Positions 1-47,954 of a stretch of 47,954 bases of DNA are shown here, piece after piece. The translations under genes and the position numbers were made by a program. The DNA comes from Halobacteriales archaeon QS_1_69_70 (GTDB lineage: Archaea > Halobacteriota > Halobacteria > Halobacteriales > Haloarculaceae): positions 1 through 47,954 of the forward strand of contig PXRI01000024.1 in assembly GCA_003021005.1 (NCBI GenBank), read 5' to 3'. Numbering within the stretch: position 1 is the stretch's first letter; each line of letters starts with the position of its first letter. Below the pieces are notes generated by a model. It was not told where the DNA came from. It made no database searches and saw only the letters and a program-made list of their open reading frames with translations.

Positions 1-1
1 C

Positions 2-47
2 TGAGGCGGGTGATTTCGGTCATTGGACACTCGAGATCACCGCCTCA
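2..47. repeat. Imperfect inverted repeat (hairpin) upstream of the IS
   Basis: Two arms of 12-13 nt, at 2-14 and 36-47, are reverse complements apart from one extra G in the left arm. The right arm is followed by a short T-rich run. The structure could be a transcription terminator of a gene lying left of the window. It lies outside the probable ends of the insertion sequence. Nothing else can be said from this short flank. Confidence 0.45.
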
Positions 48-130
48 TTTTCCTAGTATCTTACCTTTCTAGTTACTGAACCTTATCTGAACAGTGCCAG
101 TTTTGAATATTTTGAGCGTGAGGATCACGT

Positions 131-1176
131 ATGGGTCGTGAGCGACGTAAAGAGATCGAGCGACACTCGACTGAAGCCGAACTTGACGAGAAACTCGATG
201 AATCGACGGATCCGAAGCTGCTCCAGCGACTGTACTTCCTCAAAAACCTGTATGCGGGCGATACGCTCAGAGAGGCGGCGCGCCGCGTCGGCAAGTCCCA
301 GCCGACGGGCGTCCGCTGGGCGAACCGCTGGAACGTAGACGGCCTCGACGGACTCACACCCGACTGGGGCGACGGCCGCCCGCCGAAACTCGACGCAGCC
401 GACCAAACCCGGCTGCGCGAGCTACTCCAAGAGGATGGGCCCTGGACGACCCAGGAGATCCGACACCTAATCAAAGAAGAATTCGGCGTTACCTACCATC
501 CAAATTATATTCATGACTTCCTCCGGTCGCTCGGGTTGCACTACGCGAAACCGCGTCCGGAACGCCCCGAGCGTCCCGCGGACGCCGAGGAGATCCTCGA
601 CGGTCGCCTCACAGAGGCGCTCGGCAAGAACACGGACGATGACCCCGTCACGGATGGTGGTGTCGTTGTGGGTTTTTTGACGCGGCGTGGCCGCAACCGA
701 CCGACAACAGCCGACGCGTCTGGGCGGTCAATACCCCGCGAGTAGAACGGCGCCTCCTCCAAGTTGATCGGCCGGTCTTGGGGTTTTACGCCCTCAACGG
801 CAGCAGTGTCGCAGTCTTCACCGAAAAACAGACCAAAGAACGCATCTGCGACGCGTTCGAACAGATACGCGCAGAAAACCCAGATAGAAAGATATTAATT
901 ATCCTTGATAACTTCTCGTCGCACACCTGTGAGTATACCCGAGAACGGGCGGCCGAACTCGGAATCGAACTGGTATTCCTGCCGGTTGGTTCGCCACACT
1001 TGAACCCGATCGAACCGCTATGGAAAAGCCTCAAATGGGAACTCTCACCGATCACGGTGGACTCAACGGACGAATTCTGCTCGCTCGTCCGCGACCATTT
1101 CCAGCAGCTAACCACGAAAGTGAGCTTTGCCGCTGCATGGATCGATCGCTTCTCAAACATCCAAAAATTATCTTAA
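131..1176 (+). CDS. IS630-family transposase, two frames joined by a probable -1 frameshift
   Basis: The protein cuts and joins the ends of its own element. The first frame (131-745) holds the N-terminal helix-turn-helix and winged-helix region, with 'REAARRVGKSQPT' and 'WTTQEIRHLIKEEFGV' visible. The second frame, entered near position 679 and ending at 1176, holds all three catalytic acidic residues: the Asp of 'FDAAWP', the Asp of 'ILDNFSSH' and the Glu of 'LNPIEPLWKSLK'. Joining the frames at the run of six T (673-678) restores a continuous family-like protein of about 348 residues. The first frame alone has no catalytic residue. The alternative to programmed frameshifting is a simple one-base deletion that killed the gene. 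Confidence 0.85.
673..694 (+). promoter_or_regulatory. Candidate -1 ribosomal frameshift site in the transposase
   Basis: Read in the first frame, the heptamer at 673-679 is T TTT TTG, which fits the X XXY YYZ slippery pattern. A 5-bp stem (GCGGC at 682-686, GCCGC at 690-694) with a 3-nt loop follows closely. Slipping back one base makes the next codon GAC, the first catalytic aspartate. The spacer of 2 nt is shorter than usual, so the stem may not be the stimulator. Confidence 0.5.
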
Positions 1177-1331
1177 GTACTACGGTCCCTCGCGGCTTGC
1201 GTCGGCCGGGCGGGATCGACGCGGTCTCGCCCTTCGCATCCGCCAGGCACCGCATCCGCACCTCACGCCTCCCCAGCCGACTCGTTCGGCGGTCGCGCTG
1301 CTCCCGCATCACTCGTCCCTCGCACGGTGCC

Positions 1332-1364
1332 CGCTGGCGGGCGACGCGGCGTCGCCCGCCAGCG
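1332..1364. repeat. Perfect 15-bp inverted repeat, 3-nt loop
   Basis: Arms at 1332-1346 and 1350-1364 are exact reverse complements, separated by CGG. The stem is almost all G and C and would form a very stable hairpin. No coding frame spans it convincingly. Confidence 0.9.
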
Positions 1365-1511
1365 AGCGCGCGCCACGCTCACTGACCCGTCTTGCGCTGT
1401 AACCCGTCCAGACAATCTCCTGGTGGAAAGAAAGGACGAGGCCCGGTCGCGGCGTGCGTGGCGCGAACGAACGTGAGCGCCACGGGATGGGCGAACGGCG
1501 AGCCGCGAGGT

Positions 1512-1556
1512 CGACCGGAGGGAGGCCTCGAAGTGAGCGAGCGGCGAAGCCGCGAG
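1512..1556 (+). repeat. Dispersed repeat, copy 1
   Basis: This copy aligns without gaps to 47129-47173 at the other end of the window. The shared blocks are CGACCGGAGGGAGGCC, then six differing bases, then TGAGCGAGCGGCGA, then one mismatch and GCCGCGAG. Both copies lie in gene-free GC-rich DNA. It looks like a noncoding interspersed repeat rather than a gene. Confidence 0.65.
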
Positions 1557-1643
1557 CCGCGAGGCGTGACCAACGGGAAGGCCTCGGAGCGCGCGGGGAG
1601 CGGCAGCGACCCCGCGAGCAAAGCGAGCCGTGAGCCGAGCGGA

Positions 1644-1694
1644 GTCGCTGAGCAGGCACTACCCGAACGAAGTGAGGGTATCCTGCTCAGCGAC
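1644..1694. repeat. Long hairpin with 13-bp outer stem
   Basis: GTCGCTGAGCAGG at 1644-1656 pairs exactly with CCTGCTCAGCGAC at 1682-1694. An inner 5-bp stem, TACCC with GGGTA, extends the structure, leaving an 11-nt loop. It lies in noncoding DNA. Confidence 0.9.
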
Positions 1695-1930
1695 CGCGAG
1701 CGGGCCGAGGGCTTTCGGGGCGGTGGGTGGTGTGGTGGCGTTGAGTGCGTGTGCGAGCGGTGCGCGGGCTTTCCGGGCCGATGCTGAGGGTCTGGTGCTG
1801 GGAGTGATGACGCACAGTGCGTTCGGGGCCGTTATTGTCGCTTGTTGCTAGGAGTGTTGACCCATAAAGACTGACGCTCGACCAGTACTGTCTCCAGCGA
1901 CTGCGGGAGGTCCGGACCGGTTAATCAACG

Positions 1931-1938
1931 CTTATGTA
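1931..1938 (+). promoter_or_regulatory. TATA-like box of the nuo operon
   Basis: The box CTTATGTA lies about 38 nt before the nuoA start codon, in an AT-richer patch of an otherwise GC-rich region. That spacing predicts a very short 5' leader of roughly ten bases. It is the only plausible box before nuoA. Confidence 0.5.
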
Positions 1939-1972
1939 GGAAAGCCTCCAACCGTCGGACGATACGGACGCG

Positions 1973-2322
1973 ATGAGCAATCCATGGATCGCCGTCGGGG
2001 CGCTGGCGCTTGTGGGCGTACTCATCCCGCTGTCGATGGTGGCGATGTCGAGGCTCCTCCGCCCGAGCGTGCCCGAACAGGGCAAGCGCGCCATCTACGA
2101 GTCCGGCGAGGTCCCGACGGGGTCGACGCGCATCCGGTTCAACGTCCAGTACTACCTGATCGCGTCTACAGCGACGCCGTCACCGAGTTCGGGCTGGCGT
2201 CCGTGCTGGGCCCGATGCTCGTCTTCCTCGCGGTGCTCATCGTCGGCCTCGGCTGGGCGTGGCGGAAGGGCGCCGTCCGCTGGGTGCAGAGCGACCGCGC
2301 GGAGATCAAGAGCCAACTATGA
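1973..2322 (+). pseudogene. nuoA: NADH-quinone oxidoreductase-like subunit A, internal deletion
   Basis: This would be the small membrane subunit A of the complex I-like enzyme. Residues 1-64 read normally, with TM1 and the conserved stretch 'PSVPEQGKRAIYESGE' ending at 'FNVQYYLIA'. The sequence then jumps at 2164-2166 into another frame beginning 'VYSDAVTEFGLA' and continuing to the normal C terminus 'RAEIKSQL'. From memory of haloarchaeal NuoA, the missing part is about 19 residues: most of TM2, including the usual acidic FDxE segment. The frame change implies a lost length of 3n+1 bases. The stop overlaps the nuoB start (ATGA). No functional NuoA can be made from this sequence as given; an assembly error is possible. 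Confidence 0.8.
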
Positions 2323-3023
2323 GCAGCGATCAGACAGTCCACGACACGGTCTCGACACAGGACGCCCGGATGGGCGAGGGCGTCGACAGCCGGTTCAACT
2401 CGAAGCTGCGTGAGGCGTTCGGCGCCTCGCCGTTTATCCTCACGAAGTTCGACCAGTTCATGAACTGGGTCCGGAGTTCGTCGATGTTCATGCTGCAGTT
2501 CGGCATCGCCTGCTGCAGCATCGAGATGATCCACACCTACGCGATCAAGCACGACCTGGACCGCTTCGGCGCGGGCGTGCCGCGGGCCTCGCCCCGGCAG
2601 GCGGACGTCATCATCGTCCCGGGGACCATCGTCTCGAAGTTCGCCCCGCGGATGAAGCGGGTGTACGACCAGATGCCCGAGCCGAAGTTCGTCGTGGGGA
2701 TGGGTTCGTGTACCATCTCCGGCGGCCCGTTCCAGGAGGGCTACAACGTCATCAAGGGCGCCGAGGAGGTCATCCCGGTCGACATCCACGTGCCGGGCTG
2801 TCCGCCCCGGCCGGAGGCGCTCATCTACGGGATCGCGAAGCTCCAGGAGCGCGTCGCCAACGGCGAGACGTCGCCGGTGACGGTCAAGCCGTACGAACTC
2901 GAGCAGTTCGGCGACCTCGAGCGGGACGAGCTGGTACAGCACCTGGCCGACGAGATCGACGAGGACGACCTCGTGATGCGGTACGACTGGGCGAACGCCC
3001 CCGACGCCCCCCAGACGCCATGA
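2319..3023 (+). CDS. nuoB: NADH-quinone oxidoreductase-like subunit B
   Basis: NuoB carries the N2 [4Fe-4S] cluster next to the quinone site of the peripheral arm. The four ligands are visible: the Cys65-Cys66 pair in 'GIACCSIEM', Cys131 in 'GSCTISGG' and Cys161 in 'PGCPPRP'. The 234-residue length fits haloarchaeal members, with an N-terminal extension of about 30 residues and an acidic C-terminal tail. The ATG at 2319 overlaps the nuoA stop by four bases and its own stop overlaps the nuoCD start, so translation is probably coupled. No damage is seen. Confidence 0.96.
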
Positions 3024-4598
3024 GCTTAGAAGAGCCCCGACCGACGGACGTCGGCGAGACCCCCGACGGCGCTGTCGACTACGACGAACTCGAGGAGCTG
3101 CTCGGCGACGCCGTCGTCGACCGGGAGACACACGTCAACGCATCCGCCTTCGTCGTGCGGCCGGACGCCGTCCAGACGGCGCTGTCGGCGCTCCGGGCGG
3201 AGGCCGGCTTCGACTACCTGTCCTGTGTCACCGCCCAGGAGTACCCCGACCGCTACGAGTCGATCTACCACCTCAAGAAGTACGACGACCCGACCCAGGA
3301 GGTCGGCGTCGTGGTCCCAACCGCGACCGACGACCCCGTAAGCGAGACGGCGGAGCCGGTCTACCGGACCGCCGACTGGCACGAGCGGGAGGCCTACGAC
3401 CTCGTCGGCATCGAGTACGACGGCCACCCGGACCTCAGCCGGATCCTCCTGCCCGAGACCTGGCAGGGCCACCCGCTGTCGCGGGACTACAACCCGGAAC
3501 AGCCCCAGGTCGTGCCGTTCCGGGAGCACGCCAACCCCCTGGAGGCCGACCAGCGGAGCGGGGCCGAGGAGACCGGCGAGTCCGACACGATGTTCATCAA
3601 CATCGGGCCTCACCACCCGGCGACCCACGGCGTCCTCCACGTCGAGACGGTACTCGACGGCGAGCAGATCGCCGACGTCGAACCGGACATCGGCTACCTC
3701 CACCGCTGCGAGGAGCAGATGTGCCAGCAGGGCACCTACCGCCACCAGATCATGCCCTACCCGGACCGCTGGGACTACGTCTCGGCGGGCATCCTCAACG
3801 AGTGGGCCTACGCGCGCGCCGCGGAGGACCTCGCGGACATCGAGGTGCCCGAGTACGCCCAGGTCATCCGGACGATGGCGGCGGAGCTGTGCCGGATCGC
3901 GAGCCACATGCTCGCGCTGGGGACGTTCTGTCTGGACGTCTTCGGGGACTTCACCGCGACTCCCGGAGCCCCGCGAGGCGTTCTTCGAGAAGATCCGGGA
4001 CTTCCTCGACGATCTGCCCCGGAAGATGACGGAGTACCACAACCTGGTCACCTCCAACGAGATCTTCCAGGTCCGGTGTGTCGACACCGGCGTCCTCCCG
4101 CCCGACGTGGCGAAGCAGTACGGCGCCACCGGCCCGGTCGCCCGCGGCTCCGGCGTCGACTTCGACCTCCGCCGGGACGATCCCTACGGCTACTACGGCG
4201 ACCTCGACTGGGACGTCATCACCGAAGCGGGCTGTGACAACTATAGCCGCGTGCTCGTCCGGCTGCAGGAGGTCGAGGAGTCCGCGAAGATCATCGAGCA
4301 GTGCGTCGACCTGCTCGCCGACTGGCCCGACGAGGAGCGCACCATCCAGTCGAACGTCCCGCGGACGCTCAAGCCCGACCCCGACACCGAGATCTACCGC
4401 GGCGTCGAGGCCGCGAAGGGCGAACTCGGCATCTACATGCGGTCGGACGGCACCGACACGCCCGCGCGGTTCAAGATCCGGAGCCCCTGTTTCTGTAACC
4501 TCCACACGCTCCGGGAGATGACCCAGGGCGAGTACGTCCCGGACCTCATCGCCTCGCTCGGCAGCCTCGACATCGTCCTCGGGGAGGTCGACCGGTAG
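3020..4598 (+). pseudogene. nuoCD: Fused NuoC-NuoD subunit, internal deletion in the NuoD part
   Basis: Subunits C and D form the quinone-reducing module with NuoB. The N-terminal 180 residues are the NuoC (30 kDa) domain, with '[19 protein letters not shown]'. The NuoD (49 kDa) domain starts near residue 190 with '[15 protein letters not shown]'. The first frame ends as a good match at 'DVFGDFTA' (near 3958). The second frame starts at 3960 with '[19 protein letters not shown]' and runs to the normal C terminus 'LGSLDIVLGEVDR'. About 35 residues expected between them, including the 'RMMFNYFRLGGV' region, are absent, and the lost length must be 3n+2 bases. Both flanks are otherwise intact. 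The fusion of C and D is normal in haloarchaea. Confidence 0.85.
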
Positions 4599-5660
4599 AT
4601 GCTCCCGGGCCAGACCACGCTCCCGGACACCATCGGTCGCCTGCTCGGGTTCGGCTCCGAGCTGTCGCCCGCCCAGGACTTCCTGGCGTCGTTCATCGGC
4701 GCGGCCCTGGTCGGCACGCTGATGCTGTCGATGACCGCGGTGGCCGGCCCGTGGGCCAAGCGGAAGATCACCGCCGCGTTCACCGACCGCTACGCCGTCA
4801 ACCGCGTCGGCCCCGCCGGCCTGCTCATCATCGTCGCCGACGCCGTCCGGCTGCTCTCGAAGGAACTCATCGTTCCCGAGGGCGTCGACCGCCCGGCGTG
4901 GGACCTCGCGCCCCTGCTCTTGACGTGGTCGGCGCTGCTCGGCTTCGCGGTCATCCCGATGGGCAACGGCATCCACCTCGCCGACCCCGAGGTCGGGCTC
5001 GTGTACGTCTTCGCCGTCGCCTCCATCGCGTCGGTCGCCCTGGTGATGGCCGGCTACGCGTCGAACAACAAGTACTCGATGCTCGGCGGGCTCCGCGCCG
5101 TCGCCCAGAACCTCGCCTACGAGATCCCTCTGGTGCTGATCGCGGCCTCCGTCGTGCTGTTCGCCGGCACGCTACAGATGAGCGAGATCGTCTCGGCCCA
5201 GCAGGTGGCCCTGTTTTCGATCGCCGGCGTCACCATCCCGTCGTGGTACGCCTTCGTCAACCCCTTCGCGTTCGTCCTGTTCATGGTCGCGAACCTGATG
5301 GAGGTCGGCCGCAACCCCTTCGACATCCCGGAGGCGCCGACGGAGATTGTCGCCGGCTACCAGACCGAGTACTCCAGCGTCTACTTCGTGTTGGTGTACC
5401 TCGGGGAGTTCATCCACATCTTCCTCGGCGGCGCCATCGTCGCCACGGTGTTCCTCGGCGGCCCCGGCGGCCCCGTGCTGCCCGGGATCGCCTGGTTCCT
5501 CGTGAAGATCTGGGCCGTCTTCCTGTTCACCCAGTGGGCGCGCTCGGCGCTGCCGCGGCTCCGCATCGACCAGCTCATCCAGATCGGCTGGAAGGGCATG
5601 CTGGTGCTGTCGTTCGCGAACCTGATCCTCACCGCCGTCATCGTGGGGGTGATCGCCTGA
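4599..5660 (+). CDS. nuoH: NADH-quinone oxidoreductase-like subunit H
   Basis: NuoH anchors the peripheral arm to the membrane arm and lines the quinone channel. The 353-residue protein has about eight hydrophobic segments. It contains the conserved loops 'DRYAVNRVGPAGLL', 'KELIVPEGVDRP' and 'NPFDIPEAPTEIVAGYQTEY', the last being the family signature facing the quinone site. The ATG follows the nuoCD stop with no gap. The gene is full length and undamaged. Confidence 0.95.
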   Translation: MLPGQTTLPDTIGRLLGFGSELSPAQDFLASFIGAALVGTLMLSMTAVAGPWAKRKITAAFTDRYAVNRVGPAGLLIIVADAVRLLSKELIVPEGVDRPAWDLAPLLLTWSALLGFAVIPMGNGIHLADPEVGLVYVFAVASIASVALVMAGYASNNKYSMLGGLRAVAQNLAYEIPLVLIAASVVLFAGTLQMSEIVSAQQVALFSIAGVTIPSWYAFVNPFAFVLFMVANLMEVGRNPFDIPEAPTEIVAGYQTEYSSVYFVLVYLGEFIHIFLGGAIVATVFLGGPGGPVLPGIAWFLVKIWAVFLFTQWARSALPRLRIDQLIQIGWKGMLVLSFANLILTAVIVGVIA

Positions 5661-5662
5661 CC

Positions 5663-6124
5663 ATGATCGGGATGCTCAAATCGATGGCCACGACGATGAA
5701 ACACGCCCTGGGCGGCGAGAAGTTCACCGTCGAGTACCCTGACGACACCCCCGACGTCTCCCCGCGGTTCCGCGGCGTCCACAAGTTCAGCCAGGAGCGC
5801 TGCATCTGGTGTCGCCAGTGTGAGAACGTCTGCCCGAACGACACCATCCAGATCGTCACCGACGAACAGCGCAACGGCGAGCAGTACAACCTCCACATCG
5901 GCCAGTGCATCTACTGTCGGCTCTGCGAGGAGGTCTGTCCCGTCGACGCCATCCTGCTCACCCAGAACTTCGAGTACACCGGCGACACCAAGGACGACCT
6001 CGCCTACGACATGGAGGAGCTGAAGAACGTCCCCTGGTACAAGGACATCGACCCGCTCTCGTCACGCGAACCCGACCGCGGCGCCTGGATCGGCGAGGGC
6101 GAAGGCGCGGTCGACTACCACTGA
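5663..6124 (+). CDS. nuoI: NADH-quinone oxidoreductase-like subunit I (8Fe ferredoxin type)
   Basis: NuoI carries two [4Fe-4S] clusters that pass electrons to NuoB. Both binding motifs are complete: Cys47, 50, 53 and 57 ('CIWCRQCENVCP') and Cys82, 85, 88 and 92 ('CIYCRLCEEVCP'). The 153-residue length and the C-terminal 'YDMEELKNVPWYKDIDPL' fit the archaeal form. It starts two bases after the nuoH stop. It is the last gene before the interruption of the operon, and a large hairpin begins right after its stop codon. Confidence 0.96.
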   Translation: MIGMLKSMATTMKHALGGEKFTVEYPDDTPDVSPRFRGVHKFSQERCIWCRQCENVCPNDTIQIVTDEQRNGEQYNLHIGQCIYCRLCEEVCPVDAILLTQNFEYTGDTKDDLAYDMEELKNVPWYKDIDPLSSREPDRGAWIGEGEGAVDYH

Positions 6125-6125
6125 A

Positions 6126-6172
6126 CCTTTTTGCACGCTCGGCGCGCCTGCGGCGCGCCTCGCGGCAAAAAC
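6126..6172. terminator. Large hairpin after nuoI, possible terminator
   Basis: An outer stem pairs the TTTTTGC near 6128 with GCAAAAA near 6165. The inner part has two copies of the palindrome GGCGCGCC (6141-6148, 6152-6159) separated by TGC. It begins a few bases after the nuoI stop codon, so it may end the nuoA-I transcript. I recall similar hairpins with T/A-rich feet as recurrent elements in haloarchaeal genomes, but cannot check this here. Confidence 0.5.
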
Positions 6173-6539
6173 GTTCATGAAAAAGACACGGCGGGCCTCC
6201 AGCCGCGGCGCTGCGCGCCGCGTTAGTCGGCCCTTGGTCCCGCGCCTCGCTGTCGCTCGGCGCGGTGAACCGCTCGCTCACTCCGTCGCTCGCGGATACT
6301 TGTGGCGGTGTGGATCGATCATACCAAAGTAACCATTCTAATGGTCCGACTTGTGTGTGGCTGCCAAGGAGCCGAGTACAGAGAAACTGATTCTGATTGC
6401 AGACCACTGACCCAATACTAATATAAAGGTTTAAAAAACAAGTATATAACATTAAATTACTGGGGGGTAAATACCCGCGTAGCGCAATCCCCCACCTCAA
6501 CACTCTACCGACCACAATCACCACCTGGAACGACCACCG
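6173..6539. other. Gene-free stretch between nuoI and the lipoprotein gene
   Basis: The first half (to about 6300) is GC-rich, with a further 8-bp hairpin (CGCGGCGC, TGC, GCGCCGCG) near 6204-6222. The second half (about 6320-6475) is markedly AT-rich for this genome, with runs such as ATATAAAGGTTTAAAAAACA and AGTATATAAC. Those runs resemble archaeal promoters, but no convincing gene follows on either strand. I see no tRNA or coding frame. Confidence 0.5.
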
Positions 6540-7190
6540 CTAATCGACAACGAGGCTAAAACCCCATCGGAATCTAAGTCTGGGCTGATCGGCTTCCAGA
6601 TCGTCATACACATCGTACCTGTTTCGGAACGAGTGCGTACCGGTCTTGTAGCAGGTCGACGTGTCGTTGAGGGCATGAATGTACCGTATGCCCTCGATTC
6701 GGTCATCAGGTGGTAGTTGTTTACGGGAGTATGCACCGTCGGCGGCTGCCGGGCCCCGAGCACAGCCGCCGTCTGCCCTGGGAGCGCGGGTCTCAGACAC
6801 CCACAGGCCGCCGTCGCTGCCGGCGGGGGGAAACGGTAGAGGGACCGCTGCATGCATCGCCCACGGCCGGTTATCCCGGTTGTGGAGCCCGATCCTCAAT
6901 ATTCCGTCCTCCCCGTCAGCGGGCTGCTCTTCGAGTTCGACCTCACCGGCAAACGGAACCGCCTCGGGGAGAACATCGATACGGAGTTCAGAGAAGGGTT
7001 CGCCGTCAAGGGCGACGTGCCGCTGATCGGTGGCTTCATACACAGGTTGATTTGCGTCGGGGGTCGGCGAATCTGTCGTCGTGGTATCCGCGGGGGAAGG
7101 CGTGGGGGTTGTTGTAGGCTCTTTGACCTCCCCAGTACAGCCACCGAATGCGGCCACCAGAGCCGTCCCGAGTAGGTCGCGTCTTTTCAT
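6540..7190 (-). CDS. Tat-type lipoprotein of unknown function
   Basis: The 216-residue product begins MKRRDLLGTALVAAFGGC, a twin-arginine signal followed by a lipobox Cys at position 18, so it should be exported folded and lipid-anchored outside the membrane. A Thr/Pro-rich linker (about residues 24-47) leads to a soluble domain that includes 'VPFAGEVELEEQP', 'RPWAMHAAVPLPF' and a Cys pair that could form a disulfide. I do not recognise the domain. The gene runs opposite to the nuo genes, and a TATA-like AATAAATT near 7214-7225 suits a leaderless start. It sits where most haloarchaea run straight from nuoI to nuoJ, so it is probably an insertion into the operon. Confidence 0.75.
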   Translation of the reverse strand: MKRRDLLGTALVAAFGGCTGEVKEPTTTPTPSPADTTTTDSPTPDANQPVYEATDQRHVALDGEPFSELRIDVLPEAVPFAGEVELEEQPADGEDGILRIGLHNRDNRPWAMHAAVPLPFPPAGSDGGLWVSETRAPRADGGCARGPAAADGAYSRKQLPPDDRIEGIRYIHALNDTSTCYKTGTHSFRNRYDVYDDLEADQPRLRFRWGFSLVVD

Positions 7191-7432
7191 GTGGGGTGTA
7201 TGTTACCCTATGTCAATTTATTAGCTCCGAAAACATCACTACATATTTGATATTCCCTACCATTTATACCATATTTACGCACGCATGGAGATCTGGTGTA
7301 GGTCGACCCCGACGTCCTCGAGGAACTGGCGGAGTTCGTCGCCGAGGACATCGGCGTCCTGTAGATCGGCGGGGGTGACGCCACGCGCGGCCGGGGTGTA
7401 TGCCTTTACGCCTGGCCCTGGAGGGGTGAGAC
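7191..7432. other. AT-rich divergent promoter region with a possible gene remnant
   Basis: The left part (about 7200-7290) is AT-rich and holds the promoter of the leftward lipoprotein gene. On the minus strand at 7275-7400 one frame reads 'TPADLQDADVLGDELRQFL' and then 'VGVDLHQISMRA' with a stop. It looks protein-like but has no start codon, so it may be the end of a lost gene. The right part holds the TATA-like CCTTTACG at 7403-7410, placed 27 nt before the next rightward gene. Confidence 0.4.
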
Positions 7433-7840
7433 ATGGTGACGCCGTCGGCCTGTTGGGCCGAGATCAACGCGCTCCACGAGTTTTTCGTGGCCTGGTTTGA
7501 CGGGTCGGTCCCGCGGCGGGAACTATCGCGGCTCGAGCGGGCGCTCGCCCCCGAGTTCGAGATGGTCACCACCGAGGGCGAGCGGGTCGACCACGCGGCG
7601 CTCGTCGACGGGCTCGCGGAGTCGTACGGCCGCACGGAGGGCGAGCCCTTCGACATCGAGGTACGGGAAGTCGAGGTCCTCGAACTGTTCGAGGACCACG
7701 CCGTCGTCCGGTACGAGGAATGGCAGCGCCGGGGCGAGGAGGAGACCGGGCGGGTGAGCACGGCGCTGTTCCGCGCCGACGCCGACACGCCCGAGGGGGT
7801 CGTCTGGGTGACCCTCCAGGAGACGGCGCTGGAGGGTTGA
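7433..7840 (+). CDS. NTF2-like / SnoaL-like (DUF4440-type) protein
   Basis: The 135-residue acidic protein has the order typical of small NTF2-like fold domains: a helix ('INALHEFFVAWFDG'), a 'FEMVTTEGERVDHAALVDGL' section, then strands ending in 'GVVWVTLQETALEG'. Such proteins include enzymes and ligand-binding domains, so the function is open. A TATA-like box 27 nt before the ATG predicts a leaderless transcript. It lies inside the nuo operon between nuoI and nuoJ1 but has its own promoter. No defect is visible. Confidence 0.65.
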   Translation: MVTPSACWAEINALHEFFVAWFDGSVPRRELSRLERALAPEFEMVTTEGERVDHAALVDGLAESYGRTEGEPFDIEVREVEVLELFEDHAVVRYEEWQRRGEEETGRVSTALFRADADTPEGVVWVTLQETALEG

Positions 7841-8092
7841 GCCGCGGCCCGTGGTGGTACGGCGCCGGCCGGTGGGCGGTTCGTCCTCATTGGGCTGCCG
7901 GGGGGCGGACAGGGCGTGCCTGTGAGCGTTCCGTCGGCGTCGGGTGGCCGGTGGCGGTCGGTCACAGACGGCGGTCTGTCAGTGGTTCCGAAATCAGGCG
8001 ATAGGGGCCCGTTCCGGGCGCTCGAGCGGCCCAACGGCCGCCTCCGCTCCACCGCGCGTGTGCAAGCCGGATGCCCGGCTCGCAAAGGAAAT
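7841..8092. other. Gene-free spacer before nuoJ1
   Basis: This GC-rich spacer holds no convincing coding frame, RNA or repeat. It ends with the promoter of the second half of the nuo operon. Confidence 0.5.
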
Positions 8093-8100
8093 CTTCAAAG
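8093..8100 (+). promoter_or_regulatory. TATA-like box of the nuoJ1-N half-operon
   Basis: CTTCAAAG within AAATCTTCAAAG lies about 27 nt before the nuoJ1 ATG, the spacing of leaderless haloarchaeal transcripts. It would let nuoJ-N be transcribed despite the interruption after nuoI. Confidence 0.45.
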
Positions 8101-8124
8101 GGAACCCCGCTGCAGGGGTACACG

Positions 8125-8403
8125 ATGGCTGTGGCACCGTACGAGATGCTGGCGTTCCTCTTGTTCGCCCTCGTGACGGTCGGGGCGAGCCTGGGCGTCG
8201 TCCTGGTCCGTGACGTGTGGCACTCGGCGCTCATGTTGGGCGTCGCGCTGCTCTCGGTCGCGATCCACTACGTCCTGTTGCGAGCCGCGTTCCTGGCGGC
8301 GATGCAGGTGCTCGTGTACGTCGGCGGCGTGTTGATCCTCATCACCTTCGCCGTCATGCTGGTCCGCCGCGAGAGCGGGCCGGAGACGGAGGTGGCGCCG
8401 TGA
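8125..8403 (+). CDS. nuoJ1: NADH-quinone oxidoreductase-like subunit J, N-terminal half
   Basis: NuoJ is a small membrane subunit of the proton-pumping arm. This 92-residue protein has three hydrophobic helices and the family signature 'AAMQVLVYVGGVLILITFAV' in its third helix, the region of the pi-bulge that links quinone chemistry to pumping. In haloarchaea subunit J is split over two genes, so the short length is expected. Its TGA overlaps the GTG start of the next gene. The ATG at 8125 is chosen for its spacing to the upstream TATA-like box. Confidence 0.9.
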   Translation: MAVAPYEMLAFLLFALVTVGASLGVVLVRDVWHSALMLGVALLSVAIHYVLLRAAFLAAMQVLVYVGGVLILITFAVMLVRRESGPETEVAP

Positions 8404-8690
8404 CGACCCGGCCACGGCTCCACCGCGGCAGCAAGGTCACCGGTCTCCTCGCCGTCGGGCTGTTCGGCCTCTTCGCGGCGGTGTTTCTCACCGCCGGCTT
8501 CGGCACCGCCGAGGGGTTCGCCGACGGCTCGGTCACGCGCTCCATCGGCTACGCGATGTTCAACCTCGATGCGGGCGGCATCGAAAGCGAGGGCTTCCTC
8601 GTCGCCTTCATCACCATCGCGGTCGTGCTCGACGCCGCCCTCGACGGCGCCCTCATGCTGGCGAAACACGGCGAGGAGGACGAGGCCTGA
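8400..8690 (+). CDS. nuoJ2: NADH-quinone oxidoreductase-like subunit J, C-terminal half
   Basis: The 96-residue product supplies the remaining membrane helices of subunit J. It has two hydrophobic segments, 'LLAVGLFGLFAAVFLTAGF' and 'LVAFITIAVVLDAALDGALML'. The GTG start is chosen because it overlaps the preceding stop as GTGA, the pattern used throughout this operon. Its own stop overlaps the nuoK start. Sequence alone would not identify it; the position and the split-J arrangement do. Confidence 0.85.
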   Translation: MTTRPRLHRGSKVTGLLAVGLFGLFAAVFLTAGFGTAEGFADGSVTRSIGYAMFNLDAGGIESEGFLVAFITIAVVLDAALDGALMLAKHGEEDEA

Positions 8691-9004
8691 TGGTGCTTTC
8701 GTCCGTCCCCGCCGAGTACTACCTCGTACTGTCGGCCGCGGTGTTCTGCACCGGCCTCTTCGGCATCCTCACCCGCGAGAACGCCCTGATGTTCCTGATG
8801 AGCGTCGAACTCATGCTCAACGCCGCCAACATCAACCTCGTCGCCTTCTCCTTCTACTGGGGGACCCTCACCGGCCAGGTGTTTACGCTGTTCACGATGG
8901 CGCTCGCCGCCGCCGAGGTCGCCATCGGCATCGGCATCATCCTCGTGCTGTACCGTAACTTCGACGACGTCGACGTGACCGGGCCGACGACGCTGAGGTG
9001 GTGA
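8690..9004 (+). CDS. nuoK: NADH-quinone oxidoreductase-like subunit K
   Basis: NuoK is a three-helix antiporter-like subunit of the membrane arm. The 104-residue sequence shows the typical 'ENALMFLMSVELMLNAANIN' stretch with the conserved buried glutamate of helix 2, and 'LAAAEVAIGIGIILVLYR' with the glutamate of helix 3. Both are known to matter for proton transfer in the family. The ATG overlaps the nuoJ2 stop by one base, and the stop overlaps the nuoL start. Confidence 0.95.
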   Translation: MVLSSVPAEYYLVLSAAVFCTGLFGILTRENALMFLMSVELMLNAANINLVAFSFYWGTLTGQVFTLFTMALAAAEVAIGIGIILVLYRNFDDVDVTGPTTLRW

Positions 9005-11046
9005 CCGTGGCAGGGATCTACGCCTACGCGCCGGCCATCGCCGCGCTCCCGCTCGCGTCGTTCCTGGTCGCGCTGTTCGCCGGGCGGTGGCTGCCGAAGA
9101 AGGGCGCGCTGGCCGGCATCCTGGCGACCGGCGGCTCGCTCGTCCTCTCGGCGGTCACCCTCGTCGAACTCGTCCTGACCGGCGAGGGCTACGACGAGCG
9201 GCTGTACACCTTCGTCGCGCCCGCCGAGACCTTCGACCTCGGCTTCGGCGTCCTCATCGACCCGCTATCGGCCGCGATGCTCGTCATCGTCTCGCTCATC
9301 GCCTTCCTCGTCCACGTCTTCTCGCTCGGCTACATGAACGACGAGGGCGAACCCGGCCTCCCGCGGTACTACGCCGGCCTCGGGCTGTTCTCCTTCAGCA
9401 TGCTCGCGTTCGTGTTCGCGAGCAACCTGCTCATGGCGTTCGTCTTCTTCGAACTCGTCGGGCTCTGCTCGTGGCTGCTCATCGGCCACTGGTACCGCGA
9501 GGCGGCCCCGCCGTCGGCCGCCAAGAAGGCGTTTCTCGTCACCCGCTTCGGGGACTACTTCTTCCTCGTCGGCCTCGTCGGGGTCCTCGCGACGTTCGGC
9601 ACCGCCCGGTTCGCCGGCGAGGGCGGCTTCCCGGCCGTGGCCGAGCACGCACTCGCGGGCGAGACGACGGTGAACACCTTCGGCTTCGCACCCGAGACCT
9701 GGTTCGCCGTCCTCGGCCTCCTCGTGCTCGGCGGCGCCCTGGGGAAGTCGGCGCAGTTCCCCCTGCACACCTGGCTGCCGGACGCCATGGAGGGCCCGAC
9801 GCCGGTCTCGGCGCTCATCCACGCCGCGACGATGGTTGCCGCCGGCGTCTTCCTCCTCGCCCGGATGTACGGCTTCTACGCGCTGCTCCCGACGGTGCTT
9901 GCCATCATCGCCTTCACCGGCGGGTTCACCGCGCTTTTCGCGGCGACGATGGCCGTCGTCAAGGACGAGATCAAGCAGGTGCTCGCGTACTCGACCATCA
10001 GCCAGTACGGCTACATGATGCTCGCGCTGGGCGCGGGCGGCTACGTCGCCGCCTTCTTCCACCTCACCACCCACGCGGTGTTCAAGGCGCTCCTGTTCCT
10101 CGGCGCCGGGTCGGTCATCGTCGCGATGCACCACGAGGAGGACATGTGGCTGATGGGCGGCCTCAAAGAGGAGATGCGCGTGACGTACCTCACGTTCGTC
10201 GCCGGGTCGTTGGCGCTCGCCGGCATCTTCCCGTTCGCCGGCTTCTGGTCGAAGGACGAGGTGCTGTTCGAGACGCTCGTCCACGGCCTCGGGGCGAACC
10301 CGCTCTTGCTCGGCGGCTACCTGCTCGGGCTCTCGGCCGTGTTCGTCACCGGCTTCTACACCCTCCGGATGGTGATGCTCACGTTCCACGGCGACCCCCG
10401 GACCGACGCGGCTGCCGACCCCCACGGCGTCGGCTGGAACGTGAAGTTCCCGCTCGCCGTCCTCGGCGTCCTCGCGACGGTCGGCGGCTACCTCAACCCG
10501 GCCCCGCTCGCGAAGCTCACCGGCGCCGAGGTCGACTTCCTCCACCGCTACCTCGACGGCCCGGCCAGCGAGGAGCTGCTGACGAGCGCCCACCACTACG
10601 GCGACCTGACCCACAAGTGGGCGGGCTACACCGCTGGCTCGGTCGCGGGCAGCGAGAGCGCGACGATGCTCGCCGGCGCCGGCCTCAGTCTCGCGCTCGC
10701 GCTCGCCGGCGCCGGCACCGCCTTCGTGCTGTACCGCGGCCCGGACCCGGACAGACACACCGAGGGGCTCGGCGACCTCCGGACGGTCCTCGTGTCCAAC
10801 TACTACCAGGACGAGTACCAGGTGTGGCTCGCCGAGGGGCTGACGCTCCGTGCCGCGACCGCCGCCGACACGTTCGACCAGGGCGTCATCGACGGCGCCG
10901 TCGACACCGTCTCCAGCGTCAGCCTGTTCTCCGGCGACCGCCTCCGACGGCTCCAGACCGGGGTCGTGACCAACTACGCCGCGCTCATCGCGCTCTCCGT
11001 GCTCCTGGGTCTCGCCGCGTTCGCCGTCGTCGGGGGGTGGCTGTAG
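9001..11046 (+). CDS. nuoL: NADH-quinone oxidoreductase-like subunit L
   Basis: NuoL is the distal antiporter-like pump subunit with the long lateral helix. The 681 residues include the core 'FPLHTWLPDAMEGPTPVSAL' and the Lys-containing 'AVVKDEIKQVLAYSTISQYG', both hallmarks of the proton-translocating Mrp-like domain. The GTG at 9001 is preferred over a GTG one codon upstream because it forms a GTGA overlap with nuoK. The C-terminal part (about residue 560 on) holds the amphipathic arm and final helix. The gene is intact. Confidence 0.95.
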   Translation: MTVAGIYAYAPAIAALPLASFLVALFAGRWLPKKGALAGILATGGSLVLSAVTLVELVLTGEGYDERLYTFVAPAETFDLGFGVLIDPLSAAMLVIVSLIAFLVHVFSLGYMNDEGEPGLPRYYAGLGLFSFSMLAFVFASNLLMAFVFFELVGLCSWLLIGHWYREAAPPSAAKKAFLVTRFGDYFFLVGLVGVLATFGTARFAGEGGFPAVAEHALAGETTVNTFGFAPETWFAVLGLLVLGGALGKSAQFPLHTWLPDAMEGPTPVSALIHAATMVAAGVFLLARMYGFYALLPTVLAIIAFTGGFTALFAATMAVVKDEIKQVLAYSTISQYGYMMLALGAGGYVAAFFHLTTHAVFKALLFLGAGSVIVAMHHEEDMWLMGGLKEEMRVTYLTFVAGSLALAGIFPFAGFWSKDEVLFETLVHGLGANPLLLGGYLLGLSAVFVTGFYTLRMVMLTFHGDPRTDAAADPHGVGWNVKFPLAVLGVLATVGGYLNPAPLAKLTGAEVDFLHRYLDGPASEELLTSAHHYGDLTHKWAGYTAGSVAGSESATMLAGAGLSLALALAGAGTAFVLYRGPDPDRHTEGLGDLRTVLVSNYYQDEYQVWLAEGLTLRAATAADTFDQGVIDGAVDTVSSVSLFSGDRLRRLQTGVVTNYAALIALSVLLGLAAFAVVGGWL

Positions 11047-12597
11047 GTGCTGGTCGAGGCCCTCATCGCGGTCCCCCTGGTCGGCGCCGCCGTCGTCGCG
11101 GTCGCGCCGAACGAGTACGCCGAACGACTCGCCCTCGGCGTCTCCGCCGTCCCGCTCGTCGGCTCGCTGTACATGTACCTCGCCTTCGACGGCAGCGGGA
11201 ACGCGCTGTTGGGCGGCGACGTCGCCTACGAGACGTTCTTCGAGTGGCTGACGCTCGGGCCCTACGCCGTCAACTACCACGTGGGGCTGGACGGCGTCTC
11301 GCTGCCGCTCGTCGTCATGACCACGGTGTTGACGACGCTGTCGATCCTCAGCGCCTGGACGCCCATCGACGACCGGCAGCGCCAGTTCTACGGCCTGATG
11401 CTGTTCATGGAGGCCGCACTCGTCGGCGTGTTCGCCGCGCTCGACTTCCTGTTGTGGTTCGTGTTCTGGGAGGCCGTGCTGGTCCCGATGTACTTCCTCA
11501 TCGGCGTCTGGGGCGGCCCGCGGCGGAAGTACGCCGCGATCAAGTTCTTCGTCTACACGAACATCGCGTCGCTCGTGATGTTCATCGGCTTCTTCGCCCT
11601 CGTGTTCGGACTCGGCGACGCCGTCGGCTCGACCGGCCTGCCGGAGATCGCCCAGGCGCTGCGGGCCGGCCAGCTCGGCGCGCTCGGCCTGCCCGGCACC
11701 GGCGCCGCCATCCCGGCCGACGTCCTGGCGCTTTCCGCGTTCGTCGCCATGTTCGTCGGGTTCGCGGTGAAGGTCCCGGTCGTGCCGTTCCACACCTGGC
11801 TGCCGGACGCCCACGTCGAGGCCCCGACGCCGGCGTCGGTCATGTTGGCCGGCGTGCTCCTGAAGATGGGGACCTACGCCCTCCTGCGGTTCAACTTCAC
11901 GATGCTGCCGGAGCAGGCGACGACGCTTGCCGTCCCCATCGCCGCCGTCGCCGTCGTCTCCGTCATCTACGGCGCGCTGCTCGCGCTCGCCCAGTCGGAC
12001 CTAAAGCGCATCGTGGCGTACTCGTCGGTGTCCTCGATGGGCTACGTCATCCTCGGGCTCGTCGCGTACAGCTACTACGGGGTCGGCGGCGCCACCTTCC
12101 AGATGATCGCCCACGGCCTCATCTCGGGGCTGCTGTTCATGACGGTCGGCGTGTTCTACAACGCTACCCACACCCGGATGGTCGGCGACATGTCCGGGCT
12201 GGCCGACCGGATGCCCGTCACCGCGAGCGTCTTCGTCGCCGGCGCGTTCGCCTACATGGGGCTGCCGCTCATGGCGGGCTTCGCCGCGGAACTCTTCATC
12301 TTCCTCGGCGCCTTCCGGTCGACCGTGCTGCCCGCCGCGCCGCTGTTCACGGCGGCCGCGATGTTCGGCATCGTCGTCGTCGCCGGCTACCTGCTGTGGG
12401 CGATGCAGCGGTCGCTGTTCGGCCCGTTCCGGCTCGAGACCGACTACGACGTCGGGCGGGCACCCGTCCACGACGTCGCCGCCATCGTGACGCTCGTGGG
12501 TCTCATCGTCCTGCTCGGCACCGCCCCGGAGCTCCTCTACGACATGATGAGCGACGCGACGATCGACGTGGTCGAGATGGGCGGTGAGTTGCCGTGA
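11047..12597 (+). CDS. nuoM: NADH-quinone oxidoreductase-like subunit M
   Basis: NuoM is the second antiporter-like pump subunit. The 516-residue protein has about 13 hydrophobic helices, the conserved Glu of 'FWEAVLVPMYFLIGVWGG', the core motif 'VPFHTWLPDAHVEAPTPASV' and the Lys-containing 'LAQSDLKRIVAYSSVSSMG'. The GTG start follows the nuoL TAG stop directly. Its stop overlaps the nuoN start (GTGA). The gene is intact. Confidence 0.95.
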   Translation: MLVEALIAVPLVGAAVVAVAPNEYAERLALGVSAVPLVGSLYMYLAFDGSGNALLGGDVAYETFFEWLTLGPYAVNYHVGLDGVSLPLVVMTTVLTTLSILSAWTPIDDRQRQFYGLMLFMEAALVGVFAALDFLLWFVFWEAVLVPMYFLIGVWGGPRRKYAAIKFFVYTNIASLVMFIGFFALVFGLGDAVGSTGLPEIAQALRAGQLGALGLPGTGAAIPADVLALSAFVAMFVGFAVKVPVVPFHTWLPDAHVEAPTPASVMLAGVLLKMGTYALLRFNFTMLPEQATTLAVPIAAVAVVSVIYGALLALAQSDLKRIVAYSSVSSMGYVILGLVAYSYYGVGGATFQMIAHGLISGLLFMTVGVFYNATHTRMVGDMSGLADRMPVTASVFVAGAFAYMGLPLMAGFAAELFIFLGAFRSTVLPAAPLFTAAAMFGIVVVAGYLLWAMQRSLFGPFRLETDYDVGRAPVHDVAAIVTLVGLIVLLGTAPELLYDMMSDATIDVVEMGGELP

Positions 12598-14093
12598 GCC
12601 GGCACTGGCTGGTGCTCGCGCCGGCCGGGGCGTTCCTCGCCGCCGCGCTAGCACTGTTCGTCATCGACGCCGTCGACCGCGACTCCACGAACCCGACGGT
12701 GTTGTCGGCGGTCGCGACGGCCGGCGGGGTCGTTGCCGCCGCCGCCTCCGCCGTCCTCCTTCTGTCGAACGCGGCGACGCTGCCCGCGGAGCTGTTCGGC
12801 GGCCAGCTCGTCGTCGACGGGACGAGCCTCATCTTCACGTTCATCTTCGGCAGCGTGACCGCCCTCGTCTCGCTCGCGTCGCTGGACTACACCCGTGGCC
12901 TGCCGTTCCGGGCCGAGTACTACCTGCTCGTCACGCTCGCCGCCACCGGGATGTCCCTGATGGCGTCGGCCAACAGCCTCGCCGTCGTGTTCGTCGCACT
13001 CGAACTGTCGAGCCTCCCGTCGTACGCCCTCGTGGCGTACCTCAAGCACAACCGCGGCTCGGTCGAGGCCGCTCTCAAGTACTTCCTCGTCGGCGCGCTG
13101 TCGTCGAGCATCCTCCTGTACGGCATCTCGCTCGTGTACGCCGCCACCGGGAGCCTCCTGTTCGCGGACGTCGCGTCGGCGGCCGGCGAGGCCGCCGCCA
13201 CCTACCCGGGGGTCCTCGGGGTCGGCATCCTCCTGGTGCTCGGCGGGGTCGCGTTCAAGACCGCCTCCGTGCCCTTCCACTTCTGGGCGCCGGCCGCCTA
13301 CGAGGGCGCGCCCGCGCCGGTCGCGGCCTTCCTTTCGTCGGCCTCGAAAGCCGCAGGGTTCGTCGTCGCGTTCCGCGTGTTCGTCGTCGCGTTCCCCATC
13401 GACGCCGTCGCGAACCCGTCGACGTACGCCGTCGACTGGGTGCTGGCCTTTACCGTCCTGGCCGTCCTCACCATGACGATCGGGAACTTCGCCGCGGCGA
13501 CCCAAGAGGAGGTGAAACGAATGTTGGCGTACTCCTCGATCGGCCACGCCGGCTACGTCCTCATGGGGCTGGCCGCCCTGACGGGCGTCGGCGGCGTCGA
13601 CGCCGAGTCGACGGCGCTCGGCGCGAGCATGCTCCACCTGCTCGTCTACGGGTTCATGAACACCGGGGCGTTCCTCTTCATCGCACTCGGCGAACACTGG
13701 GAACTCGGACGGACCTTCGAGGCGTACAACGGACTCGCGGAGGACGCGCCGGTCGCCTGCGTCGCCATGACCGTCTTCATGTTCTCTCTGGCCGGCCTCC
13801 CGGTCGGCGGCGGGTTCCTCTCGAAGTACTTCCTCGTTGTCGGCGCCATCGGCGCCGGCGTCTGGTGGCTCGGCGCGGTCCTCGCGGTCAACAGCGCCCT
13901 GAGCCTGTTCTACTACAGCCGCGTCGTGAAGGCGATGTGGATCGAAGCCCCCGCCGACGACCGCGAGATAGAGGGCTATCCGCCGGCGCTGTACGCCGCC
14001 ATCGTCACGGCCGCCGTCGTGACCGTCCTGCTCCTGCCGGGTCTCGCAGTCTTCGACGGGGCGGCGTTCGACGCCGCCGCGGCACTGTTGTAG
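12594..14093 (+). CDS. nuoN: NADH-quinone oxidoreductase-like subunit N
   Basis: NuoN is the third antiporter-like pump subunit, and this gene closes the operon. The 499 residues show 'ALELSSLPSYALVAYLKHN', the core 'VPFHFWAPAAYEGAPAPVAA' and 'ATQEEVKRMLAYSSIGHAGY', all typical of the family. It ends with TAG. The next gene has its own promoter. The gene set contains no nuoE, F or G, so this is the electron-input-less form found in archaea, whose donor is not evident here. Confidence 0.95.
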   Translation: MSRHWLVLAPAGAFLAAALALFVIDAVDRDSTNPTVLSAVATAGGVVAAAASAVLLLSNAATLPAELFGGQLVVDGTSLIFTFIFGSVTALVSLASLDYTRGLPFRAEYYLLVTLAATGMSLMASANSLAVVFVALELSSLPSYALVAYLKHNRGSVEAALKYFLVGALSSSILLYGISLVYAATGSLLFADVASAAGEAAATYPGVLGVGILLVLGGVAFKTASVPFHFWAPAAYEGAPAPVAAFLSSASKAAGFVVAFRVFVVAFPIDAVANPSTYAVDWVLAFTVLAVLTMTIGNFAAATQEEVKRMLAYSSIGHAGYVLMGLAALTGVGGVDAESTALGASMLHLLVYGFMNTGAFLFIALGEHWELGRTFEAYNGLAEDAPVACVAMTVFMFSLAGLPVGGGFLSKYFLVVGAIGAGVWWLGAVLAVNSALSLFYYSRVVKAMWIEAPADDREIEGYPPALYAAIVTAAVVTVLLLPGLAVFDGAAFDAAAALL

Positions 14094-14133
14094 GGCGATA
14101 CGTCCGGGCCCGCCCCAACCGGGCGTCCAGCAC

Positions 14134-14141
14134 GTTTTAAT
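14134..14141 (+). promoter_or_regulatory. TATA-like box of the TrkA-DHH gene
   Basis: GTTTTAAT lies 24-31 nt before the ATG at 14165, which predicts a leaderless transcript. It sits in the 71-nt gap after nuoN and separates this gene from the nuo operon. Confidence 0.6.
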
Positions 14142-14164
14142 CCCGGGCCGACCCACCGGCCGGT

Positions 14165-15631
14165 ATGGACCGGCTGGTGCTCGGCGCCGGATCGGCCGGC
14201 ACGCCGCTGCTCGACCGGTTGGCCGACCGGCCGGGGTCGCTCTCGGTCCTGGTCGCCGACGACGGGCAGGCAGCGGCGCTCCGCGAGGAGGGCATCGACG
14301 CCCGCACCGTGGAACTCACCGACCCGCGGGCCGTCCGCACCGTCGCCGGCCCGGTCGACAGCGTCGTCACCTACCCGGACACCCACGACCACGCGCCCGC
14401 GCTGGCCGACAGCGCCAGGCGCGCGTACCCGGACGCCGTCGTCGTGGCCTGTCTCGGGTCGGCCCTCGGAGCGGGCGACCGCGCCGCCGTCGGCGAGCAC
14501 GCCGACCGGATCGTCGACCCCGACGTCGAGACCGCCTCGAGCATCCTCGAACGGGCCGACGACACGGGCATCCGGCCGCGCCGGCTCCAGCGGACGGTCC
14601 GGTCGATAGACGGCCCGCTCGGCGTGTTCGCCCACGACGACCCCGACCCGGACGCCATCGCCGCGGCGGTGTGTCTGTCCCGCATCGCCGAGCGGACCGG
14701 CACCGACGCCGAGGTCTGCTACTACGGCGACATCGACCACCAGGAGAACCGCGCGCTGGTCAACCTCCTGGAGTACGACCTGCGGAACCTCGACCCCGAC
14801 CACGACGTCTCCGAGTTCGCCGGCGTCGCCCTGGTGGACCACTCCCGCCCCGGGATCAACAGCGGCCTCCCGGCGTCAACGCCGATCGACGTGGTGATCG
14901 ACCACCACCCGCCGCGGGCGCCCGTCGAGGCGCGGTTCGTCGACCTCCGGAGCGGCGCCGGCGCGACCTGCGCGCTGATGGCGGACTACCTCCGACTGCT
15001 CGACGTCGAGCCGACGACCCACGTCGCGACGGGCCTCCTGTACGGCCTCCGGACGGACACGAGCGACTTCACGCGACAGGTCTCGACCCGGGACTTCGAG
15101 GCCGCGGCGTTGCTCGTCGAGTACGCCGACCACGGCGCGCTCCAGCGGATCGAGTCGCCGAGCCTCTCCGCCGAGACGCTGGACACCGTCGCCGACGCGG
15201 CCCGCAACCGGCGCGTCGAGGGCGACGTCGCGACGACCTGCGTGGGGGAGCTGTCGGCGCGGGACGCGCTGGCCCAGTCGGCCGATCGGCTCCTGGAGCT
15301 GGATGCCGTCTCCACCACGCTCGTGTTCGGGTTCACCGACGACGTCGTCCACGTGTCGGCCCGCTCCCGGGAGGCCGACGTGGACCTGGGCGAAGTGCTC
15401 CGGGAGGCGTTCGGCCGGATCGGCAGCGCCGGCGGCCACGCCCGGATGGCGGGCGCCCAGATCCCCGCCGGGATACTCACAGAGGAGACGGGGCCGGCCG
15501 AACGCGGCGACGTGATCGAAGAGGTCGTGGTCGACCGGTTCTACGAGGCGCTCGACACCGGCGTCGGCCGGGCCACGTCGGCCGACTACGGCCGGTTCCT
15601 CGGGGCCGGCGACCCCGACGACGCCCAGTGA
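14165..15631 (+). CDS. TrkA-N / DHH-DHHA1 phosphoesterase (NrnA-like)
   Basis: The 488-residue protein starts with a Rossmann-type TrkA-N domain (about 1-120, 'VLGAGSAGTPLLDRL'). A DHH phosphoesterase follows, with the metal-binding 'HDDPDPDAIAAA' (158-168), 'LVDHS' and the name-giving DHH at 246-248. A DHHA1 part near the C terminus has 'SAGGHARMAGAQI'. DHH-DHHA1 enzymes of this kind cleave short oligonucleotides or cyclic dinucleotides; the nucleotide-binding-type N-terminal domain suggests regulation by a ligand, which is an inference. All metal-binding residues I can identify are present. It is monocistronic, with a leaderless-type promoter. The exact substrate is unknown. Confidence 0.85.
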   Translation: MDRLVLGAGSAGTPLLDRLADRPGSLSVLVADDGQAAALREEGIDARTVELTDPRAVRTVAGPVDSVVTYPDTHDHAPALADSARRAYPDAVVVACLGSALGAGDRAAVGEHADRIVDPDVETASSILERADDTGIRPRRLQRTVRSIDGPLGVFAHDDPDPDAIAAAVCLSRIAERTGTDAEVCYYGDIDHQENRALVNLLEYDLRNLDPDHDVSEFAGVALVDHSRPGINSGLPASTPIDVVIDHHPPRAPVEARFVDLRSGAGATCALMADYLRLLDVEPTTHVATGLLYGLRTDTSDFTRQVSTRDFEAAALLVEYADHGALQRIESPSLSAETLDTVADAARNRRVEGDVATTCVGELSARDALAQSADRLLELDAVSTTLVFGFTDDVVHVSARSREADVDLGEVLREAFGRIGSAGGHARMAGAQIPAGILTEETGPAERGDVIEEVVVDRFYEALDTGVGRATSADYGRFLGAGDPDDAQ

Positions 15632-15632
15632 G

Positions 15633-15640
15633 GCTTATAG
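15633..15640 (+). promoter_or_regulatory. TATA-like box of the CBS-domain gene
   Basis: GCTTATAG lies 26-33 nt before the ATG at 15666. This spacing supports that ATG over an in-frame ATG at 15642, which would overlap the promoter itself. Confidence 0.6.
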
Positions 15641-15665
15641 GATGCCGGCCCCTTCCGTTCGGACG

Positions 15666-16484
15666 ATGGTCGAAGAGGCCCCCGCGAGGACCTCCCGGGA
15701 CAAACCACGGGTGAAGGACTACATGACCCGCGACGTGGTGACGGTCTCGCCGGGGGACGCCGTCGTCGAGGTCGCCGAACGGATCGCCGACAGTCACGCT
15801 CACAGCGGATTCCCGGTGTGTGACGGGCGGCGCGTCGAGGGCTTCGTCAGCGCCCGGGACCTGCTGCTCGCCGAGGACCGCGCCCAGATCTTCACCGTGA
15901 TGACCGACGACATCATCGTCGCCCACCCGGAGATGAAGATCACCGACGCGGCCCGCGTCATCCTCCGGTCCGGCATCCAGCGGCTGCCGGTCGTCGACGA
16001 CGCCGGCAACCTCGCCGGCATCATCTCGAACGCCGACGTCATCCGGTCGCAGATCGAGCGCGCGACCCCCGAGAAGGTCGGGAAGCTACAGCGCACCCTC
16101 GAGAGCATCCACGGCGCCGACGCCGCCCAGGAGCGACGCACCGTCGAGCTATCGGCGCTGACGCCCACCCAGACCAAGGTCTACACCGACGAGCTGGAGG
16201 GCCGCACCTACGAGCTGGAACACGGGCTGGCGGAGCCGCTCGTCGTCATCGACAACGCCGGCGAACTCCTGCTCGCGGACGGCCACCACCGCGTGAAGGC
16301 CGCAGCGCGGCTCGAAATTAACGAGATGGACGCCTACGTCATCGTCCTGGATCGACGCGTCGAACTGGGGATGGCCGAGACCGCCCGGGAGGCCGACCTG
16401 GCGTCGATCGCGGACATCGAGGAGGTCGACTACGCCCACCACCCGCTGGTCGAGACCACGACGCGGCTCCAGGACCACGAGTAG
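15666..16484 (+). CDS. CBS-pair protein with C-terminal ParB/sulfiredoxin-like domain
   Basis: The 272-residue protein has two CBS domains in tandem (about 15-130, starting 'VKDYMTRDVVTVSPGDAVVEVA'), the fold that binds adenine nucleotides. A ParB/Srx-like domain follows (about 160-250), with 'EPLVVIDNAGELLLADGHHR' ending in the GHHR motif at 206-209. That motif resembles the GxxR nucleotide-binding motif of ParB-like domains, which in relatives act as CTPases, nucleases or kinases. Haloarchaea commonly carry this combination. It may couple nucleotide sensing to an enzymatic domain, but no partner is evident. The stop at 16484 is followed by a fairly AT-rich gap. Confidence 0.8.
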   Translation: MVEEAPARTSRDKPRVKDYMTRDVVTVSPGDAVVEVAERIADSHAHSGFPVCDGRRVEGFVSARDLLLAEDRAQIFTVMTDDIIVAHPEMKITDAARVILRSGIQRLPVVDDAGNLAGIISNADVIRSQIERATPEKVGKLQRTLESIHGADAAQERRTVELSALTPTQTKVYTDELEGRTYELEHGLAEPLVVIDNAGELLLADGHHRVKAAARLEINEMDAYVIVLDRRVELGMAETAREADLASIADIEEVDYAHHPLVETTTRLQDHE

Positions 16485-16640
16485 GCCGTCGCCATCGGAT
16501 TCGACGGGACGTGCAATCGAAGGGACCGACGGTAGCAAAAGACCCTCCGGTAACGTAGTTGGGCAAGGTCTAAACGTCGGTGTTACGTGAGATAAAGATA
16601 GGAGCGCGACATGGATTCGTATCGAAGGCGGTGAGACGAC

Positions 16641-16934
16641 ATGAGCACCCACGCCGGGATCGTCAAGACGCCGAAGGTACTCGGCGGGAAACCCCGGATC
16701 GAGGGTGTCCGCGTCGGCGTCCTCCAGGTCGGCGACTACGTCCGGGAGGTCGGGATGGACGTCGAAACGGTCATGAGCGAGCTCCGTCTCTCCCGCGAGC
16801 AGGTCGATGCCGCCCTCGAGTACTACGACGACCACCCCGACGAGATGGAAACGCTTCGCGCACAGCGCGAGGCGTCGTTCCGCCGGATGGAAGAACAGAA
16901 TCCCACCCCCGGCGAACTGACGGACGGCGAGTAA
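16641..16934 (+). CDS. DUF433 family protein, probable antitoxin
   Basis: The 97-residue protein opens with the DUF433 pattern 'GIVKTPKVLGGKPRIEGVRV', followed by a helix-turn-helix-like 'GMDVETVMSELRLSREQVDAALEYY'. DUF433 proteins are commonly paired with PIN-like toxins and act as DNA-binding antitoxins. The neighbour 13 nt downstream is a DUF5615 protein, which fits. A GGCGGTGA sequence about 8 nt before the ATG could be a ribosome binding site, unusual in this window. TATA-like AT-rich words lie further upstream (16565-16600), so the mRNA probably has a leader. Confidence 0.8.
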   Translation: MSTHAGIVKTPKVLGGKPRIEGVRVGVLQVGDYVREVGMDVETVMSELRLSREQVDAALEYYDDHPDEMETLRAQREASFRRMEEQNPTPGELTDGE

Positions 16935-16947
16935 CCCCGGTTTGGGC

Positions 16948-17280
16948 GTGCCGTCCGAACTCCGCATCCTTTGTGACCGGAGCGCCGACCAGCGGTTCGT
17001 CGATACGTTGGAACGGACCGGCTGGATCACCGTGATCCGGGTTGAAGACGTGCTCCCGGTCGACGCCCCCGACCGGGACATCAGCGAGTACGCCGAACAG
17101 CACGACTGGATCGTGTTCACCGAGGACAGCGACTTTCTTAATCACGACCGCGGACTCGTGCGGTATCACCCGCTCGATAACCCCTCGCCCGGGAACGTCG
17201 TCGACGCCCTCCGGGCGATCGGGGAGGCCTTCGACGACCACCGAGACAGCGAGCAACGCGTCCCCGGCGACTGGGTGTGA
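16948..17280 (+). CDS. DUF5615 PIN-like protein, probable toxin
   Basis: The 110-residue protein has the DUF5615/PIN-like pattern: 'LRILCDRSADQRFVDTLE' at the N terminus with an acidic residue on strand 1, 'DRDISEYAEQHDWIVFTEDSDFL' in the middle with the conserved Asp-Asp pair, and 'GNVVDALRAIGEAF' near the end. Such proteins are predicted metal-dependent RNases and pair with DUF433. The usual first-strand reading is 'LCDED' or 'L.DE'; here it is 'LCDRSADQ', which might weaken metal binding. GTG at 16948 is chosen; a TTG two codons upstream is the alternative. Transcription is probably shared with the DUF433 gene. Confidence 0.75.
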   Translation: MPSELRILCDRSADQRFVDTLERTGWITVIRVEDVLPVDAPDRDISEYAEQHDWIVFTEDSDFLNHDRGLVRYHPLDNPSPGNVVDALRAIGEAFDDHRDSEQRVPGDWV

Positions 17281-17577
17281 CGGTTCCCTCGGTTCGACGA
17301 ACCTCGTGCCGCGTAGGGGCGGCCGTCACTCAACGGGGGGTAAATTGGCGTTGGACTACCAGGTGATCTTCGACGACGGCCTCCCGACACGGGCGTCGTG
17401 CTCGAGGGCGCCTCCGAGAACTCTAACAGGGTCGGGGCGCTCGAGGGGTCCTCCGAGGTTCCGGTCCGGGGTGAGGTCGACCGCTGACCCACGACGCCGC
17501 GAGCGGTCGCGGGGATCGACGGTAGTACGCCGGAGGCGTCTTGCGGAAAGTCAAATCCCGGTTTGACATTCCCGAAC
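17281..17577. other. Intergenic region containing a decayed gene fragment
   Basis: No intact gene is present. The middle of this stretch (about 17365-17516) is a degenerate copy of the 3' end of the lipoprotein gene downstream, listed separately. The remainder holds nothing I can identify apart from the promoter of the lipoprotein gene at its right edge. Confidence 0.6.
17365..17516 (+). pseudogene. Degraded duplicate of the 3' end of the neighbouring lipoprotein gene
   Basis: This stretch matches 18048-18203 closely, including the shared blocks GTGATCTTCGACGACGG and GAACTCTAACAGGGTCGGGG, the region of the stop codon and about 30 nt of downstream DNA. A one-base deletion (CCCC to CCC) shifts the frame after 'IFDDGLP', so it cannot encode the original C terminus. 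There is no matching 5' half. It probably arose by local duplication followed by loss, or from recombination between two former paralogues. Confidence 0.85.
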
Positions 17578-17585
17578 GGTTAATT
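17578..17585 (+). promoter_or_regulatory. TATA-like box of the lipoprotein gene
   Basis: GGTTAATT lies about 23-30 nt before the ATG at 17608, a leaderless spacing. This favours the ATG over an in-frame GTG four codons upstream. Confidence 0.55.
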
Positions 17586-17607
17586 CGCCGCGGCTGTGGC
17601 GACCCGT

Positions 17608-18174
17608 ATGGACCGCCGGAACTTACTCGGCGCGCTCGCCGGCGTCGGCGCCGCCCCGTTCCTCGCAGGGTGTAACGCAACCCCTGGGGATTCGACCACG
17701 ACGGACGATCCGACGGCGACCGCCACGCAGACGCCCGCCGTCGAGTCGGCACCGACGGCGGAGGCGCTCGACTCCTGGACGTTCTCACCAGGTGGACGGG
17801 CGCGTTCGCGCAATGCCGACACCAACGCAGTTGACGTCACATTCCGACCTGCCCACGACGGCGTGCACATCGAAGGGGTGCTCACGTTCCCATCCTCCTG
17901 CGGTCGCCCGGGGCTCGAGTCCGTCCTGTATGGCGACAGGACCCTCAGGGTCCTCATCGCCGGTGCCCTGACGGCGAACGGCCACGAGGCGTTCGGGACA
18001 CCGAGCGGTTGCGACGGTGAAATGGTCCCGCGGAGCTACAGCCTCCGGGTGATCTTCGACGACGGTCTCCCCGACACGGTCGTCGTGCTCGAGGGCGCCT
18101 CCGAGAACTCTAACAGGGTCGGGGCGCTCGAGGGGTCGTCCGAGGATCCGGTCCGGGTCGAAGTCGACCGGTGA
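17608..18174 (+). CDS. Tat-type lipoprotein of unknown function
   Basis: The 188-residue product begins MDRRNLLGALAGVGAAPFLAGC, a twin-arginine signal with a lipobox Cys at 22, so it should be anchored on the cell surface. A Thr/Asp-rich linker (about 24-50) precedes a small domain containing 'VDVTFRPAHDGVHIEGVLTF' and two Cys that could pair. I do not recognise the domain. The last 45 codons recur as a damaged copy upstream of the gene. The next gene is unrelated, so it is probably transcribed alone. Confidence 0.75.
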   Translation: MDRRNLLGALAGVGAAPFLAGCNATPGDSTTTDDPTATATQTPAVESAPTAEALDSWTFSPGGRARSRNADTNAVDVTFRPAHDGVHIEGVLTFPSSCGRPGLESVLYGDRTLRVLIAGALTANGHEAFGTPSGCDGEMVPRSYSLRVIFDDGLPDTVVVLEGASENSNRVGALEGSSEDPVRVEVDR

Positions 18175-18261
18175 TTCACGACGCCGTGAGCGGTCGCAGG
18201 GGCCGGCGACCGCGACTCCGCTGGCGCCGTTGGTGGGTGGCTCGACCGCGACGGGCCAAGC

Positions 18262-18284
18262 TTCATAGTTGCACCAACTATATC
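18262..18284 (+). promoter_or_regulatory. AT-rich promoter of methylmalonyl-CoA mutase gene
   Basis: Two candidate boxes occur, TTCATAGT (18262-18269) and ACTATATC (18277-18284). The first has the usual 27-nt distance to the ATG at 18292. Confidence 0.45.
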
Positions 18285-18291
18285 AGTCGAC

Positions 18292-19989
18292 ATGTTCGAC
18301 GAGGATGACCTGGCGGCGATCCGGGCCGAGCGCGACCGGTGGGCCGACGAGACGCTGGCGCCGTTCCTCGAGGATGGCGAGCGGAGAGAGGAATTCGTGA
18401 CGGTCTCGAACCACGAAGTCGACCGGCTCTACACTCCGGAGGACGTCGCCGACATCGACTACGACGAGGACCTGGGCTTTCCGGGCGAGGCGCCGTACAC
18501 CCGGGGGCCGTACCCGACGATGTACCGGGGGCGGACCTGGACGATGCGGCAGTTCGCGGGGTTCGGGACCGCCGAGGAGACCAACGAGCGGTTCCACTAC
18601 CTCATCGACGAGGGCCAGACCGGCCTGTCGACGGCGTTCGACATGCCGAGCCTCATGGGGCTCGACTCGGACCACCCGATGAGCGAAGGGGAGGTCGGCC
18701 GGGAGGGCGTCGCCGTCGACACGCTGCGTGACATGGAGATCCTGTTCGACGGCATCGACGTCGGCGAGATCTCCACGAGTTTCACGATCAACCCGTCGGC
18801 GCCGGTCATCTACGCGATGTACATCGCGCTGGCCGACCAGCAGGGGGTGCCCCGAGCGCAGCTGCGGGGGACGCTCCAGAACGACATGCTCAAGGAGTTC
18901 ATCGCCCAGAAGGAGTGGGTGATCCCCCCGGAGCCCTCCCTGGAGGTCGTGACCGACACCATCGAGTTCGCCGTCGCGGAGACCCCGAAGTTCCACCCCG
19001 TCTCCATCTCGGGGTACCACATCCGGGAGGCCGGGTCCACGGCCGCCCAGGAGGCGGCGTTCACGCTGGCCGACGGGTTCGCCTACGTCGAGAACTGCCT
19101 CGACCGTGGGATGGACGTCGACGAGTTCGGACCGCTGTTGTCGTTTTTCTTCAACTCGCACAACTCGATGTTCGAGGAGGTCGCGAAGTTCCGCGCCGCA
19201 CGCCGCGTGTACGCCCGCGTGATGGACGAGTGGTACGGCGCCGAGGCCGACGCCGCAACGCGGCTGAAGTTCCACACCCAGACGGCCGGCCAGTCGCTGA
19301 CCGCCCAGCAGCCGCTGAACAACGTCGTCCGGGTGACGGTGCAGGCGATGGCCGCGGTGCTGGGCGGCACCCAGTCCCTGCATACGAACAGCTACGACGA
19401 GGCGCTGGCGTTGCCGAGCGAGGACGCCGTCCGCGTCGCCCTGCGGACCCAGCAGATCCTCGCCGAGGAGTCCGGCGTCGCCGACATCGTCGACCCGCTC
19501 GGCGGCTCCTTCGCCGTCGAGACGCTCACCGACGAGCTGGACGCCGAGATCACGGCCTACATCGAGGAAATCCGCGAACTGGGCGACGGCTCGGTGCGGG
19601 ACGGCGTGCTGGCCGGCATCGAGCAGGGCTACTTCCACCGGGAGATCCAGGAGGCCAGCTACGAGTACCAGAAACGGGTCGACGCCGGCAAGGAGGTCGT
19701 CGTCGGCGTCAACGCTTACCAGATCGACGAGGAAACCGACCCGGACATCCTCCAGGTCGACCCGGAGACCCGCGACCGGCAGCTCGGACGGCTCGCGGCG
19801 GTCAAGGCGGAGCGGGACGATGCGGCGGTCGAGGCGGCACTTTCGGCCGTCGGCGACGCCATCGAGGGCGAGGACAACGTAATAGCGCCGATCATCGACG
19901 CCGTGAAGGCCTACGCGACGATGGGCGAGATCATGCAGGTCTTCGAAGAGCACCACGGCGCCTATCAGGAAACGGTCGGCCTCGCCTGA
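18292..19989 (+). CDS. Methylmalonyl-CoA mutase, large (catalytic) subunit
   Basis: The enzyme interconverts methylmalonyl-CoA and succinyl-CoA, using adenosylcobalamin bound by a separate small subunit. The 565-residue protein lacks the C-terminal B12-binding domain, as in the split archaeal form. It has 'GPYPTMYRGRTWTMRQFAGF' (72-91), with the tyrosine and arginine of the CoA/substrate site, and 'SISGYHIREAG' (238-248), whose His243 corresponds to the catalytic histidine of the family. 'FHTQTAGQSLTAQQPLNN' and 'DPLGGSFAVETLTDEL' are also typical. No small subunit, epimerase or MeaB-like GTPase lies in the window. In haloarchaea this enzyme serves propionate, branched-chain amino acid and methylaspartate-cycle metabolism. 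Confidence 0.95.
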   Translation: MFDEDDLAAIRAERDRWADETLAPFLEDGERREEFVTVSNHEVDRLYTPEDVADIDYDEDLGFPGEAPYTRGPYPTMYRGRTWTMRQFAGFGTAEETNERFHYLIDEGQTGLSTAFDMPSLMGLDSDHPMSEGEVGREGVAVDTLRDMEILFDGIDVGEISTSFTINPSAPVIYAMYIALADQQGVPRAQLRGTLQNDMLKEFIAQKEWVIPPEPSLEVVTDTIEFAVAETPKFHPVSISGYHIREAGSTAAQEAAFTLADGFAYVENCLDRGMDVDEFGPLLSFFFNSHNSMFEEVAKFRAARRVYARVMDEWYGAEADAATRLKFHTQTAGQSLTAQQPLNNVVRVTVQAMAAVLGGTQSLHTNSYDEALALPSEDAVRVALRTQQILAEESGVADIVDPLGGSFAVETLTDELDAEITAYIEEIRELGDGSVRDGVLAGIEQGYFHREIQEASYEYQKRVDAGKEVVVGVNAYQIDEETDPDILQVDPETRDRQLGRLAAVKAERDDAAVEAALSAVGDAIEGEDNVIAPIIDAVKAYATMGEIMQVFEEHHGAYQETVGLA

Positions 19990-20191
19990 CCGGGGGGACA
20001 TGAGCCCCGCCTACGGCTGTCACACCCGCGGGTCGCGGCTCGCGAGGTCCCCGGCGACGAAGAACGGCACCTCGGCCCGCAGGAGGACCGCCGTGGCGCC
20101 AGGCTCCGGGATCGGCCGGCGAGGTCGTCAGGTCCCGCCCGTGAGATCCAGAGGCCGGCGTCGGCGCCGGGGGACGTCCCGAAACACGGTG

Positions 20192-20199
20192 CCTAAGTG
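20192..20199 (+). promoter_or_regulatory. TATA-like box of the heme o synthase gene
   Basis: CCTAAGTG lies 24-31 nt before the ATG at 20223. The 230-nt gap upstream is otherwise GC-rich and empty. Confidence 0.45.
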
Positions 20200-20222
20200 C
20201 GCCGGCCTCGAAGGAAACGGAC

Positions 20223-21641
20223 ATGCACCGGCGGCCCTCGACCACCGGCCTCCTCGCGGCCGCCACCCTCGGCGTGTACGTCCTCGTGGTGGTGGGGGCG
20301 ACGGCCTCGCTGGCCGAGGCCGCGACCGCCTGCGGCGGGTGGCCCGGCTGCACCGGGGGCCTCGCGTCGCCGGGGGTGGCAGTCGCGCTCGGCCACCGTG
20401 CCGCGGCGGCCGTCGTCGGCCTGGTGCTATCGGGGACCGCCGTCCTCGCCTGGCCGGACCTCGACCGCCGTGCGCGCGCCGCACTCGGGGTCGCAGTCGT
20501 GCTGTACCCGGTCCAGGCCGCCCTCGGTGCGATGGTCGCGGTCGGCGCCGACTATGCCGCCCTCCACCTGCCGCTCGCGATGGCAATCTTCGCGGCCACG
20601 GTACTTGCGCTTTCGTGGCACCTGGAGGCCAAGACCGGCACGGACGACGCCCCGGCGTCAGCGCCACGCCAGGAACCACCGTTTAAGGAGTTATCGCTCG
20701 CGGAACCACCGCTCGAGGAACCACCCCTCGAGGAGCCACCGCTCGAGGAGCCGGCACCGCCGTCGTCCCTGGACGGACTCGAGCGCGTGACGGCGACGGG
20801 GCGGGCGTACGTCGAACTGATGAAACCCCGGTTGATGTGGCTGCTGTGTCTGGTTGCCGGCGCCGGGATGGCGCTGGCCGGCACGCCCTCGGTCCGCGTC
20901 GTCGTCGCCACGCTCGGCGGGGGGGTCCTGGCCATCGGCGCCGCTGGTACGTTCAACCACGTCCTCGAGCGCGACGTCGACCGCCGGATGGCGCGGACGG
21001 CCGACCGGCCGGTGGCGACCCGGGCGGTCCCGGTCGGGAACGCGCTGGCGTTCGGCGGGCTGTTGACCGTCGCCGCGCTGGCCGCGTTCCTCTCGGTGAA
21101 CGTCCTCGTCGCGGCGCTCGGGCTGGCCGCCATCGCGTTCTACAGCGTCGTCTACACGCTCGTCTTGAAACCGCACACCGTCCAGAACACGGTGCTGGGT
21201 GGCGCCGCCGGCGCGCTCCCGGCGCTCATCGGGTACGCCGCCGTCGCCGGGACGCCGGGCGTTCCGGGCCTCGCACTGGCCGGCGTCGTCTTCCTGTGGA
21301 CGCCGGCGCACTTCTACAACCTCGCGCTGGCGTACCGCGACGACTACGAGCGCGGCGGCGTCCCGATGCTGCCGGTCGTCCGCGGGGAGACCACGACCCG
21401 CAAGCACGTCCTCCTGTACCTCGGCGCGACCCTGCTCGCCGCCAGCGCGCTGACGGCGCTGTCGGGGCTCGGGTGGCTGTACGCGGCCGTCACGGTCGCA
21501 GTCGGCGCCGTCTTCCTCCTGGCGGTCGTTCGGCTCCACCGCGAGCGGACCGACGCGGCGGCCCTCCGGGCGTTCCACGCCTCGAACGCCTACCTCGGCC
21601 TGCTGTTGGTCGCGGTCGTCCTCGACGCCCTCGCGGTCTGA
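20223..21641 (+). CDS. ctaB: Heme o synthase (protoheme IX farnesyltransferase) with N-terminal membrane extension
   Basis: The enzyme attaches farnesyl to protoheme to make heme o for the terminal oxidase encoded downstream. The UbiA-type domain fills about residues 195-472, with the prenyl-diphosphate motifs 'NHVLERDVDRRMARTADRP' and 'YRDDYERGGVPML'. The first 150 residues add four hydrophobic helices with conserved-looking His residues ('GHRAAAAVVG', 'ALHLPLAMAI') that resemble half of a CtaA/Cox15 heme a synthase. A linker with repeated PPLEE units joins the two parts. Haloarchaeal CtaB proteins often carry such an extension. Whether it still performs heme chemistry is an inference. Confidence 0.9.
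   Translation: MHRRPSTTGLLAAATLGVYVLVVVGATASLAEAATACGGWPGCTGGLASPGVAVALGHRAAAAVVGLVLSGTAVLAWPDLDRRARAALGVAVVLYPVQAALGAMVAVGADYAALHLPLAMAIFAATVLALSWHLEAKTGTDDAPASAPRQEPPFKELSLAEPPLEEPPLEEPPLEEPAPPSSLDGLERVTATGRAYVELMKPRLMWLLCLVAGAGMALAGTPSVRVVVATLGGGVLAIGAAGTFNHVLERDVDRRMARTADRPVATRAVPVGNALAFGGLLTVAALAAFLSVNVLVAALGLAAIAFYSVVYTLVLKPHTVQNTVLGGAAGALPALIGYAAVAGTPGVPGLALAGVVFLWTPAHFYNLALAYRDDYERGGVPMLPVVRGETTTRKHVLLYLGATLLAASALTALSGLGWLYAAVTVAVGAVFLLAVVRLHRERTDAAALRAFHASNAYLGLLLVAVVLDALAV
20702..20752 (+). repeat. Short in-frame tandem repeats encoding PPLEE units
   Basis: About three to four imperfect 15-nt units of the type GAACCACCGCTCGAG, GAACCACCCCTCGAG and GAGCCACCGCTCGAG encode a Pro/Glu-rich linker between the two membrane parts of CtaB. 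A flexible spacer is the obvious role. Length polymorphism between strains would be expected. Confidence 0.8.
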
Positions 21642-21672
21642 GTCGGCGCGAGTGCCGCCCGCGGACGCGGTG

Positions 21673-22125
21673 TCAGACGATGCCGACGGTGAGGTTGACC
21701 GCGACGAGGAGGATGCAGGCCCCGCCCGTGACGAGCAGGCCCGCGGCGACGCCGTGGGCCTGACCCATGCCGTGGCTGCGCGCCATCGTGTAGGCCCCGC
21801 CGAACAGCGAGCCGACGACGAGGAAGCCTAGCAGCCCGGCCGCCACCCCGAAGAGGCTCGGCGCGATGGCCTCGCCGGCGCCGAACCCGCCTACGAGCGC
21901 GACCGAGATGACGCCAAGTGCGAGGGTGACGGCTACGAACACCGCACCGAGGCGTCGCGGGGACCCGGAGCCGCCGTGCTCGCCGGCGTCGGACGCGTAG
22001 GGCTTGACTGCGTCGGCGTCGGCGACCTCCGCGGACCGCGTTACGCCGACCGTCGAGAGCGCGTAGAAGATGGCGGCGAAGACCAGTCCCATCACGACCG
22101 TACTCCCGAGCAGATGCGTACTCAT
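21673..22125 (-). CDS. Small membrane protein of the oxidase cluster, unknown function
   Basis: The 150-residue protein has four hydrophobic segments: 'STVVMGLVFAAIFYALSTVGV', then a polar loop, then 'AVFVAVTLALGVISVALV', 'SLFGVAAGLLGFLVVGSLFGG' and 'VAAGLLVTGGACILLVAVNL'. A His-containing loop, 'SHGMGQAHG', sits between the last two. I do not recognise a family with confidence. It lies between ctaB and coxB on the opposite strand, with the AT-rich GTACAAAT (22154-22161) upstream as a possible promoter. The setting suggests a role in oxidase assembly or heme/copper handling, which is inference only. Confidence 0.7.
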   Translation of the reverse strand: MSTHLLGSTVVMGLVFAAIFYALSTVGVTRSAEVADADAVKPYASDAGEHGGSGSPRRLGAVFVAVTLALGVISVALVGGFGAGEAIAPSLFGVAAGLLGFLVVGSLFGGAYTMARSHGMGQAHGVAAGLLVTGGACILLVAVNLTVGIV

Positions 22126-22393
22126 GGGGCGTTGTCGGGACGTCCGCTGGGACGTACAAATATCCTTGGCTCTCGGTCCGCGGGATCGATCGCTCCTCCA
22201 GGTATGGCGGGTTCGTGGCCCGGGGGCTGACGTCGTGTGCGGTGGGAGTATCGGTCCGCTGGAGCGCCCAGGCAGGTCCCGCGGCCGGCCGCCGATTGGC
22301 GAGGGACGTGCCGAATGGGCGAGGGACGTGCCGAGTACGTCACCACTTTAGGGCCGCAGGACCTACAGACAGACAGGTGGACACGCCGTGACG
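22126..22393. other. Divergent intergenic region before coxB
   Basis: No gene is seen. The left side holds the promoter of the leftward membrane-protein gene. The centre contains a 20-bp tandem duplication, and a TATA-like CACTTTAGGG follows it near 22343. The right edge leads into the coxB promoter. Confidence 0.5.
22299..22338 (+). repeat. 20-bp tandem duplication upstream of coxB
   Basis: Two adjacent 20-nt units share GGCGAGGGACGTGCCGA with one or two differences. They lie about 100 nt before coxB and 170 nt before the leftward gene. A binding site for a regulator of either gene is possible, but a simple slippage duplication explains it too. Confidence 0.75.
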
Positions 22394-22405
22394 CAAAAGC
22401 TAAGT
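22394..22405 (+). promoter_or_regulatory. TATA-like box of the cox operon
   Basis: CAAAAGCTAAGT lies about 39 nt before the coxB ATG, implying a leader of about ten bases. It is the best AT-rich word in this position. Confidence 0.5.
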
Positions 22406-22439
22406 CGCCGCCAGGCGCAATCACGACCGACTCCGTAGC

Positions 22440-23261
22440 ATGTTCGAGTACCTCCCATTGGCACACCAGGTCCCGGAGGAGTGGCGGGCGCAGTCTGCGG
22501 TGTTCAGCGAGCTGTTCTTCGTCTTCCTGGTCGTCGGCACGCTAGTCGGCGTCGTTGTCGTCGCGTACACCCTGTACAACCTCTACCGGAACCGCGACGA
22601 CGGCACCGGTCCGGAGGGGTTCGAGGCCCCCCAGCTCGGCGAACTCCCGACCGGCCAGACCGGCGGCAAGAGCAGCAAGCTCTTCCTGTCGTTCGGACTC
22701 AGCGCCATCATCGTCATCAGCCTCGTGGTCTACTCCTACGGCCTGCTCCTGTATGTCGAGCAGGGGCCCAGCGGCGACGTCGCCGAGGAACAGAACATGG
22801 AGGTCGAGGTGGTCGGCCTGCAGTTCGCCTGGCAGTTCCACTACCCGAACGGCGTCCAGACCACCGGTACCCTCAACGTGTCGAAGGGTGAGGTGGTACG
22901 CCTGGCGGTGACCTCGGACGACGTCTGGCACAACTTCGGGGCGCCCGAGTTACGCGTCAAGGCCGACGCCATCCCCGGGGAGTACTCCCACACCTGGTTC
23001 ATCGCCAACGAGACGGGGACCTACGACGTGAAGTGCTACGAACTCTGCGGGAGCGGCCACTCACAGATGACGGCCGAGATCGTGGTCATGGAGGAAGAGA
23101 AGTTCGACGACTGGTACGAGTCCGCCGGCGCGAACGTCACCGAGACGCCCACGCCGACGCCGGACGACCACGGCGGCGAGGACGACGAGGGCGGCGGTCA
23201 CGGGAGCGTGCCCGCCCACGGTGACGCCGCGACGACCGCCCGGATGGGGGTGGCGGCATGA
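22440..23261 (+). CDS. coxB: Cytochrome c oxidase subunit II (CuA)
   Basis: CoxB accepts electrons at a binuclear CuA centre on the outer face. The 273-residue protein has two membrane helices (about 22-46 and 82-105) and a cupredoxin domain. All CuA ligands are present: His164, then Cys199, Glu201, Cys203, His207 and Met210 in 'CYELCGSGHSQM'. The tail from about residue 230 is rich in Thr, Pro, His, Asp and Gly. No heme c motif is present, so the donor is probably a copper protein, as in other haloarchaea. The TGA overlaps the coxAC start codon. Confidence 0.96.
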   Translation: MFEYLPLAHQVPEEWRAQSAVFSELFFVFLVVGTLVGVVVVAYTLYNLYRNRDDGTGPEGFEAPQLGELPTGQTGGKSSKLFLSFGLSAIIVISLVVYSYGLLLYVEQGPSGDVAEEQNMEVEVVGLQFAWQFHYPNGVQTTGTLNVSKGEVVRLAVTSDDVWHNFGAPELRVKADAIPGEYSHTWFIANETGTYDVKCYELCGSGHSQMTAEIVVMEEEKFDDWYESAGANVTETPTPTPDDHGGEDDEGGGHGSVPAHGDAATTARMGVAA

Positions 23262-25667
23262 GCGGCCTTCCGCCCTCCTACTCCCCGAAGCGCTGGCTCG
23301 TCACGACCAACCACAAGGACATCGGCATCCTCTATCTCCTCACGTCGCTTTTCTTCCTGATCTTCGGCGGCGTGCTGGCGCTTTTGATCCGCCTCCAGCT
23401 GCTCCCGGGCGGACAGTTCATGTCCGGGATGGCGTACAACCAGACCGTCACCGGCCACGGCCTCATCATGGTCTTCTGGTTCCTGTCACCGTTCGCGTTC
23501 GGCTTCGCGAACTACGTCGTCCCGCTACAGATCGGAGCCGACGACCTGGCGTTCCCCCGACTCAACGCGCTGTCGTACTGGATGTACCTCCTCTCCGGCG
23601 TCCTGCTGGGGGTATCGTTCTTCCAGGGGGAGTCGCTGAGCACCGGGTGGACGATCTACGCACCGCTCAACGTTCCCGCCTACACCCCCGAGGTCGGCGC
23701 CACCGGGGCGGTGCTGGCGCTGTCGATGTTCGTCGTCGCCGTCACCGCCTCCACCATCAACTTCCTGACCACCATCCACCACTCCCGCGCGGAGGGCATG
23801 GGCCTCATGGACATGCCGATGTTCACCTGGTCGATCCTCGCGACGGTGTGGATGATGCTTTTCGCCTTCGCCACGCTACTCGGCGCCGGACTCATCCTCG
23901 CGGCCGACCGCGTTGTCGGCAGTCTCTACTTCACCGCCGAGGAGGGCGGGTCGCTGCTCTGGGGCCACCTCTTTTGGTTCTTCGGCCACCCCGAGGTCTA
24001 CATCGTGTTCTTCCCCGCCCTGGGGATCATGCTGGAGCTGTTCCAGTCGTACTCCGGCAACCGGCTGGTCGGCCGGAAGTGGACCATCATCGCCATCGTC
24101 CTGATCTCGGTGCAGTCGTTCCTCGTCTGGATGCACCACATGTTCCTGACCACGATCAACCTCGAGGTCAAGACGCTGATTATGGCCAGCACCATCGGCA
24201 TCTCGCTGCCGTTCGACCTCCTGGTCTTTGCGCTCATCTACACGCTCATCAAGGGCCGGATCAAGCTGAAGACGCCGTTTTTGTTCGCGCTCGGCGCGCT
24301 CCTGTTGTTCATCCTCGGCGGCATTACCGGGGTGTTCCTCGGCGCCATCGTGCTCGACTACGAGTTCCGCGGCACCTACTGGGTCGTCGCGCACTTCCAC
24401 TACGTCATGTTCGGCGGCGCGACGGCGATGATCGGCGGCGCCTACTACTGGTACCCGAAGATGACGGGGAAGATGTACGACGAACTCCTCGGGAAGATCC
24501 ACTTCGCGGTCTTTTTCGTCTCGTTCAACATGGTGTACTTCTCGATGTTCATGGCCTGGGAGATGCCGCGCCGCGTCTTCGAGTACAGCCAGGACTACGT
24601 CGAGATCAACACGTTCGGCACAGTTCACCCGGACCGCCGAGTGGGCGGTCCCGTCCCCGCCGCCGCTGGAGAACTGGGAGGGCCGCCCATCGTACGCGAC
24701 CGGGCGGCTGGAGTTCCTCGAGCGCGGCCACGCCGCCGACGGGGGGCGACCCGCCTCGGAGCTGGCGTCCGAGGGCGGCGGCGCTGCCACGGACGGGGGC
24801 CACGCCCACGCCGACGAGGCCAGCGACTACATCCTCGGCGACAAGCACCACTCGCATGCGAGCATCTGGCCGTTCGCGCTGAGTCTGGCGACGTTCGTCG
24901 CCCTGCTCGGCGCCTCCGGCATCCGTCGGTCTATGTCGTTCGTCGGCGGTCCGAACTCGCTGTCCGGCGTCGACGTCGTCGTCTCGAACCCGGTCTACCC
25001 AGCGCTCACGTTGGTCGGTGCCCTCGGTATGCTGTACGCCGGCATCCAGTGGGGCCTCGAGGACTTCTTCGCGCCGCCGGCGGAGGTCGCGAGCCGGTGG
25101 CCCTTCGACGGCGTCGAGAAGAACAAGCTCGGCGTGTGGTTCTTCTTGGCGTCGGACGTCCTCGTGTTCGGCGCGTTCATCTCCGCCGCCGTCTTCATCC
25201 GCGTGAACAGCGGTTGGACGAGCTGGGAGCCGCTGCCGGCCGAGATCCCCGGTCTCATCAACACCTACGTGCTGTTGACCTCCTCGTTCACCGTCATCAT
25301 GGCGCTCGTGTACTCGAAGCGCCAGGAGCGCGGGAAGATGCTCGCCAGCCTCGCGGCGACCATCGGTCTCGGCCTGACGTTCCTCGCCATCAAGGGCTGG
25401 GAGTGGCACCACGAGATCTACGACGCCGGCATCACGCTCACCACGAACCCGCACGGCCCGGACATCCAGTCGACGCTGTATTACGTCACGACCGGGCTGC
25501 ACGGCATCCACGTCGTCCTCGGGCTGCTCGTCGCGGCGTTCCTCCTGTACCGCGGCTACCGAGGCCACTATATGCACGACCACCGGCCGGTGGAGTACTT
25601 CGGGCTCTACTGGCACTTCGTCGACATCGTGTGGGTGTTCCTGTTCCCGCTGTTCTACCTCGTCTGA
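23258..25667 (+). pseudogene. coxAC: Fused cytochrome c oxidase subunits I and III, internal deletion at the junction region
   Basis: Subunit I holds the low-spin heme and the heme-CuB oxygen site. All ligands are visible: His67, His244 with Tyr248 ('GHPEVYIV'), His293/His294, His379 and His381. The first frame reads well to 'DYVEINTFGTV' (residue 456, near 24625). The next sensible sequence, 'TRTAEWAVPSPPPLENWEG', is in another frame from about 24627. It runs through a His/Gly-rich linker into subunit III ('FFLASDVLVFGAFISAAVFI') and ends normally at 25667. About 35-45 residues, the last helix of subunit I, seem to be lost, with a frame change of 3n+2 bases. The I-III fusion itself is normal in this group. 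As given, only a truncated subunit I would be made. Confidence 0.85.
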
Positions 25668-25769
25668 CCGGGCCACCCGATCTCTGTCCCGGTTCGCCCG
25701 GGGACTAACCCCAACGTCGGTCGAAACCGAACCGAACGACCTACGAGTCCCTGCCGGCTACACCCGGGC

Positions 25770-26228
25770 ATGGACGACGCCGACGTCGCCCGCCTCCGGA
25801 TCGCCGCTGCGGTGCTTGCGGCCGTGGTCGCCGGCATCCACCTGCTGCACCCCTCCCAGGGCGGCGTCGCGCTCGTCGTGTACGCCCGGGAGGGCTACCT
25901 CGGCGACCCCCGGCCGCTGTTTTTCACCCTCGGCGCGTTCGCCCTCGTCTTCGGCGTCATCGCCGGCGCGCAGGGTCTGACCGGCCGCCGACTGTACCTC
26001 GGCGGTATCGCGGTCACGCTCGCCTTTTTGCTCGGCTTTCTCGCCTGGCACACCGCCCTGGACCACGGCGGCTTCTGGCCGCACCTCGAGGCGAACGAGC
26101 ATTCCCACCGGCACCCGCTCTTGGTCGCCGCCGACCACCTCCGCCGCGACGGCCTGCTCCTGGCGGCGACGCTCGCGGAACTCGGCCTGCTGGCCGCGCT
26201 GGCCGTGCTGTACCGGGCCGACCGGTGA
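25770..26228 (+). CDS. Four-helix membrane protein in the oxidase cluster
   Basis: The 152-residue protein has four hydrophobic segments and several histidines, including 'AGIHLLHPSQGGVALVVYA', 'AWHTALDHGGFW' and 'ANEHSHRHPLL'. I cannot assign a family from sequence alone. Its place after coxAC, and the His content, fit a role in oxidase assembly or metal handling, which remains inference. Upstream AT-rich words are weak. No sign of damage. Confidence 0.65.
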   Translation: MDDADVARLRIAAAVLAAVVAGIHLLHPSQGGVALVVYAREGYLGDPRPLFFTLGAFALVFGVIAGAQGLTGRRLYLGGIAVTLAFLLGFLAWHTALDHGGFWPHLEANEHSHRHPLLVAADHLRRDGLLLAATLAELGLLAALAVLYRADR

Positions 26229-26254
26229 CCGGCACCCGTGTGCTCCCGACGGCA

Positions 26255-26262
26255 GGTATATC
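26255..26262 (+). promoter_or_regulatory. TATA-like box before the 48-residue membrane protein
   Basis: GGTATATC lies 25-32 nt before the ATG at 26287, a leaderless spacing. It supports the reality of the very short gene that follows. Confidence 0.6.
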
Positions 26263-26286
26263 CGTCTCGGCCCGCCCGGTACGGGC

Positions 26287-26433
26287 ATGGGCCTCGACGT
26301 CCTCGCGGAGTACCCGATGGTGAAGGGGCTGGTGTTCGCCCTGGCGGGCGTCGGCTCCTGGGTCGCCGCGCTGCTTTTCGTCAACTGGCTGTGGAACCGC
26401 TACCGGTCCGACGACCCGGCGTCGGAAGGTTGA
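26287..26433 (+). CDS. 48-residue single-helix membrane protein
   Basis: The product starts MGLDVLAEYPMVKGLVFALA, has one hydrophobic helix of about 20 residues ending in 'LFVNWLWNRYR', and closes with an acidic tail. It has a clean start, a well-placed TATA box and a stop 35 nt before the subunit IV-like gene. Small single-helix subunits are common in oxidase complexes, so it may be a minor subunit. I recognise no named family. Such genes are easily missed because of their length. Confidence 0.65.
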   Translation: MGLDVLAEYPMVKGLVFALAGVGSWVAALLFVNWLWNRYRSDDPASEG

Positions 26434-26468
26434 AAATGGACCCGCGATAACGTCCGGACGAACACGCC

Positions 26469-26732
26469 ATGGCGACCGATTCGCTCCGGTTCTACGGCCT
26501 CGTCTACGTGGCGCTTCTGGTCGCCGCCACCCTGAAGGTCGTCTTCGAGCGGAGCTTCGACTACTGGATCGCCGTCGGTGGTATCCTCGTGTTGGCGTCG
26601 ATCAAGACGCTTCTCATCGTCGGCTACTTCCAGCACCTCCGGTGGGAACGCCGGTCGCTCACCGGCGTGATGGCGACGGCGCTTGCGCTTTTCGTCCTGC
26701 TCATGGTCGCCGCCAGCTTCTCCATCACGTGA
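26469..26732 (+). CDS. Cytochrome c oxidase subunit IV-like protein (COX4_pro type)
   Basis: The 87-residue protein has three hydrophobic helices. The pattern 'WIAVGGILVLASIKTLLIV' followed by 'GYFQHLRWE' is characteristic of prokaryotic oxidase subunit IV, with the Lys in the middle helix and the Phe-Gln-His turn. It probably stabilises subunit I. The stop overlaps the GTG of the next gene, so the two are likely cotranslated. Confidence 0.8.
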   Translation: MATDSLRFYGLVYVALLVAATLKVVFERSFDYWIAVGGILVLASIKTLLIVGYFQHLRWERRSLTGVMATALALFVLLMVAASFSIT

Positions 26733-27421
26733 CGCCGCGCCGGCCGGCCGCGGGCGGGGTCCCCGACGCGGACCGGCTCCACGACGTGCTCCCTTCGCGA
26801 CGCCGGCTCGCCGCGCTCATCCTCGTCGGCAACCTCCAGGCCGTCGGGGTGATACTCTACTACGCGGCCACCAGTGCCGCGCTCACCGAGCCACGCTACG
26901 TCGTCTATGGCCTGCTGTGGGTGAACGTTGGCCTGCTCGCCATCTACGAGGCCGGCCCGCCGGACGAGGCCGACTTCGCGCAGCGCCGTCGCGCGCTGGC
27001 GGTGGCGGCCGGCTACTTCGGCCTGCTCGCAGTCGTCGGCGGGCTCGTCGCCTCGGGACTGGGCGCCGACGCGACCGGCTTCCGGGTCGCCTGGCTGACC
27101 CCCGGGTGGGGCCCGGCCCTCCTCTACGCCGGCCACACCGTCTCCCTCGTCCTCATGCCGGCCTACGTCGTGGGCTACCTCGCGCTGTCGTACCTCCTGT
27201 ACGTGACCGTGCTGGAGGCGGCCGGCTCCGCCGTCGGCGGCCTCCTGGGACTCGTGTCGTGTGTCTCCTGCACCTGGCCCGTCCTCGCGACGGTCGCCTC
27301 GGGGCTCCTGGGCGGCGCCGGCTTTCTCGCCACCTCGGCGACGTCGATCCCTTACGACCTCTCGACGGCGGTCTTCCTCCTCACCGTCGCGCTGTTATAC
27401 TGGCGGCCGGGCGTGCCGTGA
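26729..27421 (+). CDS. Multi-helix membrane protein of the oxidase cluster
   Basis: The 230-residue protein has about six hydrophobic helices. One loop-helix, 'GLVSCVSCTWPVLATVASGL', holds a Cys-x-x-Cys that could bind metal or form a disulfide. It starts with GTG overlapping the stop of the subunit IV-like gene. I do not recognise a characterised family, although similar proteins occur next to haloarchaeal oxidase genes. A copper-delivery or assembly role is possible, because Cys-x-x-Cys in a membrane protein next to coxAC would suit it, but this is inference. Confidence 0.65.
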   Translation: MTPRRPAAGGVPDADRLHDVLPSRRRLAALILVGNLQAVGVILYYAATSAALTEPRYVVYGLLWVNVGLLAIYEAGPPDEADFAQRRRALAVAAGYFGLLAVVGGLVASGLGADATGFRVAWLTPGWGPALLYAGHTVSLVLMPAYVVGYLALSYLLYVTVLEAAGSAVGGLLGLVSCVSCTWPVLATVASGLLGGAGFLATSATSIPYDLSTAVFLLTVALLYWRPGVP

Positions 27422-27521
27422 CCGGTCGAGCGCGGAACGAGCCCGATCAGGAGCGTTGGCGCCGTCAAGGTCAACGTTGGGCGACACCGGCGACAAAGCT
27501 CCCGCCCCGGGGACCGGCAAG

Positions 27522-27529
27522 GCTTTACC
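27522..27529 (+). promoter_or_regulatory. TATA-like box of the ABC exporter operon
   Basis: GCTTTACC lies 25-32 nt before the ATG at 27554, leaderless spacing. It follows a 100-nt GC-rich gap after the oxidase cluster. Confidence 0.55.
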
Positions 27530-27553
27530 CATCGTCCGGCCGGGCGTACCGGT

Positions 27554-28459
27554 ATGGTCATCCGAGCGGAGGACCTGCGCCGTCGCTACGGGTCGACCGT
27601 GGCGCTCGACGGCGTCTCCCTTTCCGTCGAGGCCGGCGAGGTGTTCGTACTCGTCGGCCCGAACGGCGCCGGGAAGACGACCCTGGTCCGCGCGCTCATC
27701 GGGACGACCCGGGCCCGGGGGGACGTCGAGGTGTTCGGCCGGCCCCCGTCGACAGTGTCCGGCGAGCGGCTCGGCCTCCTGCCCCAGGAGTTCGCCCCGG
27801 CGGATCGGCTCACCGCCCGCGAACTACTCGCCCACTACGCCGGGCTGTACGACGACGCCCGCGACCCGTCGGTCGTGCTGTCGGACGTCGGCATAGAGGA
27901 CAGTGCCGACACGTACTACGAGCACCTCTCCGGCGGCCAGAAGCGCCGGGTCTGCGTGGCGACGGCGCTCGTCAACGACCCCGAGCTCCTCGTCCTCGAC
28001 GAACCGACGACCGGCGTCGACCCCGTCGGCCGCCGGGAGCTCCGGCGCCTCATCGAGGACCTGGCCGAGGTTGGCACGACCGTCGTGGTGACGACCCACG
28101 ACCTGGCGGAGGCCGAGCGGCTGGCCGACCGTGTCGGGATGCTCGCGGCGGGCCGGCTCGTGGCGCTCGGCAGCCCCACGGAACTCATCGGACGCCACGC
28201 CGGCGGCGACCGACTCGTCGTCGACGCCGCCGACGAGGGTACCGCCGCCAGGGCGCTCGAGCGGGCGGGCCACCCGGTGCTGCCGGACGAACGCCACCTC
28301 GCCGTCGCCGTCGGTCCCGACGAGATCCCGGCGGTCATCGACACGCTCACCGAGGCCGACGTCGCCTACGAGCAGCTCACCTGGCGACGGCCGAGCCTCG
28401 AGGACGTCTACCTCGCCGTGACCGGCGACCTGGCGGCCACGGAGGCGGTCGAGCCGTGA
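27554..28459 (+). CDS. ABC transporter ATP-binding protein
   Basis: The 301-residue ATPase has Walker A 'GPNGAGKTT' (35-43), a Q-loop near 'LLPQEFAPADRL', the signature 'LSGGQKRR' (125-132), Walker B 'LLVLDE' (145-150) and the H-loop 'TTHDLAEAE'. The C-terminal 90 residues are typical of the DrrA/CcmA/NodI class of exporters. Its stop overlaps the permease start (GTGA). Position next to the oxidase cluster may hint at heme or copper-related export, but sequence does not show the substrate. Confidence 0.92.
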   Translation: MVIRAEDLRRRYGSTVALDGVSLSVEAGEVFVLVGPNGAGKTTLVRALIGTTRARGDVEVFGRPPSTVSGERLGLLPQEFAPADRLTARELLAHYAGLYDDARDPSVVLSDVGIEDSADTYYEHLSGGQKRRVCVATALVNDPELLVLDEPTTGVDPVGRRELRRLIEDLAEVGTTVVVTTHDLAEAERLADRVGMLAAGRLVALGSPTELIGRHAGGDRLVVDAADEGTAARALERAGHPVLPDERHLAVAVGPDEIPAVIDTLTEADVAYEQLTWRRPSLEDVYLAVTGDLAATEAVEP

Positions 28460-29247
28460 GCCGCGGCGGCCGCGTCGCCGCGGAGGCCCGCGCGGCCTGG
28501 TACGCCTTCCTTCGCCGGCGGACGGCGGTGTTTTTCACGTTCTTCTTCCCGGCGATCATCGTCCTGATCTTCGGGGCGGTGGTGCGGACCGACCCGACCG
28601 GCGGCGGGCTGTTTGCCGAACCGCCCGGCTACTACGTGGCCGGCTACCTCGCCGTGGTGGTCCTGTTCACGCCGCTGTCCCGCGTCGGCAGCGAGGTCGC
28701 GCGCCACCGCGACGGCAACCGATTCGAGAAACTGGCGACGACCCCCCTCACGCGGGCGGAGTGGCTGCTGGCCCACACCCTCGTCAACGTCGCCGTCATC
28801 GGGCTCGCGGCGGTGCTGCTCCTCGCGCTCGTACTGGTGGTTACCGACGCCGCCTTCACCCCCTCGGTCCTACTCGTGCCCTACCTCGCCGTCGGCGTCG
28901 CGCTGTTCTGCGGGGTCGGGGCGCTGCTCGGCCGGCTGGCCGGCTCCCAGGACGGCGTCATCGCGGCCGCCAACGGCGTCGCCATCCCGCTTCTGTTCCT
29001 CTCGCCGACGTTCGTCACGCCGGCGCTCCTGCCGGCGTGGCTCCGGCCGCTGTTGGCGCTGTCGCCCCTGACGTACTTCGTTCGTGGCGTCCGGGCGGCC
29101 ACCTACGACACGGCGGGCGCGCTCCCGACCGCCGGTGTCGGCCCGGGGGTCGTCGGCACTGACCCCTCCCTGAACCTCGTCGTGCTGGCCGCGGTGGCCG
29201 CCGGTACGTTCGCTGCCGGCGCGCGGGCGCTGCCGCGGACCGACTGA
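28456..29247 (+). CDS. ABC-2 type transporter permease
   Basis: The 263-residue membrane protein has six hydrophobic segments and the ABC-2 pattern: an N-terminal 'RRRTAVFFTFFFPAIIVLIF', a conserved 'GNRFEKLATTPLTRAEWLLA' loop, and 'SPTFVTPALLPAWLRPLLALSPLTY' near the end (shown in parts of the same loop). It forms the membrane channel for the ATPase encoded just upstream. The GTG start is chosen for the four-base overlap. No damage seen. Confidence 0.9.
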   Translation: MSRGGRVAAEARAAWYAFLRRRTAVFFTFFFPAIIVLIFGAVVRTDPTGGGLFAEPPGYYVAGYLAVVVLFTPLSRVGSEVARHRDGNRFEKLATTPLTRAEWLLAHTLVNVAVIGLAAVLLLALVLVVTDAAFTPSVLLVPYLAVGVALFCGVGALLGRLAGSQDGVIAAANGVAIPLLFLSPTFVTPALLPAWLRPLLALSPLTYFVRGVRAATYDTAGALPTAGVGPGVVGTDPSLNLVVLAAVAAGTFAAGARALPRTD

Positions 29248-29269
29248 CTCGGCCATCCGGGCCGGTCCA

Positions 29270-30235
29270 TCAGTCCTCGGGCGTCGCCGCCGTCGGCCGG
29301 GTGGCGCGGGTGTCCGAGTCGGCGGCGACGCGACCCATTGCCTCGAGGTAGCCATTTTTGAACCGGATCCGGGCCGGGAGGGCGCGGTACGTCGGGCGGA
29401 CGGCGGCCCGGAACAGCCGGAAGGCGGCCTCGTGGCGGCGCCGCCACTCGAGCCCGAGGGCGTCGCGGGCGGCCGGCGGCATCGTGGCGGCGCCGAAGAA
29501 CGCCCGGACCGGCCGGAGGACGGTCGGGAGCGCGGGCCCCGGCAGGTAGGAGGTCTCGAGGATGATGTCCCGGACCGTCTCCCCGGTCTCGCCAAGCGCG
29601 AGCGTCTCCTCGGCCGTCCGGTCGACGTACGTCCGGAACTCCGACAGCGTCTCGGGGTACTGATCCCGCGGGACGCCGAACAGCTGGCCGAACGTCTTCG
29701 AGTCCTGGTAGAACCGCTCGGCCGCCTCGTCGTGGAGGTCCTCGACGTAGGTGTCGTAGGCGACGACGGACTGGTGGATGAGCGTCGCGTGCACCCACAG
29801 GAGCAGGTCGGGGTCACTGGCCGCGTAGGGTTCGCCGGCCGCGTACGGCCCGACGTCCTCGTCGAGTTCGCCCGTCACGTAGGTGTGGAGTTCACGGACG
29901 ATCATCGCGCCCTCGAGGGCCGTCTCGACGTCACCGAAGATGATGGCGTCGACCACCTCGAACGTCCGGCTGAACCGGGCGTGTGGGTCGGCCTCGTAGT
30001 CGCTGTGCTCGATGCCGGGTGCGACCTTCGGGTGGCTCAACTGCAGGAGGATGCAGGTCATCCCGCCCAAAAACAGCGCGGTTTCGCGGCCGACGCGCCA
30101 CATCATCGTCCCCGGTCCGAAAAAGCCCTCGACCGGGTCCTCGACGGCCGCGACGAGCGGCGCGAGGTCAGCCGGCGGGTCCGCGGTGTCCACCTCGATA
30201 TCCCAGTGGTCGAACGCCGGGTCCTCCTCGGTCAC
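29270..30235 (-). CDS. MpaB / latex-clearing-protein type oxygenase (DUF2236)
   Basis: The family binds a b-type heme and includes rubber oxygenase and fungal MpaB. The sequence has the conserved 'GPGTMMWRVGRETALFLGG', the heme-region 'LLQLSHPKVAPGIEHSDY' and 'LLLWVHATLIHQSVVAYDTY', each with invariant-looking histidines. The TATA-like TTTATG (complement of 30261-30266) is only 1 nt from an ATG at 30262, so that ATG is unlikely to be used. A GTG at 30235 (or 30244) at leaderless spacing is preferred and gives 321 residues. The substrate is unknown. It lies convergent to the ABC permease gene, with 22 nt between stops. Confidence 0.82.
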   Translation of the reverse strand: MTEEDPAFDHWDIEVDTADPPADLAPLVAAVEDPVEGFFGPGTMMWRVGRETALFLGGMTCILLQLSHPKVAPGIEHSDYEADPHARFSRTFEVVDAIIFGDVETALEGAMIVRELHTYVTGELDEDVGPYAAGEPYAASDPDLLLWVHATLIHQSVVAYDTYVEDLHDEAAERFYQDSKTFGQLFGVPRDQYPETLSEFRTYVDRTAEETLALGETGETVRDIILETSYLPGPALPTVLRPVRAFFGAATMPPAARDALGLEWRRRHEAAFRLFRAAVRPTYRALPARIRFKNGYLEAMGRVAADSDTRATRPTAATPED

Positions 30236-30356
30236 GGCTGACACTGGTACGCACGCCGTCATAAAGGTCCTCCCGGGTAGCTGTGGCCGGCACCCGGGCA
30301 CTCGCGGCCCGGTCCGAGGCGGCCCCGTGTCGATTCCCGGTTTCCTCGCCACGCGG

Positions 30357-31367
30357 TCAGTCTGCCGCCCAGGGGAACAGCGGGGTCGGCAGCGCCACCG
30401 CGAGGTCGCGGGCCGTCAGCGTCTCGCCGTCCGCGCCGTGAGAAAGGCCGCGGTACGGTTCCCAGACCGTGGCCACGTCGAGGTAGCGCTCGTAGGCAAC
30501 GCCGACGTGGGGGGTGACCGGCGCCTGGGCGTCCTGCTCTTCCATCACCCACTGGCCGAACCGCCGGTTCGTGTCCTCTCGGGGCTCCCAGTGCTCGCCC
30601 TCCTCGAAGGCGGTCTCGTCCCGCTTGTCGCCGTCGACGTAAAGGTAGTGCTTCGGGTAGGGGGAGGCGTCCCAGACCCGGGCGAGCGACGCCCCGTCGG
30701 CCATCACCACGAGGTCCAGGAACGTGTACATCGTCGGCGGCTCGACGATGAACGCCGGTACGGCCTCGACGTCCATGCCGGTGCGCTCGAGGAACTCGGC
30801 GGGGCCGAGTTCGTCGAACTTCTCCTTCATCCGGACGATGAACTCGTCGCGGCCGCCCGTCAGCACGGACGCGCGGACGCCCTCGACGCTCCGGACGGTC
30901 TCGCGGACGGCGCCGCTCTCGAACCGGTCGGTGTCCGCCCGGAGCTTCGCCCGGTCGTCGAACCAGTGGATGTCGTCCCGCTCGACGATGTCGCGGACGA
31001 CGTTGTCCTCGCCGGTCTGGCCCTCGATGGCGACGTAGGAGGGCGGTTCGTCGGCGTTCGTCCGGACCCGGACGGTCCCGTCGATCACCGTCCGGCCGTC
31101 CGGGGTCGTGAACGCGACGTCGACGGTGTTCCGCACGCGGTACTGCCGCAGCGGCTCGTCGTACTCCGGGAGCATCCGCCGCATCTCGAGGGCGTCACGC
31201 AGGTCGTCCGGGAGGTCGGTGACCTGGTCGGCGATGAACCAGGCGTCGAGGCTCTTGTTCCAGTAGTCGGGCATCGCGCTGTTGTGCTTGTGGCCGTCAC
31301 CCGGCGTGTCCTCGCTGTGGCCGGGCAGAAGCGTCAGCGTGGTCGCGTCGGTCCGCCGTCGCGTCAC
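30357..31367 (-). CDS. Hypothetical acidic protein, 336 residues
   Basis: I do not recognise a family. The protein is soluble and acidic, with 'LLPGHSEDTPGDGHKHNSAM' near the N terminus, 'DAWFIADQVTDLPDDLRDAL' and a Trp-rich 'WEPREDTNRRFGQWVMEEQD' region. There is no signal peptide or membrane helix. The GTG start overlaps the stop of the gene upstream (GTGA), so the two form an operon and may work together. The His-rich N-terminal segment might bind metal, which is a guess. Confidence 0.7.
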   Translation of the reverse strand: MTRRRTDATTLTLLPGHSEDTPGDGHKHNSAMPDYWNKSLDAWFIADQVTDLPDDLRDALEMRRMLPEYDEPLRQYRVRNTVDVAFTTPDGRTVIDGTVRVRTNADEPPSYVAIEGQTGEDNVVRDIVERDDIHWFDDRAKLRADTDRFESGAVRETVRSVEGVRASVLTGGRDEFIVRMKEKFDELGPAEFLERTGMDVEAVPAFIVEPPTMYTFLDLVVMADGASLARVWDASPYPKHYLYVDGDKRDETAFEEGEHWEPREDTNRRFGQWVMEEQDAQAPVTPHVGVAYERYLDVATVWEPYRGLSHGADGETLTARDLAVALPTPLFPWAAD

Positions 31368-32191
31368 GCCGACTCACCCCCGAAGCGGTAGTGGTCGCCG
31401 TCCAGCGTGATGCGGCAGCCGCCGTCGGCGGTCCGGCGGGCGCGGTACGGGACGGTGGCGCCGCCGGCGAAGACGAACCGGCCGCGCTCGCGGTCGCCGT
31501 CGCGCGCCTCGACCGTCGTGCGTCGGTAGGAACCGTGGTCTGCCTCGAGGTGCCTGACGGCGACGCGGAACCGGACCGCCTCGAGGGCCGTCCGGTCGGG
31601 GGTCGCCCGGACGTTGTCGAGCACGACTTCGCCACGGTAGGGCCGGTCGGCCGCGTCCTCGGGCCACCAGGCGATCTCGAGGACGGCGGCGCCGGCGAGC
31701 GTCGTTGCCGCTATGTCGCTGGCGTCCCAGTAGATCCGGCCCGGGGCGGCCTGCCGGACGGTCACCGGCTCGGAGGCGGCGAGGATGGCCGCGTCCAGGC
31801 CGTCGCGCACGCGGAACGCGAACGCGACCGGCGCGTCCGTCCCGTCGACCACGCCCGGCGTCGCGTCCGCGACGACGAACGGCGCCGAGTCAAGGCCGAC
31901 GCCGTCGAGCGGCCGACGGACCGCCGGCGCGGCCGAGCCATCCGGGTCGACGCACAGCGCGACCTCCCCGAGGGTCACCGCCGGCGGCCAGTCCCGACGG
32001 CCGACCCGCGACAGCCGCTCGCCGCCCGCGGCCCTCCAGCCGTCCAGGCCGTCCTCGAACGTGCCGAGTGCGGTCGCCGCCGAGGTGTCGGGGACCGCGC
32101 CACCGACGCCGCCGGCTCCCAGGAGGGCGGCGCCGGCCAACCCGGACAGCAGGCTCCGGCGCGTGCTACCTCCGTCATCGTCGTCGACCAT
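31364..32191 (-). CDS. Secreted Tat-type protein of unknown function
   Basis: The 275-residue product begins MVDDDDGGSTRRSLLSGLAG, with a twin-arginine motif and an Ala/Gly-rich hydrophobic stretch, so it is probably exported folded. The mature part looks like a beta-rich domain: 'ATALGTFEDGLDGWRAAGGE', then 'IYWDASDIAATTLAGA' and 'GEVVLDNVRATPD'. That order resembles carbohydrate-binding-like jelly-roll domains with a 'DNV' strand, but I cannot confirm it. It is coupled to the hypothetical gene downstream. Its reading frame is open upstream into the 5-formyl-THF cyclo-ligase gene because of the deletion there. Confidence 0.7.
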   Translation of the reverse strand: MVDDDDGGSTRRSLLSGLAGAALLGAGGVGGAVPDTSAATALGTFEDGLDGWRAAGGERLSRVGRRDWPPAVTLGEVALCVDPDGSAAPAVRRPLDGVGLDSAPFVVADATPGVVDGTDAPVAFAFRVRDGLDAAILAASEPVTVRQAAPGRIYWDASDIAATTLAGAAVLEIAWWPEDAADRPYRGEVVLDNVRATPDRTALEAVRFRVAVRHLEADHGSYRRTTVEARDGDRERGRFVFAGGATVPYRARRTADGGCRITLDGDHYRFGGESA

Positions 32192-32291
32192 ACCGCAGGC
32201 ATCCGGACTCGGGGTTAAAGGCGTACCTCCGGCAGGCTCCGGCGCCTTTTGTCGCGTCGGCGGTGCACCGCCACGACTGTCCGCCACCCGC

Positions 32292-32932
32292 TCAATTGTC
32301 CCGCAGGCGGGCCAGCACCGGGATCTCATCCAGGCGCTCCTCGTCGATCCGGTCCCAGTCGATGCCCGAGGGTTTCGGACCGGGCTCGTCGACCCGGAGG
32401 GTCCGCGTCGGCGTGCAGACGACGTCGATGGGGACGTCGCCTCGTCGGCGGCCCCGAGTTCCCACAGGATCGCGAACTCGAGGTCGCTGAACCCCTCGCC
32501 CTTCCCGACGCGGACGCCCTCGACGGTGACCGCGACGCTCCCGACGACGATGGCGTCCAACGGCGGGACCGCCTCGGGTCCGACGCGCCGCCCGTGGTCG
32601 TCCATGTGGGAGACGGTCGGCGCCGCATCCAGGTCCGTGACGGCGTCGGGGTCCAGTTCCAGGAACGGTGCCTCGTCGGCGAGCCGCGGCGCCGCCACGT
32701 ACAGCGTCGTGCCGGCCCGGAGCAGCCGGCGGCGGAGCGGCAACTGCGGCGCGTCGGGGTTGGCCTTCACCGCGTCGGCACCGGCGAGTTCGGGCGTCCC
32801 CATCGCGCGATCGGCGGCGGTCTCGGCGCCGGCGACGTTCGGGATGCGGTCGTGCGGCGGGAACGGGAACCGCGCCTCGCCGCTGTCCGCGAGGTCGTCC
32901 CAGACCTGCTGCCGGATCGCCTCCTTGGCCAT
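32292..32932 (-). pseudogene. 5-formyltetrahydrofolate cyclo-ligase, internal deletion
   Basis: The enzyme converts 5-formyl-THF to 5,10-methenyl-THF using ATP. The N-terminal part, starting MAKEAIRQQVWDDL, reads normally through 'VKANPDAPQLPLRRRLLRAG' and 'VGKGEGFSDLEFAILWELG', the last being the family's GKGxGYxD motif. After 'ADEAT' the frame changes at about 32434-32440. The C terminus 'PIDVVCTPTRTL' to 'PVLARLRDN' follows in another frame. Roughly 20 residues expected between ('TVHxxQVVD' region) are missing. With the gap, the first frame reads on into the downstream gene. The start is the ATG that gives the usual N terminus. Confidence 0.8.
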
Positions 32933-33032
32933 GCCGGACACTGGGTCGGCCGGCCTCATCGACCTTCCGCCCGCCGCCCGGCGGCTCCGGCGTCACAGCC
33001 CCTGTCCCTCGGTCCCGCAACAGGGCCGCCGC

Positions 33033-33635
33033 TCAGGCGACGCCCGTAACGTACTCGACGTGCTGTGGGCCATAGAAGTACGCCAGCATGAGGTAGGCGA
33101 CCACCCCGAGCACCAGGCTGACGAGCCACGCTGAGACGGCGAGGCGACCGACGCGGGCGTGCGGCGTCCCGGTCAGTTCCGCCGGGGTGTGGGTGGAACC
33201 GAGCGTGATGGCGTACAGCACGAGCGGGACCGACATCACCGAGAGCACGATGTGGATTCCGAGCATCCCCAGGTACAGCGAGCGGAACGGCGCGCCGGCG
33301 ACGATCTCCTTGCGGCCACCGCCGCCGGTCTTCAGCAGATAGAGCACGAGAAAGAGGAGGATGAGCGTGAACGCCGCCGACATCGCCAGCCGATGCTTTC
33401 GGACCTCCCCCTGGCGGATCCAGTACCACCCGGCGACGAGACAGGCGATCGTCACGGAGTTGACGACCGCGATGGCGGCGGCCAGGGCCTCGACGGTGCG
33501 CCGGGAGATGTCGGGATACAGCCCGACGTCGCCGTACAGCGTCCCGATCACGACGACGTAGCCGACGACGGTCAGGACGGCGGTCAGCGCCCGCGGGTGC
33601 TCGCGGGCGATGTGGGGGCCGCGAACGGCTGACAT
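33033..33635 (-). CDS. DUF420 family membrane protein (CtaM-like)
   Basis: The 200-residue protein has about six helices and the DUF420 pattern, with 'GWYWIRQGEVRKHRLAMSAA' followed by 'LYLLKTGGGGRKEI' and 'LGMLGIHIVLSVMSVPLVLYA'. In Bacillus-type genomes DUF420 (CtaM) is needed for heme-copper oxidase maturation. The conserved histidines in 'RKHR' and 'GIHIVLS' are present. A similar assembly role for the oxidase 8 kb away is likely but not shown. A weak TATA-like GCCTTTGG (complement of 33657-33664) is at leaderless spacing. Confidence 0.85.
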   Translation of the reverse strand: MSAVRGPHIAREHPRALTAVLTVVGYVVVIGTLYGDVGLYPDISRRTVEALAAAIAVVNSVTIACLVAGWYWIRQGEVRKHRLAMSAAFTLILLFLVLYLLKTGGGGRKEIVAGAPFRSLYLGMLGIHIVLSVMSVPLVLYAITLGSTHTPAELTGTPHARVGRLAVSAWLVSLVLGVVAYLMLAYFYGPQHVEYVTGVA

Positions 33636-33773
33636 GGGCGGTGTTGGGGATCGCCCCCAAAGGCCGCTTCGCTTCCCGGCCACGCGTGCCGGAGGTACAG
33701 CCGTCCACGCGAGTGGCCGTCGCCACGGCCACGCGGCGGCGACGAGGACTGACCGCCCGTCTCGGCGACCGGG

Positions 33774-33781
33774 GGCTATAC
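33774..33781 (+). promoter_or_regulatory. TATA-like box of the glycosyltransferase pair
   Basis: GGCTATAC lies 28-35 nt before the GTG at 33809. It supports that GTG over upstream in-frame codons, which would precede the promoter. Confidence 0.55.
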
Positions 33782-33808
33782 GTACCGACAGGACGGAGCC
33801 TCGCGGGC

Positions 33809-34885
33809 GTGCGCGTCCTGAACTACCTCGAACTCGCATCCAGGCTGGACCGCAGCGGCATCGGGACCGCCACGGACCACCAGCGGCGGGCGCTCGCCGG
33901 GACGGACGTCGAGGTCCTCACGTCGCCGTGGGCCGGCGGCGGGCCCGCGGCATCGGTCGCCCGCCGCGCCGTGGGCGACCCCGTCTTCGCCGAGTTCGAC
34001 CTCGCCCACTGCAACCTCATCGGGCCCGGCAGCGTCGCCGTGGCCCGACACTCCCGCCGCAACGACATCCCGCTCGTGCTGCACGCACACGTCACGCGGG
34101 AGGACTTCGCCGAGAGTTTCCGCGGTTCGACCGCCGTCGCGCCCGCGCTCGGCCGGTACCTCCGGTGGTTCTACTCGCAGGCCGACCTCGTGCTCTGCCC
34201 GAGTCAGTACACCGGCGGCGTCCTCGAATCCTACCCGGTCTCGGCCCCGATCCGGCCGGTCACGAACGGTGTCGACCTCGACTCCCTCGAGGGTCACGAG
34301 GAGTTCCGGGCGTCCTACCGGGACCGCTACGACCTGGAGGGGCTGGTCGTCTTCGCCGTCGGGAACGTCTTCGAGCGGAAGGGACTGTCGACGTTCTGCC
34401 GGCTGGCCGCCGAGACCGGCCACGAGTTCGCCTGGTTCGGGCCCTACGACGCCGGCCCGCAGGCCGCCCGCGCTGTGCGTCGGTGGGTCGGCGACCCGCC
34501 GGGCAACGTCACGTTCACCGGCTGGATCGAGGACAAGCGGGGCGCCTTCGCCGCCGGCGACGTGTTCTGCTTCCCGGCGAAGGTCGAAAACCAGGGCCTC
34601 GTCGTGCTGGAGGCGATGGCCTGCGGCACGCCCGTCGTCCTCCGGGACATCCCCGTCTTCCGCGAGTACTACGAGGACGGCCACGACTGCCTGCTCTGTG
34701 GGACGCGGGCGGAGTTCCGCGAGGCGCTCTCCCGGCTGGCCGGAGACCCCGACCTCCGGACCCGCCTCGGCAACAACGCCCGCGAAACGGCGCGGGCCCA
34801 CGGCCTCGACCGCGTCGCCGGGGAACTCCGCGAGGCCTACGCGGCGGCCCGCGAGCGGGCCGACCCGGCTTCCGCAACCGATTAG
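33809..34885 (+). CDS. Glycosyltransferase, GT-B fold, family 4 type
   Basis: The 358-residue protein shows the GT4 order: 'SRLDRSGIGTATDHQRRAL' at the N terminus with the donor-loop glycines, 'VLHAHVTREDFAESF', 'RPVTNGVDLDSLEG' and the catalytic E-x7-E region 'ENQGLVVLEAMACGTPVV'. It transfers a sugar from a nucleotide-sugar donor to an unknown acceptor. The stop lies 24 nt before the next glycosyltransferase ATG, so both may build one glycan or glycolipid. GTG start chosen from the promoter position. Confidence 0.88.
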   Translation: MRVLNYLELASRLDRSGIGTATDHQRRALAGTDVEVLTSPWAGGGPAASVARRAVGDPVFAEFDLAHCNLIGPGSVAVARHSRRNDIPLVLHAHVTREDFAESFRGSTAVAPALGRYLRWFYSQADLVLCPSQYTGGVLESYPVSAPIRPVTNGVDLDSLEGHEEFRASYRDRYDLEGLVVFAVGNVFERKGLSTFCRLAAETGHEFAWFGPYDAGPQAARAVRRWVGDPPGNVTFTGWIEDKRGAFAAGDVFCFPAKVENQGLVVLEAMACGTPVVLRDIPVFREYYEDGHDCLLCGTRAEFREALSRLAGDPDLRTRLGNNARETARAHGLDRVAGELREAYAAARERADPASATD

Positions 34886-34909
34886 ACCCCCGTGGTCGAA
34901 CCCGGCGGC

Positions 34910-36007
34910 ATGCAGGCCGTCGCGGCCTTCACGGACACCTATCTCCCGACGGTCAACGGCGTCACCTACACCGTCCGGACCTGGCGGGACCGCTGGGAGG
35001 CCCGCGGCGGCCGCATGGGCGTCGTCTACCCCCGCGACGACAGCTACGAGCCGGACCCACGGGAGTTTCCGGTCTCCAGCGTCGCCTTTCCCTTCTATCC
35101 GGGCTTCCGGTTCGGGTCCCCGTCGGTCCCGGCCGGGGCCGGCGACCTCGAGCCGGACGTGGTCCACGCCCACACCCCGTTCACCCTCGGCCTGGCGGCC
35201 CGACGGCTCGCCCGCGACCGGGACGTCCCGCTGGTCGTCTCCTACCACACGCCCGCCAGGGAGTACGCGAGCTACATCAGCGACGCCTTCGCGGGCGTCA
35301 TCAGCCGCGTCGCCGACCGGTACGAGCGCTGGTTCTTCGGGCAGGCCGACGCCGTCGTCGTGCCGTCGGCGACCGCCGCCACCCGGCTCCGCACCGCCGG
35401 CACCCCCATCCACGTCGTCTCGAACGGGGTCGACGTCGACCGGTTCCGGCCGGCCGACGACGATGCCGACGCGGCGTTCCGGGACCGTCACGACCTCCCG
35501 GACGGCCCGCTCGTCGGCTACACCGGCCGCCACGGCTACGAGAAGTGCCTCGAAGACCTCCTCGCGGCCACGGAGCCCCTCGACGTGGGCGTGGCGCTGG
35601 CGGGCGACGGCCCGGCCCGCTCGATGCTGGAGTCCCGCGCCGCCGACCGCGGGGACGTCCGCTTTCTCGGCTTCCTGGACCGCGATGCGGTTTCGGGCTT
35701 CTACTCGGCGCTAGACGTCTTCGCGTTCCCCAGTCCCGTCGAGACCCAGGGCCTGGTCGCCCTGGAGTCCATCGCCTGCGGGACGCCGGTCGTCGCCGTC
35801 GACGACGGCGCTCTCTCGGAGACCGTCACCGACGGCGAGACCGGCTACCACTACCAGCCCGGCGACATCGACGGGTTCGCGGCGGCGATCCGCCGGGCGC
35901 TCGACCGGCAGTCCCGGCTCGGCGAGCGGTGTCTCGACGCCCGGGAGGAGCTTAGCGTGGCCCGCTCGATCGACCGGCTCGCGGACGTCTACGCCGCGGT
36001 CACCTGA
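34910..36007 (+). CDS. Glycosyltransferase, GT-B fold, family 4 type (sugar-diacylglycerol class possible)
   Basis: The 365-residue protein starts 'AFTDTYLPTVNGVTYTVRTW', followed by 'DVVHAHTPFTLGLAARRLA', 'VVSYHTPAREYASYI', 'VSNGVDVDRFRP' and the E-x7-E motif 'ETQGLVALESIACGTPVV'. The N-terminal 'DTYLPTVNGV' pattern is common in GT4 enzymes that glycosylate lipids or mannosylate glycans. The ATG is preferred over a GTG six codons upstream because it starts right at the conserved domain. It is paired with the preceding gene; together they may serve membrane glycolipid or S-layer glycosylation. Confidence 0.88.
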   Translation: MQAVAAFTDTYLPTVNGVTYTVRTWRDRWEARGGRMGVVYPRDDSYEPDPREFPVSSVAFPFYPGFRFGSPSVPAGAGDLEPDVVHAHTPFTLGLAARRLARDRDVPLVVSYHTPAREYASYISDAFAGVISRVADRYERWFFGQADAVVVPSATAATRLRTAGTPIHVVSNGVDVDRFRPADDDADAAFRDRHDLPDGPLVGYTGRHGYEKCLEDLLAATEPLDVGVALAGDGPARSMLESRAADRGDVRFLGFLDRDAVSGFYSALDVFAFPSPVETQGLVALESIACGTPVVAVDDGALSETVTDGETGYHYQPGDIDGFAAAIRRALDRQSRLGERCLDAREELSVARSIDRLADVYAAVT

Positions 36008-36010
36008 CCG

Positions 36011-36433
36011 TCAGCACCGCTCGCGGCAGATCCGTTCGACGATCCGGCCCGTCGAGACGATGGCATCCTCGCCGTCCCGCGCGGACGCCCGGGCGACCTC
36101 GCAGTCGAGGCCCTCCTCGGCCAGACACGCCTCCAGCGTCGCCTCGTCGTGGTGCTGGTCGTGGCCGAGCACGATGACGTCCGGGTCGATGGCCCGGACC
36201 GGCACGAAGAAGTCCTCGGTGTGGCCGAGCCGGGCCTCGTCGACGGGCGCCAACGCCGCGACCATCTCCCGGCGCTGGGCCTCCGGGACGACCGGCTCCG
36301 GCTTGTGGGTGACGTTATCGCTGCGGGCGACGATGACGTGGAGCGTCTCGCCCATCGCGGCCGCCTCCTCGAGGTAGTGGAGGTGGCCGGGGTGGAGGAC
36401 GTCGAAGGTGCCCTGCGCGACGACGCGGGTCAT
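36011..36433 (-). CDS. ribL: FAD synthase, archaeal nucleotidyltransferase type
   Basis: The enzyme makes FAD from FMN and ATP (or CTP in vitro). The 140-residue protein has the cytidylyltransferase signature '[18 protein letters not shown]', with HPGH at 14-17 binding the nucleotide, and '[12 protein letters not shown]' near the end, matching the ISTTxI motif. The length is that of archaeal RibL. The ATG overlaps the stop of the JAMM protease gene upstream, so the two are cotranslated. Convergent with the glycosyltransferase gene, with three nt between stops. Confidence 0.93.
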
Positions 36434-36933
36434 CGCAGCTCCCGGTCGATCTCGGCCTGGGTGACGTCGAAGAACTGGTCGTCCGGCAGCGGCACGTCGA
36501 GGACGGGCAGGTCCGTCGGCTCGCCCTCGCGGTCGAAGGCTCGCCAGTCGTCGCGGCCGTACGGCGCGCCGACGATGACGTGGACGTCACCGCGCTGGAA
36601 CGTCGCGAGGTCGGCGTCGCTGGGCCGCAGGACGCCGTTCGGGTGCGAGTGAATCGACCCGACGCTCCGGAGGTCGTTCGGCATGTAGCTCGGGTTGAAC
36701 TCCGCGCTGACCGGGTTCGTCTTCGTGCCCGGCGCGAGAAGCACGTCCGTGACGACAGTGCCCTCGCGATCGACGCCGAGCGACCGGGCGTCCTCGCCGC
36801 GGAGCTGGCCCATGTACTCGCTGGGGTGGGAGTCCTCGGAGGCCCGTAGCGCGAACGCCAGGGCCTCCTCTGCGATGCCGACGACCTCGCCCGACCGGAA
36901 CAGCGACGGCATCCAGGACCCGAGCAGTCCCAT
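36430..36933 (-). CDS. JAMM/MPN+ metalloprotease (possible deSAMPylase)
   Basis: The 167-residue protein carries a complete JAMM zinc motif: Glu39, then His95, His97, Ser105 and Asp108 in '[20 protein letters not shown]'. In haloarchaea such enzymes remove ubiquitin-like SAMP proteins from targets or process them. I recall a related JAMM gene lying next to ribL in Haloferax. The predicted leaderless promoter is CCTTAGTT (complement of 36957-36964), shared with the divergent RecJ-like gene. The reason for coupling with RibL is unknown. Confidence 0.88.
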
Positions 36934-36956
36934 GGCCGCCCGTCGGGAGCCGCGAC

Positions 36957-37016
36957 AACTAAGGCTTCCGGTGGCCGCTGTAACACCGTCCAGCCGGACA
37001 ACAACACGCTTAAACG
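36957..37016. promoter_or_regulatory. Divergent promoter between JAMM-ribL and the RecJ-like gene
   Basis: The leftward box is at 36957-36964 (27 nt before the JAMM start). The rightward box is CGCTTAAACG at 37007-37016 (about 27 nt before the RecJ-like start). Both predict leaderless transcripts. Confidence 0.6.
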
Positions 37017-37038
37017 CCGCCGGAGCCGACACGACGTA

Positions 37039-38946
37039 ATGACCCATTCAGCCGCCGGCGACGCCGGCACGGCCACTGACGACGGGGTGGTCTACGACCT
37101 CGACTCGCGGTGTACCCTCGAGGACGTCGAGCGGGGCAGCCGGTATCTCGCCACGGTGAACGGCACCGTCGACTACGGGGTGTTCGTCGACCTCTCCGAG
37201 CACGTCTCGGGTCTCGTCCACGAGTCGAACCTCCGCGGCGACCCGGCGGTCGGCGACGACCTCGTCGTCACCCTCGCCGAGATCAGAGAGGACGGCGACG
37301 TCGGGTTCGAGGCCGCCGACGTCGACCCGGCCGACGTCGACACGGTCGCGGTCCGCGGCGGCGACGAGGTCGGCGTCGGTGACCTCGCCGACCGGATCGG
37401 CGACCTCGTCCACCTCGAGGGCGACGTCGTCCAGATCAAGCAGACCGCCGGCCCGACCGTCTTCTCGGTCCGGGACGGGAGCGGCGTCGTCCCCTGTGCC
37501 GCCTTCGAGGCGGCCGGCGTCCGCGCCCATCCCGACGTCGAACTCGACGACGCCGTCCGCGTCACCGGCACCGTCGAGACCCGCGAGGACGCCGTCCAGC
37601 TCGAGGTCGACAAGCTCGTCAGGCTCCGCGGCGAGGCCGCCGCGGAGGTACGGGACCGCATCGACGACGCCGTCGCCGAACGCGCCGCCCCGGCCGACGT
37701 CGAGCCGCTCGTGGACTGGCCCGCCCTCGAACCCCTCCGGGAGGACCTGGCCGACGTCGCCCGACGGCTCCGGGAGTGTGTGCTGGAGGCGCGGCCGATC
37801 CGGCTCCGCCACCACGCCGACGGCGACGGGATGTGCGCCTCGGTCCCGATCCAGCTCGCCCTCCAGCGGTTCATCGCGACGGTCCACGAGGACCCCGAGG
37901 CCGCCCGTCACCTGTGCAAGCGGCTCCCCTCGAAGGCCCCGTTCTACGAGATGGAGGACGTCACCCGCGACCTCAACTTCGCCCTCGAAGACCGGACGCG
38001 CCACGGCCAGCGACTGCCGCTTTTGTTCATGGTCGACAACGGCTCCACCGAGGAGGACGTCCCGGCCTACCGGGCGCTCGACCAGTACGACGTCCCCATC
38101 CTCGTCGTCGACCACCACCATCCCGACCCCGAGGCCGTCGAGCCGTTCGTCGCGGAGCACGTCAACCCGTACCTCCACGGCGAGGACTACCGCGTCACCA
38201 CCGGGATGCTCTGCGTCGAACTGGCCCGGATGATCGACCCCTCCATCACCGGGGAACTCGACCACGTCCCGGCGGTCGCCGGCCTCTCGGACCGCTCGCA
38301 GGCCGACGCGATGGACGAGTACATCGCGCTGGCCGAGGCGGCCGGCTACGACGAGGCCGACCTCCGGGACGTCGGCGAGGCGTTGGACTACGCGGCCCAC
38401 TGGCTCCGGTATGACGCCGGCGACAGCCTGATCGGGGACGTCCTCAACGTCGACTGCGACGACGAGGCCCACCACCGCGAACTCGTCGACTTCCTCGCCA
38501 CGCGGGCCCGCCGGGACGTCGCCGCCCAGCTCGAGGACGCCGAGCCCCACGTCGACCACGAGCGGCTGGACAACGGCGCCCACCTCTACCGGCTCGACGT
38601 CGAGCACCACGCCCGCCGGTTTACCTACCCGGCGCCGGGCAAGACCACGGGGGAGCTCCACGACCGGAAGGTCGACGCGACCGGCGACCCCGTCATCACC
38701 ATCGGCTACGGGCCGGACTTCGCCGTCCTCCGGTCGGACGGCGTGCGGCTCGACATCCCGACCATGGTGGGAGAACTCTCCGAGGAGTTCGACGGCGCCG
38801 GCGTCTCCGGCGGCGGCCACCTCGTCGTCGGCTCGATCAAGTTCGTCCCCGGGATGCGGGAGCCGGTCGTCGAGGCCCTCGTCGAGAAGATGGCCGACGC
38901 CGAACTCGACGAGGCCCTCCGGAGCACGCTCGTCCGCGAGGAGTGA
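37039..38946 (+). CDS. RecJ-like DHH nuclease with N-terminal S1 and OB domains
   Basis: The 635-residue protein has an S1 RNA-binding domain (about 30-95, 'YLATVNGTVDYGVFVDLSEH'), an OB-fold domain (about 125-195) and a DHH catalytic core from about 250. Metal ligands are visible as Asp261 and Asp263 ('HHADGDGMC'), Asp333 ('MVDNGSTEED') and DHH at 358-360. A GGGH motif lies near the C terminus ('GVSGGGHLVVGSIKF'). The archaeal family degrades RNA or single-stranded DNA 5' to 3' or 3' to 5', depending on the member; some associate with the replisome. All active-site residues appear intact. A leaderless promoter precedes it. Confidence 0.92.
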   Translation: MTHSAAGDAGTATDDGVVYDLDSRCTLEDVERGSRYLATVNGTVDYGVFVDLSEHVSGLVHESNLRGDPAVGDDLVVTLAEIREDGDVGFEAADVDPADVDTVAVRGGDEVGVGDLADRIGDLVHLEGDVVQIKQTAGPTVFSVRDGSGVVPCAAFEAAGVRAHPDVELDDAVRVTGTVETREDAVQLEVDKLVRLRGEAAAEVRDRIDDAVAERAAPADVEPLVDWPALEPLREDLADVARRLRECVLEARPIRLRHHADGDGMCASVPIQLALQRFIATVHEDPEAARHLCKRLPSKAPFYEMEDVTRDLNFALEDRTRHGQRLPLLFMVDNGSTEEDVPAYRALDQYDVPILVVDHHHPDPEAVEPFVAEHVNPYLHGEDYRVTTGMLCVELARMIDPSITGELDHVPAVAGLSDRSQADAMDEYIALAEAAGYDEADLRDVGEALDYAAHWLRYDAGDSLIGDVLNVDCDDEAHHRELVDFLATRARRDVAAQLEDAEPHVDHERLDNGAHLYRLDVEHHARRFTYPAPGKTTGELHDRKVDATGDPVITIGYGPDFAVLRSDGVRLDIPTMVGELSEEFDGAGVSGGGHLVVGSIKFVPGMREPVVEALVEKMADAELDEALRSTLVREE

Positions 38947-38950
38947 CCGG

Positions 38951-40627
38951 TCACGGCTGCCAGCCGACTACCCCCTCCCGCCCCACGACGTCGATCCGGC
39001 GCGCGAGGAGCGCGGCGGCCGCAACCGCGACGCCGGCGAGGCCGACGAGTGCCGTCGGGACCGACCGCCCGGCCGGGCCCGACCAGTCCGATTCGAACAC
39101 CGACGCGTAGTAGTCGGCCGCCTCGCCGCCCTCGAGGGCGAGCAGTACCTCCCGGTTCTCGGTCTGGGCCGCCGCGCCCCAGTTGAGGCTGCCGACGAGC
39201 GCCGCGTCGTCGACGACCACCCCCTTCGAGTGCAGCTTCTCGTAGCCCCGTGGTTCGTCCACGCGGGCCTCGAGGTCCCAGCCGGCCGCGTCCGCGCGGC
39301 GGTTCAGCCACGACGCGAGCGCCGCGTTGTCCCCCTCGGCGTACCACCCACTCGACAGCAGAATCCGGACGCGGACGCCGCGGTCGGCCGCCCGGAGCGC
39401 CGCCCGCAGCAGCCGGTTGTCGCGGCTGTCGACCGTGACCTGCTGGACGAGCACCCGGTCGTCGGCGGCCGCCAGGCGCGCCTCGACGGCATCGGCCGCG
39501 GCGTCCGGCCCGACGAGGACGGCGGCCGACGTGACGGTGACCCGGGATGGTTCGTGGTGCGTGGGGAAGTCGCCGAGCGCGGGGTCGGCGGGCTAGAAGC
39601 TGCGTCCCGCCCGGAACGCCGGCCAGGGGGTCGCCGCGCGGGCGGTCCGGTCGGTCGCGTGGAGGTCGGCCAGGGCGTCGGCGGCGGCCGGGTCGGCGAG
39701 TGTGACGCCCCAGCCGCGGCTGGACATCCCGCCGGTGCCGGCGGGTTTGAAATTCTCGGTGAGCACCACGGCCCGGTCGTCGACGACGGCGTACTTGGCG
39801 TGGTGGTGGGCGTACCGGGTGTAGGGCCCGTCGAACACCCGGACCTCGATGCCCGCCGCGGACAGCCGGTCCAACAGCCGGGCCTGGCGGTCGGTCATGC
39901 CGCCGACGGGCGCGCCGTCGAGCAGCACCCGGACCGTGGTGCCCCGGTCGTGGGCGGCGAGGAGGGCGTCGGTGACCCGTTCGGAGGTCAGGGTGTAGCC
40001 GGCGAGGAGGAGCCGGTCGTCGGCCCGCCGGAGCGTCTCGGCGGTCAGGTCCGGGGCGTCCGGGAGGACGAACGCCGTCGCCGGGCCGCCGCCGGTGCGG
40101 ACGGGGTCGAGGTCGGTCGCACCGAGCGGGCGCCATGCGTCCCGCCGGAAGTTCCGGACCGACGCCTCCGGGGCGTCACGGTAGCGGGCGTCGTCGACCG
40201 TCACGTTCCCGGTCCGGAGGCGGAGGTGCTCGCCACCGTTCGCCAGGCCCAGCCGTCCCTCGATCGAGACGACCGGGTGGTCGGTCTTCGCCGCCGCCAC
40301 GTCCGGCATGGCCGTGAGCGCGACCGTCCCGGAGAGGGTTCGTTGGGGCAACCGGACAGCGGTCGTGCCGTCGGTGAGCGTCCAGCCGGTCGTGTTCGTG
40401 GCCCGGGGAAAGCGGACGACGACGAACTCGCCGGCGTCATCGCGCTCGACGGGATTCGGGTAGGCGGCGACGAGCGTCGCGTTCGCCCTGTCGCTCGCCG
40501 TCGCAGGGCTGGCCGGGGCCGGGCCGGCGTGGGTCCCGGCCGCGACGGGCACGCCGCCGACGGCGAGCGACGTCGCCGCGGCTGCGAGGACGACGGCGAG
40601 CGCGACGGCGAGGTGCCGGGGCCGCAC
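38951..40627 (-). pseudogene. Lamin-tail / phospholipase D-like exported protein, split by an in-frame TAG
   Basis: The full frame is 558 residues plus one internal stop. Residues 1-31 form a signal peptide. A lamin-tail-like domain (about 50-140, 'TLVAAYPNPVERDDAGEFVV') precedes two PLD modules, with HxKxxxxD motifs at 276 ('HAKYAVVDD') and in the second half ('HSKGVVVDD'). A C-terminal membrane helix ends the protein. TAG at 39593-39595 interrupts between the modules exactly where 'GRSF-PADPALGDF' continues in the same frame; a TAC tyrosine would restore it. The GTG start has a TATA-like box, CTTTTGTA, at leaderless spacing (complement of 40651-40658). PLD enzymes need both modules, so the truncated form is probably inactive. 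Confidence 0.85.
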
Positions 40628-40666
40628 GGACAGGGGTGGTCCCGTCCTGGTACAAAAGTCGCGGGG

Positions 40667-41950
40667 TCAGGCGGCGGTGGCGTCGCTGGCCTTCTCGGCT
40701 TCGGCCTGGACGGTGTAGGCGCGGTCCTCGTCGTGTGCGGCGGCGGCCTCGAGGGCGCGCTCGGTCCCGATCTGCACGAGCGCCCAGGCGGCCGAGGCGC
40801 GGACCTCGGTCGGCGCCGCGTCGTCGTCCAGCACGTCGGTAAGCGGGTCGATGGCGCGGGTGTCCCCGAGCAGGCCCAGCGCGCGGGCGGCCTGGCTCCG
40901 GACGCCGGGGGCGTCGTCGGTGAGGGCGTCGGCGACGGCCTGGGTCGCCTCGTGGCTGCCGATCTCGCCGAGCGCGCGGAGCGTGACCCGCTGGAGCGGC
41001 GGGTTGTCGCTGTCGACGAACTCGACGAGCGTGTCGACGGCGCGCTCGTCGCCGATCTTGCCGAGCACCTCGATCTCCGGGCGGCTGCGCTTCTGGGCGG
41101 CCTCGAGCATCAGCTCGACGGCCTCCTCCGGCCCGAGCCGCCGGAGCGCGTCGATACAGTTGTCCACCATGAAGTCCGACTCGAAGTACTCCAGCCCCAG
41201 GAGGATGCGCTCGGGGTCGTGTTCGGCCTCGGCGATGCGGACGACGTTCAGCTCCGGCGGGAAGTCCTTGCGGTTGTCGCCGGTGACGCGGTCGTAGAAC
41301 CCCTGGGCGCGGAGCTGTTCGACGACGGTGAGGTCCGCCCAGGCCTCGGAGGCGTCGAGTTCCTCATCGAGCGTCTCGGCGGCTCCCAGGAGTGCCGCGA
41401 TCGTCTCCTCATCGGCGTCCGGGTCCAGGTCCGCGTCCTCGAGTGCCCCGGCGACCGTCTCGAGGACCTCGGCGTGGGGCTCCAGGCCGTTGCCGTCGGG
41501 GGCGAACGAGTCATCGAGGTCGGCCTCGGCGGAGTCCAGGAACGCGGAGACCGCTGCGATGGCCTCGGCCTCACCGTCCTCGGTCCACCGCGTGTCCCGG
41601 ACGGTGGCGGCGGCGTCCTCGAGGGTCGATGCGACGTCCTCGGCGTAGGGCCCGCGGGCGTCCTCGAGGTCGCCCCTGAGGTCGTCGATCCGCTCCTGGA
41701 GCGCCTCGGCCGGGTCCTCGGTCTCCTCGTCCTCGTCGTCCTCGGGGGCCTCGAGGTCGGCGTCCTCGAGGTCGGTCTCGACGTCGTCGATGGTGGCCTC
41801 GACCTCGTCCAGGTCGGCCTCCGTCTCGGCGTCCTCGAGGGCCTCGGTGGCCTCGTCCAGCCGGTCGCCGAGCGACTCGGCGGTCACCGCCGTCGCGGGG
41901 ACCTCCTCGTCGCCCTCCTCGGCCGCCGCCTCGACGGCAGAACGGGCCAA
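40667..41950 (-). CDS. HEAT-repeat protein with acidic coiled-coil N terminus
   Basis: The first 140 residues are very acidic and helical ('LDEATEALEDAETEADLDEV', 'DDEDEETEDPAEALQERIDD'), probably coiled coil. From about 240, five or so HEAT-like repeats follow, for example 'IEVLGKIGDERAVDTLVEFV', 'LRALGEIGSHEATQAVADAL' and 'ARALGLLGDTRAIDPLTDVL'. Such proteins are scaffolds. The only upstream start in frame is TTG at 41950, and no promoter-like box is seen before it, so the true start may be a GTG about 22 codons in. The gene lies just downstream of pssA on the same strand. Confidence 0.8.
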   Translation of the reverse strand: MARSAVEAAAEEGDEEVPATAVTAESLGDRLDEATEALEDAETEADLDEVEATIDDVETDLEDADLEAPEDDEDEETEDPAEALQERIDDLRGDLEDARGPYAEDVASTLEDAAATVRDTRWTEDGEAEAIAAVSAFLDSAEADLDDSFAPDGNGLEPHAEVLETVAGALEDADLDPDADEETIAALLGAAETLDEELDASEAWADLTVVEQLRAQGFYDRVTGDNRKDFPPELNVVRIAEAEHDPERILLGLEYFESDFMVDNCIDALRRLGPEEAVELMLEAAQKRSRPEIEVLGKIGDERAVDTLVEFVDSDNPPLQRVTLRALGEIGSHEATQAVADALTDDAPGVRSQAARALGLLGDTRAIDPLTDVLDDDAAPTEVRASAAWALVQIGTERALEAAAAHDEDRAYTVQAEAEKASDATAA

Positions 41951-42013
41951 GAGCGTTTCCCTTCGGGGCGGAGACGGCCACGGCTCGGACCCCGAGGCCC
42001 GGGCCGAGAGGCT

Positions 42014-42691
42014 TCACACCTCCCGCCAGTAGAACACCGGCGCAAACACCAGGTAGCCGACGGCGAAGACCAGAAGCGACCGGGGGAACACGCGGTCGAC
42101 GGCGGCCGGGAACAGCACGGCCAGCGCCTGCAGGCCGCCGAGCACCAGCGCGTCACGGGCGTACAGCTCCGGGTAGGTGATCGGCGCGACCATCAGGTAG
42201 GTGAAGGCGGCGGTCGCGCCGAGAAGAACCAGCGGATCGGTGACGCCGGCGAGGTAGGCGACGGCCAGGATGGTGGCGGCGAGCGTCGTCTGAACCCCCT
42301 CGGTCCGCTCTAACTCCCGGTCTTCCAGCATGTAGAAGCCCAGCCGGACCACCGCCATCGCGACGAACAGCGCCGGCACGCCGACCAGCACGACCGTCTC
42401 CGGCGTCGAGCCGCCGAGTGCAGGCCGGGCGAGGGCGAAGACGAAGACGGCGGGCGCGACGGCGAAGGAGGCGACGTCGGCCAGCGAGTCGAGGTGGTCC
42501 CCGACCGGGGTGCTGCCGCGCGCCCGGGCGACGACGCCGTCGAGACCGTCCGCGATGGCCGCCAGGAGGAGCAGGCGGGCGGCGAGCGCGGGCTCGGTGA
42601 TGGCGACCGCAACCGCGAGGAACCCGACCGCCGCGTTGAGGACGGTTACGGCGTCGGCCAGCCCGAGCTGGCCCAGGAAACGCGGCTGCAT
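42014..42691 (-). CDS. pssA: CDP-alcohol phosphatidyltransferase, probable archaetidylserine synthase
   Basis: The integral membrane enzyme joins CDP-archaeol to an alcohol such as serine. The 225-residue protein has six or more helices and a complete CDP-alcohol motif in 'DGVVARARGSTPVGDHLDSL' and the Asp two residues on: Asp51, Gly52, Ala55, Arg56, Gly64, Asp68 and Asp72. The PssA subtype is suggested by length and layout; other alcohol acceptors cannot be excluded. Promoter CCTACTAAGG (complement of 42721-42730) is divergent from the halocyanin-like gene. Confidence 0.88.
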   Translation of the reverse strand: MQPRFLGQLGLADAVTVLNAAVGFLAVAVAITEPALAARLLLLAAIADGLDGVVARARGSTPVGDHLDSLADVASFAVAPAVFVFALARPALGGSTPETVVLVGVPALFVAMAVVRLGFYMLEDRELERTEGVQTTLAATILAVAYLAGVTDPLVLLGATAAFTYLMVAPITYPELYARDALVLGGLQALAVLFPAAVDRVFPRSLLVFAVGYLVFAPVFYWREV

Positions 42692-42720
42692 GGCTCTGTC
42701 TCGCGGGTCGGCAACGGCCG

Positions 42721-42761
42721 CCTTAGTAGGTTCGCTTCCGTCCGCAACCGGGGGGAATATC
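42721..42761. promoter_or_regulatory. Divergent promoters of pssA and the halocyanin-like gene
   Basis: The leftward AT-rich box is at 42721-42730. The rightward box GGAATATC at 42754-42761 lies 25-32 nt before the halocyanin-like ATG, leaderless spacing. Confidence 0.5.
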
Positions 42762-42785
42762 GGTCTCGGGGCCGAACCTCGTCCA

Positions 42786-43058
42786 ATGGATCGCCGTGCG
42801 TACCTGGCGACGGTCGGTGCGGCCGTGACGGCGGCCGTCGCCGGGTGTCCGGACGGGGGCCTCTCCGAGTCGGAGTTCGACGTCGGGATGTCGGCCAACG
42901 CGTTCCTGCCGGACACCTACGAGGCGAACGGCGGTGGGGGGAGCATCAGGGCCGGCGAGACGTACGAACACACCTTCGACACGCCCGGCAACCACCGCTA
43001 CTTCTGCATCCCGCACGAGCGCGACGGGATGACCGGCGTCGTCGCCGTCAGTGAATAA
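42786..43058 (+). pseudogene. Halocyanin-like blue copper lipoprotein with internal in-frame deletion
   Basis: Halocyanins carry electrons to the terminal oxidase on the outer face. The 90-residue product starts MDRRAYLATVGAAVTAAVAGC, a Tat lipoprotein signal with Cys21. The C terminus has three copper ligands, Cys74, His77 and Met82, in 'YFCIPHERDGM'. The first histidine ligand and the strands around it, expected after 'AFLPDTYEA' at about residue 47, are missing. About 50 residues seem to be gone without a frame change, replaced by a Gly-rich junction 'ANGGGGSIRAGE'. Copper binding of the normal type is therefore unlikely. A shorter natural variant cannot be fully excluded. Confidence 0.75.
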
Positions 43059-43078
43059 TGACCGGATCCCCGCGTGGG

Positions 43079-44068
43079 CTACCGCCGTCGTCGCGCCAGG
43101 AGCACGGCCGCGACGAGCGCCACCACGGCGGCCGAGGGCCCCATCCCCGGCCCGTCGCCGTCGGTCTCGTCGTCGGAATCGTCCCCGTCCGCGTCCCGGG
43201 TGTCGGTCGCGGTCGATCCGCCGGTCGACGTCGGTGAGCCCACGGGCGTCGGCGAGGCGGTCGGCGTCGGCGTCCCGTTCGGCGGCGATCCAAGCGTCTC
43301 GCGGGCCTCCTCGCCGTTCTCGCAGGCACAGACGTACACGTACGTCGAGAGCATCGTGACGCCACGGAACTGCTTGTCGTCGGGTTCACAGTCCCGGTTG
43401 CCCTCCTCGGTGCATGCCGTAGCGACGCTGCCGTTGAGGAACGCCTCCACCTGGTACCAGCCCGGCTTGTCCGTCATCGTCAGACACGGCCCGTCGTTCG
43501 ACCCGTTGCCGATGGCGAGGACGACGGCGTCCTCGCCGGCCAGGTACGGCGGGTCGCCGCCCACCATACCGTCGCTGTCCCACTCGTAGAACTCGACGGT
43601 GACGGCCTCCTGCCCATACCTGGTTCTCAGCCGGTGATCGATCAGGGTCTCGTCGGTGGTCGTGCCCGAGTCGTCGTTCCCGCGGTCGATGCCCAACACC
43701 CCGGTGTTCCTCGACCCGAAACACTCCCTGAAGTCGATCCAGTAAGCCCGAACGACGACGGTGTCGAGCCAGAGGCCCTCCTCGGCGTCGACATCGGCGA
43801 ACGCCCCCTCGGCGGCGATCGAGGCCTCGAGGCTGGCGTTGTCGTCGTTCCGGTCGCCCGGGTAGTGGTCCGTCGAGTCGGGGAACGTGATCGTTACGTT
43901 CGTCTCGCCCTCGGCGGTGTCGTAGGTCGGGGCGCTGTCGGGGTCGTGCTGGTCGGCAGCGGCGGCACCGCTCGCCGCCGCCAGGAGGACCACCGCGAGG
44001 AGGCAGGCGAGGACGACCGAGCGTCCGTACCGACGGGCGTTCGAGTCGGGCGTGTCGAGGGTGTTCAT
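43079..44068 (-). CDS. PGF-CTERM surface protein, unknown function
   Basis: The 329-residue product has an N-terminal signal peptide ('SVVLACLLAVVLLAAASGAAA'), a domain with four or more Cys, then a Thr/Ser/Pro-rich stretch ('TPTPTASPTPVGSPTSTGGS'), an acidic part and the terminus 'GPGMGPSAAVVALVAAVLLA' followed by arginines. The latter is a PGF-CTERM signal: archaeosortase cuts it and the protein is lipid-anchored in the S-layer. The ATG at 44068 fits a promoter overlapping GGAATATGC near 44105; an upstream ATG at 44104 overlaps the promoter itself. I do not recognise the central domain. Confidence 0.8.
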   Translation of the reverse strand: MNTLDTPDSNARRYGRSVVLACLLAVVLLAAASGAAAADQHDPDSAPTYDTAEGETNVTITFPDSTDHYPGDRNDDNASLEASIAAEGAFADVDAEEGLWLDTVVVRAYWIDFRECFGSRNTGVLGIDRGNDDSGTTTDETLIDHRLRTRYGQEAVTVEFYEWDSDGMVGGDPPYLAGEDAVVLAIGNGSNDGPCLTMTDKPGWYQVEAFLNGSVATACTEEGNRDCEPDDKQFRGVTMLSTYVYVCACENGEEARETLGSPPNGTPTPTASPTPVGSPTSTGGSTATDTRDADGDDSDDETDGDGPGMGPSAAVVALVAAVLLARRRR

Positions 44069-44233
44069 CGGCCACCGCCTCCGGACGTGGGAGGTCGCGT
44101 GCATATTCCCTCCACCAGGGGAGGCTATTTCATGGTACGGGCCGGGCGCCCACCGCAAGTCGTTAACGCCCGCCACCGATGGAGGACCGACCGGTCGCCC
44201 CTCGAAGGGAGAATACGGGAACGGGCTGCCGGG

Positions 44234-44360
44234 TCAGACCGCCTCGTCGTCGACGCCACCGTCCGATTCGTCGTCGTCTCCGGCCGGCTCCGTCCGATTC
44301 TTCTTCATCTCTGCCCGGCTCGTCGATGGCTCCTTCGAATTCCTCGTCGACGTCTCCGTC
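44234..44360 (-). pseudogene. Decaying former acidic tail of rps3ae
   Basis: Downstream of the rps3ae stop the DNA still encodes Asp/Glu-rich peptide in the same frame for about 25 codons, then in a neighbouring frame to a final TGA. This composition is typical of haloarchaeal ribosomal protein tails and is unlike random intergenic DNA. Either two sequence errors or two mutations separate it from the gene. Confidence 0.55.
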
Positions 44361-44918
44361 TCACTCCTCGACGTCGACGGCCGCCTCCTCCTGGGCGGCG
44401 ACCTCCTCCGGGCGGGCCGAAAGGCGGGTCTTCTGGACCTCGACGCGGCGGAGCGGGTAGATCGTCAAGGTCCGCTCGGCGGCGGCCTCCTCGACCAGCT
44501 CGACCATCGTCTCGCGGACGGCCCGCTCCTGGCTGCGGTCGGCGTTCTTCGTGGTGTAGGCGACGGGCTGGACCTCGAGCCGGTAGTCGTCCGTCGTGAG
44601 CACCGTGAGGAAGGCGTCGACCTTCGAGGTGCCGCGGCGGGTGAGACTCCGGAGGTAATCGCGGGTGAGTTCGTGCTGGACGAACTCGGTGTAGGCCGCG
44701 TCGCTCCCGACGTCGGTGACCTGGAACGTCAGTTTGGTGTTGTTCTCGCTCGGGTCGTCCCGCAGGTCGCCGAGCGTCGTCTCGATCGTGCGGTCGTAGA
44801 CCTGCTCGGGCTCGTCGGCGGGTGTCTCACCGAGTTCGGCGCGGTCGAAGATTTCGGGCGCCATCACGGTGTACCATCGCTTCTCCTGGGTCTGCTTCGA
44901 TACGGATCGTTCGCTCAT
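44361..44918 (-). CDS. rps3ae: 30S ribosomal protein S3Ae (eS1), acidic tail apparently truncated
   Basis: This is the archaeal/eukaryotic small-subunit protein eS1. The 185-residue reading covers the whole folded domain: 'RWYTVMAPEIFDRAELGETP', 'TRRGTSKVDAFLTVLTTDDY' and 'LTIYPLRRVEVQKTRL'. It stops at a TGA after 'AAVDVEE'. The same frame then goes on with acidic sequence ('DGDVDEEFEGAIDEPGRDEE'), and after a one-base shift continues as 'GDDDESDGGVDDEAV' to a TGA at 44234-44236. The original tail therefore seems to have been about 58 codons longer. It is the last gene of an operon; the ATG overlaps the pcc1 stop. Confidence 0.9.
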   Translation of the reverse strand: MSERSVSKQTQEKRWYTVMAPEIFDRAELGETPADEPEQVYDRTIETTLGDLRDDPSENNTKLTFQVTDVGSDAAYTEFVQHELTRDYLRSLTRRGTSKVDAFLTVLTTDDYRLEVQPVAYTTKNADRSQERAVRETMVELVEEAAAERTLTIYPLRRVEVQKTRLSARPEEVAAQEEAAVDVEE

Positions 44919-45154
44919 GGGTGGGTGTCGTGGTCGGTCAGTCGCTCTGCGACGGCGAGGTTCGTCACGTAGTCGTCGACGGTGGTCCGGAGGCCGGCGG
45001 TCGAGTCGCGGCTGATGGTCGTCTCGACGACGCGGTCGCCGCCGTCGTCGACCGCGACGCGGGTCGTCATCTCGTCGGTGTTGTCGGGCCGGACGGCGGC
45101 CGCAACCGCCGTGGGCCGGTCGTGGCGCGTCCGGAGGGTGGCTTCGGGTGTCAT
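44915..45154 (-). CDS. pcc1: KEOPS complex subunit Pcc1
   Basis: Pcc1 is a small dimerising subunit of KEOPS, which makes the t6A modification of tRNAs. The 79-residue protein has the expected short alpha/beta order: 'ATLRTRHDRPTAVAAAVRPD', then 'TRVAVDDGGDRVVETTISRD' and 'LRTTVDDYVTNLAVAERL'. The position between a RecJ-like gene and rps3ae is the usual haloarchaeal one. Four-base overlaps on both sides point to coupled translation. Identification rests on both sequence and context. Confidence 0.88.
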   Translation of the reverse strand: MTPEATLRTRHDRPTAVAAAVRPDNTDEMTTRVAVDDGGDRVVETTISRDSTAGLRTTVDDYVTNLAVAERLTDHDTHP

Positions 45155-46239
45155 CGCGCCTCCCGAAACGCCTCGAGGTAGTCGCTGGCGGTGCCGTCGA
45201 AGGTCGCCGCGCCGCGGCCCTCGCGGACCGCCGCGCGGCCGTCCAACGCGGCGGCCGCCTCCCGGACCGGGGTCGCAACGCTCGTCCCGTCGGCGGCGAC
45301 GACGGCCGCGCGGCCGTCGGCGAGCGTCAGCGCGACCGGTTCCGGCGACCGGTAGGCGAACTGGAGCCGGGCGACGGTCGACAGCGGCGCGCCGGCGTCG
45401 ACCCGCGCGACGGTGAAGCCGTCGTAGCGGCCGGTGTCGGCCAGCCGGAGCGCCTCGTGGGCGCGGTGGCCGTTCTCGCGCCAGGTCGACCGCGCGGCGG
45501 CCTCGACGTCGCGGCCGAGCGCCAGCGCGATGCCGACGCCGGGCCTGTCGGCCGCGAGCGCCGAGAGCACGTCGGCGTAGCCGCCGAGCGTCTCGAAGCG
45601 CTCCGTCTCGTGGGGCCGCAGCGCCCGCTGGACCGACTCGGCGGCCCGCGGGGCGGCGTCCTCGACGGCCGCCAGTGCGACGGCCGAGGCGAGCGCGCGC
45701 CGGTCCGGGTCGTCGCCGTCGAGGCGCTCGACGAACGAGGCGGCTGCGGCCTCGTCGCCGGAGAAGCCGGCGTGGACGAGCGTCGACGCGGCCAGCCCCT
45801 CGGCGGGGTCGGCGGTCGGGACGGCGACGCCGGGCCGACGCTCCAGGCCCGCGGCCTCCAGTAGCCGACCGGACGGCGCGGCGCCGGCGCACACGCCGCC
45901 GGCCAGCGCGAGCGTGGGGTCGACGGCGTCCGGGGCGAGGTCGTCGGCGACGTCTGCGGCGGCGACGGACACGGGGCTCTCGGCCAGGGCGGCGTCGGCG
46001 CCGGTGCGCTCGTGGCCGATGGCGACGACGCAGTCGGCGTCGGTGGCCGGCGGCTCCGGGACGTCGGCGACGCTCGCCTGGTACGGGGTGTCGACGGCCG
46101 CCAGCGCGCGGGCCACAAGTCCCGTCGCGGCCAGCGCGTCCCCGTCGGCCGTCCCGACGAGGCGCACGAACTCGGCCTCACGCAGGGCTGTGACTGCGTG
46201 ACCGGGGGCGTCCTCGCGCGGGCGGCCGGCGGCGGACAT
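45151..46239 (-). CDS. RecJ-like DHH-superfamily protein with degenerate active site
   Basis: The 362-residue protein lies in the rps15-pcc1-rps3ae operon, where haloarchaea carry a RecJ-like gene. The first motif region reads 'LVGTADGDALAATGLVARAL', which keeps some acidic residues. Where the DHH motif is expected it reads 'CVVAIGHERTGADAALAESP', without DHH, and no GGH motif is evident. It is therefore probably not a nuclease, but a structural or regulatory relative, as known for inactive RecJ-like and Cdc45-type proteins. The stop overlaps the pcc1 start; three nt separate it from rps15. Confidence 0.75.
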   Translation of the reverse strand: MSAAGRPREDAPGHAVTALREAEFVRLVGTADGDALAATGLVARALAAVDTPYQASVADVPEPPATDADCVVAIGHERTGADAALAESPVSVAAADVADDLAPDAVDPTLALAGGVCAGAAPSGRLLEAAGLERRPGVAVPTADPAEGLAASTLVHAGFSGDEAAAASFVERLDGDDPDRRALASAVALAAVEDAAPRAAESVQRALRPHETERFETLGGYADVLSALAADRPGVGIALALGRDVEAAARSTWRENGHRAHEALRLADTGRYDGFTVARVDAGAPLSTVARLQFAYRSPEPVALTLADGRAAVVAADGTSVATPVREAAAALDGRAAVREGRGAATFDGTASDYLEAFREAR

Positions 46240-46242
46240 CGG

Positions 46243-46716
46243 TCAGTCCCTCGTCTCCAGCAGTTCCGTCGCCTCGTCGTACTCGTAGGTGAACGACTCG
46301 TCGAGTTCGTCGCCGCGGTAGTAGTCGACCAGCCGCCGGATCTTCGACTCGGTGTTCTGCAGGGCGCGCTTGTTCTGGGCGTCGCCCGGGTTCTCGGCCA
46401 TGTGGTCGCGGAGCCCGACGGCCCGCTCCATCAGGTTCCGGAGGTCCTCCGGCAGATCCGGCGCGGCGTCGTGAGCCTCGAGGATCTCGGTGACCTTCTT
46501 CCCGGTGGCGAGTGAGACGTCCGGGACCGGCGTGCCCTGGACGCCCTCGTCGCGCAGCTTCAGCCCGATCAGGCTCGGGTCGTGGCCGGCCTCGGCCAGT
46601 TCGACGACGCGCTCCTCGATGGCCTCGGCGTCGACGTCGCTCCACTCCGGCGGCTCGTCTGCCGTGGGGCGGTCCGATCCGGACGACCCGCGACGGCGTG
46701 AGTGCATTCGTGCCAT
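46243..46716 (-). CDS. rps15: 30S ribosomal protein S15 (uS15), archaeal type
   Basis: The 157-residue protein has the archaeal N-terminal extension 'MARMHSRRRGSSGSDRP' and 'DVDAEAIEERVVELAEAGHD', followed by the S15 core with 'KVTEILEAHDAAPDLPEDLR', 'HMAENPGDAQNKRALQNTES' and 'KIRRLVDYYRG'. It binds 16S rRNA early in small-subunit assembly. It is the first gene of the four-gene operon. No clear TATA box lies at the leaderless distance, so the transcript may start further upstream. Confidence 0.95.
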   Translation of the reverse strand: MARMHSRRRGSSGSDRPTADEPPEWSDVDAEAIEERVVELAEAGHDPSLIGLKLRDEGVQGTPVPDVSLATGKKVTEILEAHDAAPDLPEDLRNLMERAVGLRDHMAENPGDAQNKRALQNTESKIRRLVDYYRGDELDESFTYEYDEATELLETRD

Positions 46717-47233
46717 GCTTGTCGGTTGGAACAGCACGGACCGCTGTGGTCGGCGCGGCTGCCCGCGGCCGGCGGCAGCGCCGACCGCTGGCGTGACGCC
46801 AGCACTACCGCAATCCCGAGCCGGCCAAGCGGCCGGCGAGTCAGATTTGCGGTCGTGCGGTTCCCGTCCGTCGGTGGTGGCCTCGTCCACAAAACCGTTA
46901 CTACTCGGCACAGGGGCACTGTTCGGATTAGGATGCCGTTCGTCAGACTTCTCGACTCACCGGGTTCAGGGCCTCAGTCGGCCTCTCGGAGAACCGTATT
47001 GGGCGGGACTCCGCAAGGGGTCGGCGGCTCGGGGAAGGACGGCGACGGTGAGCCGAGCGCAGCGAGGCGAACGTCGCTGGACGAGCGGCGCGAGTCCAGC
47101 GGCACAAGCACTGGAGCGAGCGGGCGGCCGACCGGAGGGAGGCCGCCGGATGAGCGAGCGGCGACGCCGCGAGCAGTGAGCGAAGCGCGCAGCGAGCCGC
47201 CCGACCCGAGAAGCCGGGGGCTTGCGTCCACCG
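46717..47233. other. Gene-free region between rps15 and rnp4
   Basis: The divergent regulatory region starts at its left edge, but I find no clear promoter word for rps15. A small AT-richer patch (CACAAAACCGTTACTACTCG, about 46889-46908) is the best candidate. From about 47040 the sequence is GC-rich with repeated short words and includes the second copy of the dispersed repeat. No gene, tRNA or RNA motif is recognised. Confidence 0.5.
47129..47173 (+). repeat. Dispersed repeat, copy 2
   Basis: This copy aligns without gaps to 1512-1556, with about seven differences in 45 nt. It lies just upstream of the rnp4 promoter region, in noncoding DNA. The two copies are in the same orientation. Confidence 0.65.
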
Positions 47234-47256
47234 GAGTAATACTCCACGCGTAAACT
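47234..47256 (+). promoter_or_regulatory. Promoter region of rnp4
   Basis: Two AT-rich words, GAGTAATA (47234-47241) and GCGTAAAC (47248-47255), lie 16-37 nt before the ATG at 47271. The first is closer to the usual spacing. Confidence 0.4.
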
Positions 47257-47270
47257 GAACACTGCCCGGC

Positions 47271-47618
47271 ATGGTGTCGGCTCGCGGACGCGCAGGGAGC
47301 CGTGGGACGGGAACGCCTAAGCGCCGCCGGCGAAAACGCCGGGCCGTGACCGTCGCTGCGGACCGCATCGAGCGACTACACGAGCTGGCACGGGCAGCCG
47401 CCCGCGATGGTGACACGGGCCTCGCCCGGCGGTACGTCCGGCGCGCCAGACGCGTCGCCGAGCGCAACCGCCTGCCGTTGCCGGACCGGTTCAAGCGGTT
47501 CAGCTGCGACGCCTGCGACGCCTACCTGGTCCCGGGACGGACCGCCCGGGTCCGCACGCAGTCCGGCCACGTCGTCGTCACCTGCGACTGTGGCGAACAC
47601 GCGCGGTACCCATACTGA
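47271..47618 (+). CDS. rnp4: RNase P protein component 4 (Rpp21/Rpr2 family)
   Basis: The protein helps the RNase P RNA cut tRNA 5' leaders. The 115-residue sequence has a basic N terminus ('KRRRRKRRAVTV'), a helical part ('RIERLHELARAAARDGDTGL') and a zinc ribbon with 'CDAC' and 'CDC' Cys pairs. Four zinc ligands are present. It is followed by a YhbY-family gene, a common haloarchaeal neighbour. Start chosen as the ATG at which the basic segment begins. Confidence 0.9.
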   Translation: MVSARGRAGSRGTGTPKRRRRKRRAVTVAADRIERLHELARAAARDGDTGLARRYVRRARRVAERNRLPLPDRFKRFSCDACDAYLVPGRTARVRTQSGHVVVTCDCGEHARYPY

Positions 47619-47716
47619 CCGCGCTGGCTCGCCGCCCCGCAGTCCGGAACCTTGCGACGCCGCTCGAGTGCGTCCCACGCAGCACGCGACCCGCCGGCGT
47701 GTCGATTCTCCCACTC

Positions 47717-47724
47717 TTATTTGC
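47717..47724 (+). promoter_or_regulatory. TATA-like box of the YhbY-family gene
   Basis: The AT-rich CTTATTTG lies 21-28 nt before the ATG at 47745, leaderless spacing. Confidence 0.55.
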
Positions 47725-47744
47725 CGGGCGCCTCAACGCGACGT

Positions 47745-47954
47745 ATGACAGATCGGACGCTTCGCGAGCGGGCCCACGACCTCGACGTGACGGTGTGGGT
47801 CGGGAAGGCGGGTGTCGAGGCGGTCGCCGAGGAGCTGTCCGACCAGCTCGACGGCCGGGGGCTGGTGAAGGTGAAGTTCCTCCGGGCGGCCCGCGGCAGC
47901 ACCACGACCGAGTCGCTGGCCGAGGACCTCGCCGACCGGGTGGACGCCGAGGTC
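47745..47954 (+). CDS. YhbY / CRM-domain RNA-binding protein (3' end outside the window)
   Basis: The visible 70 residues show the CRM pattern: 'DLDVTVWVGKAGVEAVAEEL' followed by 'GRGLVKVKFLRAARG' with the strand carrying basic residues. The family binds ribosomal or other structured RNA. The GxxG loop reads 'GKAG'. The gene is cut by the window end at the point where the last part of the domain would follow. It is next to rnp4, both concerned with RNA metabolism. Confidence 0.85.
   Translation, partial: MTDRTLRERAHDLDVTVWVGKAGVEAVAEELSDQLDGRGLVKVKFLRAARGSTTTESLAEDLADRVDAEV

Follow-up and report, generated by a model that had tools for sequence, protein, structure and literature searches.

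The question raised by this locus is why several conserved genes lack an internal block of sequence while their operon neighbours are whole. We addressed this by comparing the window (the whole stretch of 47,954 nt analysed here) with relatives of the same genus, Natronomonas, among them Natronomonas gomsonensis and Natronomonas sp. CBA1123. The window itself corresponds to contig C24 of a 2.45-Mb haloarchaeal genome in 44 contigs (completeness 82.24, contamination 0.08) that, judged from its draft state, is probably metagenome-derived. In the nuo region, the nearest of the near-complete relatives is G016, with a DNA identity of 86-90%. Outside the window, 45 stretches were fetched from the same genome, and four of these (L115, L117, L121 and L126, 20 kb each) were compared with G016 and with a further relative, G018; L115 and L117 were chosen because each holds a run of Ns. 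Together with the window, the DNA compared comes to ~128 kb over five contigs.

Six genes of the window lack an internal block

A first-pass annotation of the window had named five genes with a missing block, and DNA or protein comparison with relatives bore out all five. That list was incomplete, however, as the gene for ribosomal protein S3Ae is a sixth case. The six genes are as follows.

1973..2322, plus strand: nuoA (complex I chain 3); 55 nt absent at 2164/2165, frame changes (alignment with relatives, Pfam)
3020..4598, plus strand: nuoCD (PF00329 and PF00346); 110 nt absent at ~3960, frame changes (alignment, Pfam)
23258..25667, plus strand: coxAC fusion (PF00115 and PF00510); 98 nt absent at ~24621, frame changes (alignment, Pfam)
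32298..32959 (approximate ends), minus strand: 5-formyltetrahydrofolate (5-FTHF) cyclo-ligase; 64-67 nt absent at ~32434, frame changes (alignment)
42786..43058, plus strand: halocyanin-like copper protein (PF00127); 48 codons (144 nt) absent at ~42923-42935, frame kept (comparison with one relative, G011)
~44358-44918 (start also given as 44361), minus strand: 30S ribosomal protein S3Ae (PF01015); 21 codons (63 nt) absent at ~44466, frame kept (alignment, Pfam)

Alignment with complete homologues, which the annotation had proposed, gave block lengths and junction ends for all five of the genes that it named. The measured blocks of 18-48 codons show that its estimate of 20-50 codons was about right, and its statement that reading mostly resumes in another frame holds for four of the five genes. 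Specifically, in nuoA, nuoCD, coxAC and the 5-FTHF cyclo-ligase gene, homology to the relatives picks up again right at the junction, with the placement of the nuoCD junction being ambiguous by ~2 bases. In Pfam searches the 5' piece of nuoA matches PF00507 and its 51-aa 3' piece matches no family when taken alone; the same is true for the 5-FTHF cyclo-ligase, where PF01812 falls on the 5' piece and the 45-aa 3' piece is without a family match. The halocyanin-like gene covers only positions 64-98 of the 99-position PF00127 profile, as compared to 11-98 for its homologue in G011. Regarding S3Ae, a family search of 40 genomes, including that of the window, found a match in 37, exactly one in each. 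The match in the window's genome stops at profile position 151 of 191 (168 bits) whereas the other 36 reach positions 186-191 (194-222 bits), and the 21-residue block is kept in all 31 relatives that were aligned (G011 and 30 fetched loci, from among the 36 with a match). The neighbouring genes are clean, as had been noted at the outset: nuoB, H, I, K, L, M and N are each free of a missing block, and the alignments of the second nuoJ and of coxB run through unbroken.

Losses of the same kind occur outside the window

The annotation had also suggested a survey of the rest of the genome. Carried out on four of the 45 stretches fetched, this survey revealed the same kind of loss in every one of the four. 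Overall, 15 losses of 55-144 nt are found in the ~128 kb, six in the window and nine in the four 20-kb stretches. The nine outside the window measure 57-130 nt, and five of them come from L115 and L117, the two stretches selected for their N runs. Genes affected there are those for hydantoinase A, succinyl-CoA ligase beta (sucC), a photolyase-related protein and a CPBP-type protease, the last being assigned by a family match under the curated cut-off. Two further losses outside the window were judged to be coding from the reading frames on both sides, and three of the 15 are non-coding or unclear and are poorly aligned at the junction. Losses are thus present in all five places compared regardless of function, with the housekeeping genes for S3Ae and succinyl-CoA ligase beta included.

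When losses of at least 50 nt relative to G016 are counted in a uniform manner, there are 12 in the window's genome over 80,657 aligned bp, as compared to three in 229,095 bp over six same-genus control genomes (binomial P ~2e-5). The control losses are two in G018 and one in G003, with none in G010, G002, G015 or the MAG G011. The 12 losses do not include nuoA, which was split by the aligner, or the halocyanin and S3Ae losses, where there is no aligned G016 stretch. Extra segments of at least 50 nt relative to G016 are also present, with five in the window's genome and one in the 229 kb of the controls, which means that ordinary divergence may explain some of the surplus of long indels. In the window's genome, four long genes for aminoacyl-tRNA synthetases are open throughout (1123, 911, 893 and 794 aa). 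As 1.3-1.7 losses would be expected in these four genes at the observed rate, the probability of finding none is 0.19-0.27, and their intactness argues only weakly against assembly error. Extrapolation from the sample gives some 290-360 losses genome-wide.

Reading frame, junction ends and substitution patterns

Eight of the 12 coding losses shift the frame (55, 110, 98, 67, 67, 130, 77 and 94 nt), which equals the neutral expectation of two thirds. The remaining four (144, 63, 78 and 72 nt) keep it, and these include the two clearest housekeeping losses, namely 63 nt in S3Ae and 72 nt in sucC. The G+C content of the missing blocks, as read from G016, is 0.56-0.77 and not extreme.

Thirteen junctions were aligned with G016 and inspected by eye, using this relative as a proxy for the lost sequence when scoring shared bases. 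Two junctions, those of the 5-FTHF cyclo-ligase gene and of L117:8707, could share ~4 nt, with G016 as the stand-in, as deletion by strand slippage between short direct repeats would have it. Seven junctions share 0-1 bases, which contradicts repeats at those sites, and in the remaining four the alignment is ambiguous or poor. We therefore give slipped-strand deletion almost no credence.

The bias of substitutions toward third codon positions is similar on both sides of the breaks, with values of 0.78 and 0.69 for the two halves of nuoA, 0.68 and 0.72 for nuoCD, and 0.66 and 0.61 for coxAC, as compared to 0.55-0.81 for intact neighbours. The values for the 5-FTHF cyclo-ligase gene are lower (0.49 and 0.54), and this gene is more diverged throughout. 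No relaxed selection or further lesions were found in nuoA, nuoCD and coxAC, each of which keeps the third-position bias and has a single break. By this measure, both halves of these three genes still look to be under purifying selection. This leaves the suggestion that the cell could have lost both respiratory complexes unsupported, as both halves of nuoA, nuoCD and coxAC retain the substitution pattern of their intact neighbours. Loss of the respiratory pathway by ordinary pseudogenisation would fit the fact that complex I and the oxidase are both struck. However, neighbours in the same operons are intact, the broken halves keep purifying selection, and unrelated genes, including one for a ribosomal protein, are struck as well, a spread that by itself contradicts loss of a pathway. 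The chance that pseudogenisation accounts for the blocks is accordingly negligible. The lack of decay in the halves of the genes tested also means that the losses tested, if real, would have to be very recent.

Marked gaps that could be sized are too short

The 857,228 bp sampled from this genome contain six runs of Ns. Four of these could be sized by relatives, and all four are too short.

144 Ns: true length ~292 nt, sized by G018
116 Ns: true length ~297 nt, sized by G016
65 Ns: true length ~166 nt by G011, 445 nt by G018
49 Ns: true length ~95 nt; 107 nt by G018

The two unsized runs are one of 21 Ns at L280:18560, which lies amid dispersed intergenic repeats, and one of 135 Ns at L338:600. 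Given that marked gaps are under-sized, other gaps would be expected to fall to zero and be joined unmarked. There is no clean size threshold, as a gap of ~95-107 nt was given 49 Ns, yet blocks of 98-144 nt were given none. No coding loss below ~55 nt was found, a lower limit that assembly error does not account for.

nuo genes in other genomes

We also compared nuo genes in other genomes. The best 80 of 157 nuo loci were used, grouped according to the titles of their records, with trimmed references and a missing block defined as at least 36 nt. Records not titled as MAGs are referred to as non-MAG and, to judge by their titles, are isolates. Two of the nine nuo genes in the window have a missing block, a share above chance when set against the counts for non-MAG records and for MAGs outside the QS_/QH_ series. 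Among these best 80 of 157 loci, no missing block was found in 479 nuo genes of non-MAG records or in 81 nuo genes of 12 MAGs outside the QS_/QH_ series, and two were found in 96 nuo genes of QS_/QH_ MAGs, where a single MAG of the 12 accounts for both; the rarity of the signature within this series counts against the assembly-error reading. The MAG concerned, QS_8_69_26 (locus L037), lacks 98 nt of nuoB and 133 nt of nuoI, with hardly any additional bases where the ends meet. In two non-MAG records among the same best 80 loci there is a simple frameshift, with no block missing.

A wider survey of genes at the nuo loci returned six calls: the two in L037, the window's nuoCD, one antisense call at the site of the nuoA junction, and a pair, set aside here, that arose from a different antisense reference frame (one in the window and one in L042). 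In L021, what looked like a deletion around nuoI was produced by the aligner's placement of gaps and was not counted. A codon-usage hidden Markov model for detecting frame switches without relatives was dropped, as it gave 6.2 calls per 100 kb in controls versus 4.2 in the window's genome and also missed nuoA and coxAC.

Origin of the missing blocks

Several lines of evidence lead us to conclude with high confidence that the missing blocks are local assembly errors. The losses occur everywhere that was compared, they strike housekeeping genes, they ignore the reading frame, and the assembly that contains them has N gaps that, where sized, are too short. The clean ends at the clear junctions and the absence of such losses from the nuo genes of non-MAG records point the same way. 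In the mechanism that we propose, assembled pieces would end on either side of a short unassembled stretch, and a scaffolding step would set these pieces side by side with a gap estimate that is too small, often zero or below. The ends would then be written directly adjoining each other with no N in between. Such joins presumably stem from paired-end scaffolding, and the genes of the living cell are very probably intact. Of the three causes first offered for the missing blocks, the one involving an assembly process that drops segments is therefore strongly favoured, and a real deletion process is unlikely. The third, mixing of strains or species, was tested indirectly, and conservation between species is unremarkable in those missing blocks for which a score was obtained.

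This last result bears on a specific form of assembly error in which segments that are identical in co-occurring species are discarded by the assembler as ambiguous k-mers. The nuoA block would suit such a process, as it is well conserved among relatives (identity 0.93, with 32 nt in a row identical in G016 and G018). However, eight of the 13 blocks could be scored, and these are no more conserved between G016 and G018 than their surroundings, with the fraction of local windows that are as conserved or more so being 0.155, 0.657, 0.152, 0.827, 0.374, 0.826, 0.572 and 0.961. Discarding of shared k-mers is thus an improbable route to the losses. We consider it less probable still that segments of 55-144 nt are being removed genome-wide by a real and recent process in this Natronomonas lineage, such as blunt end-joining or the action of an aggressive nuclease. 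This process would have to make clean-ended deletions faster than selection clears them, while leaving the most essential genes intact or with frame-keeping losses only. The clear junctions are indeed clean with homology picking up at them, the S3Ae and sucC losses keep the frame as a living cell would need, and the four synthetase genes are intact. The losses in multiples of three in S3Ae and sucC, together with the open synthetase genes, do give a real process a slight chance. On the other hand, such a process would imply the several hundred losses extrapolated above, all too recent for decay to appear in the halves of the genes tested. Furthermore, the frame is disregarded overall, no such loss is seen in the non-MAG nuo genes among the best 80 of 157 loci, and N runs are mis-sized in the same assembly. 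A real process of this kind is consequently very unlikely.

With local assembly error as the preferred explanation, the missing blocks are very probably without significance as biology, and their value is one of caution. By extrapolation, there could be a few hundred sites with unmarked joins in this draft genome. They could give a false look of complex I and oxidase loss, perhaps depress marker-gene completeness (82%), and could yield false pseudogenes in comparative work. The combination of clean, frame-ignoring losses of 50-150 nt with N runs that are too short could be used as a cheap screen when drafts are compared with isolates.

Comparison with known assemblies and operons

In the literature searched, coverage of this error type comprises general work on assembly errors and scaffolding, and we do not assert that this signature has gone unreported. 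In the part drawn on here, Chen et al. 2020 (PMC7111523) describe local assembly errors in MAGs that place incorrect gene sequences in databases, and suspect that these are most prominent with IDBA-UD. The faults described there resemble those in the window's genome in that a draft scaffolded assembly is involved and that incomplete or incorrect protein-coding genes result. They differ in that this part of the paper describes consensus sequence that no reads support and Ns placed in spite of an overlap, and does not spell out an unmarked loss of ~55-144 nt, which is seen here by sequence comparison. Finstad et al. 2017 (PMC5532433), in the portion used here, report genomes from Atacama salt crusts, with sites including Qh and Qs, whose assemblies are IDBA_UD scaffolds built from paired reads of 100 bp. 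From its names, we infer that the QS_/QH_ MAG series belongs to that study. The complex I operons of the same genus and of other haloarchaea resemble that of the window in gene content and sequence, and differ in that none of the 479 non-MAG nuo genes from the best 80 of 157 loci has a missing block. A further parallel is provided by QS_8_69_26, which is another organism and, like the window, has nuo genes with missing blocks and near-clean joins.

Repeat and interval downstream of nuoI

The features considered here are as follows (window coordinates).

131-1176: two overlapping frames of one gene, matching a single open frame in G016, the closest near-complete Natronomonas relative in the nuo region
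6123-6330: roughly 200-nt repeat, on the downstream side of nuoI
6540-7190, (-): possible gene
7433-7840, (+): possible gene, for which G016 gives a 75% protein match

Two more copies of the repeat are present in the 857-kb sample of the window's own genome (L280:12187 and L123:9514; 78-88% identity), and segments of the region match several sites of same-genus genomes. Both possible genes lie in the stretch of approximately 1.7 kb that separates nuoI from the following nuo gene (window ~6300-8080); this stretch has no DNA match among the nuo loci listed.

Frameshifts and missing blocks

The gene at 131-1176, which we take to be an insertion-sequence transposase, has frames corresponding to residues 4-200 and 199-357 of the 368-aa G016 open frame, with no missing block between them in this alignment. 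Its break is a simple frameshift. Simple frameshifts with no block gone also occur in two genomes not titled as MAGs, specifically in nuoI of locus L031 (~11159-11192) and nuoN of locus L068 (~16820-16841), and perhaps originated as sequencing errors. The nuo locus of MAG QS_8_69_26 (L037) lacks 98 nt of nuoB at ~8171 and 133 nt of nuoI at ~11312. This draft of a different organism bears the same sign as the window's genome.
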